The translations under genes were made by a program, and so were the position numbers. A model generated the notes under the pieces. It made no database searches and was not told where the DNA came from. It was given only the letters and a program-made list of their open reading frames with translations. Shown piece after piece: positions 1 through 64,000 of a stretch of 64,000 nt of DNA; position 1 is the stretch's first letter, and every line of letters starts with the position of its first letter. The stretch is from Acidovorax soli (GTDB lineage: Bacteria; Pseudomonadota; Gammaproteobacteria; Burkholderiales; Burkholderiaceae_C), in contig NZ_FNQJ01000009.1 of assembly GCF_900107605.1 (NCBI RefSeq), positions 1-64,000 of the forward strand, given 5' to 3'.

Positions 1-44
1 GTCACTCTGTCTTCTGGCTGCAAGTGCTCGTATCTCGTTCCCAT
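1..44 (-). CDS. IS30-family transposase, N-terminal fragment cut by window edge
   Basis: Reading the minus strand from the ATG at 44 gives MGTRYEHLQPEDRV before the window ends. A start of the type M-G-x-x-Y-E-x-L-x-x-E-[DE]-R is the usual N-terminus of IS30-family transposases, which carry a helix-turn-helix just after it and a DDE catalytic domain further on. Only 14 codons are visible, so the family call rests on this short match and on the inverted-repeat-like end next to it. The gene continues to the left of the window. Confidence 0.55.
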   Translation of the reverse strand, partial: MGTRYEHLQPEDRV

Positions 45-98
45 TTGCGTACATTACCCTCGGTGAGGGTGTTGCACTTCAGATTTGAGACCGCCCGT
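1..98 (-). mobile_element. One end of a probable IS30-family insertion sequence
   Basis: The transposase start lies about 55 bases from a short AT-richer stretch, GTTGCACTTCAGATTTGAG at 71-89 followed by ACCGCCC, which looks like a terminal inverted repeat. The exact outer boundary (about 96-100) cannot be fixed because the other end and any target-site duplication are outside the window. The element lies between unseen DNA and the thioesterase gene and appears not to interrupt a gene on the visible side. Confidence 0.45.
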
Positions 99-168
99 TT
101 ATAAAATGTGCGCAATAGCCCGATTTGATTCAAAAATAGTTCGGGGCATCCAGCGGCCGGAGCCCCCA

Positions 169-591
169 TCAATCCGTCGAAATCACCCGCTGCCCATCGG
201 CTTGGGCGGACTGGCGCCGCACATACTTGAACGTGCCCGTGGCCTGGCTGCAGACACGGCCTTCGGCGTCGAACACCGTGCCTTCGACAAAAGCGATGCT
301 GGCGGTACGGTGGATCAGCCGCCCCTTGGCCACCAGCGGCCCACGCGCGGGTTGCATGAAGCTGGTCTTCATCTCGATGGTGACCACGCCAAAGTCGGGC
401 GTATCACTGCGCGCCGCCGTGGCCAGGGCCACATCCAGCAAGGCCATCGTCGCGCCGCCGTGGGTCACGCCAAATGAGTTCAGGTGCTCGGAGAGCGCTT
501 CGTAATGCAACTCGGATTCGCCCCCCGCCATGCGGTGCAGTCTGAAACCGAGATGGCTGACAAAGGGGATATCGGCACCAAAATTCAACAC
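169..591 (-). CDS. PaaI-family hotdog-fold acyl-CoA thioesterase
   Basis: A 140-residue single hotdog domain of the PaaI/YbgC-like 4HBT type, expected to hydrolyse an acyl- or aryl-CoA thioester in the cytoplasm. The family signature is clear: an N-S-x-G-x-x-HGG-A-x-x-x-L-x-D stretch at about residues 38-53 places the asparagine, HGG loop and catalytic acidic residue as in PaaI. The longest frame begins with a TTG at 597, but a GGAG motif sits six bases before the GTG at 591, so that start is preferred. The natural substrate cannot be read from the sequence. The neighbouring SDR and acyl-CoA dehydrogenase on the same strand suggest a role in acyl-CoA turnover. Confidence 0.85.
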   Translation of the reverse strand: MLNFGADIPFVSHLGFRLHRMAGGESELHYEALSEHLNSFGVTHGGATMALLDVALATAARSDTPDFGVVTIEMKTSFMQPARGPLVAKGRLIHRTASIAFVEGTVFDAEGRVCSQATGTFKYVRRQSAQADGQRVISTD

Positions 592-769
592 AGGCAACTC
601 CAGGGTTTAAGAAAAGACACAAAGAATAGCCCTTGTGCCGCAGCGGCAACATGGGCGGCCAGCATGGGCACATGGCCCCTGGGGCCGTCCACCGCAGCAC
701 GGCACCGGTCCAGCCAGCAAGGCCGTCTGCACCGAACACGCCACCCTCGAAAAGGCAGCGCCCGCAGGC

Positions 770-1561
770 TCAGCCACCGGTGACCACGCTCACCCCGCCA
801 TCCACCGCCAGCCACTGGCCGGTGATGTGCTTGCCCGCGTCCGAGGCATACAGGGCGCACAGGCCCTTGAGGTCTTCGTCGTCCCCCAGGCGGCCCAGCG
901 GTGCATGGGCAGCCAGCGCCTCTTCGCCCATGGCCTTCAGGGTGCCCACCGTCATCCGGCTGGGGAAAAACCCCGGGCAGATGGCGTTGACGCGGATGTT
1001 GTACTTGCCCCATTCGGCGGCCAGCGCCCGCGTGAAATTGATGACCGCGCCCTTGGACGTGTTGTAGGCAATGGTGTTCATGCCGCTCGGGTTGCCACCC
1101 AGGCCCGCGATGGATGCCACGTTGATGATGCTGCCGCTGCGCCGCGCAATCATGTTGTGCTTGGCAATGTGCTGGCTCAGGATGAAGTAGCCGCGCACGT
1201 TGAGGTTCATCACCTTGTCCCAGGCATCGACCGGGTGGTCTTCGGCGGGCGCACCCCAGGCAGCGCCGGCATTGTTGACCAGGATGTCCACATCGCCCAT
1301 GCGCTGCAGGGTTTCGTCGGCCAGGCGGCGGATGTCGGCCTCTTGCGCGCAGTCTGCGGCGATCCAGCGCGCATCGATGCCGGCGGCCTGCAGTTCAGCC
1401 GTGGCCTCTTCCAGGTCCGACGCCTTGCGCGAACTCAGCATGATCCGGGCACCGGCTTCCCCCAGCGCGTGCGCCAGCTGCAGGCCCAGCCCGCGCGACC
1501 CCCCGGTGACAAGGGCCGTCTTGCCGGTAAGGTCAAACAATTGTTGGATGGTGCGGGTCAT
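770..1561 (-). CDS. SDR-family NAD(P)-dependent oxidoreductase
   Basis: A classical short-chain dehydrogenase/reductase of 263 residues, the usual length. The cofactor loop TGGSRGLG is at residues 19-26, NNAG at 96-99, and the catalytic Ser150, Tyr166 and Lys170 (YNTSK) are present. The C-terminal GQWLAVDGG is typical of 3-oxoacyl-ACP reductase-like and gluconate 5-dehydrogenase-like members. The frame is open upstream to 1819, but the ATG at 1561 has AGGAGAC seven bases before it and the sequence before it has no SDR similarity. It is transcribed toward the thioesterase with a 178-base gap. The substrate is unknown; a 3-hydroxyacyl-CoA or sugar acid is possible. Confidence 0.9.
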   Translation of the reverse strand: MTRTIQQLFDLTGKTALVTGGSRGLGLQLAHALGEAGARIMLSSRKASDLEEATAELQAAGIDARWIAADCAQEADIRRLADETLQRMGDVDILVNNAGAAWGAPAEDHPVDAWDKVMNLNVRGYFILSQHIAKHNMIARRSGSIINVASIAGLGGNPSGMNTIAYNTSKGAVINFTRALAAEWGKYNIRVNAICPGFFPSRMTVGTLKAMGEEALAAHAPLGRLGDDEDLKGLCALYASDAGKHITGQWLAVDGGVSVVTGG

Positions 1562-1772
1562 GTCTTGTCTCCTGTTTTGAAAGGGGTCTCTGCCAGCAAG
1601 CGGTCCGGCAATGCACAGCGCTGCATTGTGCGTGGGCAAGGCAACAGAATCTGTCGCCTGGGCGATTGGCAACCACCCCACCGAGCCCAACCATGTGCCG
1701 GTGCCAGGCTCGCGGGCCCTGCGAGGTGCAGCACTGGCGGGGCTCGCCTCGATTCGTCGCCACAGGCAAGGC

Positions 1773-1790
1773 TGACCGGTTGAATGGGCC
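1773..1790. promoter_or_regulatory. Candidate operator shared with 5062-5082
   Basis: TGACCGGTTGAATGGGCC matches the sequence at 5063-5080 at 17 of 18 positions. Both copies lie upstream of minus-strand acyl-CoA-related genes, here about 210 bases before the SDR start. The copy at 5062 is a clear imperfect palindrome; this one is less symmetrical. A TetR-like regulator of fatty-acid genes is a guess. Confidence 0.3.
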
Positions 1791-1831
1791 GCCCGGCGCG
1801 CCATGCGTTGCCGGGCCATTCATCAGGGCAA

Positions 1832-1862
1832 AAATAGCGTGCAGGGCGCTACTGCAAAGCGC
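1832..1862. repeat. Dispersed palindromic element, short copy
   Basis: AAATAGCGTGCAG at 1832-1844 and GCTACTG(C)AAAGCGC at 1848-1862 match the two arms of the element inside the acyl-CoA dehydrogenase gene at 3242-3291, but the central ~23 bases of that copy are replaced by three bases here. It lies between genes, in AT-richer DNA than its surroundings. Confidence 0.55.
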
Positions 1863-1966
1863 CTGAAGCCCTTCATTGCGAAGCCCAAAAACCCGGCAAA
1901 ACCTGCGTTACAGCCAACCACACGGTGTTGTATGGTGTGGGTCGGATTCAGTGACCCGAGGCGCCC

Positions 1967-3139
1967 ATGAACTCTGTCGATGACCACCCGCGCAGCCTTG
2001 CGGTTGCCGTGGGCCTGGTGGTATTGCTTGTCGTGTATGGCTCGCTGTACCCCTTCCAATGGAACCTCTCCAGCCCGCAGGCCTTTATCTGGCGTGGCCG
2101 CGTCGGCCTGGTGGATCTGGTCGAGAACATCGTCTTGTTTCTGCCGCTGGGTGCGCTGCTGGGTTGGGCCGCGCAGGGCCGCCCGCGCAGGTTGTTCATT
2201 TTTGCCACCTGGTGGGTGGTGGCGCTGGTGCTGGCAAGCGTGCTGCAATGGCTGCAGAAATACCTGCCTCGCACCCCGGCCCTGTCAGATGTGATCTTCA
2301 ACATGGCGGGCTACACGCTGGGCTGGGTCGCCGGGTTTGCCGCGCGATGGCGCGTGGGGCACTTGTTGCGCCGGCACCAGGGCTGGGCCGATGCAGACCG
2401 GTACACGCTGGTGCTGATCGCCCTGTGGTGGGTGGCCGAGCTGTATCCGCTGATTCCCACACTGGATGTCTCGTCGGTGGCGCATAACATCAAGTCCCTG
2501 TGGCAGCAGGACATGTGGCAGCCACGGCGCATGCTGTTGCATGTGGGCATGGCGGTGATGGGCTTGTCGGCCGTGGCACACCTGGCCCGCAGCGCCCACC
2601 TGGCGCACCGCGCGCGGGCATCGGCCCTGGCGGCGGCGATGGCGCTACTGGCCGGCAAGTTCGTGGTCGTGGGCCAGTCACCCGGCCTGGCCGTGGTGCT
2701 GGGCATCGGGGGCGGCTGGTTGCTGTGGCGCTGGATAGACACCTGGGCGCCCGGGAGGCGCTGGGCCGCAGCGGCATGGGCATCCCTGGCCACCTATCTG
2801 CTCGACGCCCTCTGGCCTTGGGCGTGGCGCACGCCACCGGACGACATGGCCTGGATGCCTTTTGCATCGTCGCTCTCGACCTGGGTGCAATCTGCCATCA
2901 CGGCGCGCGCGTTGGAATGCCTGTGCTTTGGCGCCATGCTCTGGAGCACGGTGCGCAACGGGGCCTTGCTGACAGGCATGACCCTCTGCACGGCAGTGCT
3001 CGCTTTGGCTTGCGAATGGACGCAGCGCTACTTGCCCACCCGCACGGCCGAAATCACGTCGGTGCTGCTGGCCGTGGGCATGGGTTGGCTGCTATCGGCT
3101 TGCACCCCGGCGCGCGGTACGCGCAGGGCCGCGGTGTGA
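1967..3139 (+). CDS. VanZ-family membrane protein with two VanZ-like motifs
   Basis: A 390-residue integral membrane protein with about ten hydrophobic segments. VanZ-family proteins are small multi-pass proteins of largely unknown function, named after the teicoplanin-resistance protein. The VanZ signature appears at residues 93-120 (LQWLQKYLPRTPALSDV followed by N-x-x-GYTLGW), after the conserved D-L-V-E-N helix at 50-54. A second copy, CEWTQRYLPTRTAEITSV, starts at residue 349, so the protein may be a duplicated or two-lobed VanZ. It is divergent from the SDR and converges with the acyl-CoA dehydrogenase eight bases after its stop. No link to glycopeptide resistance can be claimed. Confidence 0.8.
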   Translation: MNSVDDHPRSLAVAVGLVVLLVVYGSLYPFQWNLSSPQAFIWRGRVGLVDLVENIVLFLPLGALLGWAAQGRPRRLFIFATWWVVALVLASVLQWLQKYLPRTPALSDVIFNMAGYTLGWVAGFAARWRVGHLLRRHQGWADADRYTLVLIALWWVAELYPLIPTLDVSSVAHNIKSLWQQDMWQPRRMLLHVGMAVMGLSAVAHLARSAHLAHRARASALAAAMALLAGKFVVVGQSPGLAVVLGIGGGWLLWRWIDTWAPGRRWAAAAWASLATYLLDALWPWAWRTPPDDMAWMPFASSLSTWVQSAITARALECLCFGAMLWSTVRNGALLTGMTLCTAVLALACEWTQRYLPTRTAEITSVLLAVGMGWLLSACTPARGTRRAAV

Positions 3140-3147
3140 GCGTTGCC

Positions 3148-4986
3148 CTAAAACGCTTCTTCGCTGAGCGCGGCGCAGGTGGCATCGCGGCGGTTCACCA
3201 CATTGAGCCAGGCACCAATCTTCGGCAGTTCGTAATGGTAGAAATAGCGTGCAGCGCCCATTCTCCCTGCGCTAGAAGCTACTGAAAGCGCAGCATCCGC
3301 ACGCAGCGTGGCCATTGCCACATCCAGCCAGGTCCAGGCCAGCACCGTATGGCCAAAGGCCTGCATGTAGGGCACGGCGTTGGCCAGGGCCTCCGCCGGG
3401 TTGCCGGTGGCCCAGGCGGCCTGCGTGGCAGCCGCCACCTGCTGCAGGGCATCACCCAGCTGCGCCGCATAAGGCGCCAGTGCGGGCACGGCGACGGCCT
3501 GCGCCATGGTGGCCTGCATGCGCGCGGCCAGCACCTGCAGGCCCCGGCCGTTTTCCATCAGCACCTTGCGGCCCAGCAGGTCGGCGGCCTGGATGCCGTG
3601 CGTGCCCTCGTGGATCATGTTCAGGCGGTTGTCGCGCCAGTACTGCTCCACCGGGAAGTCGCGCGTGTAGCCGTAGCCGCCGTGGATCTGGATGGCCAGC
3701 GAGTTGGCCTCCAGGCAGAACTCGCTGGGCCAGCTCTTGGCGATGGGGGTGAGCACTTCCAGCAGCAGGCGCGCCTCGTCGGCGGCCTCGGCAGCGCCGG
3801 TGTGCTGCTCGTCCACCAGGCGGGCGCAGAACAGGTTGAGCGCCAGCGCGCCCTCGCCATAGCTCTTTTGCGCCAGCAGCATGCGCTTGACGTCGGCATG
3901 CTCGATGATGCGTACCTGGGGCTGGGCGGCGTCCTTGCCGCTGGCACCCATCAGACGGCCCTGCGGGCGGCTCTTGGCGTAGTCCAGGCTGGCGTAGTAG
4001 CCCGCCAGGCCCAGCATGGTGGCGGCCATGCCGATGCCAATGCGCGCCTCGTTCATCATGTGGAACATGCACGCCAGGCCCTTTCCAGGCTGGCCCACAA
4101 GGTAGCCCACCGCTCCCGCCCTGCCCTGCACCGGGTACTTGCCTTCGCCAAAGTTGAGCAGCGTGTTGGTGGTGCCGCGCCAGCCCAGCTTGTGGTTCAG
4201 GCCCGCCAGCGCCACGTCGTTGCGCACGCCGGTCAGCTGGCCTGCGGTATCGACCAGCTTCTTGGGCACGATGAACAGCGAAATGCCGCGCGTGCCCGGC
4301 ACCAGCTTGCCATCGGGCCCCGGAATCTTGGCCAGCACGAGGTGGACGATGTTCTCCGACAGTTCATGCTCGCCCGACGAGATCCACATCTTGTGGCCCG
4401 TGAGGCGGTAGCGTGCGCCGAGCGGGTCGGCCTCGAAGCCCTCACCGTCCGGCACAGCACGTGTAGCCACATCGCTCAAGGATGAGCCCGCCTGCGGCTC
4501 GCTCAGGCACATGGTGCCCGAGAAGCGCCCCGAGAATTCATTGAGCGCAAACACCTGCTTCTGCAGCGGCGTACCGTGCACCATGAGCAGGTTGGCATTG
4601 CCCACGCTCAGCAGACTGGAGCTGATGCTGATCGAGGCCACGGCAAAGAAGGCATTGGCCGCCGCATCCACCGTGTAGGGCAACTGCATGCCGCCAATGT
4701 CGTAATCCTGCGCCGCGCTGAGCATGCCCGAGGCGGCATAGGCGTCGTAGGCATCCTTGGTGGCCTGCGGCAGCGTGACGCGCTCGCCGTCGAAATGCGG
4801 CTCCTGCATGTCCACCGTGCGGTTGAATGGTGCGTACTTCTCGCGCGCGATGCGCTCGCAGGTGTCGAGCACGGCATCAAACGTTTCGCGCGAATGGTCG
4901 GCAAAGCGCTCGCACGTGTTGAGCGACTCGGCCTGGAGCCAGTCGTAGAGCAGGAAATCGAGGGTGGAGCGCAGGGAGGTCGTCAT
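3148..4986 (-). CDS. Acyl-CoA dehydrogenase, long (DmdC/AidB-like) class
   Basis: A 612-residue flavoprotein dehydrogenase. The length and the extended N- and C-terminal helices match the ~600-residue class that includes DmdC (3-methylmercaptopropionyl-CoA dehydrogenase), not the ~380-residue short-chain enzymes. The FAD/acyl-CoA middle domain shows MCLSEPQAGSSLSDV and GHKMWISSGEHE, and the C-terminal domain has GGYGYTRDFPVEQYWRDNR followed by IHEGTHGIQA, whose glutamate is the probable catalytic base. The enzyme would oxidise an acyl-CoA to the trans-2-enoyl-CoA and pass electrons to ETF. Residues about 566-582 are encoded by a copy of a dispersed palindromic element inserted in frame near the C-terminus. 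The exact chain-length specificity is unknown. Confidence 0.92.
   Translation of the reverse strand: MTTSLRSTLDFLLYDWLQAESLNTCERFADHSRETFDAVLDTCERIAREKYAPFNRTVDMQEPHFDGERVTLPQATKDAYDAYAASGMLSAAQDYDIGGMQLPYTVDAAANAFFAVASISISSSLLSVGNANLLMVHGTPLQKQVFALNEFSGRFSGTMCLSEPQAGSSLSDVATRAVPDGEGFEADPLGARYRLTGHKMWISSGEHELSENIVHLVLAKIPGPDGKLVPGTRGISLFIVPKKLVDTAGQLTGVRNDVALAGLNHKLGWRGTTNTLLNFGEGKYPVQGRAGAVGYLVGQPGKGLACMFHMMNEARIGIGMAATMLGLAGYYASLDYAKSRPQGRLMGASGKDAAQPQVRIIEHADVKRMLLAQKSYGEGALALNLFCARLVDEQHTGAAEAADEARLLLEVLTPIAKSWPSEFCLEANSLAIQIHGGYGYTRDFPVEQYWRDNRLNMIHEGTHGIQAADLLGRKVLMENGRGLQVLAARMQATMAQAVAVPALAPYAAQLGDALQQVAAATQAAWATGNPAEALANAVPYMQAFGHTVLAWTWLDVAMATLRADAALSVASSAGRMGAARYFYHYELPKIGAWLNVVNRRDATCAALSEEAF
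3242..3291. repeat. Dispersed palindromic element inside acyl-CoA dehydrogenase
   Basis: The arms AAATAGCGTGCAGCGC and GCGCTAGAAGCTACTGAAAG form an imperfect inverted repeat in which TAGC, T and AGCGC pair. Both arms match the intergenic copy at 1832-1862. The element is in frame on the coding strand and contributes LSVASSAGRMGAARYF near the protein's C-terminus. Confidence 0.6.
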
Positions 4987-5061
4987 GCGGGAAATTATGG
5001 GAGCCGCATCGGGTTATCGCGTGTCCGGTGGGTGACGCGGACCGGCGGCACCTCGGGTGGA

Positions 5062-5082
5062 ATGACCGGTTGAATCGGCCAT
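5062..5082. promoter_or_regulatory. Candidate palindromic operator upstream of acyl-CoA dehydrogenase
   Basis: A 21-base imperfect palindrome with half-sites ATGACCGGTT and AATCGGCCAT around a central G; the arms agree at eight of ten positions. It lies 76 bases before the acyl-CoA dehydrogenase start, where a repressor of acyl-CoA catabolism would be expected, and a closely similar sequence lies upstream of the SDR gene at 1773. The regulator is not identified. Confidence 0.4.
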
Positions 5083-5255
5083 CCATGGCAAGCGTTCACT
5101 GCTTTGGTGAAGCGGACGTTCCGAATCCAATCGAAGCCGCACGTGGTTGCTTCATGCGAGACGCCTCCTATGTCCTGCGGCACACCATACACGCAGGCGT
5201 CACCAGCGATTCGGCTGGGTCGCTGCCTGGTCACTCGTGTTGCCCCAGGACTTTT

Positions 5256-6044
5256 CTAGGCGACGCGGTCCTTCAATCGCGCCATCGTCAGTTGCTCCAA
5301 CCCTTGTTGATAGCGCACAGTGCCGCCGCCCAACGCGGATGTGGCATCACGCGCGGTTTCAAGGACCTGGCGGCAGGCGGCCAGCATTGCGTCCGACGGT
5401 TCCAGTCGCGCTCGTGGGCCGGACACCGTCAGCGCGCCTTGCAACTCACCGTTGACCCCAAAGACTGGTGCCGCAGCAGAAGCAGTTTCGGGGTCGCGCT
5501 CGCCGTACGAAACGGCCCACAACTGCTCGCGAATCTCCTCGTAGCCCCGAGGTGGCGATGCGGAGAACGCGAGCAGGACCTTGCCCGATGCACCTTGGGC
5601 AACGGCGTATTCCTGCCCGATCTGCACGGACGCACGAACCGACCTTGCCGGCTCGGCGCGAAACAGCGCAATGCGCTTGTCGTCTTGCCTTACGTAGAAG
5701 GAAGCCGTCTCGCCAGTGGCCGCGCTCAACTGCTTGAGCAAGGGCTCAATGACATGCCCCACCTGGAAAGAGCGTTGGTAAATCGAAGCGAGCCGCAGTG
5801 GCTGCGGGCCAATGGAGTATTGGCCGTCCGGCAGTTTGCGAATGAAGCCGCCGTGCTCCAAGGCACCGAGTAGACGCAGCACAGTGCTTTTGTAAAGCCC
5901 GGTCCTCCTCGACAGCTCGGTCAACGTGAGCCGGCCCTCGTCGGGTCCAAAAGCGGCGAGCAGAGAAAACGCTTTATCCAGGACAGCAATGCCACTTGAT
6001 TCGGCGGTGTTGGCGGGCGGTGGAGCGGTAGTCGATTCAGTCAT
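5256..6044 (-). CDS. IclR-family transcriptional regulator
   Basis: A 262-residue regulator of normal IclR length. The winged helix-turn-helix covers about residues 18-80 (LTLTELSRRTGLYKSTVLRL is the recognition region) and the rest is the IclR effector-binding domain (ETASFYVRQ, GQEYAVAQGASGKVLLAF). IclR proteins bind small acids or aromatics and repress or activate neighbouring catabolic genes. It is transcribed divergently from the amidohydrolase operon with a 200-base shared control region that holds a tandem 20-base-phased repeat, so it very probably regulates that operon. A Pro/Ala-rich tail of about 15 residues precedes the DNA-binding domain. Confidence 0.93.
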   Translation of the reverse strand: MTESTTAPPPANTAESSGIAVLDKAFSLLAAFGPDEGRLTLTELSRRTGLYKSTVLRLLGALEHGGFIRKLPDGQYSIGPQPLRLASIYQRSFQVGHVIEPLLKQLSAATGETASFYVRQDDKRIALFRAEPARSVRASVQIGQEYAVAQGASGKVLLAFSASPPRGYEEIREQLWAVSYGERDPETASAAAPVFGVNGELQGALTVSGPRARLEPSDAMLAACRQVLETARDATSALGGGTVRYQQGLEQLTMARLKDRVA

Positions 6045-6153
6045 GGAGGCATAGGACGGACGAAATGGCGCGCTGTCTTCAGGCAGCCAAGTCGAAGTGT
6101 GACACGCCGCCGCGGACGCACCGACACATGTCCAAAAGAAGGGTTAACCCGCA

Positions 6154-6182
6154 TTCAAAAGGTCATTTTTTGTTCGTATAGT
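6154..6182 (+). promoter_or_regulatory. Candidate sigma-70 promoter of the amidohydrolase operon
   Basis: TTCAAA at 6154-6159 and TATAGT at 6177-6182 are separated by 17 bases, in an AT-rich stretch of an otherwise GC-rich region. The perfect palindrome GGGTTAACCC at 6141-6150 lies just upstream. The -10 is immediately followed by the tandem repeats at 6181-6214. Confidence 0.45.
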
Positions 6183-6217
6183 TCCATCCAACAGTTCTTT
6201 GTTCCATCCAATAGAAC
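6181..6217. promoter_or_regulatory. Tandem operator, probably for the divergent IclR protein
   Basis: GTTCCATCCAACAG at 6181-6194 is repeated as GTTCCATCCAATAG at 6201-6214, exactly 20 bases later, about two helical turns. The second copy continues to AAC and so has GTTC and GAAC ends. The site overlaps the expected transcription start of the operon and lies 28 bases before the amidohydrolase ATG, which fits repression by a tetramer. Confidence 0.55.
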
Positions 6218-6244
6218 ATCAACACACACTCCAGAGACGCAAGC

Positions 6245-7264
6245 ATGTCCACCAGCAACTATCTGCCCGTTCGTGACGACTGGCTCGCGATGCGCCAGGA
6301 GGCCGTCCTGGAGCCTGAGTTGCCCATCGTCGACGCGCACCACCATTTCTACGACCGGCCGGGTTGGACCTACCTCGATGGCGAGTACCTGGCCGATGCA
6401 CGCTCCGGCCACAACGTGGTCGCGTCCATCTACATGCAGGCGCTAACGCGGTACAGGCAGGAGGGGCCTTCGGCGCTCAAGCCCGTTGGAGAAACAGAGT
6501 GTGTCAATGCCATGGCACAGAAACAGGCCGAGGGCATCCCGCAAATCGCCAAGGGCATCGTGGGCCACGCCGACCTCCGGCTGGGCGCGGAAGTACGGGA
6601 AGTGCTGGAGGCGCACGTGCAAGCCGGCGCGGGTCGCTTCAAGGGCGTGAGGCACCTCACGACTTGGGACGCGGATTCGTCGCTGGTCAATCCCCTGTCC
6701 GCAGTCCCTCGCGGCCTTCTTCTGGACAAGGCCTACGGCCGCGGGGTTGCCCAGTTGGCTTCGCTACAGCTCTCCTACGACGCATGGCTGTTCTTCCATC
6801 AGTTGCCAGAACTCTTCGAATTGGCCAAGTCGGCGCCGGACACCCCCGTCGTCATCAATCACTGCGGCGGCATCGTCCGAGTCGGTGCCTACGAATCACG
6901 TCGCCAGCCAGTCTTCGAGACCTGGCTGCATTCCATGCGGCAGCTCGCCCAGTTACCCAACGTCTACGTGAAGCTGGGTGGACTGGGGATGCGCATCAAC
7001 GGATTCGACTTTGAGAAGGGCGAGCTTCCTCCGAGTTCTGAGCAGTTGGCCGAGGCGTGGAAGCCGTGGATGGAGCCGTGCATCGAGGCCTTCGGGGCAG
7101 AGCGCTGCATGTTCGAAAGCAATTTCCCGGTCGACAAGGGTTCGTACAGCTACGTCACGTGCTGGAACGCCTTCAAGCGACTGACTTCCCGCGCCACTGC
7201 CCACGAACGCGCAGCACTTTTCCAAGGGACGGCGACTCGGGTCTATCGCCTCGCCCAGTCCTAA
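6245..7264 (+). CDS. Amidohydrolase-2 family (COG3618-like) metal-dependent hydrolase
   Basis: A 339-residue TIM-barrel hydrolase of the amidohydrolase superfamily, the group that includes 2-pyrone-4,6-dicarboxylate lactonase (LigI) and L-fucono-1,5-lactonase. The metal-binding motif DAHHHF is at residues 30-35, followed by FKGVRH on strand 3, VINHCGG on strand 5-6 and the late aspartate in MFESNFPVDK. Members hydrolyse lactones or amides. It is the first gene of an operon with two Bug receptors, a CoA-transferase and a citrate-synthase-fold lyase, so a carboxylated lactone is a reasonable but unproven substrate. No signal peptide is seen, so the enzyme is cytoplasmic. Confidence 0.85.
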   Translation: MSTSNYLPVRDDWLAMRQEAVLEPELPIVDAHHHFYDRPGWTYLDGEYLADARSGHNVVASIYMQALTRYRQEGPSALKPVGETECVNAMAQKQAEGIPQIAKGIVGHADLRLGAEVREVLEAHVQAGAGRFKGVRHLTTWDADSSLVNPLSAVPRGLLLDKAYGRGVAQLASLQLSYDAWLFFHQLPELFELAKSAPDTPVVINHCGGIVRVGAYESRRQPVFETWLHSMRQLAQLPNVYVKLGGLGMRINGFDFEKGELPPSSEQLAEAWKPWMEPCIEAFGAERCMFESNFPVDKGSYSYVTCWNAFKRLTSRATAHERAALFQGTATRVYRLAQS

Positions 7265-7301
7265 GCCACCCCGCCTGCCCCCAGTTCGTCAGGAGACTTC
7301 C

Positions 7302-8282
7302 TTGAACATTTCCAAGTTCGCCACCGCCCGCGTGGCCCTATCTGTCGCTCTTGTCGTCTGCAGCGTTGCAACCGCTGCGCAAAGCGCCTACCCCAACCAG
7401 CCCATCAAGCTTGTCGTACCGTTCCCGCCAGCCGGTGGCACCGATGTGCTCACGCGCCTGGTGGCCAACGAGGTGACATTGAAGGACAGCAAGTGGAACT
7501 TCATCGTCGACAACAAGCCGGGCGCGGGTGGGAACATCGGCATGGACGCCGTCGCAAAAAGCAAGAAGGACGGCTACACCGTCGGAACGGGGCAGACCGC
7601 CAACCTGGCCATCAATCCAACGCTGTACACAAAGATGCCTTTCGATGCTTCGAAGGACTTTGCGCCGGTCGTGCTCCTGGCCTCGCAGCCACTTGTCTTG
7701 GTCGTCCGAGCAGACTCTCCCATCAAGAACCTGGAAGACCTGAAAACACAGGGCCAGAGCAGGCAGCTGACGATGGCTTCCGCCGGCACCGGCACCGTGG
7801 GCCATGTGGGCGGCGAAATGTTCGCCCGCCGTGCGGGCATCAAGGTCATGCACGTCCCGTACAAGGGCGCCGGCCCCGCCACCACCGACCTGTTGGGCGG
7901 TCAAACGGACATCTACTTCGCCACCCCGCCCAGCATCGTCTCCATGGTCAAGGCTGGCAAATTGCGCGCCGTCGCCGTCACTTCGCTCAAGCGGATTGAA
8001 GTGCTTCCCGATGTTCCCACCGTCGCCGAGTCCGGCTACCAGGGTTTCGTCGTGGAGGACTGGAAGGCGCTCGTTGCTCCGGCCGGCACGCCGCCTGAAG
8101 CCATCACCAAGGTGAATGAGGCCGTGAACGCGGCCCTGAAGCGGCCAGAGATCATGGCCCGCCTGCGCGACGAAGGCAGCGTTGCACGCGGTGGCTCGCC
8201 GGCGGAGCTCGGCGCCTTCATGAAGAGCGAACAGACGCGCTGGGGCACCGCTGTCCGTGAATCGGGCGCGAAGCTCGATTGA
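7302..8282 (+). CDS. Bug-family (TctC) tripartite tricarboxylate receptor, copy 1
   Basis: A 326-residue periplasmic binding protein with an N-terminal signal peptide ending near ATAAQSA. After it come the Bug hallmarks: YPNQPIKLVVPFPPAGGTDVL, the ligand-binding loop, VDNKPGAGGNIG, HVPYKGAGPATTDLLGGQ and the C-terminal VAPAGTPPEAI. The start is TTG with AGGAGAC upstream. Bug proteins bind carboxylates with a characteristic two-water clamp and hand them to TctAB or act in signalling. No tctA or tctB gene is in the window, so this receptor depends on membrane parts encoded elsewhere or on a different role. The next gene encodes a second, diverged Bug protein. Confidence 0.92.
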   Translation: MNISKFATARVALSVALVVCSVATAAQSAYPNQPIKLVVPFPPAGGTDVLTRLVANEVTLKDSKWNFIVDNKPGAGGNIGMDAVAKSKKDGYTVGTGQTANLAINPTLYTKMPFDASKDFAPVVLLASQPLVLVVRADSPIKNLEDLKTQGQSRQLTMASAGTGTVGHVGGEMFARRAGIKVMHVPYKGAGPATTDLLGGQTDIYFATPPSIVSMVKAGKLRAVAVTSLKRIEVLPDVPTVAESGYQGFVVEDWKALVAPAGTPPEAITKVNEAVNAALKRPEIMARLRDEGSVARGGSPAELGAFMKSEQTRWGTAVRESGAKLD

Positions 8283-8315
8283 GTGCCCCTCTCTCAACAA
8301 CTTCCGGAGACTTTC

Positions 8316-9278
8316 ATGCCATTCAACACCTTGCGCCGAGCCATCGTCCTTGCAAGCGCCGCATCCCTCTTCAGTGCTGGCGCGTTCGCTCAGAAGCCCG
8401 TCACCATCATTGTTCCCTATGCGCCTGGCGGCAGCGCCGACTTGGTGACGCGTGTCATCGCGCAGTTCGCCGCACCCGGCGTCGGCGCACCGATGATTGT
8501 CGACAACCGCACCGGTGGCGGCGGCGTCGTCGGCTGGGGTGCAGCCGCCCGGTCTGCCCCCGACGGCAATACCTTGCTCACCGTCGAGCTCTCCTACACC
8601 ATCGCCGCTGGCCTGATTACGACACTTCCATTCGACCCCAAGAAAGCCTTCACACAGGTCGCAACGGCGGTCAAGGTCCCGCATGTTCTGGTCATCAATC
8701 CGGCCGTGCCTGCGAAGACAGTGCAGGAGTTCATCGCCCTGGCCAAGGCACAGCCGGGCAAGCTGAACTATGGCTCTGGCGGCAACGGCACCAACACGCA
8801 TCTGGCGGGCGAACTTTTCAAAAGCACCACGGGTGTCGACATCGTGCACGTCCCCTACAAAGGCGCCGGCGCCGTCCTGACCGACCTCATGGGCAACCAG
8901 GTTCAGGCCCTCATCACCTCCGTACCCACCGCGCTTCCGCACATCAAGAGCGGCAAGCTCCGCGCCCTCATGGTGACCGGGGCAGAGCGCAACGCCATGC
9001 TGCCCGACGTGCCGTCCGCCAAGGAAGCAGGCATTCCCAGGATGGACATGGACTACTGGATTGGCATCGGCGCCCCGGCCGGCACACCGCAAGTCGTCGT
9101 GGACAGGCTGAACAAGGAGTTCAACGCATCCCTTGCCCAACCGGAGGCCAAAAAGAAGATTGCCGAGATGGGCCTGACGGTGGTGGCGAATACACCCGCC
9201 CAGGCAACGCAACTGGTCAACAGCGAGATCCAGCGCTGGAGCGCCGTCATCCAGCAGGCCGGCATCAAGGCCGACTGA
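8316..9278 (+). CDS. Bug-family (TctC) tripartite tricarboxylate receptor, copy 2
   Basis: A 320-residue secreted binding protein of the same family as the preceding gene but only distantly similar. The signal peptide ends at GAFAQ, and the Bug motifs KPVTIIVPYAPGGSADLV, VDNRTGGGGVVGW and HVPYKGAGAVLTDLMGNQ follow. A GTG at 8283 would extend the protein by 11 residues, but the ATG at 8316 has CGGAGA six bases before it and gives a normal signal peptide. Two different Bug receptors in one operon suggest two related ligands, or a transporter receptor plus a sensing receptor. Confidence 0.92.
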   Translation: MPFNTLRRAIVLASAASLFSAGAFAQKPVTIIVPYAPGGSADLVTRVIAQFAAPGVGAPMIVDNRTGGGGVVGWGAAARSAPDGNTLLTVELSYTIAAGLITTLPFDPKKAFTQVATAVKVPHVLVINPAVPAKTVQEFIALAKAQPGKLNYGSGGNGTNTHLAGELFKSTTGVDIVHVPYKGAGAVLTDLMGNQVQALITSVPTALPHIKSGKLRALMVTGAERNAMLPDVPSAKEAGIPRMDMDYWIGIGAPAGTPQVVVDRLNKEFNASLAQPEAKKKIAEMGLTVVANTPAQATQLVNSEIQRWSAVIQQAGIKAD

Positions 9279-9288
9279 GGAGAGCGTC

Positions 9289-10488
9289 ATGTCCAATGCG
9301 CTTCGCGGCGTCCGCGTCCTTGACCTCACCAACGTGCTGGCAGGGCCCTTCGCCTGCCACCAGCTGGCCCACATGGGCGCCGACGTCATCAAGGTGGAGA
9401 CCCGCAACGGCGGCGACCTGGCGCGCCAGCTCGGCGCCGACCCCGAGCTGAACAAGCGCTACATGGGCGTCTCGTTTCTGGCGCAGAACCCGGGCAAGCG
9501 CTCCATCACCATCGACTTCAAGCACCCGACCGGAAAAGACGTATTCAGGAAACTGGTGCGCACGGCCGACGTCGTGGTAGAGAACTTCCGCCCCGGCGTC
9601 ATGCAGCGCCTGGGACTTGGCTACGACGAACTCCTGAAGGAGAACCCCAAGCTCATCTACTGCGCCATCTCGGGATTTGGCCAGGATGGGCCGCTTCGCG
9701 ACCTGCCGGCGTACGACCAAATCATCCAGGGCATGTCAGGCGTCATGAGCATCACCGGTGCGCCAGAGAACGCGCCTTACCGCGTCGGCTATCCGGTCGC
9801 CGACACGATTGGGGGCATCACCGCGGCATTCGCGGTCGCGGCAGCCTTGGCGGACCGGGAGCGCAGCGGCGGAACCTTCATCGATGTCTCGATGCTCGAA
9901 GCCGTCATGGCGACCATGGGATGGGCGGTCTCGAACCACCTGATTGCAGGTCGCGAGCCCAAGCCCATGGGCAACGAGAACGTGACCGCCAGCCCGTCCG
10001 GAACTTTCCGTACCGGTGACGGACTTCTGAACATCGCCGCCAACAAGCAAGAGCAGTTCGAGGCCGTGTGCCAGGTCGTGGGACGCCCCGAACTCATCAC
10101 CGACGCGCGCTTCAGCGAACGACAGGCTCGCCTGCAGCACCGGTTCGAACTCAAGGCAGCTTTAGAGGAAGCCATGGCCATGAAGTCGACGGACGAGTGG
10201 TGGACACTTTTCAATCAGGCTGGCGTGCCTGCAGGCCCTGTCTACTCGGTTCCCCAGGCCCTTGAACACCCCCAGGTGGCTGAACGCGGCATGGTGGGTC
10301 GCTTTGACAATGTGCCCGGTGTCGGTCGCGACATTCGCCTGGTACGCACAGGCTTCAAGGTGAATGGCCAAGCACCTCGGGTCGACTCAGCGCCACCCAC
10401 GCTGGGGCAGCACTCTGATGAAATTCTGGCGGAACTGGGCTATTCGCCTCTGGAAATTGAGGCACTGAAAGAGGAGAAGGCAGTATGA
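9289..10488 (+). CDS. Class III (CaiB/BaiF-family) CoA-transferase
   Basis: A 399-residue CaiB/BaiF/Frc-type CoA-transferase. The N-terminal GVRVLDLTNVLAGPFA, the ADVIKVE turn, the VENFRPGVMQRLGLGY segment and the catalytic aspartate in PAYDQIIQGMSG (Asp143) are all present, as is the C-terminal LGQHSDEILAELGYS. These enzymes move CoA between carboxylic acids, commonly from succinyl-CoA, through aspartyl and acyl anhydride intermediates. It overlaps the following lyase gene by ATGA, so the two products are probably made in step. The likely reaction is activation of a tricarboxylate or branched hydroxy acid for cleavage by that lyase; this is an inference from context. Confidence 0.92.
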   Translation: MSNALRGVRVLDLTNVLAGPFACHQLAHMGADVIKVETRNGGDLARQLGADPELNKRYMGVSFLAQNPGKRSITIDFKHPTGKDVFRKLVRTADVVVENFRPGVMQRLGLGYDELLKENPKLIYCAISGFGQDGPLRDLPAYDQIIQGMSGVMSITGAPENAPYRVGYPVADTIGGITAAFAVAAALADRERSGGTFIDVSMLEAVMATMGWAVSNHLIAGREPKPMGNENVTASPSGTFRTGDGLLNIAANKQEQFEAVCQVVGRPELITDARFSERQARLQHRFELKAALEEAMAMKSTDEWWTLFNQAGVPAGPVYSVPQALEHPQVAERGMVGRFDNVPGVGRDIRLVRTGFKVNGQAPRVDSAPPTLGQHSDEILAELGYSPLEIEALKEEKAV

Positions 10489-11324
10489 CGGACACGACAC
10501 CCGATGCACGCAAGGCCACCGAGGACTGGTGGCGCACAAGCATCATCGACATGTCGCCTGGCGTCATCCGCTACCGCGGGTACCCCATCGAAGACTTGAT
10601 TCGCGAGCGAGTCAGCCTGGCGCAGATGATCTGGCTGATGACGCGTGGTGAACTTCCCACCCGCGTCCAGGGCGAACTGCTGGAGTCCGCTCTGATGTCC
10701 GCGGTCGACCATGGTCCGCAAGCTCCGAGCATTGCCATTGCACGCATGGCCGCTACGTGTGGCGTTGGCCTCAACAGCGCCATGGCCTCGGCAGTCAATG
10801 TCCTGGGCGATGTTCACGGGGGCGCGGGCGAACAAGCCGTGGAGCTTTATGAAGACATCGCTGCGCGGATGGACGCGGGCGCAACCGAGGACGACGCAGT
10901 TGCGGCGGGGCTTCGGGCGTTTGTGGAAGTCCATGGCAAGGTCATCTCGGGTTTTGGGCATCGCTTTCACCCTGTAGACCCTAGAAGTGCTCCTTTGCTG
11001 GAGCTCGTCGATGAAGCAGCCAAGAAGGGTGAGGTGAGCGGCAGGTTTGCGCGCATCGGGCGAGCCGTTGAAGCAACGCTGAGCGCGAGCAAAGGCAAGC
11101 CAATCCCCATGAACATCGATGGGGCCACCGCGGTGATCTACGCTGAGCTTGGTTTTCCAGCGCCATTGGCGCGGGGGCTCTTCTGTCTATCGAGGTCGGT
11201 CGGCGTGCTTGCCCACGCGTGGGAACAAACACAGCAAGGCGGCCGCATCAAGGGGCCGATACCCCGCCAGTTCATTCCCACATACCAGGGGCAGCCAAAG
11301 AGGAAGGTGCCGGTTCAACGTTAA
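10485..11324 (+). CDS. Citryl-CoA lyase-like short citrate synthase homolog
   Basis: A 279-residue protein with the citrate synthase catalytic fold but lacking about a third of a normal citrate synthase, as in citryl-CoA lyase. Near the N-terminus is YRGYPIEDL, then GDVHGGAGEQAVELY with the first active-site histidine, GFGHRFHPVDPR with the second histidine and substrate arginine, and MNIDGATAV with the catalytic aspartate. These residues support a retro-aldol or retro-Claisen cleavage such as citryl-CoA to acetyl-CoA and oxaloacetate; citramalyl-CoA or a related CoA ester is an alternative. The start overlaps the CoA-transferase stop (ATGA). It ends the operon. Confidence 0.8.
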   Translation: MTDTTPDARKATEDWWRTSIIDMSPGVIRYRGYPIEDLIRERVSLAQMIWLMTRGELPTRVQGELLESALMSAVDHGPQAPSIAIARMAATCGVGLNSAMASAVNVLGDVHGGAGEQAVELYEDIAARMDAGATEDDAVAAGLRAFVEVHGKVISGFGHRFHPVDPRSAPLLELVDEAAKKGEVSGRFARIGRAVEATLSASKGKPIPMNIDGATAVIYAELGFPAPLARGLFCLSRSVGVLAHAWEQTQQGGRIKGPIPRQFIPTYQGQPKRKVPVQR

Positions 11325-11514
11325 CAGGAGCTGGCCAAGTCGCGTCCCACGCCGCAGAGGTTCACTCAGCAGACGATTTCGCACAGGCGGCCAATGTCTG
11401 CTGGGGGCCGACTGCCGTCCGCCCCCCAAGCTGCGCGGCAACGCAACCAAGGCATCTCAAGCCCTCCAGGCACCCAGCACCCATTCATCAATCACCAGCA
11501 GCAAATAAATAGCA

Positions 11515-11555
11515 AACGCCCCACGCAAACCTTGCGGCCTGCGCGGGGCGTTGCG
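11515..11555. terminator. Hairpin between convergent lyase and thiolase genes
   Basis: AACGCCCC at 11515-11522 pairs with GGGGCGTT at 11545-11552, with ACGCAA and TTGCGG able to form an inner stem. It lies between two genes that converge, the usual place for a two-way terminator. The T-run is short on both strands, so the efficiency is uncertain. Confidence 0.5.
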
Positions 11556-11575
11556 TTCTAACCGGCCGTCAGCGC

Positions 11576-12751
11576 TTACAGCACTTCAAACACGCCCGCC
11601 GCACCCATGCCGCCGCCGATGCACATGGTCACGCACACGCGCTTGGCGCCACGGCGTTTGCCTTCGATAAGGGCGTGGCCCGTGAGGCGCTGGCCGCTCA
11701 TGCCATAGGGGTGGCCCACAGCGATGGCACCACCGTTGACATTGAGCTTGTCGGCAGGGATGCCCAGCTTGTCGCGGCAGTAGAGCACCTGCACGGCGAA
11801 GGCTTCGTTCAGCTCCCACAGGTCGATGTCGTTCATCGACAGGCCCAGGCGCTTGAGCACCTTGGGGATGGCGAACACGGGGCCGATCCCCATTTCGTCG
11901 GGTTCGCAACCGGCCACCGCGAAGCCCAGGAAACGGCCCAGGGGCTTGAGGCCTTTCTTCGCGACCAGGTCTTCGTGCATGACGACCACGGCACCGGCCC
12001 CATCCGAGAGCTGGCTCGAATTGCCAGCCGACATCAGGCCGCCCGGCAGGGCCGAGCGCAGGCCCTTGATGCCGTCGTAGGAGGTGCCGGCGCGGATGCC
12101 TTCGTCCACGCTCACCGTCACCTGCCTGGTGGTCAGGCCCATGGCCTTGTCGGCCACACCCATGGTCACGGTGATGGGTGCGATTTCGTCGGTGAACAGG
12201 CCCGCCTCCAACGCAGCGGCAGCCTTCTGCTGGCTGGCGGCGCCGTATTCGTCCATGGCCTGGCGGCTGATGTTGTAGCGCTTGGCGACCTGCTCGGCCG
12301 TCTGCAGCATGGGCCAGTAGACCTCGGGCTTGTTCTTCATGAGCCAGGTCTCCTGCAGCATGTGCTGATTCATTTCCTGCGCGGTGCAGGAGATGGTTTC
12401 CAGGCCGCCGGCCACATAGATGTCGCCTTCGTTGGCGATGATGCGCTGGGCGGCGGTGGCGATGGTCTGCAGGCCCGACGAGCAGAAGCGGTTGATGGTC
12501 ATACCCGACACGGTGACGGGGCAGCCGGCGCGCAGGGCGGCCTGGCGGGCAATATTGGCGCCGCTGGCACCTTCGGGGGTGCCGCAGCCCATGATGACGT
12601 CGTCCACTTCGGCGGCTTCAATGCCGGCGCGCTGGATGGCGTGCTCGATCACGTGGCCGCCCAGCGTGGCGCCGTGGGTCATGTTGAAGGCGCCCTTCCA
12701 GCTCTTCGTCAAGGGGGTGCGTGCGGTCGATACGATTACTGCGGAAGTCAT
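11576..12751 (-). CDS. Acetyl-CoA C-acyltransferase (thiolase)
   Basis: A 391-residue thiolase of normal length. The acyl-accepting Cys90 is in [12 protein letters not shown], the histidine in [14 protein letters not shown] (His347) and the second cysteine in [10 protein letters not shown] (Cys377) complete the active site. It would split 3-ketoacyl-CoA into acetyl-CoA and a shortened acyl-CoA (or condense two acetyl-CoA). It lies 33 bases after the FadB-like gene on the same strand, the arrangement of a fadBA unit, so degradation is the more likely direction. AAGGAAC lies five to eleven bases before the ATG. Confidence 0.93.
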
Positions 12752-12784
12752 GTTGGTTCCTTGTTCGGTGGTGTAGCTGGGCGC

Positions 12785-14884
12785 TCAGTTGAAGGCCTTG
12801 CCTTCGGCGGCCAGCTTGGCCAGCAGCGGCGCGGGCTTCCAGAACGCGGCGTCGTCCAGCGGGTTCTTGGCAAAGCGGTTCATGGCCTGGACCACGTTGA
12901 ACAGGCCGACTTCGTTGGCGTAGTTCAGCGGGCCGCCACGGTGCACCGGGAAGCCGTAGCCAAAGATGTAGACCACGTCGATGTCACTGGCCTTGTTGGC
13001 AATGCCTTCTTCGAGGATGTGGGCGGCTTCGTTGACCAGGCTGAACACCAGGCGCTGCACGATTTCCTCGTCGGAGATCTTGCGCGGGGTGATGCCGAGC
13101 GACGCGCGGTGGTCCTCGATCATCTTCACCACTTCGGCGTTCGGGATCGCGTCGCGCTTGCCAGGCACGTAGTCGTACCAGCCGGCGCCAGTCTTCTGGC
13201 CGAAGCGGCCCTTCTCGCACAGCAAGTCGGCGGTCTTGCTGTACTTCATGTCGGGCTTTTCGGTGTAGCGGCGCTTGCGGATGGCCCAGCCGATGTCGTT
13301 GCCGGCCAGGTCGCCCATGCGGAACGGCCCCATGGCCATGCCGAATTTTTCCATCGCCTTGTCCACCTGCTCGGGCGTGCAGCCTTCGTCGAGCAGGAAG
13401 CCGCCCTGGCGGCCGTATTGCTCGATCATGCGGTTGCCGATGAAACCATCGCACACGCCGGAGACCACGGCGGTCTTCCTGATCTTCTTGGCCATGGCCA
13501 TCACGGTGGCCAGCACGTCCTTGGCGGTGGCGTCGCCACGCACCACTTCGAGCAGCTTCATCACGTTGGCCGGGCTGAAGAAGTGCAGGCCCACCACGTC
13601 CTGCGGCCGCTGGGTGAAATTGGCGATCTTGTTGACGTCGAGCGTGGAGGTGTTGGAGGCCAGGATGGCGCCGGGCTTCATCACGGCGTCGAGCTGCTTG
13701 AACACGGCTTCCTTCACGCCCAGTTCCTCAAACACCGCCTCGATCACGAGGTCGGCATCCTTGAGGTCGTCATAGCTCAGCGTGGTGGACAGCAGGGCCA
13801 TGCGCTGCTCGTACTTGTCCTGCTTGAGCTTGCCCTTCTTGACCTGGGCTTCGTAGTTCTTTCGGATGGTGGCGATGCCACGGTCCAGCGCCTCCTGCTT
13901 CATCTCCAGCATCTTCACGGGGATGCCGGCGTTGAGGAAGTTCATGGCAATGCCACCGCCCATGGTGCCGGCACCGATCACGGCCACGGCCTGGATGTCG
14001 CGCTTGGGGGTGTCGGAAGGCACGTCGGGAATCTTGCTCGCAGCACGCTCGGCCAGGAACAGGTGGCGCAGCGAGCGCGATTCGGGTGTCCACATCAGGT
14101 TGATGAACAGCTCGCGCTCGAACAGCAGGCCATCGGCAAACTTCTTCTTGGTGGCGGCCTCGACGGCGTCCACGCACTTGGCGGGCGCCGGGAAGTTCTT
14201 GCTCATGCCCTTGACCATGTTGCGCGCGAACTGGAAGTACGCGTCGCCCTGCGGGTGCTTGCAGGGCAGATTGCGCACCAGGGGCATGGGGCGCACGTCG
14301 GCCACGCTCTGCGCGAAAGCCAGGGCCTCGGCGGCCAATGCCTCAGGCGATGCCGCCATCTTGTCGAACAGCTTCTGGCCGGGCATGGAGCCGAGCAGCT
14401 CGCTCTTGACGGGCTCGCCGCTCACGATCATGTTCAGGGCTGCCTCCACACCGACCACGCGCGGCAGGCGCTGGGTGCCGCCAGCGCCGGGCAGGATGCC
14501 CAGCTTCACTTCGGGCAGGGCCACGCTGCAACCAGGGGCTGCAATACGGTAATGGCAGCCCAGGGCCAGCTCCAGTCCACCGCCCATGCAGACCGAGTGG
14601 ATCGCGGCCACCACGGGCTTGGGCGAATTCTCCACGGCAGCAATCACGGAGTGCAGGTTGGGCTCTTGCAGTGATTTGTCGGTGCCGAATTCCTTGATGT
14701 CGGCGCCGCCGGAAAACGCACCGCCCGCACCGGTGATGACGATGGACGTCACCGCGGCATCGTCATTGGCACGGGTCAGGCCGTCCACAATGCCCTGGCG
14801 GGTCGACAGGCCGAGCCCGTTGACGGGAGGATTGGCCAGCGTGATCACGGCAACGGAGCCGTGGACTTTGTATTCAGCGGTCAT
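12785..14884 (-). CDS. fadB: FadB/FadJ-like enoyl-CoA hydratase / 3-hydroxyacyl-CoA dehydrogenase
   Basis: A 699-residue multifunctional beta-oxidation protein. The N-terminal crotonase domain has GGAFSGGADIKEFG (about 54-67) and CMGGGLELALGCHY (about 99-112). The NAD-binding domain starts at about residue 300 with AVIGAGTMGGGIAMNFL, and the dehydrogenase helical domain follows, with HFFSPANVMKLLEVV containing the catalytic histidine. It would hydrate enoyl-CoA and oxidise the L-3-hydroxyacyl-CoA; the downstream thiolase finishes the cycle. It has its own promoter with an operator-like site 27 bases upstream. Whether it prefers fatty acyl-CoA or a dicarboxyl/aromatic acyl-CoA cannot be read. 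Confidence 0.93.
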   Translation of the reverse strand: MTAEYKVHGSVAVITLANPPVNGLGLSTRQGIVDGLTRANDDAAVTSIVITGAGGAFSGGADIKEFGTDKSLQEPNLHSVIAAVENSPKPVVAAIHSVCMGGGLELALGCHYRIAAPGCSVALPEVKLGILPGAGGTQRLPRVVGVEAALNMIVSGEPVKSELLGSMPGQKLFDKMAASPEALAAEALAFAQSVADVRPMPLVRNLPCKHPQGDAYFQFARNMVKGMSKNFPAPAKCVDAVEAATKKKFADGLLFERELFINLMWTPESRSLRHLFLAERAASKIPDVPSDTPKRDIQAVAVIGAGTMGGGIAMNFLNAGIPVKMLEMKQEALDRGIATIRKNYEAQVKKGKLKQDKYEQRMALLSTTLSYDDLKDADLVIEAVFEELGVKEAVFKQLDAVMKPGAILASNTSTLDVNKIANFTQRPQDVVGLHFFSPANVMKLLEVVRGDATAKDVLATVMAMAKKIRKTAVVSGVCDGFIGNRMIEQYGRQGGFLLDEGCTPEQVDKAMEKFGMAMGPFRMGDLAGNDIGWAIRKRRYTEKPDMKYSKTADLLCEKGRFGQKTGAGWYDYVPGKRDAIPNAEVVKMIEDHRASLGITPRKISDEEIVQRLVFSLVNEAAHILEEGIANKASDIDVVYIFGYGFPVHRGGPLNYANEVGLFNVVQAMNRFAKNPLDDAAFWKPAPLLAKLAAEGKAFN

Positions 14885-14901
14885 GCTGTTGTTCCTTGAA
14901 A

Positions 14902-14923
14902 ATTATAAAAGAACGATCGTGCG
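14902..14923 (-). promoter_or_regulatory. fadB promoter -10 box with TetR-like palindrome in the spacer
   Basis: On the minus strand a perfect TATAAT lies at 14907-14902, 18 bases before the fadB ATG. Directly upstream, at 14911-14922, is GAACGATCGTGC, a near-perfect palindrome around ACGATCGT, placed where it would sit between -10 and -35. No good -35 is visible. The layout suits repression by a TetR-type regulator of acyl-CoA catabolism. Confidence 0.5.
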
Positions 14924-15091
14924 ATTTTTATTGTAGAGAGTTCTGCCAGCGTTGACTGTGCCGATTTGTCTCGCCCGGGACAAACGACGAACAGCCACTC
15001 AGATGGGAGCAAATGCGGCCCATGGAACAAGGCAGTGAGCACCTCGCCGGCGCCAGCAGGCCTGAGCCCCCTGCATCGCCGGCCCGCGTGG

Positions 15092-15787
15092 TCAGACCTC
15101 CAACCACTCTTTGCGGACATAGCTGTCGGCCCGCAAGGTTTCGGGGGTTCCCTGGAAAACGATGCTGCCATGGCCCATGACCAGCGTCCGGTCGGAGATG
15201 GTCATGGCGATGGTGAGCTTTTGCTCGATCAGCAGAACCGAGATGCCGCGCGATTGGATGGTCTGCAAGTATTGCCCCACCAGTTCAACGATCTTGGGAG
15301 CCAGGCCCTCGGTGGGTTCGTCGATGATGATGAGGTCGGGGTCGCCCATCAGGGTACGGCACAGGGTGAGCATCTGCTGCTCGCCGCCCGACATCACGCC
15401 CGCCTCGATGTTGCGGCGCTCCTTGAGGCGGGGGAACATGTCGTACATGTCATCAAACGACCACCGGCTGCCCTTGCCCTTGCCTTTTTGCCCCAGCAGC
15501 AGGTTCTGGTGCACCGTGAGGTTGGGAAAGACATCGCGGCTTTCGGGCACATAACCAATGCCCAGATGGGCAATCTCGTAGGCCTTTTTTCCCTTGAGGG
15601 CCTGCCCCTTCCATTGCACCGAGCCTTCCCAGTCCACCAGGCCCATCACGGCCTTGGCCGTGGTGGAGCGGCCCGATCCATTGCGCCCCAGCAAGGCCAC
15701 GATTTCACCGGGCTGGATATCGAAGGAAACACCATGGAGCACATGGCTTTTGCCGTAGTAGGCGTGGAGGTTGTCGATTTTCAGCAT
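15092..15787 (-). CDS. livF: ABC transporter ATP-binding protein LivF
   Basis: A 231-residue ATPase of the LivF type, one of two cytoplasmic ATP-binding subunits of a branched-chain amino acid-type (HAAT) importer. The signature VMSGGEQQMLTLCR and Walker B LIIIDEPTEGLAP are intact. The Walker A loop reads GRNGSGRST, with arginine (residue 40) where lysine is almost universal. The frame is open up to 15913, but that part overlaps livG in another frame; the ATG at 15787 lies one base after the livG stop and gives the normal MLKIDNL start. The transported ligand is unknown; the linked acyl-CoA ligase and beta-oxidation genes point to a carboxylic acid. Confidence 0.93.
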   Translation of the reverse strand: MLKIDNLHAYYGKSHVLHGVSFDIQPGEIVALLGRNGSGRSTTAKAVMGLVDWEGSVQWKGQALKGKKAYEIAHLGIGYVPESRDVFPNLTVHQNLLLGQKGKGKGSRWSFDDMYDMFPRLKERRNIEAGVMSGGEQQMLTLCRTLMGDPDLIIIDEPTEGLAPKIVELVGQYLQTIQSRGISVLLIEQKLTIAMTISDRTLVMGHGSIVFQGTPETLRADSYVRKEWLEV

Positions 15788-15788
15788 G

Positions 15789-16571
15789 TCAATGTCCCCC
15801 CGCCTGTGCATCGGCCACGGCGGAGCCCAGGTAGGCTTCTTGCACGCGCGCATTGGCGCGCACCTTGTCGGGGGTGTCAAAGGCGATGACCTCGCCATAC
15901 ACCACCACGGCAATCTTGTCGGCCAGGCCGAACACCACGCCCATGTCGTGCTCCACCGTGAGCAGGGTGCGGCCTTCGGTCACCTCCTTGATGAGGTGGA
16001 TGAAGCGCGTGGTTTCGCTGCGGCTCATGCCGGCGGTGGGCTCGTCGAGCAAGATCACATTGGCGCCGCCGGCAATGGTGACGCCGATCTCCAGGGCGCG
16101 CTGCTCGGCGTAGGTCAGGTTCACGGCCAGGGTGTCACGCTTCTTGTCGAGCTTGATCATCTCCATGAGCTGCCTGGCGCGCTCGTTGGCGTCGTCCAGC
16201 TTCGAGAGAAATCGCAGGAAGGTGTACTTGTAGCCCATGCTCCAGAGCACGCCGCAGCGCAGGTTTTCAAACACACTCAGCTTGGGAAAGATGTTGGTGA
16301 TCTGAAAGCTGCGCGACAAGCCCATGCGGTTGATTTCGTAGGGTGCCTTGCCGTCGATGCGCTGGCCATTGAGCAGCACCTCGCCGCTGGTGGGGCCAAA
16401 GCGCCCGCTGATCAGGTTGAACAGCGTGGACTTGCCCGCGCCATTCGGGCCGATGATGGCCACCCGCTCGCCGGGCTTCACGGCCAGGTTCACGCCACGG
16501 ATGATTTCTGTCTTGCCAAAGCTCTTGCGCAGGTCACGCAGTTCGAGCGCACACGGTGCGTTTGTCGCCAT
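15789..16571 (-). CDS. livG: ABC transporter ATP-binding protein LivG
   Basis: A 260-residue ATPase, second ATP-binding subunit of the same importer. Walker A is canonical (GPNGAGKST, residues 41-49); the signature region reads LTYAEQRALEIG and Walker B VILLDEPTAGMS, as usual for LivG. The ATG at 16571 is preceded at eight bases by GGGGGAGG and lies two bases after the livM stop; an open frame extends further upstream to 16655 but overlaps livM and has no LivG similarity. Confidence 0.94.
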   Translation of the reverse strand: MATNAPCALELRDLRKSFGKTEIIRGVNLAVKPGERVAIIGPNGAGKSTLFNLISGRFGPTSGEVLLNGQRIDGKAPYEINRMGLSRSFQITNIFPKLSVFENLRCGVLWSMGYKYTFLRFLSKLDDANERARQLMEMIKLDKKRDTLAVNLTYAEQRALEIGVTIAGGANVILLDEPTAGMSRSETTRFIHLIKEVTEGRTLLTVEHDMGVVFGLADKIAVVVYGEVIAFDTPDKVRANARVQEAYLGSAVADAQAGGH

Positions 16572-16573
16572 GG

Positions 16574-17896
16574 TCACAGCGCCTCCCCCCGCTTGATTTC
16601 GTGTTCGATCTCTTCCTGGATAGTGCCCCACTGGCGCACAAACTGGCGCCGGCACAGCTCAAACAAGCCGAGCCCCGTCAGCAGCACAAACCCTGCGCCA
16701 AACCAGCTGCCCACCGAGTTGGCATGCAAGGTGGCACCCAGAAAATCAAGCTCCGGCCCCAAGGCGGCATTGAGCTGCAGGTGATAGGTCATCTCCACCA
16801 TGGCTGCGGCCCCCAGCACGGCCACCAGTGCGGTGCCGCCCAGCGCCAGGTACGAGGGCCACAGGCCGCGCAGCTTGCCAAACTTGGCCAGGCGCAGATT
16901 CATCATGACCAGACTGGCAATGCCGCCGGGCGCATACATCACCATGAACAGGAAGACGAGCCCCAGGTACAGCAGCCAGGCCTTGGACAACTCCGACAGC
17001 AGCACCGACGCCAGCACCAGCAAGACCGCACCGATGATGGGCCCGAAGAAGAAAGTGGCCCCCCCCAGGAAGGTGAACAGCAGATACCCGCCCGAGCGCA
17101 GCACATTCACGCTGTCGGCCCCCGTGACGATCTCGAAATTGATCGCCGTGAGCCCCCCCCCGATGCCGGCAAAGAAGCCCGCGATGATGAAGGCGAAGTA
17201 GCGCACGCGCTGGGTGTTGTAGCCGATGAATTCGACGCGCTCGGGGTTGTCGCGCACGGCATTGAGGATGCGCCCCAGCGGCGTGCCCGTGAAGGCGAAC
17301 ATGGCGGCGGTGCAGACAAAGCAATACGCAGCGATCAGGTAATACACCTGGATGGCGGGGCCGAACGTGATGCCAAAGAACGACTGGCCATACACACGGT
17401 CGGTGGTGATACCGCCCTCACCGCCAAAAAACTCGGGAAACATCAGCGCCATCGAGGCCACCAGCTCGCCGATACCCAGCGTGATCATGGCGAACGTGGT
17501 GCCCGATTTCTTGGTCGTCACGAACCCGAGCAGGATGGCGAAGAACATGCCGGCCAGGCCGCCCACCAGGGGAATCAGCACCAGCGGCACCGGCATTGCA
17601 CCCTTGCCCGCGAGGTTCATCACATGGATGGCGATGAACGAGCCCAGGCCGGTGTACACCGCATGCCCGAAGCTCAGCATGCCGCCCTGCCCCAGCAGCA
17701 TGTTGTAGGACAGGCAGATGATGATGAGGTAGCCGATCTGCGAGAGCATGGTCAGCGCCAGGCTGCTGCGAAACAGCATGGGCGCGACGATGAGCACAAG
17801 CGCAAACAGGCTCCAGATGACCAGGCGGCCCACGTTCCATGGCTTGAACCGGTGGTATTGCGTGGCCGGAGAAACAGTTGTAGTGGTGGACTTCAT
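16574..17896 (-). CDS. livM: ABC transporter permease LivM
   Basis: A 440-residue inner-membrane permease, somewhat longer than a typical LivM core because of a charged N-terminal leader and a C-terminal extension with two extra hydrophobic helices (about 355-425). The LivM core is recognisable from SYNMLLGQGGMLSFGHAVY and the EAA-like segment near NAVRDNPERVEFIGYNTQR. It pairs with LivH to form the translocation path. It sits between livH (four bases) and livG (two bases) in one operon. Confidence 0.92.
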   Translation of the reverse strand: MKSTTTTVSPATQYHRFKPWNVGRLVIWSLFALVLIVAPMLFRSSLALTMLSQIGYLIIICLSYNMLLGQGGMLSFGHAVYTGLGSFIAIHVMNLAGKGAMPVPLVLIPLVGGLAGMFFAILLGFVTTKKSGTTFAMITLGIGELVASMALMFPEFFGGEGGITTDRVYGQSFFGITFGPAIQVYYLIAAYCFVCTAAMFAFTGTPLGRILNAVRDNPERVEFIGYNTQRVRYFAFIIAGFFAGIGGGLTAINFEIVTGADSVNVLRSGGYLLFTFLGGATFFFGPIIGAVLLVLASVLLSELSKAWLLYLGLVFLFMVMYAPGGIASLVMMNLRLAKFGKLRGLWPSYLALGGTALVAVLGAAAMVEMTYHLQLNAALGPELDFLGATLHANSVGSWFGAGFVLLTGLGLFELCRRQFVRQWGTIQEEIEHEIKRGEAL

Positions 17897-17900
17897 AGCC

Positions 17901-18854
17901 TCAGTCTTCCCGGGTACCCAGCAGGCCCTTGGGGCGGAAGATCAAAATCAGAACCAGAAAAAGATACGGCAGGATGGGTGCCACCTGTGAGACCGTGAGC
18001 TTGAGCAAGGGCCAGCCAAAGGTCGCTTCCGACACTGCCACACCCATGCCCTGCAGCGCCGATGCCAGCGAGTAATCGATGGCCACGGCAAAGGTCTGCA
18101 CCAGGCCAATCAGCAGCGAGGCCAGAAAGGCCCCGGCCAGCGAGCCCATGCCGCCCACCACCACCACCACAAAGATGATGGAGCCGACCGAGGCCGCCAT
18201 CGCGGGCTCGGTGACATAGGTATTGCCGCCAATCACACCGGCCAGCCCCGCCAGGGCCGCACCACCGCCAAACACCAGCATGAACACGCGGGGCACGTTG
18301 TGGCCCAGGGCCTCCACCATCTCGGGGTGCTTGAGGGCCGCCTGTATCACCAGACCAATGCGGGTGCGGGTGAGCAGCAGCCACACCGACACCAGCATCA
18401 GCAATGCCACCAGCATCACGAAGGAACGTGACCTGGGAAACTGCGTTCCATACAGCGTGAACAAGGGCCCCTGCAACTGCGTGGGCAGCCCATAGGGGAC
18501 CGTGGAACGCCCCCACACCAGCTGCACCAGCTCCAGGATCAGATAAGACAACCCGAACGTCACCAGCAACTCTGGCACATGGCCAAACTTGTGCACGCGG
18601 CGCAGGCTGTAGCGTTCAAACAGGGCACCCATGGCCCCCACCAGCAGGGGGGCCAGCACCAGCGCGGGCCAGAAGCCCACCACGCTCGAAATCGTGTAGG
18701 CGATGTAGGCCCCCAGCATGTAAAAGCTGGTGTGCGCGAAATTGAGGACCCCCATCATGCTGAAGATGAGGGTGAGGCCGGAGCTGAGCATGAACAGCAG
18801 CAGGCCGTAGCTCACGCCATTGAGCGTGGAGATCACGAAAAACTCAGGATTCAT
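17901..18854 (-). CDS. livH: ABC transporter permease LivH
   Basis: A 317-residue permease with eight or so hydrophobic helices. The N-terminal NGVSYGLLLFMLSSGLTLIF and MGVLNFAHTSFYMLGAY are LivH hallmarks, as are the later ALGHNVPRVF and VVVVVGGMGSLAGAFLASL. It forms the membrane channel with LivM. A strong terminator-like hairpin separates it from the receptor gene upstream, so its mRNA is probably less abundant than the receptor's. Confidence 0.93.
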   Translation of the reverse strand: MNPEFFVISTLNGVSYGLLLFMLSSGLTLIFSMMGVLNFAHTSFYMLGAYIAYTISSVVGFWPALVLAPLLVGAMGALFERYSLRRVHKFGHVPELLVTFGLSYLILELVQLVWGRSTVPYGLPTQLQGPLFTLYGTQFPRSRSFVMLVALLMLVSVWLLLTRTRIGLVIQAALKHPEMVEALGHNVPRVFMLVFGGGAALAGLAGVIGGNTYVTEPAMAASVGSIIFVVVVVGGMGSLAGAFLASLLIGLVQTFAVAIDYSLASALQGMGVAVSEATFGWPLLKLTVSQVAPILPYLFLVLILIFRPKGLLGTRED

Positions 18855-18875
18855 TGGAATTTTTCATTGCTGGGT

Positions 18876-18903
18876 AAAAAAAAGGCCCGAGTAGGTCGGG
18901 CCT
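18876..18903 (-). terminator. Terminator/attenuator between receptor gene and livH
   Basis: On the minus strand AGGCCCGA (18903-18896) pairs with TCGGGCCT (18890-18883) around a five-base loop and is followed by eight T. It is a textbook intrinsic terminator placed after the receptor gene and before livH, suggesting that only some transcripts continue into the transporter genes. Confidence 0.8.
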
Positions 18904-18922
18904 CGAAGCGATGGAGCCGAAT

Positions 18923-20155
18923 TTACGGACGCTTCATCTGGCACGAGGTGGGCGTGCTGGCCACATAGGGCTCGTAGTACTTCACCGGAACGAACGTGTA
19001 GCCGGTGCCCTCGGAGTCGAGCGGGTACTTGCCCCCGGCCTTCTCCCACTTGGAGATGAACAGGCCCTGCTGCAGCTGGTGGTCGGCCTTGCGCATTTCG
19101 ACCTCGCCATTGAAGCTCTTGAACTTCATGCCTTCGAGCACGGCAGCCACCTTGACGGGATCGGTCGACTTTGCCTTGGCAAAACCTTCGGACAGCATGG
19201 AGAAGGCGTGGTACACGGCGCCGGTGTACATGTCGTCATTGAACTTCTTCTTGTAGTCCAGCACGATCTGGTTCAGCGGGCCCGGCAAATTCATGTGGGC
19301 GTAAGCCGCCATGTACACACGGCCCGCTGCTGCGGCACCCATGGCAGTGGGGCTGCCGGTCACGGAACCGTAGTAGGTGTAGAAGTTGACATTGTTCAGG
19401 CCGGCGTCGTTGGCCGCCTTGATGAGCAGCGCCAGGTCGGAACCCCAGTTGCCGGTGATCACACTGTCGGCGCCCGAAGCCTTGATCTTGGCGATGTAGG
19501 GCGAGAAGTCCCGCACCTGGGCCAGCGGGTGCAGGTCGTCACCGACGAACTGCACATCGGGGCGCTTGCGCTTCATCATGTCCTTGGCGAACTTGGAAAC
19601 CTGGTGGCCGTGCGAGTAGTTCTGGTTGATCAGGTAGACCTTCTTGACTTCTGGAAGATCCTTCATGTAGGTGGTCAGCGCTTCCATCTTCATGGAGGTG
19701 TCGGCATCCAGACGGAAGTGCCAGTAGCTGCACTTGCTGTTGGTGAGGTCGGGGTCCACGGCCGCGTAGTTGAGGAACAGGACTTCCTTGCCGGGATTGC
19801 GGGCGTTGTGCTTTTCGAGCGCGTCGATGATGGCCAGCGCGGGGCCGGAACCATTGCCCTGCACTACGTAGCGTGCACCCTGGTCCATGGCCGAGCGCAG
19901 GGCGCTGGTGGTTTCCTGCGGGCTCAGCTTGTTGTCGATGCCGATGATTTCAAATTTGACGCCGGCTGCATTCTTCTTGTTGAACTCTTCCGCCAGAAAC
20001 TGGAAGCTCTTGAGCTGGTTCGTACCCACCGCAGCCATGAGACCCGAGAGTGGATCCAGCCAGGCGATCTTGACCGTTTCACCCTTTTGGGCGAACGCGC
20101 CGCCAGCGCTTACCAGAATGACGGATGCAGCTACTGCTTTGATAGCAAATTTCAT
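18923..20155 (-). CDS. LivK-type periplasmic substrate-binding protein
   Basis: A 410-residue type I periplasmic receptor for the Liv-type importer. The signal peptide MKFAIKAVAASVILVSAGG ends near AFAQ, followed by VKIAWLDPLSGLMAAVGTNQ, the usual opening of the first lobe. It is longer than LivK (about 370) and its ligand-contact residues cannot be assigned, so amino acids, aromatic acids or fatty acids are all possible. The ATG at 20155 has CAGGAGAC upstream; the open frame before it is not needed. The codons for the signal peptide overlap part of a dispersed palindromic element. Confidence 0.9.
   Translation of the reverse strand: MKFAIKAVAASVILVSAGGAFAQKGETVKIAWLDPLSGLMAAVGTNQLKSFQFLAEEFNKKNAAGVKFEIIGIDNKLSPQETTSALRSAMDQGARYVVQGNGSGPALAIIDALEKHNARNPGKEVLFLNYAAVDPDLTNSKCSYWHFRLDADTSMKMEALTTYMKDLPEVKKVYLINQNYSHGHQVSKFAKDMMKRKRPDVQFVGDDLHPLAQVRDFSPYIAKIKASGADSVITGNWGSDLALLIKAANDAGLNNVNFYTYYGSVTGSPTAMGAAAAGRVYMAAYAHMNLPGPLNQIVLDYKKKFNDDMYTGAVYHAFSMLSEGFAKAKSTDPVKVAAVLEGMKFKSFNGEVEMRKADHQLQQGLFISKWEKAGGKYPLDSEGTGYTFVPVKYYEPYVASTPTSCQMKRP
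20127..20152. repeat. Partial palindromic element in a signal-peptide coding region
   Basis: GCAGCTACTG at 20127-20136 and ATAGCAAATTT at 20142-20152 match the arms of the dispersed element (compare AAGCTACTG at 3277-3284 and AAATAGC at 3242-3248). On the minus strand it encodes KFAIKAVAA at the start of the receptor's signal peptide. A chance match is possible because signal peptides tolerate many sequences. Confidence 0.35.
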
Positions 20156-20336
20156 GGTCTTGTCTCCTGTTGAATCAACCGAACGCAGCGTACCGCGTTG
20201 CACCAAACCACCCCTCAGGGATTGCCCCTAGCAGCTATCGCGCAGGCGACTGGCCCGCCGAAAGCCAACGACATGCCGCAAGCGACCGGCATGTCAGCGG
20301 GCAGCGCGCTCCCCCGAGCGCCACGCCCACTGCGGT

Positions 20337-21980
<1,644 letters not shown>

Positions 21981-22308
21981 GTGCGCTCCTTGAAAGTCAT
22001 GTGATTTGGAATCCTTATCCTACCGTGGCAAGGTCGCGCAAACGCTTACGCCGCGCGCCCTGCAGGCCGACGCCGCTGCTGCTCAGCCGCCGTTGCAAAC
22101 GCACGTGGATGCAAGGCGCCAAGCCGCTCTCGGCCCGTGCGACAGTCTGCAGCGTTTCGCGTCCGGCGCCAACACATGTCGCGCGGCTGACAGGTGGCGC
22201 GGGTTTTCCCGCCCCTGCGGCCGGTAGGTTCCCATTCATTTGTTCACTCCCCCCTTTCGTCGGCAGCGCCGACCGCGGCGGAGCCAGCCACCAGCGCCGC
22301 GCGGCACA
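21981..22308. other. Divergent region between acyl-CoA ligase and Crp-like gene
   Basis: A 328-base control region between divergent genes. It is GC-rich and shows no clear Crp/Fnr-type palindrome, tRNA or small gene. Several frames are open through it only because of the high GC content. Confidence 0.4.
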
Positions 22309-23001
22309 ATGCAAGCAATGTTTTCCGCTCCCTCTGCCCAGCGATTCATCGCCACCCAACCGTGGTTCCACAGCCTTTCGCCGGGACGGCAGGAAGAAGT
22401 GCGCGATGCCGTGCAGACACTGCAGGGCGGCAAGGGCGAAACCATGCTGGCCGCGGGCACCGCGGTTCAGGGCTGGCATGCCGTGCTCAGCGGCCTGGTG
22501 ATGCTGCACAGCCCTGAAGCGCGCGGGCGGCACTCCGCGTTTCTGGGCGTGCCTGATGGCGAGTGGTTCGGAGAAGGCTCGGCCATGAAGCCCGAACCCC
22601 GCCGCTACCACGTCGTCGCGCTGCGCGAGACACGGCTGCTGTGTCTGCCGCTGCCGCTGTTCTCGGCACTGCGCGACACCAGCCTTGCTTTCAACCAGTA
22701 CCTGGCCAACCACCTCAACATGCGGCTCGGCCAGGCCATGGCCATCATCGAAGCCGGCCGCATGCGCTCGCCCGAGCACCGCGTGGCGCTGTACCTGAGC
22801 CCCCTGTTCTGGCGCAGCACGCGGCGCATCCTGCTCACCCAGGAAGAACTGGGGCACCTGGCAGGACTGTCGCGCCAAACGGTCAACCGCGTGCTGCGCA
22901 CATTGGAGGCCCTGCGCATCGTCACGCTGGACCTGGGGCGCGTGGCCGTGGTGGACGACGACGCACTGCGCGCCTACCTGGCAGCCACCATCGACAACTG
23001 A
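22309..23001 (+). CDS. Crp/Fnr-family transcriptional regulator
   Basis: A regulator of about 230 residues with an N-terminal cyclic-nucleotide-binding-like barrel ([20 protein letters not shown]) and a C-terminal Crp-type helix-turn-helix ([20 protein letters not shown]). The N-terminal cysteines of Fnr are missing, so it does not look like an oxygen-sensing Fe-S protein, and its ligand is unknown. Two ATG codons (22309 and 22318) are possible; neither has a good ribosome site, and a TTG at 22240 would add a basic tail that has no family similarity. It is divergent from the acyl-CoA ligase and may control that block. Confidence 0.88.
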
Positions 23002-23077
23002 ACAGCCGCGCGCAGCGGGCCAACGCACGCAAGGCCCTGCGGGCGCCGGGGCATCCCGACTACGAGACAATGCCCCC

Positions 23078-24562
23078 ATGAACCCCCATGCCGACTGCCC
23101 CCCCGCCCCACCGTTGGACCTGACGGACGACTGCGGCGGTTTTGCGAGCCTGGGACCGGCATTCTTTACCCACCTGAATCCCACGCCTTTGCCCCAGCCA
23201 TACTGGGTGGGCACCAGCGGCGGCGTGGCGGATCTGCTGGGCCTGGACGCCGCCTGGCTGGCGTCCGACGAAGCCCTGCGGGTGTTCACGGGCAATGCCT
23301 GCCCTCCCGGCAGCCGCCCGCTGGCCAGTGTCTACAGCGGCCACCAATTTGGCGTCTGGGCAGGACAACTGGGCGACGGGCGCGCGATCCTGCTGGGCGA
23401 AACCACCGGTGGGCTGGAAGTGCAGCTCAAGGGCAGCGGCCGCACCCCATACTCGCGCATGGGCGATGGGCGCGCGGTGCTGCGCTCCAGCATCCGCGAG
23501 TTTCTGTGCAGCGAAGCCATGCATGCACTGGGCATACCGAGCTCGCGGGCTCTGTGCGTCACCGGATCACCCGCCCCCGTGCACCGCGAGGAGACAGAGA
23601 CCGCCGCCGTAGTGACCCGGGTGGCACAGAGCTTCATCCGCTTCGGCCATTTCGAGCATTTCGCCGCGCGCGACATGGAAAAAGAACTGCGCACGCTGGC
23701 CGACTATGTGATCGACCGCTATTACCCGGCCTGCCGCACTGCACCGCAGCCGGGTGGCAACGCCTATGCAGCCTTGCTGCAGGCCGTGAGCGAGCGCACG
23801 GCAACGATGGTGGCGCAATGGCAGGCCGTGGGTTTTTGCCACGGCGTGATGAACACCGACAACATGAGCATCCTGGGCCTGACGATCGACTACGGCCCCT
23901 TCCAGTTCCTGGATGCGTTCGTGCCCGGCCATGTCTGCAACCACAGCGATACCCAGGGCCGATACGCCTACAACCGCCAGCCCAACGTGGCTTACTGGAA
24001 CCTGTTTTGCCTGGCCCAGGCACTGCTGCCGCTGATCGGCGACCAAGAGCTGGCCCAAGCGGCCCTGGTATCGTACAAAACCGTCTTCTCCACCGAATTC
24101 ATGGCCCGCATGCGCGCCAAGCTGGGCCTTGTGCAGGAGGGTGCCGGCGATGCCGATCTGATCGACGGCATCTTGCTGCTGCTGGCCAAAAACGGCGTGG
24201 ACTACACCATCTTCTGGCGCCGCCTGTCGCAGGCGGTGGCGCACAACGACTTCGAGCCCGTGCGTGACCTGTTTGCAGACCCTGCGGGTTGGGACCGGTG
24301 GGAGCTATCTTATTCAGCGCTTCTGGCGCTTATGAATAAAGAGCTATCGGCCGATTTGATGCTAAAAACCAACCCCAAGTTCGTGCTGCGCAACCACCTG
24401 GGCGAGCAGGCCATCCGCGCGGCGAAACTTGGCGATTTTTCCGAGCTACGCACCTTGCAGCGCCTGCTGGAGCGTCCGTTCGACGAACACCCCGGCCACG
24501 ATGCCTGGGCCGACTTTCCGCCCGACTGGGCGTCCTCCATCGAGATCAGCTGTTCATCATGA
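23078..24562 (+). CDS. selO: Protein adenylyltransferase SelO (YdiU)
   Basis: A 494-residue SelO-family pseudokinase that transfers AMP from ATP to Ser/Thr/Tyr of target proteins and is tied to redox stress responses. The family motifs are present: [18 protein letters not shown], the lysine-containing LQLKGSG-like segment ([19 protein letters not shown] region), NTDNMSI and the metal-binding [12 protein letters not shown]. The C-terminus ends in SCSS like E. coli YdiU. Residues about 409-430 (encoded at 24302-24366) come from a dispersed palindromic element inserted in frame, making the protein slightly longer than E. coli's 478. The stop overlaps the msrB start by ATGA. Confidence 0.93.
24302..24366. 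repeat. Dispersed palindromic element inside selO
   Basis: AGCGC at 24316-24320 and GCGCT at 24326-24330 form the core stem, extended by TTATTC on the left and GAATAA on the right; GAGCTATC flanks it at 24302 and again at 24341. The stretch is clearly AT-richer than the rest of selO. It is read in frame and adds about 20 residues ([20 protein letters not shown]) to the protein. Confidence 0.65.
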
Positions 24563-24972
24563 ACTTTCCTCTCCAGAAAACCGACGCCGAATGGCAAGCC
24601 ATCCTGCGCGAAAAAGGCGCCGAACCTGCAGCCCTGCAGGTCACGCGCCATGCGGCCACAGAACGCCCCTTCACTGGCAAATACGAGGCCCACTGGGCCG
24701 ATGGCAGCTACCACTGCATCTGCTGCGGGGCCAAGTTGTTTGATGCCGCCACCAAGTTCGATGCCGGCTGCGGCTGGCCAAGCTTCTCGCAGGCAGTACC
24801 GGGCGCCATTGCCGAAATCGTCGATCACAGCCACGGCATGGTCCGCACCGAAACCGTGTGTGCACAATGCGGTGCGCACCTGGGCCATGTCTTCGAAGAC
24901 GGCCCGGCGCCAACCGGCCTGCGCTACTGCATGAATTCGGCCTCGCTCGATTTCGAGCCCGACGCCCCCTGA
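24559..24972 (+). CDS. msrB: Peptide-methionine (R)-S-oxide reductase MsrB
   Basis: A 137-residue MsrB that reduces methionine-R-sulfoxide in proteins. The two zinc-binding CxxC pairs are CICC and CAQC, the GCGWPSF motif is present, and the catalytic cysteine is in [10 protein letters not shown]. Its ATG overlaps the selO stop codon, so the two proteins are translationally coupled, which fits a shared role in oxidative stress. It is cytoplasmic; no signal peptide is seen. Confidence 0.97.
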
Positions 24973-25008
24973 AACACGCCCAGACCATCACCCCTACCCT
25001 CAGGCGAC

Positions 25009-25563
25009 ATGAAACTACTGATCGATTTCTTTCCCATCTTCCTGTTCTTTGCGGCGTTCAAGATCTGGGGTATCTACATCGCCACGGCGGTGGCCATTGC
25101 CGCCACGGCGGTGCAGATCGGCTACCTGCATTACAAGCACGGCAAGGTCGAACCCATGCAATGGCTCAGCCTGGGGGTGATCGTGCTATTCGGCGGCGCC
25201 ACCCTGCTCTCGCACAGCGACACCTTCATCAAATGGAAGCCCACGGTGCTGTACTGGCTGATGGGTGGCGCGCTGCTGGGCGGCCAGCTGTTCTTCCGCA
25301 AGAATTTGCTCAAGTCCCTGATGGGTGCCCAGATGGATCTGCCAGAGTCCGCCTGGCGCACGATGAACTGGAGCTGGACGGGCTTCTTTGCCGTCATGGG
25401 CGTGCTCAACCTCTGGGTGGCCTATCACTTTGATACCGACACCTGGGTCACCTTCAAGCTGTTTGGCGGCATGGGCCTGATGTTCGTGTTTGTGCTGGCG
25501 CAGGCACTGTATCTGAGCCGCTACATGAAGGACACCGACGACACCAAAGGGCCACAGGCATGA
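25009..25563 (+). CDS. yciB: Inner-membrane protein YciB (septation protein A family)
   Basis: A 184-residue membrane protein of the YciB/IspA family with about five transmembrane helices, beginning with [18 protein letters not shown], the usual family start. The [14 protein letters not shown] and [16 protein letters not shown] regions are well conserved. The family affects cell envelope and division, but the mechanism is not settled. It lies 36 bases after msrB and overlaps bolA by ATGA. Confidence 0.95.
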
Positions 25564-25835
25564 CCGCAAACCAACTTCCCATCCTGGCCCAGGCCATGCA
25601 GCAGCGCCTGATTGAAAAACTCACCCCCACCCATGTGCAAGTGCTGGACGAAAGTGCCGCCCACGCGGGCCATGCGGGCGCCAACGGCACGGGTTTCGGA
25701 ACCCATTTCAGGGTGCGCATTGCGTCACCCCTGCTTACAGGAAAAGGCCGCGTGGCGCAGCATCGCCTTGTGTATGATGCGCTGCAAGAATTTATTGACC
25801 AGGGCGTTCACGCCATCGCCATTGAAGTTCTCTGA
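25560..25835 (+). CDS. bolA: BolA-family protein
   Basis: A 91-residue BolA-like protein with the class II KH-type fold. [12 protein letters not shown], the [21 protein letters not shown] core and the [22 protein letters not shown] helix are typical. BolA proteins work with monothiol glutaredoxins in Fe-S handling and as regulators of morphology. The ATG overlaps the yciB stop. Confidence 0.95.
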
Positions 25836-25902
25836 ACCGGCACCCATCTATGCAGCTGCCGGCCTTCAGCCTGCAATCACCCTCTCATTTTTTGGATTCC
25901 GC

Positions 25903-26688
25903 ATGAAGAAACAGATCCTGTCAGGCCTCGTGGCCGCTGCCGTGCTGGGTACGATGGCCCTGCCCGTTTCCGCCCAGAACATTGCCATCGTGAACGGCAA
26001 GGCCGTACCCAAAGAGCGCGCCGAAGTCCTGCGCCAGCAGGTGGAGCGGTCCGGTCGCCCTGTGACCCCTGAAGTGGAAGGCCAGATCAAGGAAGAAGTG
26101 ATCGCCCGCGAAATCTTCCTGCAGGAAGCGCAAAAGCGTGGCCTGGAGACATCGACAGACTACAAGGCACAGATGGAACTGGCCCGCCAGACCATCCTGA
26201 TCCGCGAACTGTTCGCCGATTTCCAGAAAAACAACCCCGTCACGGACGCTGAAATCCAGGCCGAGTACGACAAGTTCGCGGCAGCCAACAGTGGCAAGGA
26301 ATACAAGGCCAGCCACATCCTGGTGGACAAGGAAGCCGATGCCAAGGCCATCATTGCCTCCATCAAGAAAGGCGCCAAGTTTGAAGACATCGCCAAGAAG
26401 CAATCCAAGGATCCAGGCTCTGGCGCCAAGGGCGGCGATCTGGACTGGGCCAATCCCGCCAGCTATGTGAGCGAATTCACCGAAGCCCTGATCAAGCTCA
26501 GCAAGGGCAAGATGACCGAGACCCCTGTCAAGAGCCAGTTTGGCTGGCACGTGATCCGCCTGGACGATATGCGCCAGGCCCAGTTGCCCAAGCTGGACGA
26601 GGTCAAGCCCCAGGTGGCGCAGCAACTGCAGCAGCAAAAGCTGGCTAAGTTCCAGGAAGAACTGCGCGCCAAGGCCAAGGTGGAATAA
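25903..26688 (+). CDS. Periplasmic peptidyl-prolyl isomerase (PpiC/parvulin type)
   Basis: A 261-residue secreted foldase. The signal peptide ends at VSAQ, followed by a SurA-like N-terminal helical part and one parvulin domain (ASHILVDKEADAKAI, the GSGAKGGDLDW loop and TPVKSQFGWHVIRLDD). It should catalyse cis-trans isomerisation at prolines and help outer-membrane proteins fold. A longer open frame begins at 25612, but it overlaps bolA; the ATG at 25903 gives the signal peptide. It is the last gene of the selO operon and is followed by a strong terminator. Confidence 0.94.
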   Translation: MKKQILSGLVAAAVLGTMALPVSAQNIAIVNGKAVPKERAEVLRQQVERSGRPVTPEVEGQIKEEVIAREIFLQEAQKRGLETSTDYKAQMELARQTILIRELFADFQKNNPVTDAEIQAEYDKFAAANSGKEYKASHILVDKEADAKAIIASIKKGAKFEDIAKKQSKDPGSGAKGGDLDWANPASYVSEFTEALIKLSKGKMTETPVKSQFGWHVIRLDDMRQAQLPKLDEVKPQVAQQLQQQKLAKFQEELRAKAKVE

Positions 26689-26734
26689 AAAGGGAAGTCG
26701 CCGCGTTCACCCGGAACGCCCACTCACCCACAGG

Positions 26735-26761
26735 AAACGCGGCCCAGGCCGCGTTTTTTTT
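26735..26761 (+). terminator. Intrinsic terminator after the ppiC-type gene
   Basis: AAACGCGGCC at 26735-26744 and GGCCGCGTTT at 26747-26756 form a ten-base-pair stem, followed by a run of T. It ends the selO-msrB-yciB-bolA-ppiC unit. Confidence 0.9.
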
Positions 26762-26831
26762 ATGGTGATGATGTGGTTCTCATCGCGAATGGGCTGGAGC
26801 TTGGCAAAGCACCATACTCCCATTAGGCAGA

Positions 26832-26869
26832 AAGCAAAAAGGACTTGCAGCTTGTGCTGCAAGTCCTTT
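26832..26869 (-). terminator. Terminator of tRNA-Pro
   Basis: AAAGGACTTGCAGC at 26838-26851 is a perfect inverted repeat of GCTGCAAGTCCTTT at 26856-26869 with a four-base loop. On the minus strand the stem ends in TTTTT and lies directly after the 3' end of the tRNA. Confidence 0.85.
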
Positions 26870-26875
26870 GAACAT

Positions 26876-26952
26876 TGGTCGGAGCGGCGGGATTCGAACT
26901 CGCGACCCTCTGCTCCCAAAGCAGATGCGCTACCAGGCTGCGCTACGCTCCG
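26876..26952 (-). tRNA. tRNA-Pro (anticodon UGG)
   Basis: A 77-base tRNA with an encoded CCA. The acceptor arms CGGAGCG and CGCTCCG pair fully, the D arm has AGCCTGGTA, the T loop has TTCGAAT, and the anticodon loop TTTGGGA between TCTGC and GCAGA gives anticodon UGG. Its own terminator follows on the minus strand. Confidence 0.97.
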
Positions 26953-27048
26953 ACAGCTCGTATTCTAACCCGAAAATCCGGCCTGTTTTGGATTTGACGC
27001 ATTTCATTTTTACGTCTCTCCTGCGGCAGGAGCCGCCATGGAGAAAAA

Positions 27049-27297
27049 TCAACGGCTGGAGGGCCCTGGACCACGACCCGCCAGATGGCGGAAAGTGATG
27101 CGTCCCTTGGTCAAATCGTAGGGCGACAATTCCAGCGACACCTTGTCGCCCGCCAAAATGCGGATATGGTGCTTGCGCATCTTTCCACCGGTGTAGGCAA
27201 TCAGCTGGTGGCCGTTTTCCAAGGTGACGCGAAAACGCGAATCCGGCAAAACTTCCGTCACGGAGCCTTGCATTTCAATGAGTTCTTCTTTGGCCAT
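27049..27297 (-). CDS. infA: Translation initiation factor IF-1
   Basis: An 82-residue OB-fold protein with the full IF-1 sequence ([56 protein letters not shown]). It ends with an extra GRGPGPSSR tail that ordinary IF-1 lacks. Betaproteobacteria often have a second infA outside the ribosomal-protein operon; this isolated copy next to a tRNA is probably that one. Confidence 0.95.
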
Positions 27298-27541
27298 GGT
27301 TATCTCTTAAAAACAAATATTCTGTGGTTGGCACACCAGCACATCGTGCATCCACGACCGCCGTTACCGTGCCTTCAGGGGGCTCGGGGCACGGTGCTTT
27401 GCGGGCGGGGGAGTCGCTGCACCCGGGGCGCAGATCAGAAAAGAGGCCGGGGAGACGGCTTCAATGGACAGGCGAGGCGCTGTGCATGAGCCTGCTGATT
27501 GTAGCGCGATGTCCCCGGTCTGCCTATGCCGGCGCGCCAAA

Positions 27542-28744
27542 CTACCCAGCAGGGGTGGAGCCCGCCACTTGCGGAATCTGCAAGGCGCCAGCCAGCGTGC
27601 GCACCAGATCTGTCTGGGTAATGATGCCCACCAACTGCTGACGGGTGTCCACTACCGGAATGTGATGATGCCCACCCTGCGAAAAAAGAGGCACGAGATC
27701 CATGGCGTGCTGCTGTTCTCCAATCACTTGTACAGGGTGCGACATGATCTCGCCCACCGATGCCGGCTGGCCGCTGCGGCCCATCACCAGTGTCCGCAAT
27801 CGCTGCCCCAGACCTTCGTGCATATCCAGGTTGGCAAGCCGCATGAAGTCCGCCACGGTGACGATACCCACCACAAGGCGATGTGCATCCACCACGGGAA
27901 GCGCCTTGACCTGCTGGCTGCGCATCAGTGCCCAGGCGTCCTTGAGCGACACTCCCGCCTCCACGGCCAACGGCGGCTTGGACATGACGTCCGAACAGCG
28001 CAGATCGCCCAGCGTGCGCTGAAAGGCCGCCCGACCGGCCAGATGCAACAACCCTTCCAGATCCTCGCGGCTCACATCGAGAAGCTGGTTGTAGTGAGAC
28101 AACGCGGCATCCACGTCCGATGCGGCAAAGGGTCCCGATTGTGGCGGGCCCGCTGGTTCGCGCCAGCGTTGCGAATGCGGATATTGGCGCCCCGTCAGGG
28201 TGTTGTAGGCCACACCCAAAACCACCAGAACCAAGGCGTTGAAGCAAATCGGAAAAGCCGCCAGTTGCAATCCGTTGCCCTGGGCTATCACAACATACAG
28301 TGCCATGGCACCACCTGGCGGATGCAGGCAACGCAGGGGCACCATGAGCGCCATGGAAAGCCCCACCGCCAGTGCTCCTGCAACGGCAGGATCGGGCACC
28401 AGCGCCGCACAAACACCGCCCACCAGTGCCGACAGAGTACTGCCGCCCAGCACCGGCCAGGGTTGGGCCAATGGGCTGGACGGCATGCCAAAGACCAGAA
28501 TGGCGCTCGCACCCAGCGAGCCCACCATCCACGGGCCAGCGTGGCCTATCGCCCACCAGCGACTCAGCAGGGCTGCAATCAGGACACCGAGCGAGACCCC
28601 TGCAATCACCCGAAGTCTTTCACGGCCATCAATGCCCACCGGCGCGGGCCAGAAACGACGAAGCCAGCGCATCCACCGCGCGCCAGGCGATGTCAGAAGT
28701 GTGGCAGGAGGGGTGGGAGGAAGGCCCGAATGTGGAGAGGACAT
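27542..28744 (-). CDS. HPP-family membrane protein with C-terminal CBS pair
   Basis: A 400-residue fusion of an N-terminal HPP transmembrane domain (about residues 40-180, with the namesake motif in LRCLHPPGGAMALYVVI) and two CBS domains (about 245-390; CSDVMSKPPLAV and VGEIMSHPVQVI start them). HPP proteins have been linked to nitrite transport in plastids and cyanobacteria; CBS pairs bind adenosyl nucleotides and regulate. A channel or transporter gated by adenine nucleotides is a reasonable guess. The ATG at 28744 is preferred over the upstream frame start at 28777, which adds only a short low-complexity piece. Confidence 0.88.
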   Translation of the reverse strand: MSSPHSGLPPTPPATLLTSPGARWMRWLRRFWPAPVGIDGRERLRVIAGVSLGVLIAALLSRWWAIGHAGPWMVGSLGASAILVFGMPSSPLAQPWPVLGGSTLSALVGGVCAALVPDPAVAGALAVGLSMALMVPLRCLHPPGGAMALYVVIAQGNGLQLAAFPICFNALVLVVLGVAYNTLTGRQYPHSQRWREPAGPPQSGPFAASDVDAALSHYNQLLDVSREDLEGLLHLAGRAAFQRTLGDLRCSDVMSKPPLAVEAGVSLKDAWALMRSQQVKALPVVDAHRLVVGIVTVADFMRLANLDMHEGLGQRLRTLVMGRSGQPASVGEIMSHPVQVIGEQQHAMDLVPLFSQGGHHHIPVVDTRQQLVGIITQTDLVRTLAGALQIPQVAGSTPAG

Positions 28745-29118
28745 GACGCAATCGCAAACGCCAGGGCACCGTCGCACCTCAGCTTATCGTGTTCGTGGTT
28801 CAGACTCATTCACGAAAAAATCGCACTGAACCAGCACCTGGCCCCGTATTTTGCCGAAGTCCGCCGAAGTGCGATGGACGCCCGACCAAAACCCGGCAGC
28901 AAAGCATCTGCCAGCATTTCTTGCACCCACCGCCACGCGCGCCGAGCCGCCTCGGCAAAACGGGTTTCGGTTTCCAGGGCTGTCGCACGGTGATTTCGCT
29001 GCGCACCGAACACGCAGAACCAACCCCAGTCACTGCAAGAGCTGCGGGGATGCATGGCACCAGTCCCGAGGCATGCGGCCGATAGAATCAGCCGCTTTCG
29101 TCCTTGAGAGGCTTGCCC
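28745..29118. other. Divergent intergenic region between the HPP-CBS and psd genes
   Basis: This 374-base gap contains no convincing gene. Small frames on both strands have no recognisable similarity. It must carry the promoters of two divergent genes; a repeated GCCGAAGT near 28852-28867 is the only regularity seen. Confidence 0.4.
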
Positions 29119-29970
29119 GTGTCTGATCGTCTGGCAGTTCTGCCGCAGTACCTCATGCCCAAGCGGGCACTCACCACGCTGGCCGGCAGATTTGCGTCGG
29201 CACGGCTGGGAGGCCTGACCACCGCGGTGATACGCCGCTTTGTGGCCCGCTACAACGTGAACATGGCAGAGGCGGCCAATCCGGACATCGCCAGCTATCC
29301 ATCATTCAACGACTTTTTCACGCGCGCGCTGAAACCGGGCTTGCGCCCGCTGGCATCGGCCGATCTGATTTGCCCAGTGGACGGAACCATCAGCCAGCTT
29401 GGCCGCATAGAAAAAGACCTGATCTTTCAAGCCAAGGGCCACCACTACTCCACAACCGCGCTGGTGGGTGGTGATGCCGCACTGGCAGCGCGCTTTGATC
29501 ACGGCCATTTCGCCACCTTGTACCTGAGTCCACGTGACTACCACCGCATCCACATGCCCTGCGCGGGCCAACTCACGCGAATGGTGCATGTGCCGGGTGA
29601 CCTTTTTTCCGTGAACCCCACCACGGCGCGTGGCGTACCGGGCCTTTTTGCACGCAATGAGCGCGTGGTGTGCGTCTTTGAATCAGACCACGGGCCTTTT
29701 GTGCTGGTACTGGTGGGAGCCACCATCGTGGGCAGCATGGCCACCGTATGGCATGGTCAGGTGAACCCGCCCCGCACGGGCCAGCTGCGGCAATGGAACT
29801 ATGCAGCGGGCCAGGTAAGCCTGCAGCAAGGCGAAGAAATGGGACGTTTCCTGCTGGGCTCTACCGTGGTGATGCTTTTCCCGCAGGGGCCGCTGGAGTT
29901 CAATCATGACTGGGCGGCTGCGCGGCCAATCCAACTCGGGGAAGCCATGGCCCGGCGCAGTAGCCGCTAA
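29119..29970 (+). CDS. psd: Phosphatidylserine decarboxylase proenzyme
   Basis: A 283-residue Psd that makes phosphatidylethanolamine at the inner membrane. The proenzyme cleaves itself at the LGST motif; Ser248 becomes the pyruvoyl group of the alpha subunit. The histidine regions YLSPRDYHRIHMPCAG and HVPGDLFSVNP are intact. GTG at 29119 is chosen as start because AGAGG lies eight bases before it and it gives a start resembling E. coli Psd; TTG codons at 29104 and 29113 are alternatives. Confidence 0.95.
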   Translation: MSDRLAVLPQYLMPKRALTTLAGRFASARLGGLTTAVIRRFVARYNVNMAEAANPDIASYPSFNDFFTRALKPGLRPLASADLICPVDGTISQLGRIEKDLIFQAKGHHYSTTALVGGDAALAARFDHGHFATLYLSPRDYHRIHMPCAGQLTRMVHVPGDLFSVNPTTARGVPGLFARNERVVCVFESDHGPFVLVLVGATIVGSMATVWHGQVNPPRTGQLRQWNYAAGQVSLQQGEEMGRFLLGSTVVMLFPQGPLEFNHDWAAARPIQLGEAMARRSSR

Positions 29971-30076
29971 TGCAACCAGCAACCATCCCCGGCAAAGCCA
30001 GGGGCATGCGGGATGGGAGCCGCCCGAAGCAGCTGCCATGGGTCACTGACACGGCACCGCCCGCGTACAGCCTCGA

Positions 30077-31258
30077 TCAGAATTTCTTGAACAAGCCGAG
30101 CAAAGCCACACCGCAGAAAGCGGCACCCGCATAAAAGGTGAACGAGGCTCCGAACTGATCCCACAGCAGCCCAGCGACGACGCTGGCGATCAACATGGCA
30201 AGACCGCTGACCAGGTTGAAGAAGCCGAAGGCGGTTCCACGAAGGTCGGCGGGTGCCGCATCTGCAACCATCGTCGCCAACAAGCCCTGCGTCATGCCCA
30301 TGTGAACACCCCACAGCGCCACGCCTGCGAGCACCGTCGTCCAGTGGTCATCCATCGCCAAGACCAAATCGGCAGCAACCAGGACGACCAAGCCCCAAGC
30401 CAAGAGCTTCTTGTGGCTCATCCGGTCCGACAACTTCCCGAACGGATAGGCCGACGCTGCGTAGACGACATTCATGGCCACCATCACCAACGGCACCAAC
30501 GCAACGGCGATGCCGCTCTGCTGGGCTCGCAACACCAGAAAGGCTTCGCTGAATCGGGCCAGAGTGAATACCGCGCCCACACCGACGACCCACCAATACG
30601 CGCCGCTCAAGCGCTTGAGGTTTTCACGACTGATCGGGTTGGTGCGCTTTTCGCCAACGTGGCGCTCGGGCTCGCGCACACCAAACAGTAGCAATACGAC
30701 CGCGAGCAACCCGGGAATCACGGCCACCCAGAACACCGCCCGAAAATCGTTGGCCCACAGCAGCATCAGGCCGACGGCTAGCAGCGGGCCGAGAAACGCC
30801 CCCACGGTGTCGAGGGACTGGCGCAGCCCGAACGCTGCGCCACGCACTTCGGGCGGGGCGATATCCGCCACCAACGCATCACGCGGAGCGCCGCGCACGC
30901 CTTTGCCGACCCGATCCAGCAGGCGTGCTGTGAGCACGATGCCGGTGGTGGGTGCGATAGCAAAAAGGGGCTTGGTCAAGGCCCCCAATGCGTAGCCAAA
31001 AACGGCCAGGCCTTTGCGCTTGCCCAGATAGTCGCTGATCGCACCCGAGAACACCTTGACGATCAACGCAGTCGATTCGGCCAGGCCTTCGATCAAGCCG
31101 ACCGCAAATGCGCTTGCACCCAGCGTGCCGACCATGAATAGCGGTAGCAGGCTGTGGATCATCTCGGAAGAGATGTCCATCAGCATGCTCACGAACCCGA
31201 GCACCCAGATGCCGGATGGAATCCTGCTGAGCGACGTTGTTGTTGTCGTTGTTGTCAT
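30077..31258 (-). CDS. MFS transporter paired with chrB
   Basis: A 393-residue major facilitator protein with twelve hydrophobic segments. The loop 2-3 motif appears as GAISDYLGKRKGLAVFGY and the family motif RLLDRVGKGVRGAPRDALVAD follows, as in MFS proteins seen beside ChrB-type genes. A tract of seven threonines (MTTTTTTTSL) forms the N-terminus. TTG at 31264 is an alternative start. It begins 12 bases after the chrB stop and is almost certainly cotranscribed. Export of chromate or another oxyanion is suggested by context only. Confidence 0.85.
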   Translation of the reverse strand: MTTTTTTTSLSRIPSGIWVLGFVSMLMDISSEMIHSLLPLFMVGTLGASAFAVGLIEGLAESTALIVKVFSGAISDYLGKRKGLAVFGYALGALTKPLFAIAPTTGIVLTARLLDRVGKGVRGAPRDALVADIAPPEVRGAAFGLRQSLDTVGAFLGPLLAVGLMLLWANDFRAVFWVAVIPGLLAVVLLLFGVREPERHVGEKRTNPISRENLKRLSGAYWWVVGVGAVFTLARFSEAFLVLRAQQSGIAVALVPLVMVAMNVVYAASAYPFGKLSDRMSHKKLLAWGLVVLVAADLVLAMDDHWTTVLAGVALWGVHMGMTQGLLATMVADAAPADLRGTAFGFFNLVSGLAMLIASVVAGLLWDQFGASFTFYAGAAFCGVALLGLFKKF

Positions 31259-31270
31259 GATCAATGGGTG

Positions 31271-31813
31271 TTAACGGTTTTCGTCGTGGGCCTCGAACAC
31301 ACGCTGGGCGTAGGCGTCCAGCAGCAATGCACACGCTTGCAGCCGCTGCTGGGCATCAGTTGCCAGGGTCGCCCCATAGAAGTCGAGCTTGCCAAGCTTC
31401 TCCAGCCAGGACTGGAGCTTTTTCAGGTCAACATCGTTCTCCTCCAACTCCGCGTAGGTGAACTTTTGGGCTGCAGTTTCCTTGGCGATCTCTGACTCGA
31501 AGTCCTTGCATTTGTCGAGGAACTCGGCGTACTCCTCATCACGGTCAGCCTTGAAACGGGCTATCACCTTTTCCGCCTGCGCTTCGTCGAGTGCGGCCGT
31601 CTCCAACAGGACAGAATCGCCGGACATCTCGCTGATCTCGTGCCCAATGATCTTGAGGCGCCGCGTGTGATCGTCAGTCTTGGGAAGTAGACAGACCCCG
31701 TTCTGGAGGTAGACGGCCCCCATCCCCTTGAGCTTGCGCCAGAGGGCGATGCGCCTCTTGGCCGGCTCGGGCGGCACCTTGTACGTCAGTAGCAGCCAAG
31801 CAATCGAGTTCAT
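31271..31813 (-). CDS. chrB: ChrB N-terminal-domain protein
   Basis: A 180-residue protein matching the N-terminal domain of ChrB, which is tied to chromate resistance and can act as a chromate-responsive regulator (MNSIAWLLLTYKVPPEPAKR and ALWRKLKGMGAVYLQNGVCLLP are typical). It lacks the C-terminal domain found in long ChrB proteins of about 300 residues. A coiled, charged middle (AQAEKVIARFKADRDEEYAEF) follows. It lies directly upstream of the MFS gene. Its promoter seems to start transcription at or next to the ATG. Confidence 0.85.
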   Translation of the reverse strand: MNSIAWLLLTYKVPPEPAKRRIALWRKLKGMGAVYLQNGVCLLPKTDDHTRRLKIIGHEISEMSGDSVLLETAALDEAQAEKVIARFKADRDEEYAEFLDKCKDFESEIAKETAAQKFTYAELEENDVDLKKLQSWLEKLGKLDFYGATLATDAQQRLQACALLLDAYAQRVFEAHDENR

Positions 31814-31819
31814 ACTTCT

Positions 31820-31848
31820 ATTTTAATGTAACGACCGTTGCATTTTAA
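31820..31848 (-). promoter_or_regulatory. chrB promoter with inverted-repeat operator in the spacer
   Basis: On the minus strand TTAAAA (31848-31843) and TAAAAT (31825-31820) are 17 bases apart. Between them lies the inverted repeat AATGTAACG / CGTTGCATT (31825-31833 and 31836-31844 on the plus strand) with one mismatch. The -10 ends only six bases before the ATG at 31813. Confidence 0.5.
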
Positions 31849-32111
31849 TTGTTCGAAGAAATTTTTGCTAGTAAAGCACACGGCGGCCAACCCACTGTCG
31901 CGGCTGGGTCGCCACAGCTACAGGGGTTGCTAACTACAACCTGACCTCTCTAAACCCGCGCCAGCAAAGGAAGTGACCTGGAGAACGCTCGCGTGACCAC
32001 CAGAAAAAACGGAGAACAGAGAGGCGTCGGCAGGGGCGAAAACGCCGACTTCGCAGGGGTGGCGCTCGCGAGACCATGACCGGAATCCGCGCCAGCACTG
32101 GGGGAATGGGC
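31849..32111. other. Gene-free stretch downstream of ssrA
   Basis: Part of the 338-base gap between chrB and ssrA. The words CCGCGCCAGCA (near 31954 and 32088) and GCTCGCG (near 31989 and 32065) each occur twice, which may mark an old duplication. No gene is supported, and no copy of the ssrA 3' end was seen that would mark an integrated island. Confidence 0.35.
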
Positions 32112-32144
32112 AAAAAAAATCCCAACCGATAAGGGTTGGGATTT
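32112..32144 (-). terminator. Intrinsic terminator of ssrA
   Basis: AAATCCCAACC (32117-32127) pairs with GGTTGGGATTT (32134-32144); on the minus strand the stem runs into eight T. It lies eight bases beyond the 3' end of tmRNA. Confidence 0.92.
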
Positions 32145-32151
32145 CACATTA

Positions 32152-32538
32152 TGGTGGAGCTGGCGGGAATTGAACCCGCGTCCGCAAGCCTTTATCGGGC
32201 AGATCTACATGTTTAGCGGTCTGTTTTAAGTCTCGCCATCGGCATCGCGCAGTCGCACGCTACACCGGCCGCCAGTACCCTATTTTCTCGCCCCAATCCA
32301 AGGTACCCGGATCGAAGCCAGCCCATGTAATTATCCTTGCAGCCGGGAGGAACTGATTGCTCAGAACCCCCTTGCCCAGCCCATCGGCCAACTGTTGCAA
32401 GGCTCACTGGCAATTAAGCAGCGAGTGCGAAACGTTCGTCGTTTGCAGTTAGTTTGTTAAATCGAGATTTACGAGCGTGACTCAAGCTCGACATGCACCA
32501 CACCGATTCCGAACCCACGTCGAAACCAGGACAGCCCC
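32152..32538 (-). ncRNA. ssrA: Transfer-messenger RNA (tmRNA)
   Basis: A 387-base tmRNA that rescues stalled ribosomes. Its 5' GGGGCTG pairs with 3' CAGCTCC to form the acceptor stem, followed by an encoded ACCA. The T-loop TTCAATTC is near the 3' end. The resume codon GCA starts the tag at 32446-32414, which reads ANDERFALAA and then TAA; this tag is characteristic of Comamonadaceae and relatives. Confidence 0.97.
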
Positions 32539-32551
32539 TATGGGAAGCATT

Positions 32552-33217
32552 TTAGGCCTTCCCGAGCAATTGCAAGAGCTCTGCCGGAGAATTAATTACC
32601 GCCTGAGCGCCCCATTGCAAAGGATTTGCCGTCGCTCCCAGATATCCATACGTCGCAGCCACCGTTCCCATGCCAGCTGCACGCCCCGCAACGATATCCC
32701 GCTCGTCGTCACCCACATAGATACAAAGGCCAGGATCCAATCCCAGGCGCGACGCGGCTTCCAGGAGTGGCGCAGGGTGCGGTTTGGCATGGGGCGTGGT
32801 GTCCCCGCTCACAACGGCGCTGGCGGTACTGAACAACGGCATGGCAAGGGTCAGCGGGCCGGTGAAGCGGGCCGATTTATTGGTAACCACACCCCATGCC
32901 ATTTGCCGCTGCAGCAGTTGCTCGATCAGTTGAGAGATCCCATCAAAAACAGTGGTCAGATGGGTCATGCGCCTTTCGTAATTGACGAAAAACTCTTCGC
33001 GGTACGCTGCATAGTCTGGGTGCTCCGGCGTCAGACCAAAGGCCTCACCCAGCATGCCCCGCGCTCCCGCGCCAGCCATGGGACGATAACGGTCTGAAGG
33101 CAAGGAGGGCATACCACGGTCGGTGCGCATCTTGTCGGCCGCCGCACCAAGATCAGGAGCGCTATCGATCAAGGTTCCATCCAGATCGAACAAGACAGCA
33201 CGAATGTTGTGAAACAT
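32552..33217 (-). CDS. gph: Phosphoglycolate phosphatase (HAD family)
   Basis: A 221-residue HAD hydrolase of the Gph type that removes phosphate from 2-phosphoglycolate formed in DNA repair and oxygen damage. VLFDLDGTLIDSAPDLG holds the catalytic aspartates, VVTNKSARF the serine/threonine motif region, KPHP the lysine and GDDERDIVAGRAAGM the acidic metal site. The ATG at 33217 is used; a TTG at 33229 overlaps ubiG. It follows ubiG by eight bases, a common betaproteobacterial pair. Confidence 0.93.
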   Translation of the reverse strand: MFHNIRAVLFDLDGTLIDSAPDLGAAADKMRTDRGMPSLPSDRYRPMAGAGARGMLGEAFGLTPEHPDYAAYREEFFVNYERRMTHLTTVFDGISQLIEQLLQRQMAWGVVTNKSARFTGPLTLAMPLFSTASAVVSGDTTPHAKPHPAPLLEAASRLGLDPGLCIYVGDDERDIVAGRAAGMGTVAATYGYLGATANPLQWGAQAVINSPAELLQLLGKA

Positions 33218-33225
33218 GCAGCGCC

Positions 33226-33945
33226 TCAAGCAGCACGCCGAGTGGCAAACATGTAGTTGACACTGGTATCGCTACTAAGCCAATAGCGGCGCGTGAGCGG
33301 ATTATGCTCAAGGCCGCAGGTGTCCGTGACGTCAAGGCCTGCTGCGCGGCAACTGGCAGCGAGTTCGCTTGGGCGAAGCAGTTTGGCGTATTCATGCGTA
33401 CCGCGCGGCAGCATGTTCAAGATATATTCTGCACCCACGATAGCCAGCGCAAACGCCTTGGCATTGCGGTTAATGGTAGAGAAAAAAACCCATCCACCAG
33501 GCTTCACGAGTCGAGCACATGCCTGCACGACGGACGCGGGATCCGGAACATGCTCCAGCATTTCCATGCAGGTCACCACATCGAAGCTGGCGGGTTGCTC
33601 GGCGGCCAACGCTTCGACACTTATCTCCCGAAAACGCAGATTAGCAGTCTGGGCTTCCAACGCGTGCAGCCTGGCCACGCGCAAGGCCTTGGTGGACAGA
33701 TCAATGCCGGTGACGTCCGCCCCCTTGCGCGCCATCGAATCCGAAAGAATTCCCCCGCCACACCCCACATCCAGCACCGCCTTAGCAGACAAGGCGGCCC
33801 GGCTATCAATCCACTCCAGACGGAGTGGGTTGATTTGATGCAGTGGCCGGAACTCGCTTTCAGGATCCCACCATCGGTGGGCGAGCTCAGAAAATTTGGC
33901 CAATTCGGCGGGATCGGCGTTCACAGATTCACTCATGGGAGTCAT
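33226..33945 (-). CDS. ubiG: Ubiquinone biosynthesis O-methyltransferase
   Basis: A 239-residue SAM-dependent methyltransferase that carries out both O-methylations in ubiquinone synthesis. The N-terminal ELAHRWWDPESEFRPLHQIN is the UbiG signature, and the SAM loop is AVLDVGCGGGILSDSMARKG. The later TCMEMLEHVPDP is also typical. ATG at 33936 is an alternative start. It is in an operon with gph. Confidence 0.95.
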   Translation of the reverse strand: MTPMSESVNADPAELAKFSELAHRWWDPESEFRPLHQINPLRLEWIDSRAALSAKAVLDVGCGGGILSDSMARKGADVTGIDLSTKALRVARLHALEAQTANLRFREISVEALAAEQPASFDVVTCMEMLEHVPDPASVVQACARLVKPGGWVFFSTINRNAKAFALAIVGAEYILNMLPRGTHEYAKLLRPSELAASCRAAGLDVTDTCGLEHNPLTRRYWLSSDTSVNYMFATRRAA

Positions 33946-33982
33946 TGTCCATCAAGCTAAAGACGACCAAAGTACAGGCGTA

Positions 33983-34010
33983 AAAAAGGCCCCGAATTTG
34001 GGGCCTTTTT
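33983..34010. terminator. Two-way terminator downstream of the OmpA-family gene
   Basis: AAAAAGGCCCC (33983-33993) and GGGGCCTTTTT (34000-34010) form an eleven-base-pair stem around a six-base loop, with A- and T-runs on either side. On the minus strand it terminates the OmpA-family gene 17 bases after its stop and separates it from ubiG. Confidence 0.92.
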
Positions 34011-34026
34011 TTGAGCAATCCGAAGA

Positions 34027-34662
34027 TTACTTGGTAGCGCGGGTGCCGACCACTTCGATTTCGACGCGGCGGTTCTTGGCGCGACCTTCTTTGGTCTTGT
34101 TGTCAGCCACAGGCTGCTTCTCACCCTTGCCTTCGGTGTACACCCGGTTCTTTTCGATGCCCTTGGAGACCAGATAGGCCTTCACGGCTTCGGAACGACG
34201 CACCGACAGCTTCTGGTTGTAAGCATCAGAACCCACGGAGTCGGTGTGACCCACGGCGATGATGACTTCCAGGTTGATATCCTTGACCTTGGAGACCAAG
34301 TCATCGAGCTTCGCCTTGCCTTCAGGCTTCAGAACGGACTTGTCGAAGTCAAAGAAAGCGTCGGCAGCGTAGGTCACCTTGGTGGCCACAGCGGGAGCCG
34401 GAGCGGGCGCTGGGGCAGCAGCGGCGGGCGCTGGAGCAGCAGCGGGAGCTGGGGCAGCGGCGGGAACAACCAGAGCACCGTCGCATCCTGGAGCAGCCGT
34501 TGCGGGCGTCCAGTTGGCATCGCGCCAGCAGTATTCATTGGTGCCGTTTTTCCAGACCAGCTCGCCGGAGCCATTCTTCCAGTTGTCAACGGTTTGTGCG
34601 CCAGCGGCGGTTGCGAGCGCTGCGGAGGCAAACAACATTGCCACTTTGTTCAGTTTCTTCAT
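34027..34662 (-). CDS. OmpA-family outer-membrane/peptidoglycan-binding protein
   Basis: A 211-residue secreted protein. The signal peptide ends at GAQ, then come a short cysteine-containing segment (EYCWRDANWTP and APGCDGAL), an Ala-Pro-rich linker (about residues 65-93) and a C-terminal OmpA domain (FFDFDKSVLKPEGKAKLDDL, HTDSVGSDAYNQKLSVRR) that binds peptidoglycan. It lacks the eight-stranded barrel of enterobacterial OmpA, so it is more like a linker or lipoprotein-type anchor. A GAGGAGAAC ribosome site precedes the ATG. Confidence 0.93.
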   Translation of the reverse strand: MKKLNKVAMLFASAALATAAGAQTVDNWKNGSGELVWKNGTNEYCWRDANWTPATAAPGCDGALVVPAAAPAPAAAPAPAAAAPAPAPAPAVATKVTYAADAFFDFDKSVLKPEGKAKLDDLVSKVKDINLEVIIAVGHTDSVGSDAYNQKLSVRRSEAVKAYLVSKGIEKNRVYTEGKGEKQPVADNKTKEGRAKNRRVEIEVVGTRATK

Positions 34663-34886
34663 GGTTCTCCTCTTGGGGAAAAAGCCGCAGCCGCGCTGCG
34701 AAACAGGACGTTGTCGGTGACCATCACCAAAAACGTTCAATCGATTGTGCCATACGTAACAGTGCAAGTGATGGGGCCGCGGGCTTGGCGCCGTAGGACA
34801 AAAGCGCAATTGCCATGATATGTTGCTAAGTCGCTACACTGCCTTACCCCTAAAATGGCTTCCCTTTGCCGTCACCGCTGCCCCCA

Positions 34887-37559
<2,673 letters not shown>

Positions 37560-37608
37560 TCCGTGCCGCACGATCCTGTCGTGCCAATAACGCTAATAAA
37601 ACAGAAGC

Positions 37609-37645
37609 TGCTAGCGCTTACCCAATAAGCGCTAGCAGAATTTTT
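37609..37645. repeat. Palindromic element between gyrA and serC, also a likely terminator
   Basis: TGCTAGCGCTTA (37609-37620) and TAAGCGCTAGCA (37626-37637) are a perfect twelve-base inverted repeat with a five-base loop, followed by GAATTTTT. It is the best-preserved copy of the dispersed element and could terminate gyrA transcripts. It ends about 15 bases before the serC ATG. Confidence 0.75.
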
Positions 37646-37657
37646 GATCAAGATACG

Positions 37658-38767
37658 ATGACACGCCCGTACAACTTCTCGGCCGGCCCGGCCGCCATTC
37701 CCCCCGAAGTCCTGGAACAGGCTGCCGCCGAGATGCTGGACTGGCACGGCAGCGGCATGGGCGTGATGGAGATGAGCCACCGCGGCAAGGAATTCATCTC
37801 GATCTACGAGGCTGCCGAAGCCGACTTGCGCGAGCTGCTGGGCGTGCCGGCCCATTTCAAGATTCTCTTCATGCAAGGCGGTGGCCTGGCAGAAAACGCC
37901 ATCGTGCCCCTCAACCTGTCGCGAGCCGGTGCGGTCGATTTCGTGGTGACCGGCAGCTGGAGCCAGAAGTCGCAAAAAGAGGCGCGCAAATACGCCTCGG
38001 AAGTCAACGTGATCGCATCCGGTGAAGACAGCGGATTCACCGCCCTGCCCGACCCCGCAGGCTGGACCGTGAGCCGGGGTGCCAGCTATGTGCACATTTG
38101 CAGCAATGAAACCATCAACGGCGTCGAATTCCACCAGCTGCCCGACCTCAAGGCACTGGGCAGCGATGCGCCGCTGGTGATCGATTTCTCATCCCATGTG
38201 GCCTCGCGCACCGTGGACTGGTCGCGCGTCGGCCTGGCCTTCGGTGGTGCGCAAAAGAACCTGGGGCCCGCCGGCCTCACGCTGGTGGTGGTGCGCGAAG
38301 ACCTGCTGGGCCAGGCTCTGCCGATATGCCCCAGCGCGTTCGACTATCGCATCGTGGCCGACAACCACTCCATGTACAACACGCCGCCCACCTGGGGTAT
38401 CTACGTGGCGGGTCTGACCTTCCAGTGGCTCAAACGCCAGCGCGAGGGTGCGCACAGCGGCGTGGCGGCAATCGAGCAGCGCAACATCGCCAAGGCCCGC
38501 TTGCTGTACGACGCCATTGACCAGTCGCAGTTCTATGTCAACAAGGTGGCGGCCAACTGCCGCTCGCGCATGAACGTGCCCTTCTTCCTGCGCGACGAAA
38601 GCCGCAACGATGCCTTCCTGGCAGGTGCCAAGGAGCGCGGGCTGCTGCAGCTCAAGGGGCACAAGTCGGTGGGCGGCATGCGCGCCAGCATCTACAACGC
38701 CATGCCCCTGGCCGGTGTGCAGGCGCTGGTGGACTACCTGCGAGAATTTGAACAAAAAAACGCCTGA
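37658..38767 (+). CDS. serC: Phosphoserine aminotransferase
   Basis: A 369-residue class V aminotransferase for serine (and pyridoxal phosphate) biosynthesis. It starts [15 protein letters not shown], a family hallmark, and binds pyridoxal phosphate through Lys200 in [19 protein letters not shown] and [12 protein letters not shown] are also typical. It starts the serC-pheA-tyrA-aroA/cmk group, an order common in Burkholderiales. Confidence 0.96.
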
Positions 38768-38809
38768 ACGCCCGTTCAGCCGCACGCTCCGCCAACACCG
38801 CCGTCATCC

Positions 38810-39907
38810 ATGAACAATCCGCAAGCCTCACCCGATCTCGCCAGCCTGCGCGTGCAGATCGACAACATCGACCAGCAACTGCTCACGCTGCTCAACCAGC
38901 GCGCGCTGGTGGCCGAGCGGGTGGGCGAAGTCAAGAAGCGCGAAGGCACGCCCTTCTTCCGCCCCGACCGCGTGGCGCAGGTGATCGAGAAGATCCAGAC
39001 CGCCAACCCCGGTCCGCTCAAGGGCGCCCATGTGGCAGCCATCTGGCGCGAGATCATGTCGGCCTGCCTGGCGCTCGAATCACCCCAGCGCGTGGCCGTG
39101 CTCGGCCCCGAAGGCACCTTCTGCGAACAGGCGGCCATCGAATACTTTGGCGGTGCTGCCGACCTGATGTATTGCGCCAACTTCGACGAAGTCTTTCATG
39201 CCACCGCTGCTGGCAGCGCGCAATACGGGGTGGTGGGCGTGGAGAACTCCACCGAAGGCGTGGTCACCCGCTCGCTCGACATGTTCCTGCACACGCCCGC
39301 CCATGTGGTGGGCGAGGTCAGCCTGCTGATCCGGCACAACCTGCTGCGCCAGACCAATGCGCTCGACGGCATCGAGGCCGTGCTGGCCCACCCCCAGGCC
39401 CTCGCGCAGTGCCAGGCCTGGCTGACCAAGCACCTGCCCCATGCCGAGCGCCGCCCGGTCTCCAGCAACGCAGAAGGTGCGCGACTGGCAGCCACCAACC
39501 CCGCGTGGGCGGCCCTGTCCAGCGAGCGCGCAGCCCAGCAGTTCGGCCTGCACATCGTGGCCCACGCCATCCAGGACGATGCCTACAACCGCACGCGGTT
39601 CGCCATCATCTGCCTGCCCCACACGCTGCAGACGCCGCCCCCCTCGGGCAAGGACTGCACCAGCCTCATCGTGTCCGTCCCCAACCGGCCCGGCGCCGTG
39701 CATGACCTGCTCGTGCCGCTCAAGACCCATGGCGTCTCGATGACCCGCTTTGAATCACGCCCTGCCCGCACGGGCCAGTGGGAGTACTACTTCTACATCG
39801 ACCTTGACGGCCATCCCGCCCAGCCCCATGTGGCGCGGGCGCTGGAAGAACTGCGCAGCCTGTGCGCGTTCTACAAGGTGCTGGGCACCTACCCTGTCTC
39901 AGCCTGA
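38810..39907 (+). CDS. pheA: Chorismate mutase / prephenate dehydratase (P-protein)
   Basis: A 365-residue bifunctional enzyme of phenylalanine synthesis. The N-terminal AroQ-type mutase (LRVQIDNIDQQLLTLLNQRA) is followed by the dehydratase domain (VAVLGPEGTFCEQAA, VVGVENSTEGVVTRSLD) and a regulatory ACT domain with the GAVHDLL and FESRPAR motifs that bind phenylalanine. It lies 42 bases after serC. Confidence 0.96.
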   Translation: MNNPQASPDLASLRVQIDNIDQQLLTLLNQRALVAERVGEVKKREGTPFFRPDRVAQVIEKIQTANPGPLKGAHVAAIWREIMSACLALESPQRVAVLGPEGTFCEQAAIEYFGGAADLMYCANFDEVFHATAAGSAQYGVVGVENSTEGVVTRSLDMFLHTPAHVVGEVSLLIRHNLLRQTNALDGIEAVLAHPQALAQCQAWLTKHLPHAERRPVSSNAEGARLAATNPAWAALSSERAAQQFGLHIVAHAIQDDAYNRTRFAIICLPHTLQTPPPSGKDCTSLIVSVPNRPGAVHDLLVPLKTHGVSMTRFESRPARTGQWEYYFYIDLDGHPAQPHVARALEELRSLCAFYKVLGTYPVSA

Positions 39908-39916
39908 GGAGCCCGC

Positions 39917-40789
39917 ATGTTTGAACAGCTCGGACTGATTGGCTGTGGCCTCATGGGCGGCTCGTTTGCGCTGGCGATGAAAAAGGCCGGCCTCGTCAAA
40001 CGGGTGGTCGGCTACAGCAAGTCCCCCTCTACCACCGACCGCGCCCGCCAGCTGGGCGTGATTGATGTCGAGGCCCCTTCGGCCCTGCTGGCCGTGGCGG
40101 GGGCCGACATTGTGCTGGTGGCCGTTCCCGTTGCTGCCACAGAGGCCACACTCAAGGCCATCAAGCACCTCGTCACCCCGCAGATGCTGATCATGGACGT
40201 GGGCTCCACCAAGGCCGACGTGGTGCAGGCGGCCCGCCGCGCACTGCGTGACCAGCTGGGCTCGTTCGTGCCCGCCCACCCGATTACCGGGCGCGAGGTC
40301 TCCGGGGTGGAACACGCCGATGCCGAGCTCTACAGTGGCCGGCAGGTCATCCTCACCCCCATCGAGCGGACGCTCACAGCGCAGCTGCACAAGGCCGAAG
40401 AGGTGTGGACGGCGCTGGGGTGCCGGGTGAGCAGCATGTCACCCGAATCGCATGATGCCGCGTTTGCCGCCGTCAGCCACCTGCCGCACCTGCTGGCATT
40501 TGCCATGATGAACAGCATCACCGGGCAATCGAGCGGCGATGACTTCCTGTCGCTGGCGGGCCCGGGTTTTCGCGATTTCACCCGCATCGCTGCAAGCGAC
40601 CCCAAGATGTGGCGCGACATTTTGCTCTCCAACCGTGAAGAACTGCTGGCCCAGTCGCGGCTGTTCCAGCAAGCCCTGCAGACTTTTGAGCAGGCCATGG
40701 AAAAGGGCGATGCACAGCGCCTGGAAGACATGCTCACCCTGGCCAGCGAAACCCGTACCCACTGGCGCATGGGCGCGAAGCGGAAGTAA
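39917..40789 (+). CDS. tyrA: Prephenate/arogenate dehydrogenase
   Basis: A 290-residue NAD(P)-dependent dehydrogenase of tyrosine synthesis. The nucleotide loop is LIGCGLMGGSFALAMKKAG, the catalytic histidine is in PAHPITGREVSGVEHA, and the HDAAFAAVSHLPHLLAFA helix is typical. There is no fused mutase or 3-phosphoshikimate domain. It starts nine bases after pheA. Confidence 0.94.
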   Translation: MFEQLGLIGCGLMGGSFALAMKKAGLVKRVVGYSKSPSTTDRARQLGVIDVEAPSALLAVAGADIVLVAVPVAATEATLKAIKHLVTPQMLIMDVGSTKADVVQAARRALRDQLGSFVPAHPITGREVSGVEHADAELYSGRQVILTPIERTLTAQLHKAEEVWTALGCRVSSMSPESHDAAFAAVSHLPHLLAFAMMNSITGQSSGDDFLSLAGPGFRDFTRIAASDPKMWRDILLSNREELLAQSRLFQQALQTFEQAMEKGDAQRLEDMLTLASETRTHWRMGAKRK

Positions 40790-40910
40790 CCCCCCTGAGT
40801 CGCCTGCGGCACCTTCCCCCCAGGGGGACGCCCCCGGTGGCCTGGCAAAGCCAGTTCCACGGGGGCACTGGTGCGGGGGCACACCAGTTGCACAGGCACC
40901 TGGCCTCAGA
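40790..40910. repeat. GC-rich palindromic spacer before aroA/cmk
   Basis: A stretch dominated by short G- and C-runs (CCCCCCTGAGTCGCC, CCAGGGGGACGCCCCC) that can form several hairpins, including CTGGTG (40868-40873) with CACCAG (40882-40887). It resembles the GC-rich intergenic repeats common in Comamonadaceae, but no second copy lies in this window. It may reduce or end transcription from tyrA. Confidence 0.4.
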
Positions 40911-40945
40911 AACGCTCTTTGAGCTGGAATGGACGAACCACACCG

Positions 40946-42976
40946 ATGTACAGCACCGCATTTCTTGATCTGCCGCCCCTGCAAGCCGCGTCGGGCGACG
41001 TCCACCTGCCCGGCTCCAAGAGCATCTCCAACCGCGTGCTGCTGCTGGCGGCACTGAGCGCCGGCACCACCACCGTGCACGACCTGCTCGCGTCCGACGA
41101 CACCCGCGTGATGCTGGATGCGCTGCGCCAGATCGGCTGCACGGTGGATGAAGCGGGCAGCACCGTGCGCATCACCGGCCTGGGTGGCAGCGCACCCCGA
41201 TCGCCGGCCCGACTCTTCATGGGCAACGCCGGCACCGCCATGCGCCCTTTGACGGCGGCGCTGGCGCTGCTGGGCGGCGAGTTCGAACTGTCGGGTGTGC
41301 CCCGCATGCATGAGCGCCCGATTGGCGACCTCGTTGATGCACTGCGCCAGCTGGGCTGCCAGATCGACTACCTCGGCAACGATGGCTACCCTCCCTTGCG
41401 CATCGCGCACGACCAGGGTGTTCCCGCCCTCTCCCTGGCTGCGCCCATCCAGGTGCGTGGCGATGTATCGAGCCAGTTCCTCACGGCGCTGCTCATGGCG
41501 CTGCCGCTGGCGGCAACGCACCAGGAGGTGGTCATCGAGGTGGTGGGCGAACTGATCTCCAAGCCCTACATCCACATCACGCAGCAGTTGCTGGCACGCT
41601 TTGGCATCGTGGTCGAGCACCAGAACTGGCAGCGGTTCACGATTGCAGCGGGCAGCCGCTACCAATCGCCCGGTGACATTCATGTGGAGGCAGATGCTTC
41701 ATCCGCTAGCTACTTCATAGCACTTGGCGCAATAGCAACAAGCGCCAGTGATCAAAAAGGTATAAAAATACAAGGCGTCGGCCTCGATTCCATTCAGGGC
41801 GACATCCGCTTTGTCGAAGCCGCCCGGGCCATGGGCGCCGTGGTCACTGGTGGCCCCAACTGGCTGCAGATAGCACGCGGAGCATGGCCCCTGAAGGCCA
41901 TCGATCTGGACTGCAACCACATCCCCGATGCCGCCATGACCCTGGCCGTGATGGCGCTGTACGCCGAGGGAACGACCACGCTGCGCAACATCGCCAGCTG
42001 GCGCGTGAAGGAAACCGACCGCATCGCCGCGATGGCCACCGAGCTGCGCAAGCTCGGCGCCACGGTGCAAGAGGGTGCAGACTTCATCTGCGTGACACCG
42101 CCCGCCCGCGAGCAGGACTGGAAGCCCGCGAGCATCCATACCTACGACGACCACCGCGTGGCCATGTGCTTTTCGCTGGCAGCCTTCAATCCAGCCAACC
42201 TGCCGGTGCGCATCGAAGATCCAAAGTGTGTCGCCAAGACGTTTCCAGACTATTTCGAAGCACTGTTCTCGGTATCCCGGGCAGAGACAGCCCGTATCCC
42301 GGTGATCTGCATCGACGGCCCCACCGCCTCGGGCAAGGGCACGGTGGCGGCGGCCGTGGCGCAGCGGCTGGGCTACCAGTTTCTCGACTCGGGCGCCATG
42401 TACCGCATCACCGCCCTGGCCGCCGCGCGTGCCGGCCTGACCATCGACGCAGAGCATGAAACGCGCATAGGCGCCCTGGCCCAGACCCTGCCCGTGCACT
42501 TTGACGGTGGCCAGGTGCTGCTTGGCGGCGACGACGTGACCGATGCCATCCGCACCGAAGAAGCCGGCATGAACGCATCCCGCGTGTCGGCCCTGCCCGC
42601 TGTGCGCACAGCGCTGGTTCAACTCCAGCACAGCTTTCGGCGCCTGCCAGGCCTGGTGGCAGATGGCCGCGACATGGGCACGGTGATCTTCCCGAACGCC
42701 CCCTTGAAGGTGTACCTGACAGCCAGTGCCGCCTGCCGCGCCGAGCGTCGTTACAAACAGTTGATTTCAAAGGGTTTTTCAGCTAGTATCGGCGACCTTC
42801 GCGCGGATCTGGAGGCACGCGATGCACGGGACAGTTCCCGCAGCGTCGCACCCCTCCAGCCCGCGCAGGACGCTCTGGTCCTGGACAACTCCCACTTGAC
42901 GATTGATGAAGCCGTCGATCAGGTGTTGGCCTGGTGGCAGGAGCGGCAGCCTTTCGCAGTCTCTGCGCAAGGCTGA
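40946..42976 (+). CDS. aroA: Fused EPSP synthase / cytidylate kinase
   Basis: A single 676-residue reading frame joins two enzymes. Residues 1 to about 440 are 3-phosphoshikimate 1-carboxyvinyltransferase ([45 protein letters not shown]). From about residue 451 comes CMP kinase ([30 protein letters not shown]). The fusion links aromatic synthesis and pyrimidine salvage only physically; genomes of this family are known to carry it. Residues about 251-277 contain an in-frame palindromic element, making the region after DASSASYF longer than in other EPSP synthases. ATG at 40946 is chosen over an upstream GTG at 40871. Confidence 0.95.
41697..41775. repeat. Dispersed palindromic element inside aroA
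   Basis: CACTTGGCGC (41721-41730) and GCGCCAGTG (41742-41750) form the core inverted repeat, flanked by GCTAGCTACTTCATAGC and by the AT-rich ATCAAAAAGGTATAAAAATAC. The base composition is unlike the rest of aroA. The coding frame is kept and reads [19 protein letters not shown]. coli and Burkholderia enzymes have a shorter link here. Confidence 0.65.
42751..42792. repeat. AT-rich patch in the cmk part, possible degenerate element
   Basis: TTACAAACAGTTGATTTC and GGGTTTTTCAGCTAGTATC stand out by base composition, and the end resembles an element half-site. The encoded protein ([11 protein letters not shown]) aligns with E. coli Cmk without extra residues, so this would be a replacement and not an insertion. 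It may simply be biased codon use. Confidence 0.3.
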
Positions 42977-43183
42977 ACAGTGTGGGGCCCTTCTTGAAAA
43001 CGGGGCCCCCAGGCAGCGCCGAAAGGCCTTGCCACAGGCCCATGCAGCCCTTCTCGCGCGCCAGCGCCCAGGCTGTTTGGATCGATAACCTAACCCGCGG
43101 TTCTACCGCAAAAAACCACCGCAAGCAGCTATAAAAACAATAGCAATGGTGCTATTGGAATCCTGTTTGTGGCAAGGAAACAC
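42977..43183 (+). promoter_or_regulatory. rpsA leader region with hairpins
   Basis: A 207-base leader before rpsA. It has GGGGCCC repeats around 42982-43011, GGCCTTGCCACAGGCC near 43026, and the hairpin CAATAGCA/TGCTATTG (43138-43145 and 43150-43157) 27 bases before the ATG. In E. coli, S1 represses its own mRNA through leader hairpins; a similar role here is an inference. Confidence 0.4.
43130..43160. repeat. Dispersed palindromic element in the rpsA leader
   Basis: AGCAGCTATAAAAACAATAGCA is followed by the perfect eight-base inverted repeat CAATAGCA-ATGG-TGCTATTG at 43138-43157. The AGCAGCTAT word is shared with the family. It would fold close to the rpsA ribosome-binding site (AAGGAA at 43174). 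Confidence 0.5.
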
Positions 43184-44869
43184 ATGTCCGAATCTTTTGC
43201 CGCCCTTTTTGAAGAATCCTTGCAGCGCACGGAAATGCGCCCTGGCGAAGTCATCACCGCTGAAGTCGTGCGCGTCGAGCACAACTTCGTGGTCGTCAAC
43301 GCTGGCCTCAAGTCCGAAGCCTACGTGCCGCTGGAAGAGTTCAAGAACGACAAGGGCGAAGTCGAAGTCCAAGTGGGTGACTTCGTCTCGGTGGCCATTG
43401 GCTCCATCGAAAACGGCTACGGCGACACCATCCTGTCGCGCGACACCGCCAAGCGTCTGGCCTCCTGGATGAGCCTGGAAAAGGCCCTGGAATCCGGCGA
43501 ATTCGTCACTGGCACGACCAGCGGCAAGGTCAAGGGCGGCCTGACCGTCCTGGTCAACGGCATCCGCGCATTCCTGCCCGGTTCGCTGATCGATACGCGT
43601 CCGATCAAGGATCTGACGCCGTACGAAAACAAGACCATGGAATTCAAGGTCATCAAGCTCGACCGCAAGCGCAACAACGTGGTGCTGAGCCGCCGCGCCG
43701 TGGTGGAAGCTTCCATGGGTGAAGAGCGCGCCAAGCTGATGGAAACCCTGAAGGAAGGTTCCATCGTCCAAGGCGTGGTCAAGAACATCACCGAATACGG
43801 TGCGTTCGTGGATCTGGGCGGCATCGACGGCCTGCTGCACATCACCGACATGGCATGGCGCCGCGTGCGTCACCCTTCCGAAGTGGTGACCGCAGGCCAG
43901 GAAATCACGGCCAAGATCCTCAAGTTCGACACCGAAAAGAACCGTGTCTCGCTGGGCCTGAAGCAGATGGGCGACGACCCCTGGATGGGCGTGAACCGCC
44001 GCTACCCCCAAGGCACCCGCCTGTTCGGCAAGATCACGAACATTGCCGACTACGGCGCGTTCGTCGAACTCGAACCCGGCATCGAAGGCCTGGTGCACGT
44101 CTCCGAAATGGACTGGACCAACAAGAACATCGCTCCGTCCAAGCTGGTCACGCTGGGCGACGAAGTCGAAGTCATGGTTCTGGAAATCGACGAAGACAAG
44201 CGCCGTATCAGCCTGGGCATGAAGCAGTGCAAGGCCAACCCATGGCAAGAATTCGCACAGGACACGAAGCGCGGCGACCGCGTCAAGGGTCCCATCAAGT
44301 CGATCACCGACTTCGGCGTATTCGTGGGCCTGGCTGCCGGCATCGACGGCCTGGTGCACCTGTCCGACCTTTCGTGGAACGAAACCGGCGAAGCCGCGGT
44401 TCGCAACTACAAGAAGGGCCAGGAAGTGGAAGCCATCGTGCTGGCCGTGGACGTGGACCGCGAACGCATCTCGCTGGGCATCAAGCAGCTCGACGGCGAC
44501 CCGTTCACCACCTTCGTGACCGTGAACGACAAGGGCCAGACGGTGACCGGCAAGGTCAAGACCGTGGATGCCCGTGGCGCTGAAATCGACCTCGGCGAAG
44601 ACATCGTGGGCTACCTGCGCGCTTCGGAAATTTCCCGCGACCGCGTGGAAGATGCCCGCAACGTGCTCAAGGAAGGCGACGAAGTCACCGCTGTGGTGGT
44701 CAACGTGGATCGCAAGACCCGCAACATCCAGCTGTCGATCAAGCAAAAGGACATGGCCGACGAACAAGGCGCCATGGCCAGCCTGAGCCAGCAGTCGAGC
44801 CGCGAAAGCGCCGGCACGACCAGCCTGGGCGCCCTGCTGCGCGCCAAGCTGGACAACTCGGAAAAGTAA
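43184..44869 (+). CDS. rpsA: 30S ribosomal protein S1
   Basis: A 561-residue protein with six S1 RNA-binding repeats, the usual length. It begins [14 protein letters not shown], and each repeat shows the G-A-F-V-[DE]-L type core (for example [20 protein letters not shown]). It delivers mRNA to the ribosome. A GTG at 43169 is in frame, but the ATG at 43184 has AAGGAA five bases before it and fits the family start. Confidence 0.97.
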
Positions 44870-44895
44870 AGCGCTGACCCGTTAAACGGTCAGAC

Positions 44896-44925
44896 AGCGG
44901 GCGCCTTGTGCGCCCGCTTCTCTTT
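44896..44925 (+). terminator. Hairpin between rpsA and ihfB
   Basis: AGCGGGCGC (44896-44904) pairs with GCGCCCGCT (44910-44918) and is followed by TCTCTTTC. A second hairpin, CTGACC/GGTCAG, lies just before it at 44874-44893. The T-run is interrupted, so read-through into ihfB is likely. Confidence 0.6.
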
Positions 44926-44944
44926 CAGCCACTGATTCCCTGCC

Positions 44945-45265
44945 ATGACCCAAGATTCCATGACCCGCTCAGACCTCGTTGAAGAACTGGCCGAACGCTT
45001 TGGTCAGCTCACCCACCGCGATGCCGAATTCGCGGTCAAGACCATTCTGGATGCCGTGGGCGACGCCCTGGTGCGCGGGCACCGCATCGAGATCCGGGGC
45101 TTTGGCAGCTTCTCAGTGAACCACCGCCCTCCCCGCATGGGCCGCAATCCGCGCAGCGGTGAAGCAGTGGCCATTCCTGAAAAGCGCGTGCCGCATTTCA
45201 AACCGGGAAAGGCACTTCGGGAGGCTGTGGACCAGCGAACAGCCGAGCTCGATCAACCCAACTGA
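44945..45265 (+). CDS. ihfB: Integration host factor subunit beta
   Basis: A 106-residue HU/IHF protein. [17 protein letters not shown] opens the helical body, and [19 protein letters not shown] carries the beta arm and the intercalating proline. [15 protein letters not shown] ends the core. It bends DNA as a heterodimer with IhfA. The rpsA-ihfB-lapA-lapB order is shared with many proteobacteria. An ATG at 44960 (MTRSDL) is the alternative start. Confidence 0.96.
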
Positions 45266-45282
45266 CGCAAAAATGCTTCTGA

Positions 45283-45330
45283 TTTGATAGCTTCTGGCGA
45301 TTTATGGATCGACGTTAGAGGCAATTTTCA
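45283..45330. repeat. Dispersed palindromic element between ihfB and lapA
   Basis: TTTGATAGCTTCTGGCG is followed by a less symmetric ATTTATGGATCGACG and TTAGAGGCAATTTTC. The order GATAGCT-CTGGCG-loop-CG-TTAGAGGC matches the plan of the family. It is intergenic and AT-rich. Confidence 0.55.
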
Positions 45331-45420
45331 TGCGTAAGCCATGAACGAACTGCCTCGCCCCGCGCTGCGGTCAGGCCCGATGGCCGAGCTCTTAGAATCC
45401 CCCCACCACTGGGGATCTCC

Positions 45421-45732
45421 ATGAAATACCTCCTGTGGCTGCTCAAGGCAGCCATTTTTTTTACGCTGTTTGCGTTTGCACTCAACAACCAGCAAGACGC
45501 CACCGTGCATTTTTTCTTTGGCACGCAATGGCGTGCGCCCCTGGTGCTGGTGGTGCTGACCGCGTTTGCCGCAGGACTGGCGGTGGGCGTCCTGGGCATG
45601 GTGCCCCGCTGGTGGAAGCACCGCCGGGCCGCGCGCCGCGCCCATGTGCCGCCACCAGCCTCGCCGGCGCCAGCAGCTGTCGCGCCCACCCCGCCACCAT
45701 CCGCCGAAATACTGCCTCCCCATGGAATTTGA
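45421..45732 (+). CDS. lapA: LapA-domain membrane protein (DUF1049)
   Basis: A 103-residue protein with two N-terminal hydrophobic helices (about 5-22 and 39-60) and a basic, Pro/Ala-rich cytoplasmic tail. LNNQQDATVHFFFGTQW between the helices is typical of LapA. It works with LapB in controlling lipopolysaccharide synthesis through LpxC turnover. The lapB start overlaps its last eleven bases. Confidence 0.93.
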   Translation: MKYLLWLLKAAIFFTLFAFALNNQQDATVHFFFGTQWRAPLVLVVLTAFAAGLAVGVLGMVPRWWKHRRAARRAHVPPPASPAPAAVAPTPPPSAEILPPHGI

Positions 45733-46879
45733 TATCAGCTGGATCCTGCTGGGCTTGCCCCTGGCCTTCGTGCTCGGCTGGCTGGCCTCGCGCTTTGACC
45801 TGCGCCAGCTGCGCGCGGAAAACCGGCGCGCCCCCAAGGCCTATTTCAAGGGATTGAACTTTCTGCTCAACGAGCAGCAGGACCAGGCCATTGATGCCTT
45901 CATCGAGGCGGTGCAGAACGACCCCGACACCTCCGAACTGCACTTTGCCCTGGGCAATCTGTTTCGCCGTCGGGGTGAATACGACCGTGCGGTGCGGGTG
46001 CACGAGCACCTGCTGTCGCGCGGCGACCTCTCGCGCTCCGACCGGGAGCGCGCCCAGCACGCCCTGGCGCTTGATTTCCTGAAAGCCGGCCTGCTCGACC
46101 GGGCCGAAGCGGCCCTGAACCAGCTGGAGGGCACACCGTTCGAGGGCCAGGCCCGCCTGGCCTTGCTGGCCATCTACGAACGCTCACGCGACTGGCCCCA
46201 CGCTGCAGGCATTGCCCACAAGATGCACGACGCCCGCCAGGGCGATTTCAGCACCCGCCAGGCGCATTACCTGTGCGAGCAGGCGCAAACCTGCATTGCA
46301 CGCGACGACAACGCCGGTGCTTTGGCCTTGCTGAACCAGGCCGTGGACACTGCGCCAGAAGCCGCACGCGCCCGCATCGACCTCGCCCGGCTGCAACAGC
46401 GCATGGGGGACAGTGGTGCGGCCCTGGGCACCTTGCAGGCGCTGAGCCGGCATTCCCCCGCCGCAGTGCCTCTGGCCACACCCCTGATGGTGGAGACAGC
46501 CATCGCTGCGGGCAAGGTGCCCGAAATGCAGGCATTGCTGCAAGCGCATTACGCCCAGGCGCCATCGCTGGATGTGCTGGAAGGCCTCGTGGCCTTGCAG
46601 GCCCTGGACGCCACCACTGCGGACACGGCACGGCAGTGGTATGTCCAGCATCTGGACAAGGAGCTATCGCTGGTGGCTGCCGCGAAGTGGCTGGTAGGAG
46701 AAAAGCTGGAGCACGAAGAGTTCCATCCGCAGGTGCAGCGGGCGCTCGACCATGCCGCCCTGCCCCTCACCCGCTACCGCTGCGCTGCCTGCGGCTTCGA
46801 GGCCCGCCAGCATTTCTGGCAGTGTCCCGGCTGCCAGACCTGGGACAGCTACCCCGCACGCCGGGTGGAAGAACTCTGA
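45722..46879 (+). CDS. lapB: Lipopolysaccharide assembly protein LapB
   Basis: A 385-residue protein with one N-terminal membrane helix, a TPR array and a C-terminal rubredoxin-like zinc ribbon (YRCAACGFEARQHFWQCPGC). LapB brings LpxC to the FtsH protease and so balances lipopolysaccharide with phospholipid. ATG at 45722 is used; it overlaps lapA, while the open frame before it runs through lapA in another frame. Confidence 0.95.
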   Translation: MEFDISWILLGLPLAFVLGWLASRFDLRQLRAENRRAPKAYFKGLNFLLNEQQDQAIDAFIEAVQNDPDTSELHFALGNLFRRRGEYDRAVRVHEHLLSRGDLSRSDRERAQHALALDFLKAGLLDRAEAALNQLEGTPFEGQARLALLAIYERSRDWPHAAGIAHKMHDARQGDFSTRQAHYLCEQAQTCIARDDNAGALALLNQAVDTAPEAARARIDLARLQQRMGDSGAALGTLQALSRHSPAAVPLATPLMVETAIAAGKVPEMQALLQAHYAQAPSLDVLEGLVALQALDATTADTARQWYVQHLDKELSLVAAAKWLVGEKLEHEEFHPQVQRALDHAALPLTRYRCAACGFEARQHFWQCPGCQTWDSYPARRVEEL

Positions 46880-46957
46880 GCCTGCCGCGCCAGTGCGCCC
46901 CGCTATGATGGCTGGGCGGCTTCATCGCGCCGCCTCATTCCACAGAGGAGTTGATCC

Positions 46958-47272
46958 ATGCTGAAGAAACTGATGGTGATCGTTGCCATGCTGTATGCCG
47001 CTGCGTCGTTTGCAGCGGTCGATGTGAACCAAGCCACAGCCGCTGAGCTGGACGGCATCAAGGGCATCGGTCCCGGCCTCTCCGGAAAGATCATCGCAGA
47101 GCGCAAACACGGTGCCTTCAAGGACTGGGACGATTTCATCCAGCGTGTGCGCGGAGTGGGCGAGGTCACTGCCGGCAAGTTTTCCACCGAAGGCCTGAGG
47201 GTGAACGGCCGGACTTTCAAGGCATCCTCCACGGCACCTGCAGCAACAGCTGTCAGCGCTCCCAAAAAATAA
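46958..47272 (+). CDS. ComEA-like helix-hairpin-helix protein
   Basis: A 104-residue secreted protein. The signal peptide ends at ASFA, followed by VDVNQATAAELDGIKGIGPGLSGKI, a canonical double helix-hairpin-helix that binds DNA without sequence specificity. A Ser/Ala/Lys-rich tail follows. ComEA-type proteins bind incoming DNA during transformation. Only this short protein is present here; comEC is not in the window. Confidence 0.92.
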   Translation: MLKKLMVIVAMLYAAASFAAVDVNQATAAELDGIKGIGPGLSGKIIAERKHGAFKDWDDFIQRVRGVGEVTAGKFSTEGLRVNGRTFKASSTAPAATAVSAPKK

Positions 47273-47289
47273 GCACTCCACGAAATTAC

Positions 47290-47316
47290 AAAACCCGCGG
47301 CAGCGGGTTTTCTTTT
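47290..47316 (+). terminator. Intrinsic terminator after the ComEA-like gene
   Basis: AAAACCCGC (47290-47298) pairs with GCGGGTTTT (47303-47311) around a four-base loop, followed by CTTTT. It separates this gene from the Mrp operon. Confidence 0.88.
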
Positions 47317-47411
47317 GGAACGGGTACAGCCGAGGCACAGGATGCTCTATGCCCGGGACCGGATGGTCTTTGCCAAGACTGCAGCGAAGCGCCCCGTAAA
47401 ATCGTCGGCGC

Positions 47412-50363
47412 ATGCCCCTGATCACCCTCATTCTTCTCCCCTTCATCGGCAGCTTCCTTGCAGCGGTATTGCCCGCGAATGCCCGCAATACCGAGTCCAC
47501 CGTCGCGGGACTGATTGCACTGTTCTGCACGGTCCAGGCCGCGCTCTACTTTCCCCAGATCGCAGACGGCGGCGTGCTGCGCCAGGAGATCGAATGGCTG
47601 CCCGCGCTGGGCCTGAACCTGGTCATTCGCATGGATGGCTTTGCCTGGATGTTCTGCATGCTGGTGCTGGGCATCGGCACGCTGGTGGTGCTGTATGCGC
47701 GCTACTACATGTCGCCCGCCGATCCGGTGCCGCGCTTCTTCTCGTTTTTTCTGGCCTTCATGGGAGCAATGGCCGGCGTGGTGCTGGCGGGCAACATCAT
47801 CCAGCTGGCGTTCTTCTGGGAGCTGACCAGCCTGTTTTCGTTCCTGCTGATCGGCTACTGGCACCACCGGCGCGATGCACGGCGCGGGGCACGCATGGCG
47901 CTCACCGTGACCGGCACGGGCGGCCTGTGCATGCTGGGTGGCATGCTGGTCATCGGCCACATCGTGGGCAGCTATGACCTCGATCATGTGCTCGCCGCCG
48001 GCGCACAGGTGCGCAACCATCCGCTGTACCTCACGGCCCTCGTGCTGGTGCTGCTGGGCGCCTTCACCAAAAGCGCGCAGTTTCCGTTTCACTTCTGGCT
48101 GCCAAACGCCATGGCCGCACCCACACCCGTGTCGGCCTATCTGCACTCGGCCACCATGGTCAAGGCAGGCGTTTTTCTGCTGGCCCGCATGTGGCCCGTG
48201 ATGGGCGGCACCGAGCCCTGGTTCTGGCTGGTGGGCGGCGCCGGCCTGGCCACCCTTCTGGTGGGCGGCTATGCCGCGATGTTCCAGAACGATCTCAAGG
48301 GCCTGCTCGCCTATTCGACCATTTCGCACCTGGGACTCATCACCCTGCTGCTGGGCCTGAACAGCCCGCTGGCCGCTGTGGCCGCCGTCTTTCACATCAT
48401 GAACCACGCCACCTTCAAGGCGTCGCTGTTCATGGCCGCCGGCATCGTGGACCATGAGAGCGGCACGCGCGACATCCGGCGCCTGTCGGGCCTGCGCTCG
48501 ATGATGCCTGTCACCGCCACGCTGGCCATGGTGGCCAGCGCCGCGATGGCGGGTGTGCCACTGCTCAATGGCTTTCTGTCCAAGGAGATGTTCTTCGCCG
48601 AAACGGTGTTCCTGGACACGACACCGGTGGTTGGTGTCGTTCTGCCCATTGCCGCCACCCTGGCAGGCATGTTCAGCGTAGCCTATTCGCTGCGCTTCAC
48701 GGTGGATGTGTTCTGTGGCCCGCCAGCCACCGATCTGCCCCACACACCGCACGAGCCACCGCACTGGATGCGCGTCCCGGTCGAGCTGCTGGTGCTGATG
48801 TGCCTCGTGGTGGGCATGCTGCCCGCATGGTCTATTGGCCGCTTTCTGGATGCGGCGGCCCGGCCGGTGGTGGGTGGAGAGCTTCCCGCCTTCAGCCTGG
48901 CGGTGTGGCATGGCTTCAATACCCCGTTCATCATGAGCCTGCTGGCCCTGGTGGGCGGAATGGTGCTGTACCTGGCGCTGCGGGCACTGCGCGCCGCTGG
49001 CCAGGTCGATGCACCTCCCCTCATCCACCACATCCCGGGGCGCCGCCTGTTTGACGGTGCACTGGCCCTCATCACACAGATGGGCCGCAGCGGTCGGCGC
49101 CTTTTATCCACCCAGCGCCTGCAGTGGCAGATGCTGTGGCTGGTCTGCGCGGCGCTGGCTGCCGGCGCCATGCCACTGTGGAACCAGGGCTTGCAGCTGG
49201 GCCAGCGCAGCATGCTGCCGCTGTCGCCCGCGTTCGTGCTGCTCTGGGCCGTGGGCATGGTCTGCGCCGTGGCAGCCGCCTGGCAGGCCAAATACCACCG
49301 CCTGGCTGCGCTGACCCTGGCGGGTGGGGCGGGTCTTTGCACCTGCATCACCTTCCTGTGGTTCTCGGCGCCCGACCTGGCACTGACACAGATCGTGGTC
49401 GAGATCGTGACCACGGTGCTGATCCTGCTGGGCCTGCGCTGGCTGCCCAAGCGCGACGAGGCCCTGCGCATCGCCACCTCTGCCGAGCAGGCGACCACCC
49501 GGTGGCGCCGCCTGCGCGACATGGTGCTGGCACTGGCCGCCGGCGGCGGCATGGCCTGGCTAGCCTTTGCCATGATAAGCCGGCCATTTCCCGACAGCAC
49601 ATCCACCTTCTTCCTGGAAAACGCCCTGACGCAGGGCGGTGGCACCAACGTGGTCAACGTGATGCTGGTGGATTTCCGCGGCTTCGACACCTTTGGCGAA
49701 ATCGTGGTGCTGGGGGTGGTGGCCCTCACGGTGTATGCCCTGCTGCGGCGCTTTCGCCCCGCGCGCGAAACCATGGACCTGCCCGAACAGCAGCGCAACA
49801 TGCCGGCCGACCTGCAGACCGACCTGCTCAACCCGCGCCATGCCGCCGACACCGCCGTGGGCTACCTGATGGTGCCTGCCGTGCTGGTGCGCCTCTTGCT
49901 GCCCTTTGCCACCGTGGTGGCGTTCTACCTGTTCATGCGCGGGCACAACGAGCCCGGCGGCGGATTCGTGGCGGGGCTGGTGTTCTCGGTCGCGCTGCTG
50001 CTGCAGTACATCGTCTCGGGCACCGCGTGGGTCGAAGCCCACCTGCCTCTGTACCCGCGCCGCTGGATCGGCAACGGACTGCTGTTCGCCCTGGGCACGG
50101 GGCTCGGGGCGATCGTGGTGGGCTATCCATTCCTCACCAGCCACACCTTTCACCTGAACCTGCCGCTGCTGGGCGACATCCATGTGGCCAGCGCCATGTT
50201 CTTTGACATGGGCGTGTTCACGCTCGTGGTGGGGTCCTCCCTGCTGATCCTCACGGCCATTGCCCACCAGTCGGTGCGTGGCCACCGCTACCACGCGCGC
50301 CTGGCCGAAGAAGCAGCGCTGCAAGAGGCCGCCCGGGAAACCCCACTGGAGACCACCCGCTGA
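47412..50363 (+). CDS. mrpA: Mrp/Pha cation:proton antiporter subunit A+B (PhaAB)
   Basis: A 983-residue multi-pass protein. The first ~750 residues are MrpA (NuoL-like antiporter), with the KSAQFPFHFWLPNAMAAPTPV and YLHSATMVKAGVFLLARMWP regions and conserved charged residues. The C-terminal part is a fused MrpB-like domain (FLFMRGHNEPGGGFVAGLVF). It forms the antiporter complex with subunits C-G to export Na+ or K+ in exchange for H+. It is the first gene of a six-gene operon; the mrpC start overlaps its stop. Confidence 0.94.
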   Translation: MPLITLILLPFIGSFLAAVLPANARNTESTVAGLIALFCTVQAALYFPQIADGGVLRQEIEWLPALGLNLVIRMDGFAWMFCMLVLGIGTLVVLYARYYMSPADPVPRFFSFFLAFMGAMAGVVLAGNIIQLAFFWELTSLFSFLLIGYWHHRRDARRGARMALTVTGTGGLCMLGGMLVIGHIVGSYDLDHVLAAGAQVRNHPLYLTALVLVLLGAFTKSAQFPFHFWLPNAMAAPTPVSAYLHSATMVKAGVFLLARMWPVMGGTEPWFWLVGGAGLATLLVGGYAAMFQNDLKGLLAYSTISHLGLITLLLGLNSPLAAVAAVFHIMNHATFKASLFMAAGIVDHESGTRDIRRLSGLRSMMPVTATLAMVASAAMAGVPLLNGFLSKEMFFAETVFLDTTPVVGVVLPIAATLAGMFSVAYSLRFTVDVFCGPPATDLPHTPHEPPHWMRVPVELLVLMCLVVGMLPAWSIGRFLDAAARPVVGGELPAFSLAVWHGFNTPFIMSLLALVGGMVLYLALRALRAAGQVDAPPLIHHIPGRRLFDGALALITQMGRSGRRLLSTQRLQWQMLWLVCAALAAGAMPLWNQGLQLGQRSMLPLSPAFVLLWAVGMVCAVAAAWQAKYHRLAALTLAGGAGLCTCITFLWFSAPDLALTQIVVEIVTTVLILLGLRWLPKRDEALRIATSAEQATTRWRRLRDMVLALAAGGGMAWLAFAMISRPFPDSTSTFFLENALTQGGGTNVVNVMLVDFRGFDTFGEIVVLGVVALTVYALLRRFRPARETMDLPEQQRNMPADLQTDLLNPRHAADTAVGYLMVPAVLVRLLLPFATVVAFYLFMRGHNEPGGGFVAGLVFSVALLLQYIVSGTAWVEAHLPLYPRRWIGNGLLFALGTGLGAIVVGYPFLTSHTFHLNLPLLGDIHVASAMFFDMGVFTLVVGSSLLILTAIAHQSVRGHRYHARLAEEAALQEAARETPLETTR

Positions 50364-50728
50364 TGGAAATCGTTCTGATCATCGCCATCGGCGTACTCAC
50401 GGGCTCGGGCGTCTGGCTGCTGCTGCGCCCGCGCACCTTCCAGGTCATCATGGGGCTGTCGCTGCTGTCCTATGCCGTCAACCTGTTCATCTTCAGCATG
50501 GGCCGCCTGGGCCTGGCGATCGACAAGGAGCCCGTGCTGCGCGCTGGCGTGCCGCAGGATCTGGCCCACTACGCCGACCCCATGCCGCAGGCGCTGGTGC
50601 TGACGGCCATCGTGATCGGCTTTGCCATGACGGCCCTGTTCCTGGTGGTGCTGCTGGCATCGCGCGGCATGTCGGGCACCGACCATGTGGACGGCAGCAG
50701 GGCGCGCGACGTGCAGGAGATGCCATGA
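50363..50728 (+). CDS. mrpC: Mrp/Pha antiporter subunit C
   Basis: A 121-residue NuoK-like membrane subunit with three helices (GVWLLLRPRTFQVIMGLSLL, then NLFIFSMGRLG, then ALVLTAIVIGFAMTALFLVV). It starts at the last base of the mrpA stop. A 22-codon ORF begins inside its stop codon and ends in the mrpD start. Confidence 0.94.
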   Translation: MEIVLIIAIGVLTGSGVWLLLRPRTFQVIMGLSLLSYAVNLFIFSMGRLGLAIDKEPVLRAGVPQDLAHYADPMPQALVLTAIVIGFAMTALFLVVLLASRGMSGTDHVDGSRARDVQEMP

Positions 50729-50793
50729 GCTGCCTGCTGCACCCCCAAGCCATGCCCACGCCGCAGCGCTGCGCACCAGGGGCCATCCCATGA
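50725..50793 (+). CDS. 22-codon bridging ORF between mrpC and mrpD
   Basis: ATG at 50725 overlaps the mrpC stop (ATGA), and the TGA at 50791-50793 overlaps the mrpD ATG (ATGA). The peptide, MSCLLHPQAM followed by PTPQRCAPGA and IP, has no recognisable motif. It may carry ribosomes from mrpC to mrpD. Confidence 0.45.
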   Translation: MSCLLHPQAMPTPQRCAPGAIP

Positions 50794-52523
50794 ATGCCGG
50801 CCTGACCGCGCTGGTCGAGCAGGCGACCTCGGCACTGATGCCGCACCTGATACTCGCCCCCATCGCCCTGCCCCTGCTCACGGCCGCGCTCATGCTGCTG
50901 CTGCGCGAGGAGCAGCAGCGCCTGAAACTGGTTCTCAACATGCTGTCCACCGCGCTGGGGCTGCTGGTGGCCCTGGCCCTGCTGCTGTGGTCCAACCAGC
51001 CCGGCGCCACCAGCGGCATGGGCGTGTACCTGGCGGCCAACTGGCAGGCACCGTTTGGCATCGTGCTGGCCCTGGACCGCCTCTCGGCCATGATGCTGGT
51101 GCTGACCAGCCTGGTCGCGCTGGCCTCCATCGTGTTTGCGGGGGCCCGTTGGCACCGCGCGGGGGTGCATTTTCATCCCTTGTTCCAGTTCCAGCTCATG
51201 GGGCTGGCGGGCGCCTTTCTCACGGCCGACCTGTTCAACCTGTTCGTATTCTTCGAGATCATGCTGGCCGCGTCCTACGGTCTGCTGCTGCACGGCTCGG
51301 GCCGGCCGCGCGTGCAGGCGGGGCTGCACTACATCGCCATCAACCTGGCGGCGTCCTCGCTGTTCCTGGTGGGCGTGTCGATGCTGTATGGCATCACCGG
51401 CACGCTGAACATGGCCGACCTGGCGCAGACCATTCCGCTGGTGGCCGCCGCCGACCGCGGCCTGCTGCATACGGCGGCAGCCATCCTGGCCACGGCCTTT
51501 CTCATCAAGGCAGCGGTGTGGCCGCTCAACTTCTGGCTGGTGCCGGCCTACAGCGCCGCCACGGCCCCCGTGGGCGCCTTGTTTGCGCTGATGACCAAGG
51601 TGGGCATCTACACCATCCTGCGGCTGTGGACCTTGCTGTTCAGCAGCGAGGCCGGTGCCTCGGCGCTGTTCGGCAGCCTGTGGCTGATCGCCGGCGGCAT
51701 GCTGACCATGGCCTTTGGCGCGGTGGGCATGCTGGGTTCGCAGCGGTTGTCGCACCTGGCCGGATTTGCCGCCATCCTGTCGTCCGGCACCCTGCTGGCG
51801 GCGGCAGGCTTTGGCCAGAACCTGCTCACCGCCGGGCTGCTGTATTACCTGCCCAGTTCCACGCTGGCCGTCGCAGCCCTGTTCCTCACCGCCGACCTCA
51901 TCGACCGCTGGCGCAACGACGGTGCCAGCTACGCGCCATTCGAGCAGGCCGACAACGCGCCCTTCCTCAACGCCGAGCTCGTTCCCACCGAAGGCCTGAA
52001 CCTCGACGCGGACGAAGAAGTGCTCATCGGTCGCGTGATCCCTGCTGCCGCCGCCCTGCTGGGCCTGGCGTTTCTGGTCTGCACACTGGTCATTGCCGGC
52101 CTGCCGCCGCTGTCGGGGTTTGTCGGCAAGGTCGCCATGCTCAGCGCCCTGCTCAATCCGCTGGGCCTGGGCTCTTCGGCCGGCACCCAGCCAGGCGGGC
52201 CGGGGTGGGCGCTGTTTGCCCTGATGGTCGCCACCGGCCTGCTGGCGCTGATTGCCCTCACCCGGGCCGGCATCCGCCATTTCTGGGCCACCCATGACCG
52301 CGTTGCACCGCAGCTGCGCGTGCTGGAGGGCCTGCCCATCGCCGCCCTGCTGGCGCTGTGCATTGCCCTGACCGTGCTGGCCGCCCCCGTGATGCGTTTC
52401 ACCCAGGCCACGGCCGATGCCCTGCATTCACCAGGCACCTACATCCGCGCCGTGATGCAGGCAAAGCCCATTCCCGGCCCCACCACACCAGGCAATGCCG
52501 CGGTACCCCAGGAGGCCCCATGA
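50790..52523 (+). CDS. mrpD: Mrp/Pha antiporter subunit D
   Basis: A 577-residue NuoN/M-like membrane subunit. ASIVFAGARWHRAG, FLTADLFNLFVFFEIMLAASYG, IKAAVWPLNFWLVPAYSAATAP and the KVGIYTILR helix carry the conserved charged residues of proton-conducting antiporters. ATG at 50790 overlaps the stop of the bridging ORF. A loop with several acidic residues (about 385-415) is longer than in many MrpD proteins. Confidence 0.94.
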   Translation: MNAGLTALVEQATSALMPHLILAPIALPLLTAALMLLLREEQQRLKLVLNMLSTALGLLVALALLLWSNQPGATSGMGVYLAANWQAPFGIVLALDRLSAMMLVLTSLVALASIVFAGARWHRAGVHFHPLFQFQLMGLAGAFLTADLFNLFVFFEIMLAASYGLLLHGSGRPRVQAGLHYIAINLAASSLFLVGVSMLYGITGTLNMADLAQTIPLVAAADRGLLHTAAAILATAFLIKAAVWPLNFWLVPAYSAATAPVGALFALMTKVGIYTILRLWTLLFSSEAGASALFGSLWLIAGGMLTMAFGAVGMLGSQRLSHLAGFAAILSSGTLLAAAGFGQNLLTAGLLYYLPSSTLAVAALFLTADLIDRWRNDGASYAPFEQADNAPFLNAELVPTEGLNLDADEEVLIGRVIPAAAALLGLAFLVCTLVIAGLPPLSGFVGKVAMLSALLNPLGLGSSAGTQPGGPGWALFALMVATGLLALIALTRAGIRHFWATHDRVAPQLRVLEGLPIAALLALCIALTVLAAPVMRFTQATADALHSPGTYIRAVMQAKPIPGPTTPGNAAVPQEAP

Positions 52524-53008
52524 AACGCCTGCTGCCCGCCCCCCTGCTGTCGACCGCGCTGTTCGTGCTGTGGCTGCTGCTCAACCAGTCGCTCAGCCCC
52601 GGCAACCTGCTGCTGGCACTGCTGGTGGCGTGGCTGATACCCCTGCTCACGCGCGGACTGCGGCCACTGCCGGTGCGCATTCGCCGCCCCGGCACCGTGC
52701 TGCGGCTGGGCCTGACGGTGGTGGCCGACACGGTCGCATCCAACCTGTCCGTGGCGCGGCTGCTGCTTTCTCCCGGGCGACCACGGCATGGTGCCGACTT
52801 CGTGCTCATTCCCCTGGAATTGCGCGACCCCAATGCGCTGGCCGTGCTGGCCATGATCGTCTGCATCACGCCCGGTACCGCCTGGGCCGAGCTCTCGCTG
52901 GACGGCTCCATGCTCATGCTGCATGCCCTGGAGGTGGATGATCCCCAGACCCTGATCGACCACGTCAAGCAGTGCTACGAGCGGCCGCTGATGGAGATTT
53001 TTGAATGA
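52520..53008 (+). CDS. mrpE: Mrp/Pha antiporter subunit E
   Basis: A 162-residue subunit with two N-terminal helices and a cytoplasmic domain (PGRPRHGADFVLIPLELRD, VCITPGTAWAEL). It overlaps mrpD and mrpF by ATGA, and a CAGGAGG ribosome site precedes the start. It completes assembly of the antiporter. Confidence 0.94.
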   Translation: MKRLLPAPLLSTALFVLWLLLNQSLSPGNLLLALLVAWLIPLLTRGLRPLPVRIRRPGTVLRLGLTVVADTVASNLSVARLLLSPGRPRHGADFVLIPLELRDPNALAVLAMIVCITPGTAWAELSLDGSMLMLHALEVDDPQTLIDHVKQCYERPLMEIFE

Positions 53009-53286
53009 CCCACCCTGTTCTTTCGTGGGCCCTGCCCATTGCCCTGTGCATGCTGGTGCTGGCCATGGTGCTCGCCCTGGTGCGGCTGCTCAAGGGTCCG
53101 TCGGCGCAAGACCGCGTGCTGGCGCTCGACTGCATGTACCTCAACGGCATGCTGCTGGCGCTGGTGCTGGGCGTTCTCTATGGCAGCAGCACCTATTTCG
53201 AGGGGGCGCTGCTGATCGCGCTGTTCAGCTTCGTGGGCACGACGGCCATGGCCAAATTTCTGCTGCGCGGCGAGGTGATCGAATGA
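53005..53286 (+). CDS. mrpF: Mrp/Pha antiporter subunit F
   Basis: A 93-residue three-helix subunit. ALVRLLKGPSAQDRVLALDCM is the family signature in the cytoplasmic loop. It overlaps mrpE and mrpG by ATGA. Confidence 0.95.
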   Translation: MTHPVLSWALPIALCMLVLAMVLALVRLLKGPSAQDRVLALDCMYLNGMLLALVLGVLYGSSTYFEGALLIALFSFVGTTAMAKFLLRGEVIE

Positions 53287-53654
53287 CCGAAGCCGCGCTG
53301 CCGCTGTGGGCAGAAATCATCATCGCGGTGCTGTTGCTGGCGGGCTCGGCGATTGCGCTGCTGGGCTCCTGGGGCTTGCTGCGCCTCAAGACCTATTTCG
53401 AGCGCGTGCATGCGCCGTCCATCATTGCCACCATGGGCTGCTGGTGCGTCATGCACGGCACCATCGTGTATTTTTCGCTGCAGGGGCAAGGCCTGGCGCT
53501 GCACTCCCTGTTGATCGCGCTGTTCGTGGCCATCACGGTGCCCGTGACCAACATCTTCCTCATGCGCGCGGCCTTGTTCCGTGCACGGCGCGCGGGCAAC
53601 GATGCGCCTCCCAGCCTGAGCCGCAGCACGGGTTCGCAGGAACGCGATTCGTGA
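53283..53654 (+). CDS. mrpG: Mrp/Pha antiporter subunit G
   Basis: A 123-residue three-helix subunit. LLGSWGLLRLKTYFERVHAP is the conserved region of MrpG/PhaG. It ends the six-gene antiporter operon; a dispersed palindromic element lies just downstream. Confidence 0.94.
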   Translation: MTEAALPLWAEIIIAVLLLAGSAIALLGSWGLLRLKTYFERVHAPSIIATMGCWCVMHGTIVYFSLQGQGLALHSLLIALFVAITVPVTNIFLMRAALFRARRAGNDAPPSLSRSTGSQERDS

Positions 53655-53692
53655 AGGGCCCATATCGCCCGAAGTGCCGCCAATTACGCCTT

Positions 53693-53745
53693 GATCGATA
53701 GCTGCCAGCGCTTTACCCATATGCCCTGGCAGCCTATTTCACCTT
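53693..53745. repeat. Dispersed palindromic element downstream of mrpG
   Basis: GATAGCTGCCAGCGC opens the element, and GCTGCCAG (53701-53708) pairs with CTGGCAGC (53726-53733) around a 17-base loop. It lies between convergent genes and could help to end transcription. Confidence 0.6.
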
Positions 53746-53753
53746 AATCCTGC

Positions 53754-56700
53754 TCACGCAGTACCAAACCCGCCGCCTCCGGGGGTGTGGATCTCGAACA
53801 CATCGCCCGGCTGCATCTCGGCCTGGCCGATGTGGTCGAGCAGTTCGACCCGTCCACTGGCGCGCACCACCTTGTTGATGCCGGGCGCGCCGACCTTGCC
53901 ACCGGCCATGCCAAACGCCCCGTGGTGGCGCCCGTTCGACAGGATACTGGCCGTCATCGGCTCCAGAAAACGGATGCGCCGCACCCCACCGTTGCCCCCC
54001 GCCCAGCGGCCGCCGCCACCCGAGTTGGCACGGATGGCATAGCTTTCCAGTCGTACCGGAAAGCGGAATTCGAGGATTTCCGGATCGGTCAGGCGCGAAT
54101 TGGTCATGTGCGTCTGCACCACGCTCGTGCCACCAAAGCCGCCCACCAGGGCACCCGCGTCATCGAACACGCCGCCTGCACCACTGCCGCCGGAAATGGT
54201 CTCGTAGTACTGGTAGCGCGCGTTGCCGAAGGTGAAGTTGTTCATGGTGCACTGGCTGCCCGCCATCACACCCAGCGCCCCCAGCAAGGCATTGGTGATG
54301 CAGGTGGAGGTCTCCACATTGCCCGCCACCACCGAGGCCGGCGGGTGGGGGTTGAGCATGCTGCCGGGCGGAATGACGACGTTGAGCGGCTTCAGGCAGC
54401 CCGCGTTCAGCGGGATGTCGTCGTCCACCAGCATGCGAAACACATACAGCACCGCAGCCATGCACACCGCCGTGGGCGCGTTGAAGTTGTTGGTCTGCTG
54501 CGGGCTGGTGCCGGTGAAGTCGATGGTGGCGCTGCGGTTGTGTGCGTCCACCTTCACGGCCACGCTGATCTGCGCGCCGTTGTCGAGCGGCAAGGTGAAC
54601 GCGCCATCCTTCAACCGCGTGATCACGCGGCGCACGGATTCTTCGGCGTTGTCCTGCACATGGCGCATGTAGGCCTGCACCACGTCCAGGCCGAACTCGC
54701 CCACCATGCGGCGCAGCTCCTGCTGGCCTTTTTCGTTGGCCGCGATCTGCGCACGCAAATCGGCCATGTTCTGCTGCGGGTTGCGGCTCGGGTACTCACC
54801 GCTTTGCAGCAGCGCAATCATTTCCGCCTCGCGCAGCACGCCGCGCTCCACCAGCTTCACGTTGTTGATCTGCACGCCCTCTTCCTCGATGCGCGTGGAA
54901 AACGGCGGCATGGAACCAGGGGTGGTGCCGCCCACATCGGCATGGTGCCCACGGCTGCCCACATAGAACCTGGGCGTGGCTTCATCGGCGATGTAGACCG
55001 GCGTGATGACCGTGATATCCGGCAGGTGCGTGCCGCCGTGGTAGGGATCGTTGAGCACGAACACGTCGCCGGGCTGCATCTTGCCCGCGCCGGATTGCAA
55101 GTCCGTTCCGGCCTGGCGGATCACCGTCTGGATGCTCTCGCCCATGGACCCGAGGTGCACCGGCATGTGCGGCGCATTGGCGATCAGGTGGCCCGCTGCG
55201 TCGAACAGCGCACAGCTGAAATCGAGACGCTCTTTGATGTTGACCGAGTAGGCCGTGTTCTGCAACTGCAGCCCCATCTGCTCGGCGATGTTCATGAACA
55301 GGTTGTTGAAGACTTCGAGCAGCACCGGGTCCACCGTGGTGCCCACGGCATGATGCGCGGCACGGGCCACGCGGCGCTTGAGCAGCAGGTGATCCAGCTC
55401 GGTCAGCTCGGCCTCCCAGCCGGGCTCGACGATGGTTGTCGCGTTCTTCTCGGCAATGATGGCCGGGCCGGGGACCACATCACCGGGGCGCAAATCCTCG
55501 CGTACCACCAGCGCGGCGTCGTGCCACGCGGCCACGCCGTCGATGCCACCGGTGTACATGCGCACGGTGCTGCGGCGCGGCACCGTGCGCGCGGGTTGCA
55601 GCGCGTGGCGCGGCTCCACAGGCGCATCGCCGGGCACCACGGCCTCGACCGAGACAGCCTCCACCACCAGGCCCTTGCCCTGCATGAGGAAGGCAAAGCG
55701 CTGGCGGTAGGCGGCCTCGAACGTGGCGGTGATCTCGGCCATGGGGCCAAACGGCACGATGAGCGCGGAATCGCTGCCCTCGTAGCGCACATGCACGCGC
55801 CGGTGCACCACGGCTGTGCCGCTGCCCGACTGCTGGCGCTCCAGCTCGGTGCACGCGATGGTGGCCAGTTGCTCCAGCGTGGCGGCAATGCCCGCCAGCG
55901 CCTCGGGCCCCAGCTTGGTTTCCACCGCCTGCTCGCGGATCACATTCTGGTCAGCCAGGCCCATGCCGTAGGCGCTGAGCACGCCCGCCAGCGGGTGCAC
56001 CAGCACGCGCGCCATGCCCAGCGCATCGGCCACCAGGCAGGCATGCTGGCCGCCCGCGCCGCCAAAGCACTGCAGGGTGTAGCGCGTCACGTCGTAGCCG
56101 CGCGCCACGCTGATCTTCTTGATGGCATTGGCCATCTGCTGCACGGCGATCTGGATGAAGCCGTGGGCCACATCCTCGGCACTGCGGCCTGTCTGCTGCG
56201 CCAGCGCGCCAAACTTCTGCACCACGGTATCGCCATCCAGCGCCTCGTTGGCCGAGTGGCCAAAAACTTTCGGAAAATGCGCGGGCTGGATCTTGCCGAC
56301 CATCACGTTCGCATCGGTCACGGCCAGCGGCCCGCCCCGGCGGTAGCTGGCGGGGCCGGGGTTGGCGCCCGCACTCTCGGGGCCGACGCGAAAACGGGCG
56401 CCGTCAAAACCCAGGATGGAGCCCCCACCCGCTGCCACGGTATGGATGCTCATCATGGGCGCGCGCATGCGCACGCCGGCGACCTGCGTTTCGAACTCGT
56501 GCTCGAACGCGCCCGCATAGTGGCTCACATCGGTGCTGGTACCGCCCATGTCAAAGCCGATGACCTTGTCGTGGCCCGCCAAGCCTGCGGTGCGTGCCAT
56601 GCCGACGATGCCACCCGCGGGGCCCGACAGGATCGCGTCCTTGCCCTGAAAACGGTGCGCATCCGTCAGCCCCCCCGACGACTGCATGAAAAACAGCGGC

Positions 56701-57416
56701 ACACCCGGCATTTCTCCCGCCACCTGGTCCACATAGCGGCGCAGGATGGGCGAAAGGTAGGCATCGACCACGGTGGTGTCGCCCCGGCTCACGAACTTCA
56801 TCATGGGGCTGGTGGCGTGCGATGTGCTGATCTGCGTGAACCCCGCCTGCTCGGCCAGGCGGGCGGCTGCCTGCTCGTGGGCGGTGTAGCGCCAGCCGTG
56901 CATGAACACGATGGCTACGCTGCGCAGGCCCGCGTCGTAGGCGGCCCACAGGCGCTCTTTCAGATGCGCCTCGTCCAGCGGCTCGATCATCTCGCCGTGT
57001 GCGCCCACACGCTCCTGCGCCTCGATCACGCGGCTGTACAGCAGTTCGGGCAGCACGATGCGGCGATCAAACAGGCGTGGTCGATTCTGGTAGGCAATGC
57101 GCAGCGCATCCTTGAAGCCCTTGGTGGTGATGAGCAGCGTGGGCTCGCCCTTGCGCTCCAGCAGTGCGTTGGTGGCCACCGTGGTGCCCATCTTCACGCA
57201 CTCCACCAGTTCGGGCGTCACCGCCTCGCCGGACTTCAAACCCAGCAGGTGGCGAATGCCCGCCACGGCGGCGTCCTTGTACTGCTCGGGGCTCTCGGAC
57301 AGCAGCTTGTGCGTGACCAGGCTGCCATCGGGGCGCTTGCCCACCACGTCGGTGAAGGTGCCACCCCGGTCAATCCAGAACTGCCAGCGGGGTGCGAAAG
57401 AGGGTTGAAGGGACAT
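53754..57416 (-). CDS. oplAH: 5-oxoprolinase (HyuA-HyuB fusion)
   Basis: A 1220-residue ATP-dependent 5-oxoprolinase that opens pyroglutamate to glutamate. The N-terminal HyuA half starts with IDRGGTFTDVVGKRPDG and has the ATPase motif DMGGTSTDVSHY; the HyuB half (from about residue 690) begins with NNLFMNIAEQMGLQLQNTAYS and includes NDPYHGGTHLPDITV. The length and order match the eukaryotic-type full-length enzyme, not separate HyuA and HyuB. It is divergent from the TRAP transporter genes, which may import its substrate. Confidence 0.92.
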   Translation of the reverse strand: MSLQPSFAPRWQFWIDRGGTFTDVVGKRPDGSLVTHKLLSESPEQYKDAAVAGIRHLLGLKSGEAVTPELVECVKMGTTVATNALLERKGEPTLLITTKGFKDALRIAYQNRPRLFDRRIVLPELLYSRVIEAQERVGAHGEMIEPLDEAHLKERLWAAYDAGLRSVAIVFMHGWRYTAHEQAAARLAEQAGFTQISTSHATSPMMKFVSRGDTTVVDAYLSPILRRYVDQVAGEMPGVPLFFMQSSGGLTDAHRFQGKDAILSGPAGGIVGMARTAGLAGHDKVIGFDMGGTSTDVSHYAGAFEHEFETQVAGVRMRAPMMSIHTVAAGGGSILGFDGARFRVGPESAGANPGPASYRRGGPLAVTDANVMVGKIQPAHFPKVFGHSANEALDGDTVVQKFGALAQQTGRSAEDVAHGFIQIAVQQMANAIKKISVARGYDVTRYTLQCFGGAGGQHACLVADALGMARVLVHPLAGVLSAYGMGLADQNVIREQAVETKLGPEALAGIAATLEQLATIACTELERQQSGSGTAVVHRRVHVRYEGSDSALIVPFGPMAEITATFEAAYRQRFAFLMQGKGLVVEAVSVEAVVPGDAPVEPRHALQPARTVPRRSTVRMYTGGIDGVAAWHDAALVVREDLRPGDVVPGPAIIAEKNATTIVEPGWEAELTELDHLLLKRRVARAAHHAVGTTVDPVLLEVFNNLFMNIAEQMGLQLQNTAYSVNIKERLDFSCALFDAAGHLIANAPHMPVHLGSMGESIQTVIRQAGTDLQSGAGKMQPGDVFVLNDPYHGGTHLPDITVITPVYIADEATPRFYVGSRGHHADVGGTTPGSMPPFSTRIEEEGVQINNVKLVERGVLREAEMIALLQSGEYPSRNPQQNMADLRAQIAANEKGQQELRRMVGEFGLDVVQAYMRHVQDNAEESVRRVITRLKDGAFTLPLDNGAQISVAVKVDAHNRSATIDFTGTSPQQTNNFNAPTAVCMAAVLYVFRMLVDDDIPLNAGCLKPLNVVIPPGSMLNPHPPASVVAGNVETSTCITNALLGALGVMAGSQCTMNNFTFGNARYQYYETISGGSGAGGVFDDAGALVGGFGGTSVVQTHMTNSRLTDPEILEFRFPVRLESYAIRANSGGGGRWAGGNGGVRRIRFLEPMTASILSNGRHHGAFGMAGGKVGAPGINKVVRASGRVELLDHIGQAEMQPGDVFEIHTPGGGGFGTA

Positions 57417-57430
57417 TTTTTTCTACTCAA

Positions 57431-57480
57431 TTTACAGCCACCAGCGATTTACAGGTGATGGCCAGAGCTGTTTTTTATCT
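57431..57480. repeat. Candidate dispersed palindromic element
   Basis: TTTACAGCCACCAGCG, then ACAGGTGATGGCC, then AGAGCTGTTTTTTATC follow the same plan as other copies (CAGC...CCAGCG, loop, GGCC, AGCT, T-run). ACAGC (57434) and GCTGT (57467) pair, but the palindrome is weak. Confidence 0.35.
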
Positions 57481-57604
57481 GAAATTGACTACCGCAACGC
57501 CGCAGAGCGCGCAGTCTGGTCATGCATGCCCGAGGGCACACGCCGCAAACGGACCCACTCGCCGATGTCACGGTTGAGCGCATCGCCGGCATTCAGCGCA
57601 CCAA

Positions 57605-57916
57605 TCAGGCCATTTTCGTGAATCTCGCGGTAGCGCTGTACTGGAGGCGATCCGCATCGACAGCGGCGAAGCTGGCTTCTTCGCCTTTCTTTTGCGAGAT
57701 TACAACACCGAGCCCCCCATTTTTGAACGCTTCATTCACCAGTTGTGCAGACGAATCGATGGGGCCCGACGCATTGGTTGCACTGCCCGCAGATTTCCCG
57801 GAAAGCGCCTTGCAGAAAGCCCCCATGGCACGGGATGTGCATGTAGATATTGTGGGCAAATCGAAGGAAATCTGGCGATATTCAGGCAAAACACCTACCC
57901 CCCAAACGACCTGCAT
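57605..57916 (-). CDS. Uncertain small ORF, unknown product
   Basis: A 103-codon frame on the minus strand whose C-terminal half (SSAQLVNEAFKNGGLGVVIS, then QKKGEEASFAAVDAD) looks like real protein in composition. The N-terminal part is not convincing and no ribosome site is clear. No family is recognised. It could be a gene remnant. Confidence 0.25.
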   Translation of the reverse strand: MQVVWGVGVLPEYRQISFDLPTISTCTSRAMGAFCKALSGKSAGSATNASGPIDSSAQLVNEAFKNGGLGVVISQKKGEEASFAAVDADRLQYSATARFTKMA

Positions 57917-57968
57917 TCGATAGAGTGAATCCTCATATTTTTGACATCCAACCCTGCGGAGCTATTTC

Positions 57969-58952
57969 ATGAAGCGTCGAATCTTCCCCGTCACCGCACT
58001 CGGATTGGCACTGGCTGCCGGCCTGTCTGTCACACCGGCTTTTGGCCAGACCAAGTGGGACCTGGCCGCCGCCTACCCGGCCACCAACTTCCACACGGAA
58101 AACATGGTGCAACTGGCCAGCGACGTGGACAAGGCCACGGGCGGCAAGCTCAAGATCACGGTGCATGCCAACGCCGCGCTGTTCAAGGCCCCCGAAATCA
58201 AGCGCGCCGTGCAAGGCGGCCAGGCGCAGATGGGCGAGATCCTGCTGGCCAACTTCCAGAACGAATGGCAGCTGTTTGGCGTGGATGGCCTGCCCTTCCT
58301 GGCCGACAGCTACGACGCGTCCAGGAAGCTCTACGCCGCCCAAAAGCCCTTCCTGGAAAAGAAGCTGGCGGAGCAGGGAATGATGCTGCTGTACGCCGTG
58401 GCCTGGCCACCCCAGGGCATCTACACCAAGAAGCCGCTGGCCTCCGCCGCCGACCTCAAGGGCATCAAGTGGCGCGCCTACAGCCCCGCCACCGCGCGCA
58501 TTGCCGAGCTGGTGGGCGCCCAGCCCGTGACGGTGCAGGCTGCCGAGTTCTCGCAGGCACTGGCCACGGGCGTGGTCGAATCGACCATGACCTCGGGCGC
58601 CACAGGAGTGGACAGCAAGCTGTACGAGCACCTCAAGTTCTATTACGACACCCAGGCCTGGCTGCCCAAAAACGCCCTGCTGGTGAACAAGAAGGCGTTT
58701 GATGCGCTGGACAAGCCCCTGCAGCAGGCCCTGCTCAAAGCCGGTGCCGACGCCGAGGCGCGCGGCTGGGCCAACAGTGCCAAGGTCAACGCCGACACCG
58801 TGGCCAAGCTCAAGGCCAACGGCATGGAAGTGGTGGCACCACCTGCCGCACTGAAGGCCGACATGGGCAAGGTGGGCGACACCATGCTCAAGGAATGGCT
58901 CGACAAGGCCGGCCCCGAGGGCAAGGCGCTGATCGACGCCTACCGGAAGTAA
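57969..58952 (+). CDS. TRAP transporter substrate-binding protein (DctP family)
   Basis: A 327-residue periplasmic receptor. The signal peptide ends at AFGQ, followed by KWDLAAAYPATNFHTENM. DctP hallmarks ADLKGIKWRAYSP (with the carboxylate-binding arginine region) and VESTMTSGATGV follow. The ligand is probably an organic acid; the divergent oxoprolinase gene suggests pyroglutamate or a relative as a possibility. Confidence 0.92.
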   Translation: MKRRIFPVTALGLALAAGLSVTPAFGQTKWDLAAAYPATNFHTENMVQLASDVDKATGGKLKITVHANAALFKAPEIKRAVQGGQAQMGEILLANFQNEWQLFGVDGLPFLADSYDASRKLYAAQKPFLEKKLAEQGMMLLYAVAWPPQGIYTKKPLASAADLKGIKWRAYSPATARIAELVGAQPVTVQAAEFSQALATGVVESTMTSGATGVDSKLYEHLKFYYDTQAWLPKNALLVNKKAFDALDKPLQQALLKAGADAEARGWANSAKVNADTVAKLKANGMEVVAPPAALKADMGKVGDTMLKEWLDKAGPEGKALIDAYRK

Positions 58953-58977
58953 GCCGGCACCTTTGAAGACTGTGCCC

Positions 58978-59487
58978 ATGCGCCGCCTGCTGGACTTTCT
59001 GTACGACGGCGCCGCCGCCCTGGCGGCGCTTTTCATGGTCGGCCTGCTGGGGATGGTGCTGCTGTCCATCGCCAGCCGGCAGTTCCACTTCCATGTGCCG
59101 GGCACCGATGCCTATGCGGGCTACCTGATGGCCGCAGCCGGTTTTCTGGCGCTCGCCCACACCTTGAAGCGCGGCGAACACATCCGCGTCACGCTGCTGC
59201 TCAACTTTCTGAAGGGCGGCGCCAAGAAGGCGTTCGAGATCTGGGCCCTGGCCATTGCCACACTGCTGGCGCTGCTGTTTGCCACCTACAGCTGCAAGCT
59301 GGCCTGGCAGTCGCACGGGTTCCACGACATCTCCACCAGCAGCGACGCCACACCGCTGTGGATTCCACAAATCGCCATGGCCGTTGGCACGGTGATTCTG
59401 GCGATCGCATTCTTGGACGAACTGGTGCTGGAAATGATGGGCAGGCGTGCGGATGCCTCATCCGGCGAAGCATTGCGCAATGAATAA
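58978..59487 (+). CDS. TRAP transporter small permease (DctQ family)
   Basis: A 169-residue four-helix membrane protein. FHVPGTDAYAGYLMAAAGFLALAHTL and the basic KRGEHIRVTLLL stretch are typical of DctQ. ATG at 58978 is used; TTG at 58963 would add five residues. It lies between the receptor and the large permease. Confidence 0.9.
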   Translation: MRRLLDFLYDGAAALAALFMVGLLGMVLLSIASRQFHFHVPGTDAYAGYLMAAAGFLALAHTLKRGEHIRVTLLLNFLKGGAKKAFEIWALAIATLLALLFATYSCKLAWQSHGFHDISTSSDATPLWIPQIAMAVGTVILAIAFLDELVLEMMGRRADASSGEALRNE

Positions 59488-59504
59488 ACCCGGCACAACC
59501 TACC

Positions 59505-60809
59505 ATGAGTGATCTCGCCATCACCGGCCTGCTCGTACTGTCGCTGTTCCTGATCCTGGGCAGCGGCGTATGGATCGGGCTCACCCTCTCCGGCGTCGCC
59601 TGGATCGCCATGCAGCTGTTTTCCGCGCGCCCGGCGGGCGATGCGATGGCGGTGACCATCTGGGGCAGCGCCTCCAGCTGGACCCTCACGGCCCTGCCGC
59701 TGTTCATCTGGATGGGCGAAATCCTGTTCCGCACCCGGCTGTCGCAGGACATGTTCAAGGGCCTGGCCCCCTGGGTGCAGGCGCTGCCGGGCCGGCTGCT
59801 GCACACCAACGTGGTGGGCTGCACCATCTTTGCCGCCGTGTCGGGATCGAGCGCCGCCACCTGCGCCACCATCGGCAAGATGACGCTGCCCGAGCTGACG
59901 CGCCGGGGCTACCCCGAGCACATGGTGGTGGGAACGCTGGCCGGTGCCAGCACGCTGGGCCTGCTGATCCCACCGTCGATCATCATGATCGTCTACGGCG
60001 TGTCAGCCGAGGTGTCGATCTCGCAGCTGTTCATTGCGGGCGTGCTGCCGGGCATCCTGCTGGCAGCCCTGTTCTCGGGCTACATCGTGGTCTGGGCGCT
60101 GCGCCACCCCGAACAGGTGCCGGCCGCCGACGTGCGCATGGGCTTCATGCAGAAGCTGTCCGAATCGCGCAGCCTGATCCCCGTGATGCTGCTGATTGCG
60201 GCCGTGCTGGGCTCCATCTACACCGGATTTGCCACCGCCACCGAGGCGGCTGCCGTGGGCGTGGTGGGCTCGCTGGTGCTGTCGGCCGTGCAGGGCTCGA
60301 TGAACTGGGGCACGTTCAAGGATTCGCTGATGGGCGCGACGCGCCTGTACTGCATGATCGCGCTGATCCTGGCAGGGGCCGCGTTCCTCACGCTGGCCAT
60401 GGGCTACATCGGCTTGCCGCGCCACCTGGCCGAGTGGATTGCATCGCTGGGCCTGAACCAGGCCCAACTCATCGTGGCACTGGCCATTTTCTTCATCATC
60501 CTCGGGTGTTTCCTGGACGGCATCTCGATGGTGGTGCTGACCATGGGTGTGCTCATGCCCACGGTGCAGGCCGCAGGCATCGACCCCATCTGGTTCGGCA
60601 TCTTCATCGTGCTGGTCGTCGAAATGGCGCAGATCACGCCCCCTGTGGGCTTCAACCTGTTCGTGCTGCAAGGCATGACGGGCCGCCAGTTGCCCTGGAT
60701 CACCAAGGTCACCCTGCCCATGTTTTTGCTCATGTGCGGCGCGGTGGCGCTGATCTACGTCTTCCCTGGCATCGTGACCTGGCTGCCGCAGCAGATGGCG
60801 GCGCGCTGA
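59505..60809 (+). CDS. TRAP transporter large permease (DctM family)
   Basis: A 434-residue membrane protein with about twelve helices. VSGSSAATCATIGKMTLPEL, LAGASTLGLLIPPSIIMIVYG and the NLFVLQGMTG segment are DctM hallmarks. With DctQ it uses the Na+ gradient to take up the acid bound by the receptor. Confidence 0.94.
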   Translation: MSDLAITGLLVLSLFLILGSGVWIGLTLSGVAWIAMQLFSARPAGDAMAVTIWGSASSWTLTALPLFIWMGEILFRTRLSQDMFKGLAPWVQALPGRLLHTNVVGCTIFAAVSGSSAATCATIGKMTLPELTRRGYPEHMVVGTLAGASTLGLLIPPSIIMIVYGVSAEVSISQLFIAGVLPGILLAALFSGYIVVWALRHPEQVPAADVRMGFMQKLSESRSLIPVMLLIAAVLGSIYTGFATATEAAAVGVVGSLVLSAVQGSMNWGTFKDSLMGATRLYCMIALILAGAAFLTLAMGYIGLPRHLAEWIASLGLNQAQLIVALAIFFIILGCFLDGISMVVLTMGVLMPTVQAAGIDPIWFGIFIVLVVEMAQITPPVGFNLFVLQGMTGRQLPWITKVTLPMFLLMCGAVALIYVFPGIVTWLPQQMAAR

Positions 60810-60846
60810 GCGCCGGACGCAACCACCGGATGTGGACAATGGCGCC

Positions 60847-61233
60847 ATGCTGAATGTTCTGTCCATTTGTATCGGCGCCAGCCTGGGGGCGCTGGCCCGC
60901 TGGCGTCTGGGCCTGTGGCTCAGCGGCACCGGTGCGCTGTTGCCATGGGGCACGCTGGTGGCCAATCTGGTGGGTGGCTACCTCATCGGTGTGTGCGTTG
61001 CTGCCTTCCAGGCGCTGCCCCACATCGACCCGGTGTGGCGGCTGGCGCTGGTCACGGGGTTTCTGGGGGCGCTGACCACGTTTTCCAGCTTTTCGGCCGA
61101 GGTGGTGACCATGCTGCAGCAGCAGCGCTACCTGATGGCATCGGGCACCACCGTGCTGCACCTGGGGGGCTCGCTGCTCATGACCATACTCGGGCTGCAG
61201 ACTGTGGCACTGGCGCTGTCCACCCGCCCGTAG
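60847..61233 (+). CDS. crcB: Fluoride exporter CrcB/Fluc
   Basis: A 128-residue four-helix protein. GALARWRLGLWLSG, GTLVANLVGGYLIG with the conserved asparagine, and TGFLGALTTFSSFSAE with the phenylalanine box region are the Fluc signature. It forms an antiparallel dimeric fluoride channel. A GTG at 60832 is in frame, but ATG at 60847 (MLNVLSICIGASLG) fits the family. No fluoride riboswitch is visible in the 37-base gap before it. Confidence 0.93.
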   Translation: MLNVLSICIGASLGALARWRLGLWLSGTGALLPWGTLVANLVGGYLIGVCVAAFQALPHIDPVWRLALVTGFLGALTTFSSFSAEVVTMLQQQRYLMASGTTVLHLGGSLLMTILGLQTVALALSTRP

Positions 61234-61276
61234 CGGGCTGCCTGGCCAATGCAGCGCAGCGCTGGCAGCGCCTTGA

Positions 61277-61335
61277 ATTGCTATTATTTTTATAGCTCAC
61301 AACACATGACAGAAAAGCGCAAGAGCCCTGTTTAA
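61277..61335. repeat. Candidate dispersed palindromic element upstream of the LOG gene
   Basis: ATTGCTATTATTTTTATAGCTC has GCTAT (61280-61284) and ATAGC (61292-61296) as inverted repeats, and AT-rich DNA continues to about 61335. The GCTAT...ATAGC pattern matches other copies, but the AGCGC core is missing. Confidence 0.4.
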
Positions 61336-61427
61336 TTTAAAACTCCACCAGGCCTGGCGCACCCATGCCCAGGCCATGCCACCACCCCTCTCACCATACG
61401 GCAAGGGCCGCGACTACAGCCATCCCC

Positions 61428-62291
61428 ATGGAAGCCAACACCCAACTCAACGAACGCCGCCTGGCCGATGCCTGGGCCGAACTGCACGCCCACGCCAACA
61501 ACGACAACCCCCTGCACGCCGATGCCTACCGGCTCGCTTTTGCCGACCCCGAGTTTTTGTTCCGCCGCGAAACACGCGGCATCCGCTTTCAGCTGGAAAT
61601 GCTCAAGCCCGACCTGGGCCAGGCCGAGCAAGGCATCGAGAACACCGTGGTGGTGTATGGCAGCGCCCGCTTTGTAGCGCCCGACGAGGCAGCAGCCCAG
61701 CTGGGTGCAGCCGAGGCCAGTGGCGATGCTGCACAGCTGCAACGCGCCCACCAGGCCGTGCGCAATGCCCGCTACTACAACCTCGCCCGCCAGTTTGCCG
61801 GCCTGGTGGCCGAGTACAGCGAGCGCCAGCGCCCGGCCGACCGCATCTACATCTGCACGGGCGGCGGCCCCGGCATCATGGAGGCCGCCAACCGGGGCGC
61901 CCACGAGGCGGGCGCGCTGAACGTGGGCCTGAACATCGGCCTGCCGCACGAGCAAAGCGGCAACCGCTTCATCTCGCCCTCACTGAGTTTCAAGTTCCAC
62001 TACTTCGCCCTGCGCAAGATGCACTTCATGATGCGCGCCAAGGCCCTGGTGGCGTTCCCCGGCGGGTTTGGCACGCTCGATGAACTGTTCGAAGTGCTGA
62101 CCCTGGTGCAGACCGGCAAGGCCAAGCCGGTGCCCATCGTGCTGTGCGGCACCGACTACTGGAAGCGCCTGATCAACTTTGACGTGATGGTCGAAGAAGG
62201 CACGATTTCGGCCAAGGACCTGCAGCTGTTCCACTACACCGATGACCCGCAGGAAGCCTGGGACCTGATCAAGGCGTTCTACAAGCTCTGA
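61428..62291 (+). CDS. LOG-family (TIGR00730) nucleotide-binding protein
   Basis: A 287-residue Rossmann-fold protein of the LOG family. VYGSARFV and ICTGGGPGIMEAANRGAHEAG form the first half, and FPGGFGTLDELFE is the PGGxGTxxE motif. In plants and some bacteria LOG removes the ribose phosphate from nucleoside monophosphates; larger bacterial members act on purine and pyrimidine nucleotides. The exact substrate here is unknown. ATG at 61428 is used. Confidence 0.9.
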   Translation: MEANTQLNERRLADAWAELHAHANNDNPLHADAYRLAFADPEFLFRRETRGIRFQLEMLKPDLGQAEQGIENTVVVYGSARFVAPDEAAAQLGAAEASGDAAQLQRAHQAVRNARYYNLARQFAGLVAEYSERQRPADRIYICTGGGPGIMEAANRGAHEAGALNVGLNIGLPHEQSGNRFISPSLSFKFHYFALRKMHFMMRAKALVAFPGGFGTLDELFEVLTLVQTGKAKPVPIVLCGTDYWKRLINFDVMVEEGTISAKDLQLFHYTDDPQEAWDLIKAFYKL

Positions 62292-62342
62292 AAGCACACG
62301 AAGCGCCGGCCCTGCGCGCGGCGCACAGGGCCAGCCGCTTCA

Positions 62343-63506
62343 TCAGGTCTCGCGCCCCATCAGCCACGCCTGCCGCGCGCCAAAACCCACGCCGACCCCC
62401 ACCAACCAGAACAGGCCGGCCACGCCGATCAGCGCCCCCACCGAGCCGAACAGCACCGGCATGAGCACGCTGGAGGCATTGATGGTCATGAGCCGCAGGC
62501 CCAGCGCCTCGCCGTGGCGGGCCGGTGGCGTGATCTGGTGCAGCATGCTCATGATCATGGGTTGCACCGAGCCCAGCGCCAGCCCCAGCAGCACCGAGCA
62601 GGCCCCCATGGCCAGCGCCGTGGGCAAAAGCGGGTAGACACCGAACAGCAGCGCGGTGGCCAGCATGGCGGTGGTGATCACCGCGGCCTCGCGCAGGCGC
62701 TCTGCCACCAGCGGCATCAGCACCCGCACCAGCGCCGCCGCAACGGCGAAGGCCCCGAGGATGGTGCCGATCACCGAGGCCGACAGGCCGCGTTCGTGCC
62801 CCAGAAGCGGCACCACAAAAGTGTGCACGTCCCAGCAGGACGACAGAAACCAGTTGACCAGCAACAGGCGCCGAAAACGCACATCGTTCAGCAGATCCCA
62901 CGCCCGCTGCGGTGCACCGCCGGCGGCAATCACCGGGGGCAGCTCCACGGTGTCGCGCACCCAGAACCAGGTGGCCAGCGGCAGCAGCGCCATCAGCGCA
63001 AACGCGGCACGGTAGCCCTCCAGGCTGCCGGCGGTGCTGCCGGCATGGTCGATCAGCAAGCCCGCAAAGAAAGGGCCAATGAAGTTGGATACGGCGGGCC
63101 CGATGGCCAGCCAGCTGAAGACGCGCTTGAGTTGCGTGGCATCGTGGGCGGCCCGGCCCACATGGCGCTGCAGCGCGATGATCGCGGCACCGCTGGCGCC
63201 CCCCGTCATCAATGCCGCCAGGCACAGCACCGGAAAGACCGGCCATACCAGCGCCAGCGCAGCCCCCGCCGATGCCACCGCCACCGCCAGACCCACGGGG
63301 CGCTTCAAGCCATGGCGATCGGCATAACGCCCCGCGGGCAAGGCCAGGAACACCTGCGTGAGCGCAAACAGCGCCAGCAGCACGCCCACGGCCGCTGCGC
63401 TGTAACCCTCGCGCAGCGCCAGCAGCGGCGCGGCCATGCGCATGCCGGCCATGCAGGCATGCACGCAGATCTGGCCGGCAATCAACCGCGCCAGTGCCCA
63501 GTTCAC
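62343..63506 (-). CDS. MFS transporter
   Basis: A 387-residue major facilitator protein with about twelve helices. ALPAGRYADRHGLKRPVGL is the loop 2-3 motif, and a second half-repeat is seen in LVRVLMPLVAERLREAA. It starts with GTG at 63506, overlapping the rmuC stop (GTGA). The cargo is unknown; sugars, drugs and siderophores are all possible. Confidence 0.88.
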   Translation of the reverse strand: MNWALARLIAGQICVHACMAGMRMAAPLLALREGYSAAAVGVLLALFALTQVFLALPAGRYADRHGLKRPVGLAVAVASAGAALALVWPVFPVLCLAALMTGGASGAAIIALQRHVGRAAHDATQLKRVFSWLAIGPAVSNFIGPFFAGLLIDHAGSTAGSLEGYRAAFALMALLPLATWFWVRDTVELPPVIAAGGAPQRAWDLLNDVRFRRLLLVNWFLSSCWDVHTFVVPLLGHERGLSASVIGTILGAFAVAAALVRVLMPLVAERLREAAVITTAMLATALLFGVYPLLPTALAMGACSVLLGLALGSVQPMIMSMLHQITPPARHGEALGLRLMTINASSVLMPVLFGSVGALIGVAGLFWLVGVGVGFGARQAWLMGRET

Positions 63507-64000
63507 AGCGGGTCGTCCTCGGGGTCCAGGCCTGGCAGTGCCGATGTGCTGGCGCCTGCCAGCGGCATGGCCGGATCCGGTGCGGGCAGATCCTGCACAT
63601 CGCGCAGCTTGCGCTGGATGGCGCGGGTGCGCACGCCCACCTCGTCAAACTTCTTGGCGGCGGCGTCGATGGACTTCTTGGTGGCCTCGACCACATCGCC
63701 GAACTTGGCGAACTCGGTCTTGACCATGCCCAGCAGGCTCCACACCTCGGACGAGCGCTTTTCGATCGCCAGCGTCTTGAAGCCCATCTGCAGGCTGTTG
63801 AGCATGGCCGCCAGGTTGGCCGGGCCGGTGATCATCACGCGGCAGTCGTTCTGCACCGCCTCGACCAGGCCGGGGCGGCGCATCACCTCGGCGAACAGGC
63901 CCTCGGTGGGCAAATACAGCACGGCAAAGTCGGTGGTGTGCGGGGGCGAGACGTACTTGGCAAAAATCTTCTTGGCTTCGAGCTTGATGGAGGTTTCAAA
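63503..64000 (-). CDS. rmuC: DNA recombination protein RmuC, C-terminal part
   Basis: The last 165 codons of RmuC; the start lies beyond the window. KKIFAKYVSPPHTTDFAVLY, LPTEGLFAEVMRRPGL and ITGPANLAAMLNSLQMGF are typical of the RmuC nuclease-like domain, and FDEVGVRTRAIQRKLRDVQ forms the C-terminal coil. RmuC limits inversions at short inverted repeats. It is translationally coupled to the MFS gene. Confidence 0.93.
   Translation of the reverse strand, partial: FETSIKLEAKKIFAKYVSPPHTTDFAVLYLPTEGLFAEVMRRPGLVEAVQNDCRVMITGPANLAAMLNSLQMGFKTLAIEKRSSEVWSLLGMVKTEFAKFGDVVEATKKSIDAAAKKFDEVGVRTRAIQRKLRDVQDLPAPDPAMPLAGASTSALPGLDPEDDPL

Follow-up and report, generated by a model that had tools for sequence, protein, structure and literature searches.

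The window, i.e., the whole 64,000-nucleotide stretch of DNA analysed here, carries copies of a short palindromic repeat, which were scored, with filters off, by a covariance model (R1) made from 29 places of the window's own genome. One full copy lies between gyrA-type and serC-type genes, its last bases overlapping the serC start codon (37658), and another lies between the end of an antiporter-subunit gene (53654) and a convergent hydantoinase-type gene, whose stop is at 53754 (gene types by Pfam in both cases). A degenerate full copy directly follows a small called gene (44945-45265), and a further copy lies in frame inside selO. The features are as follows:

37588..37661, + strand: full copy (R1 57.4 bits, E 1.1e-12; RNA fold z -5.5)
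53682..53755, + strand: full copy (R1 59.4 bits, E 3.1e-13; RNA fold z -3.9)
45271..45344, + strand: full, degenerate copy (R1 39.4 bits, E 1e-7; fold z -0.7, no better than shuffles)
24300..24373, + strand: in-frame selO copy (R1 24.9 bits, E 0.001; fold z -0.5)
23078..24562, + strand: selO (protein adenylyltransferase; Pfam PF02696, E 5.2e-127), host of the in-frame copy
61276..61349, + strand: partial copy with both arms, central hairpin missing (R1 20.0 bits, E 0.022; marginal)
41697..41765, + strand: element-like sequence over aroA codons, present in 13 aligned relatives (no R1 match at E<=10)
3225..3298, - strand: half motif in an acyl-CoA dehydrogenase gene (R1 14.8 bits, E 0.58)
43093..43148, - strand: rpsA 5' leader hairpin, left-arm-like, conserved in the genus, not a member of the family (R1 E 0.57)

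The sequence-only reading had placed elements at ten positions, about half of which hold. Those at 37609, 45283 and 53693 are clear copies and that at 24302 is significant, with E 0.001 in the window vs 0.013 in a search of 864 kb; that at 61277 is marginal, and that at 3242 is half a motif. The places 1832, 20127 and 41697 gave no R1 match in the window at E<=10 with filters off, and 43130 was rejected as a dispersed copy: it belongs to the rpsA 5' leader and is kept in 14 of 14 aligned sequences, with paired changes in its stem. The alignments of relatives for rpsA and aroA comprise the own locus and those of 13 of 29 relatives; the other 16 failed the flank match. Within the window alone, the half-site is barely significant (9 matches vs 2.3 expected; 1 of 100 shuffles had as many), as it might be if a short palindromic motif merely recurred by chance or through base composition. 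That explanation is refuted by reversed-pattern controls, as genome-wide AGCTGCTAGCGCTT, allowing up to 2 mismatches, matches 132+129 times vs 25+22 for the reversed pattern, and by the lack of copies at E<=1e-4 in all 16 genomes of other families. Clearly, the family exceeds chance.

The earlier description of short elements with shared half-sites was right in that the family is palindromic and dispersed, but the unit proved to be ~70 bp long, consisting of a central hairpin, CTAGCGCTT..AAGCGCTAG, flanked by an AT-rich left arm with an ATAGC end and by the right arm GGCCAWTTTGRCTT. Column frequencies were taken from 72 of 83 own places, copies of a length other than 74 nt being excluded. The foot of the palindrome is ATAG (position 17: A 0.88, G 0.10), with no GTAG or GTGG consensus there among the 72 own copies, and T is frequent at positions 56-58 of the right arm. 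As regards the features of a MITE, the consensus ends, judged by eye, are not inverted repeats of each other, and clean empty sites were too few to show a target-site duplication. Neither end carries a CGTC tag. The GC content of the copies in the 864-kb sample is 28-58%. No Rfam 15 covariance model matched the window copies or 12 loci at E<=5.

Among four window copies, the fold was strong in the well-kept ones, and in two it was no better than in shuffles. Covariation in the central stem was weak in the 72 own copies (z at most 2.3), and in 308 pooled copies including orthologues it reached z 3.1 to 4.6 at six pairs; in the outer arms it never exceeded z 2.2, though the arms are conserved. 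A three-hairpin RNA for the whole unit, with left (GCTAT..ATAGC) and right (GGCC..GGCC) hairpins that look plausible by eye, was rejected on this covariation. The consensus fold of the first alignment, A2, has only 3 pairs, because the left arm of A2 had been selected to match. Stem pairing was 9.6 of 13 in intergenic copies (59 copies) vs 9.0 of 13 in those within genes (13 copies; p 0.36). The loops of unrelated copies are orientation-neutral; loop inversion was rejected as a general process, with one clear case among 64 orthologous pairs (32 sites), at the own C41 55950 site, where G041 has ATTGGAT vs ATCCAAT in G052.

The 864-kb sample of the own genome contains 83 copies (83 places, merged from 89 matches at E<=0.05), and there are about 400 copies per genome. 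In the own-genome model search, the best 150 of 2079 candidates were scored; these are matches, not places, as both strands are possible. Copies are abundant in 22 of 24 genomes of the genus (at least 122 matches per genome where the listing was full, in this and in the other-family comparison) and nearly absent from G002 and G005. They are also abundant in scattered genera of Comamonadaceae: counted by eye, 32 of 299 genomes are element-rich (at least 60 forward plus reverse pattern matches; the pattern is palindromic, and a perfect copy counts on both strands). Copy number differs strongly within one genus, g32, with 317, 64 and 17 forward matches; g89, g104, g137 and g144 also contain both rich and poor species. 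The proposal of a dispersed palindromic family in a betaproteobacterium is supported, the host being of the Acidovorax type within Comamonadaceae, judged by its named relatives. Carriage by plasmids or phages was rejected: a query of one copy only, with which degenerate copies would be missed, matched 3 of 72,556 records of plasmids and 0 of 50,697 of phages.

Most copies lie just past gene ends, in both orientations. Copy centres lie a median of 44 nt from a 3' end, vs 180 nt for random placing, and 5 of 65 placed intergenic copies are in divergent regions vs 30.6% expected by length. Between co-directional neighbours, 23 copies are oriented with the genes and 24 against them. Copies lie within 120 nt of the start in 47 of 736 genes of the own sample and within 30 nt of the stop in 58; 13 of the 83 copies are within genes, and no tandem arrays occur among the copies of the 864-kb sample. 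The gene calls come from a codon-usage caller, and small genes and starts may be off.

We compared the own sites with those of two species that are ~88% identical, G041 and G052. An orthologous place with a scored copy in one or both was present for 26 of 29 own sites (~215 kb). Among the sites first found in G041 or G052, 10 of 21 have no scored own copy; copies are therefore also lost or degraded. Divergence between G041 and G052 was measured at 20 of the 29 own sites (both orthologues present, lengths 40-130), which were ascertained in the own genome only, with the information of each position taken from 44 own copies elsewhere. In noncoding copies, 34 of 376 high-information positions differed (9.0%) vs 130 of 567 flanking positions (22.9%; p 1.5e-8), the middle- and low-information positions differing at 69 of 411 (16.8%) and 42 of 218 (19.3%; p 5e-4 for low vs high). 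In coding stretches, the values were 5.1% (high), 15.8% (middle) and 11.3% (low) vs 8.3% in flanks, and coding copies overall were not slower than flanks. The noncoding pattern suggests that intergenic copies are constrained position by position rather than merely decaying, and conservation between genes across species suggests that the repeat is used by the cell; gene conversion among copies could mimic such constraint.

Copies inside genes keep the reading frame, often without adding the length of the element; an addition of about that length was seen in MoeA and, in part, AcnA. At six places compared with solved homologues, there were two long additions (MoeA, +29 residues; AcnA, +13), three of 3-5 residues (ArgF, +3; TruB, +2+2; AroA, +5 in the 3nvs/7tm4 alignments) and one place, in SelO, that added none (6eac alignment). 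The residue addition that the sequence-only reading had likened to Rickettsia is thus not supported as a general rule, nor do its three enzymes all gain residues: SelO gains 0, and the acyl-CoA dehydrogenase place (3242) is unchanged in length in 13 aligned relatives. AroA does have 5 extra residues, but the left part of the place, and most of it, covers the universal DASSASYF codons. What stands of that view is that the frame is kept and that absence is lineage-specific, the AcnA segment in G004, G018 and G005 being 33 nt shorter than the own one and 39 nt shorter than that of G001 and G007. Shared residues in distant families, which the sequence-only reading had named as refuting insertion, occur in part at AroA (DASSASYF) and ArgF (YQ.F..P), but not at SelO; in the element-poor relative G005, ArgF has arm-like codons on both sides, which could be a remnant.

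The SelO copy lies between the codons for W and NPKFVLRN, where it occupies an old helix of unchanged length. This segment has 23 codons; G063 and G084, neighbours without the element, also have 23 residues here, and seven other outgroup rows have 2 more. On a tree of 37 of 46 rows (9 without a usable anchor were left out), with the states element, remnant and none assigned by eye, the label element-or-remnant vs none requires 4 changes, for instance a single gain plus three losses.

Our best explanation, to which we give a probability of roughly 0.45, is that the repeat is an old, lineage-restricted, REP-like hairpin family (~70 bp, ~400 copies per genome) that spread by replacement and is now selected for a role at transcript ends. 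A trans-acting enzyme would long ago have distributed the copies while also replacing DNA at the target (delete-and-insert, not plain insertion), and copies landing in genes would have persisted only if they preserved the frame and, roughly, the length. Purifying selection would now hold the intergenic copies, the hairpin being useful at transcript ends; judged from sequence, it would most likely protect or process mRNA as a 3'-end hairpin that works in either orientation. Loss of the maintaining factor in a lineage (G002, G005 and many genera) would let copies erode, leaving remnants as in selO. No candidate for the spreading enzyme was identified, and a RAYT is unsupported in the own genus. 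We think it unlikely that the spread proceeded by overwriting rather than insertion, with single-stranded hairpin copies annealing at arm-like ends and replacing the DNA between, as in recombineering. Coding targets would thereby keep frame and length, the SelO replacement would predate the split of at least eight genera, and loss of a trans-acting factor would make the whole family erode. If true, overwriting would represent a new route of repeats into proteins.

A serious, if somewhat unlikely, alternative to a transcript-end hairpin is a binding site of a chromosome-organising or other DNA-binding protein, formed by the central dyad and the AT-rich arms. Such sites would be best tolerated past gene ends, and the protein would constrain their sequence until its loss let the family erode, which agrees with the near absence from G002 and G005. 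The copies are orientation-independent, and they show position-specific constraint, whereas pairing covariation is weak in the central stem and lacking in the conserved arms; an RNA role is therefore not demanded, and a DNA-binding role fits as well. However, hundreds of sites of 60-70 bp would still need a copying process, and a transcript role would explain the rarity of copies in divergent regions at least equally well. That the copies are intrinsic transcription terminators of common family origin is very improbable: the hairpin is close to gene 3' ends and the right arm often has T at positions 56-58, but the copies face co-directional genes about equally in both directions, despite the asymmetry of the sequence beyond the hairpin, and some lie within genes. 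A once-mobile family now decaying without function is improbable. Degenerate and partial copies, the differences within a genus such as g32 and those sites of relatives at which the own genome lacks a scored copy would fit it, and the spread of copy states had been read in this way from the sequence; mere decay is disfavoured by the constraint at intergenic sites and by the sharing of most own sites with at least one of two relatives.

That a single-copy Y1 (RAYT-type) transposase acts in trans to copy and maintain a REPIN-like population is distinctly unlikely. PF01797 matches were found in 44 of 47 genomes of the genus, mostly to one gene of ~240 aa; a set combining element-rich and element-poor genomes gave them in 30 of 32. 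Outside the genus, a copy lies near the gene at 8 of 23 loci, L353 and L357 having copies within 120 nt on both sides (one L353 copy at E 0.016); copies lie within 120 nt of the start at 5 of the 23 loci and within 30 nt of the stop at 5, the background (47 and 58 of 736) being from the own genome only. However, none of 18 own-genus loci has an adjoining copy at E<=0.1, and matches occur in the element-poor G002, G005, G239, G324 and G343 and not in the element-rich G202; the element-poor G316 is also without a match. The GTAG or GTGG foot is absent, and we take the RAYT-type protein here to resemble the non-REP group 1 of RAYTs. As spreading enzyme in the own genus, the RAYT is not supported, no copy adjoining it at these 18 loci and abundance not tracking the presence of the gene; in other genera it may have such a role.

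Parts of the repeat are already in print. Table 7 of PMC5217627 (2017) gives the unexplained motifs GCTTAT(N)5AAGCG in Acidovorax ebreus TPSY and ATAGCT(N)22CAAAAG in Polaromonas naphthalenivorans CJ2, with 114 and 125 copies, 5 and 18 of them in genes; the A. ebreus motif occurs in 44 convergent, 59 co-oriented and 4 divergent contexts. Both motifs agree with segments of the consensus given here and are correctly spaced, and the gene-end context is alike. In its account of these motifs, PMC5217627 gives motif pairs in single genomes only, with no unit, family, conservation, in-gene analysis or function. The family was otherwise not found in the open-licence literature searched, where core strings occur in one unrelated paper. 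For a repeat that reaches several hundred copies and whose host genera are well known from the environment and from plants, only these two unexplained motifs were found in print. The constraint between genes makes a function testable, and its on/off pattern between close species permits a search for the maintaining gene.

Among described repeats, the beta-proteobacterial repeat element BRE is likewise dispersed in Comamonadaceae (and Bordetella), with some copies in genes (PMC3110155). It is set apart by description, the account in PMC3110155 giving no sequence: BRE is 75-91 bp long, has 69% GC in Bordetella and is partly tandem, whereas the present copies have a lower GC content and are not tandem. 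GTAG-type REPs and REPINs, as described in PMC3733652, are likewise short palindromes in many copies, mostly downstream of genes and some inside; unlike them, the present repeat has no GTAG tag, single ~70 bp units and conserved arms, and, unlike REPs and REPINs with a RAYT, no copy adjoins a RAYT-type gene in the own-genus loci examined. Rickettsia palindromic elements, or CGTC repeats (PMC3733652, and in part from general knowledge), are likewise found in frame in conserved enzymes. The present repeat differs in that it lacks the CGTC tag, its copies within genes mostly take the place of codons or contribute 3-5 residues, its hosts are GC-rich and of free-living type, and its intergenic copies appear constrained. 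No dedicated transposase is known for Rickettsia palindromic elements or for the present repeat. In the present family, repeat sequence can become part of essential enzymes by what appears to be near-isometric replacement, a case distinct from the add-on insertions of Rickettsia.

The half-site GATAGCTGCTAGCGC occurred nine times in the window with up to three mismatches, against 2.3 expected, a count reached by 1 of 100 shuffles. In the source genome (G000; 4.13 Mb, 90 contigs), where the window starts at base 1 of contig C61, the exact 17-mer GATAGCTGCTAGCGCTT was found 3+2 times and its reversed control not at all, while AGCTGCTAGCGCTT with up to two mismatches was found 132+129 times, compared with 25+22 for its reversed control. 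Twenty-nine of the AGCTGCTAGCGCTT places were aligned (alignment A2), with the central stem given as structure, to build the covariance model R1, and the window was scanned with it, with filters off and matches listed up to E<=10.

R1 matches in the window
53682-53755, + strand, element copy, E 3e-13
37588-37661, + strand, element copy, E 1e-12
45271-45344, + strand, element copy, E 1e-7
24300-24373, + strand, element copy in selO, E 0.001
61276-61349, + strand, element copy with its centre missing, E 0.022
43148-43093, 3298-3225, 57418, 72 and 33267, weak matches, E 0.57 to 4.3

The sequence-only reading had listed ten places. Those at 53693, 37609, 45283 and 24302 were recovered, as was 61277 at E 0.022, but 1832, 20127 and 41697 had no R1 match in the window at E<=10, and 43130 was rejected as a copy, being part of the rpsA leader, which is kept in 14/14 aligned sequences (our own and 13 of 29 relatives' loci). 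This leader (43093-43168), possibly an S1 autoregulation site, contains a small hairpin with paired stem changes (AATAGCAATGGTGCTATT, GGTAGC..GCTACC) and is without a match in Rfam. Separately, a single open frame at 40871-42976 spans aroA and cmk, fusing EPSP synthase to cytidylate kinase.

The profile search of the source genome and its relatives bore out a repeat family. R1 gave at least 150 matches in the source genome, 147 of them, among the matches listed, at E <0.001. In an 864-kb sample (the window and forty 20-kb stretches; E<=0.05), 89 matches merged into 83 places, which corresponds to about 400 copies per genome. Every one of the 24 genus genomes searched was matched by R1 at E<=1e-4, and the family was abundant in 22 of them (83 to at least 122 matches), the exceptions being G002 with one and G005 with three; none of 16 genomes from other families of the order had a match at this threshold. 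Among 299 family genomes, about 32, in 16 of 141 genera by our reading of the table, were rich in the palindrome pattern, and controls gave a few. Richness was uneven within genera, with forward counts of 317, 64 and 17 in g32 and of 184, 11 and 10 in g89. Genera seen to carry the exact core, among 80 loci listed of at least 119 stretches, included Acidovorax, Comamonas, Simplicispira, Giesbergeria, Extensimonas, Paenacidovorax, Diaphorobacter, Polaromonas and Rhodoferax. With a single-copy query, the element was found in 3 of 72,556 plasmid records and in none of 50,697 phage records.

In 72 full-length own copies, positions 2 to about 68 of the element were AT-rich and stood out as an island against a GC-rich background.

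Parts of the element, from column frequencies of these copies
Left arm: RTTRCTAYT, then a run of A or T, with ATAGCT at 17-22
Central palindrome: CTAGCGCTT at 24-32 and AAGCGCTAG at 40-48, separated by a variable loop
Right arm: GGCC at 50-53, followed by AWTTTGRCTT, with A-rich ends

G20 was invariant and C21 almost so. Well-kept copies had a strong central fold (z -6.3, -5.5 and -3.9; about -0.5 in two other copies), with weak pairing covariation in the central stem. Covariation in the arms never exceeded z 2.2, and the arms therefore look conserved as sequence rather than as structure. At site 55950 of the source-genome contig C41 (L226:15950-16023) the central hairpin is inverted between G041 and G052 (TTATTGGATAA versus TTATCCAATAA), with 1/25 mismatches once inverted versus 4 directly, and at site 194537 (L233:14537-14610) a variant copy, its palindrome longer and different (GCTGCTGGCGCAC..GTGCGCCAGCAGC), persists in all three species compared.

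Our in-house gene caller divides the 83 copies into 70 intergenic ones and 13 within genes (7 along and 6 against the gene). Of 65 placed intergenic copies (5 were unplaced), 45 were in co-directional, 15 in convergent and 5 in divergent settings, the last compared with 31% predicted from length alone. The median distance from copy centre to 3' end was 44 nt versus 180 under random placing, and in co-directional settings 23 copies ran with and 24 against the gene direction. We infer a function at transcript ends; a DNA-binding role of the element is nearly as likely. Some gene-start copies resemble signal peptides (L232:10304-10374, L232:16488-16561, L220:1475-1548): translated by hand, the first gives MKKIAASALLISAGALFGA in its G041 orthologue, and the second has the appearance of a lipoprotein signal. 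At gene starts the element may thus have come to serve as an export signal.

About 215 kb of C41 was compared with G041 and G052 (~88% identical). A scored copy was present in one or both relatives at 26 of 29 own sites. At 21 extra sites first seen in the relatives, the own region held a copy in 1, had no scored copy in 10 and was not found in 10; alignment showed several of the unscored own regions to be recognisably degenerate copies. For 20 sites ascertained in the source genome only, noncoding differences between G041 and G052 numbered 34/376 at high-information, 69/411 at middle and 42/218 at low-information positions, and 130/567 in flanks (high versus flanks, p 1.5e-8; versus low, p 5e-4), with gap cells numbering 0, 0, 5 and 44, respectively. 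Coding stretches had no such contrast (5.1, 15.8 and 11.3% versus 8.3% in flanks), and at 12 sites with equal-length pairs it was smaller (element identity 80.5%, flanks 77.6% and 65.0%). In intergenic copies, the low divergence at informative positions reflects purifying selection or homogenisation rather than the free decay of a once-mobile family.

Host genes were named by NCBIfam and Pfam, and residues were compared for acnA, moeA, argF, truB, aroA and selO; further hosts were rlmD, purL, an addA-like gene and folP. The stretch with the copy is longer in MoeA (+29 residues versus 1fc5), AcnA (+13 versus the solved homologue 2b3x), AroA (+5 versus 3nvs and 7tm4, DASSASYF being common), ArgF (+3 versus 4f2g, flanking K-L and Y-Q.F..P being common to both) and TruB (2+2 versus 1r3f), but not in SelO, which is 3 residues shorter than 6eac. 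The in-frame acnA stretch that contains the copy is shorter in G004, G018 and G005, by 33 nt than in the source genome and by 39 nt than in G001 and G007.

In selO, states were assigned by eye from the codons between W and NPKFVLRN. A well-kept element was read in 14 genomes, which belong to three genera (g1, g136, g152; e.g., G011, G342, G197), a remnant in 10 (G002, G004, G010, G013, G316, G239, G133, G074, G101, G104), bringing in five further genera, and unrelated codons in 13. Each of the 24 rows with an element or remnant had a 23-residue segment; in the remaining 13 its length was 22 in G324, 23 in G005, G080, G063 and G084, 32 in G027 and 25 in the other seven. A tree that excluded the element region placed all element and remnant rows within one 27-row group (support 82/70), together with non-element G005, G324 and G080, the other ten non-element rows lying outside; four label changes were required, e.g., one gain and three losses. 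The simplest reading is that an older segment was replaced once, perhaps without altering its length, and that erosion followed where the family was lost. As the fork lacks strong support, there may have been more than one event.

As a candidate spreading enzyme, we considered the PF01797 (RAYT-type, Y1 transposase) gene, matched in 44/47 genus genomes, mostly as one gene of ~240 aa, and in 30/32 genomes of a mixed set of rich and poor; six fetched loci were IS200-type. No copy adjoined the single-copy gene in 18/18 own-genus loci examined (14 + 4). In other genera a copy lay near it in 8/23 loci, in two of them, L353 (G273) and L357 (G290), within 120 nt on both sides of the single-copy gene. 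As background in the own genome, 47/736 gene starts had a copy within 120 nt and 58/736 gene stops had one within 30 nt. Since element-rich genomes should exceed this background and the 23 loci include orthologues, the adjacency is only a lead. The genus member G062 has 36 strong IS200-type matches, 34 with identical score, an expansion apparently unrelated to the repeat.

Taken together, the proposal stands in corrected form, as an old, chromosomal and largely place-conserved Comamonadaceae repeat family with conserved intergenic informative positions, which is partly built into enzymes, mostly, as the comparisons suggest, via replacement. It differs from REPs, REPINs, RPEs and BRE, the last set apart by description, and no Rfam entry matched it in the window and 12 loci. 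Two motifs given in PMC5217627 as potentially novel fit the element unit: GCTTAT(N)5AAGCG, with 114 copies in A. ebreus (44 of them convergent, 59 co-oriented, 4 divergent and 5 inside genes), and ATAGCT(N)22CAAAAG, with 125 copies in P. naphthalenivorans, of which 18 lie inside genes.
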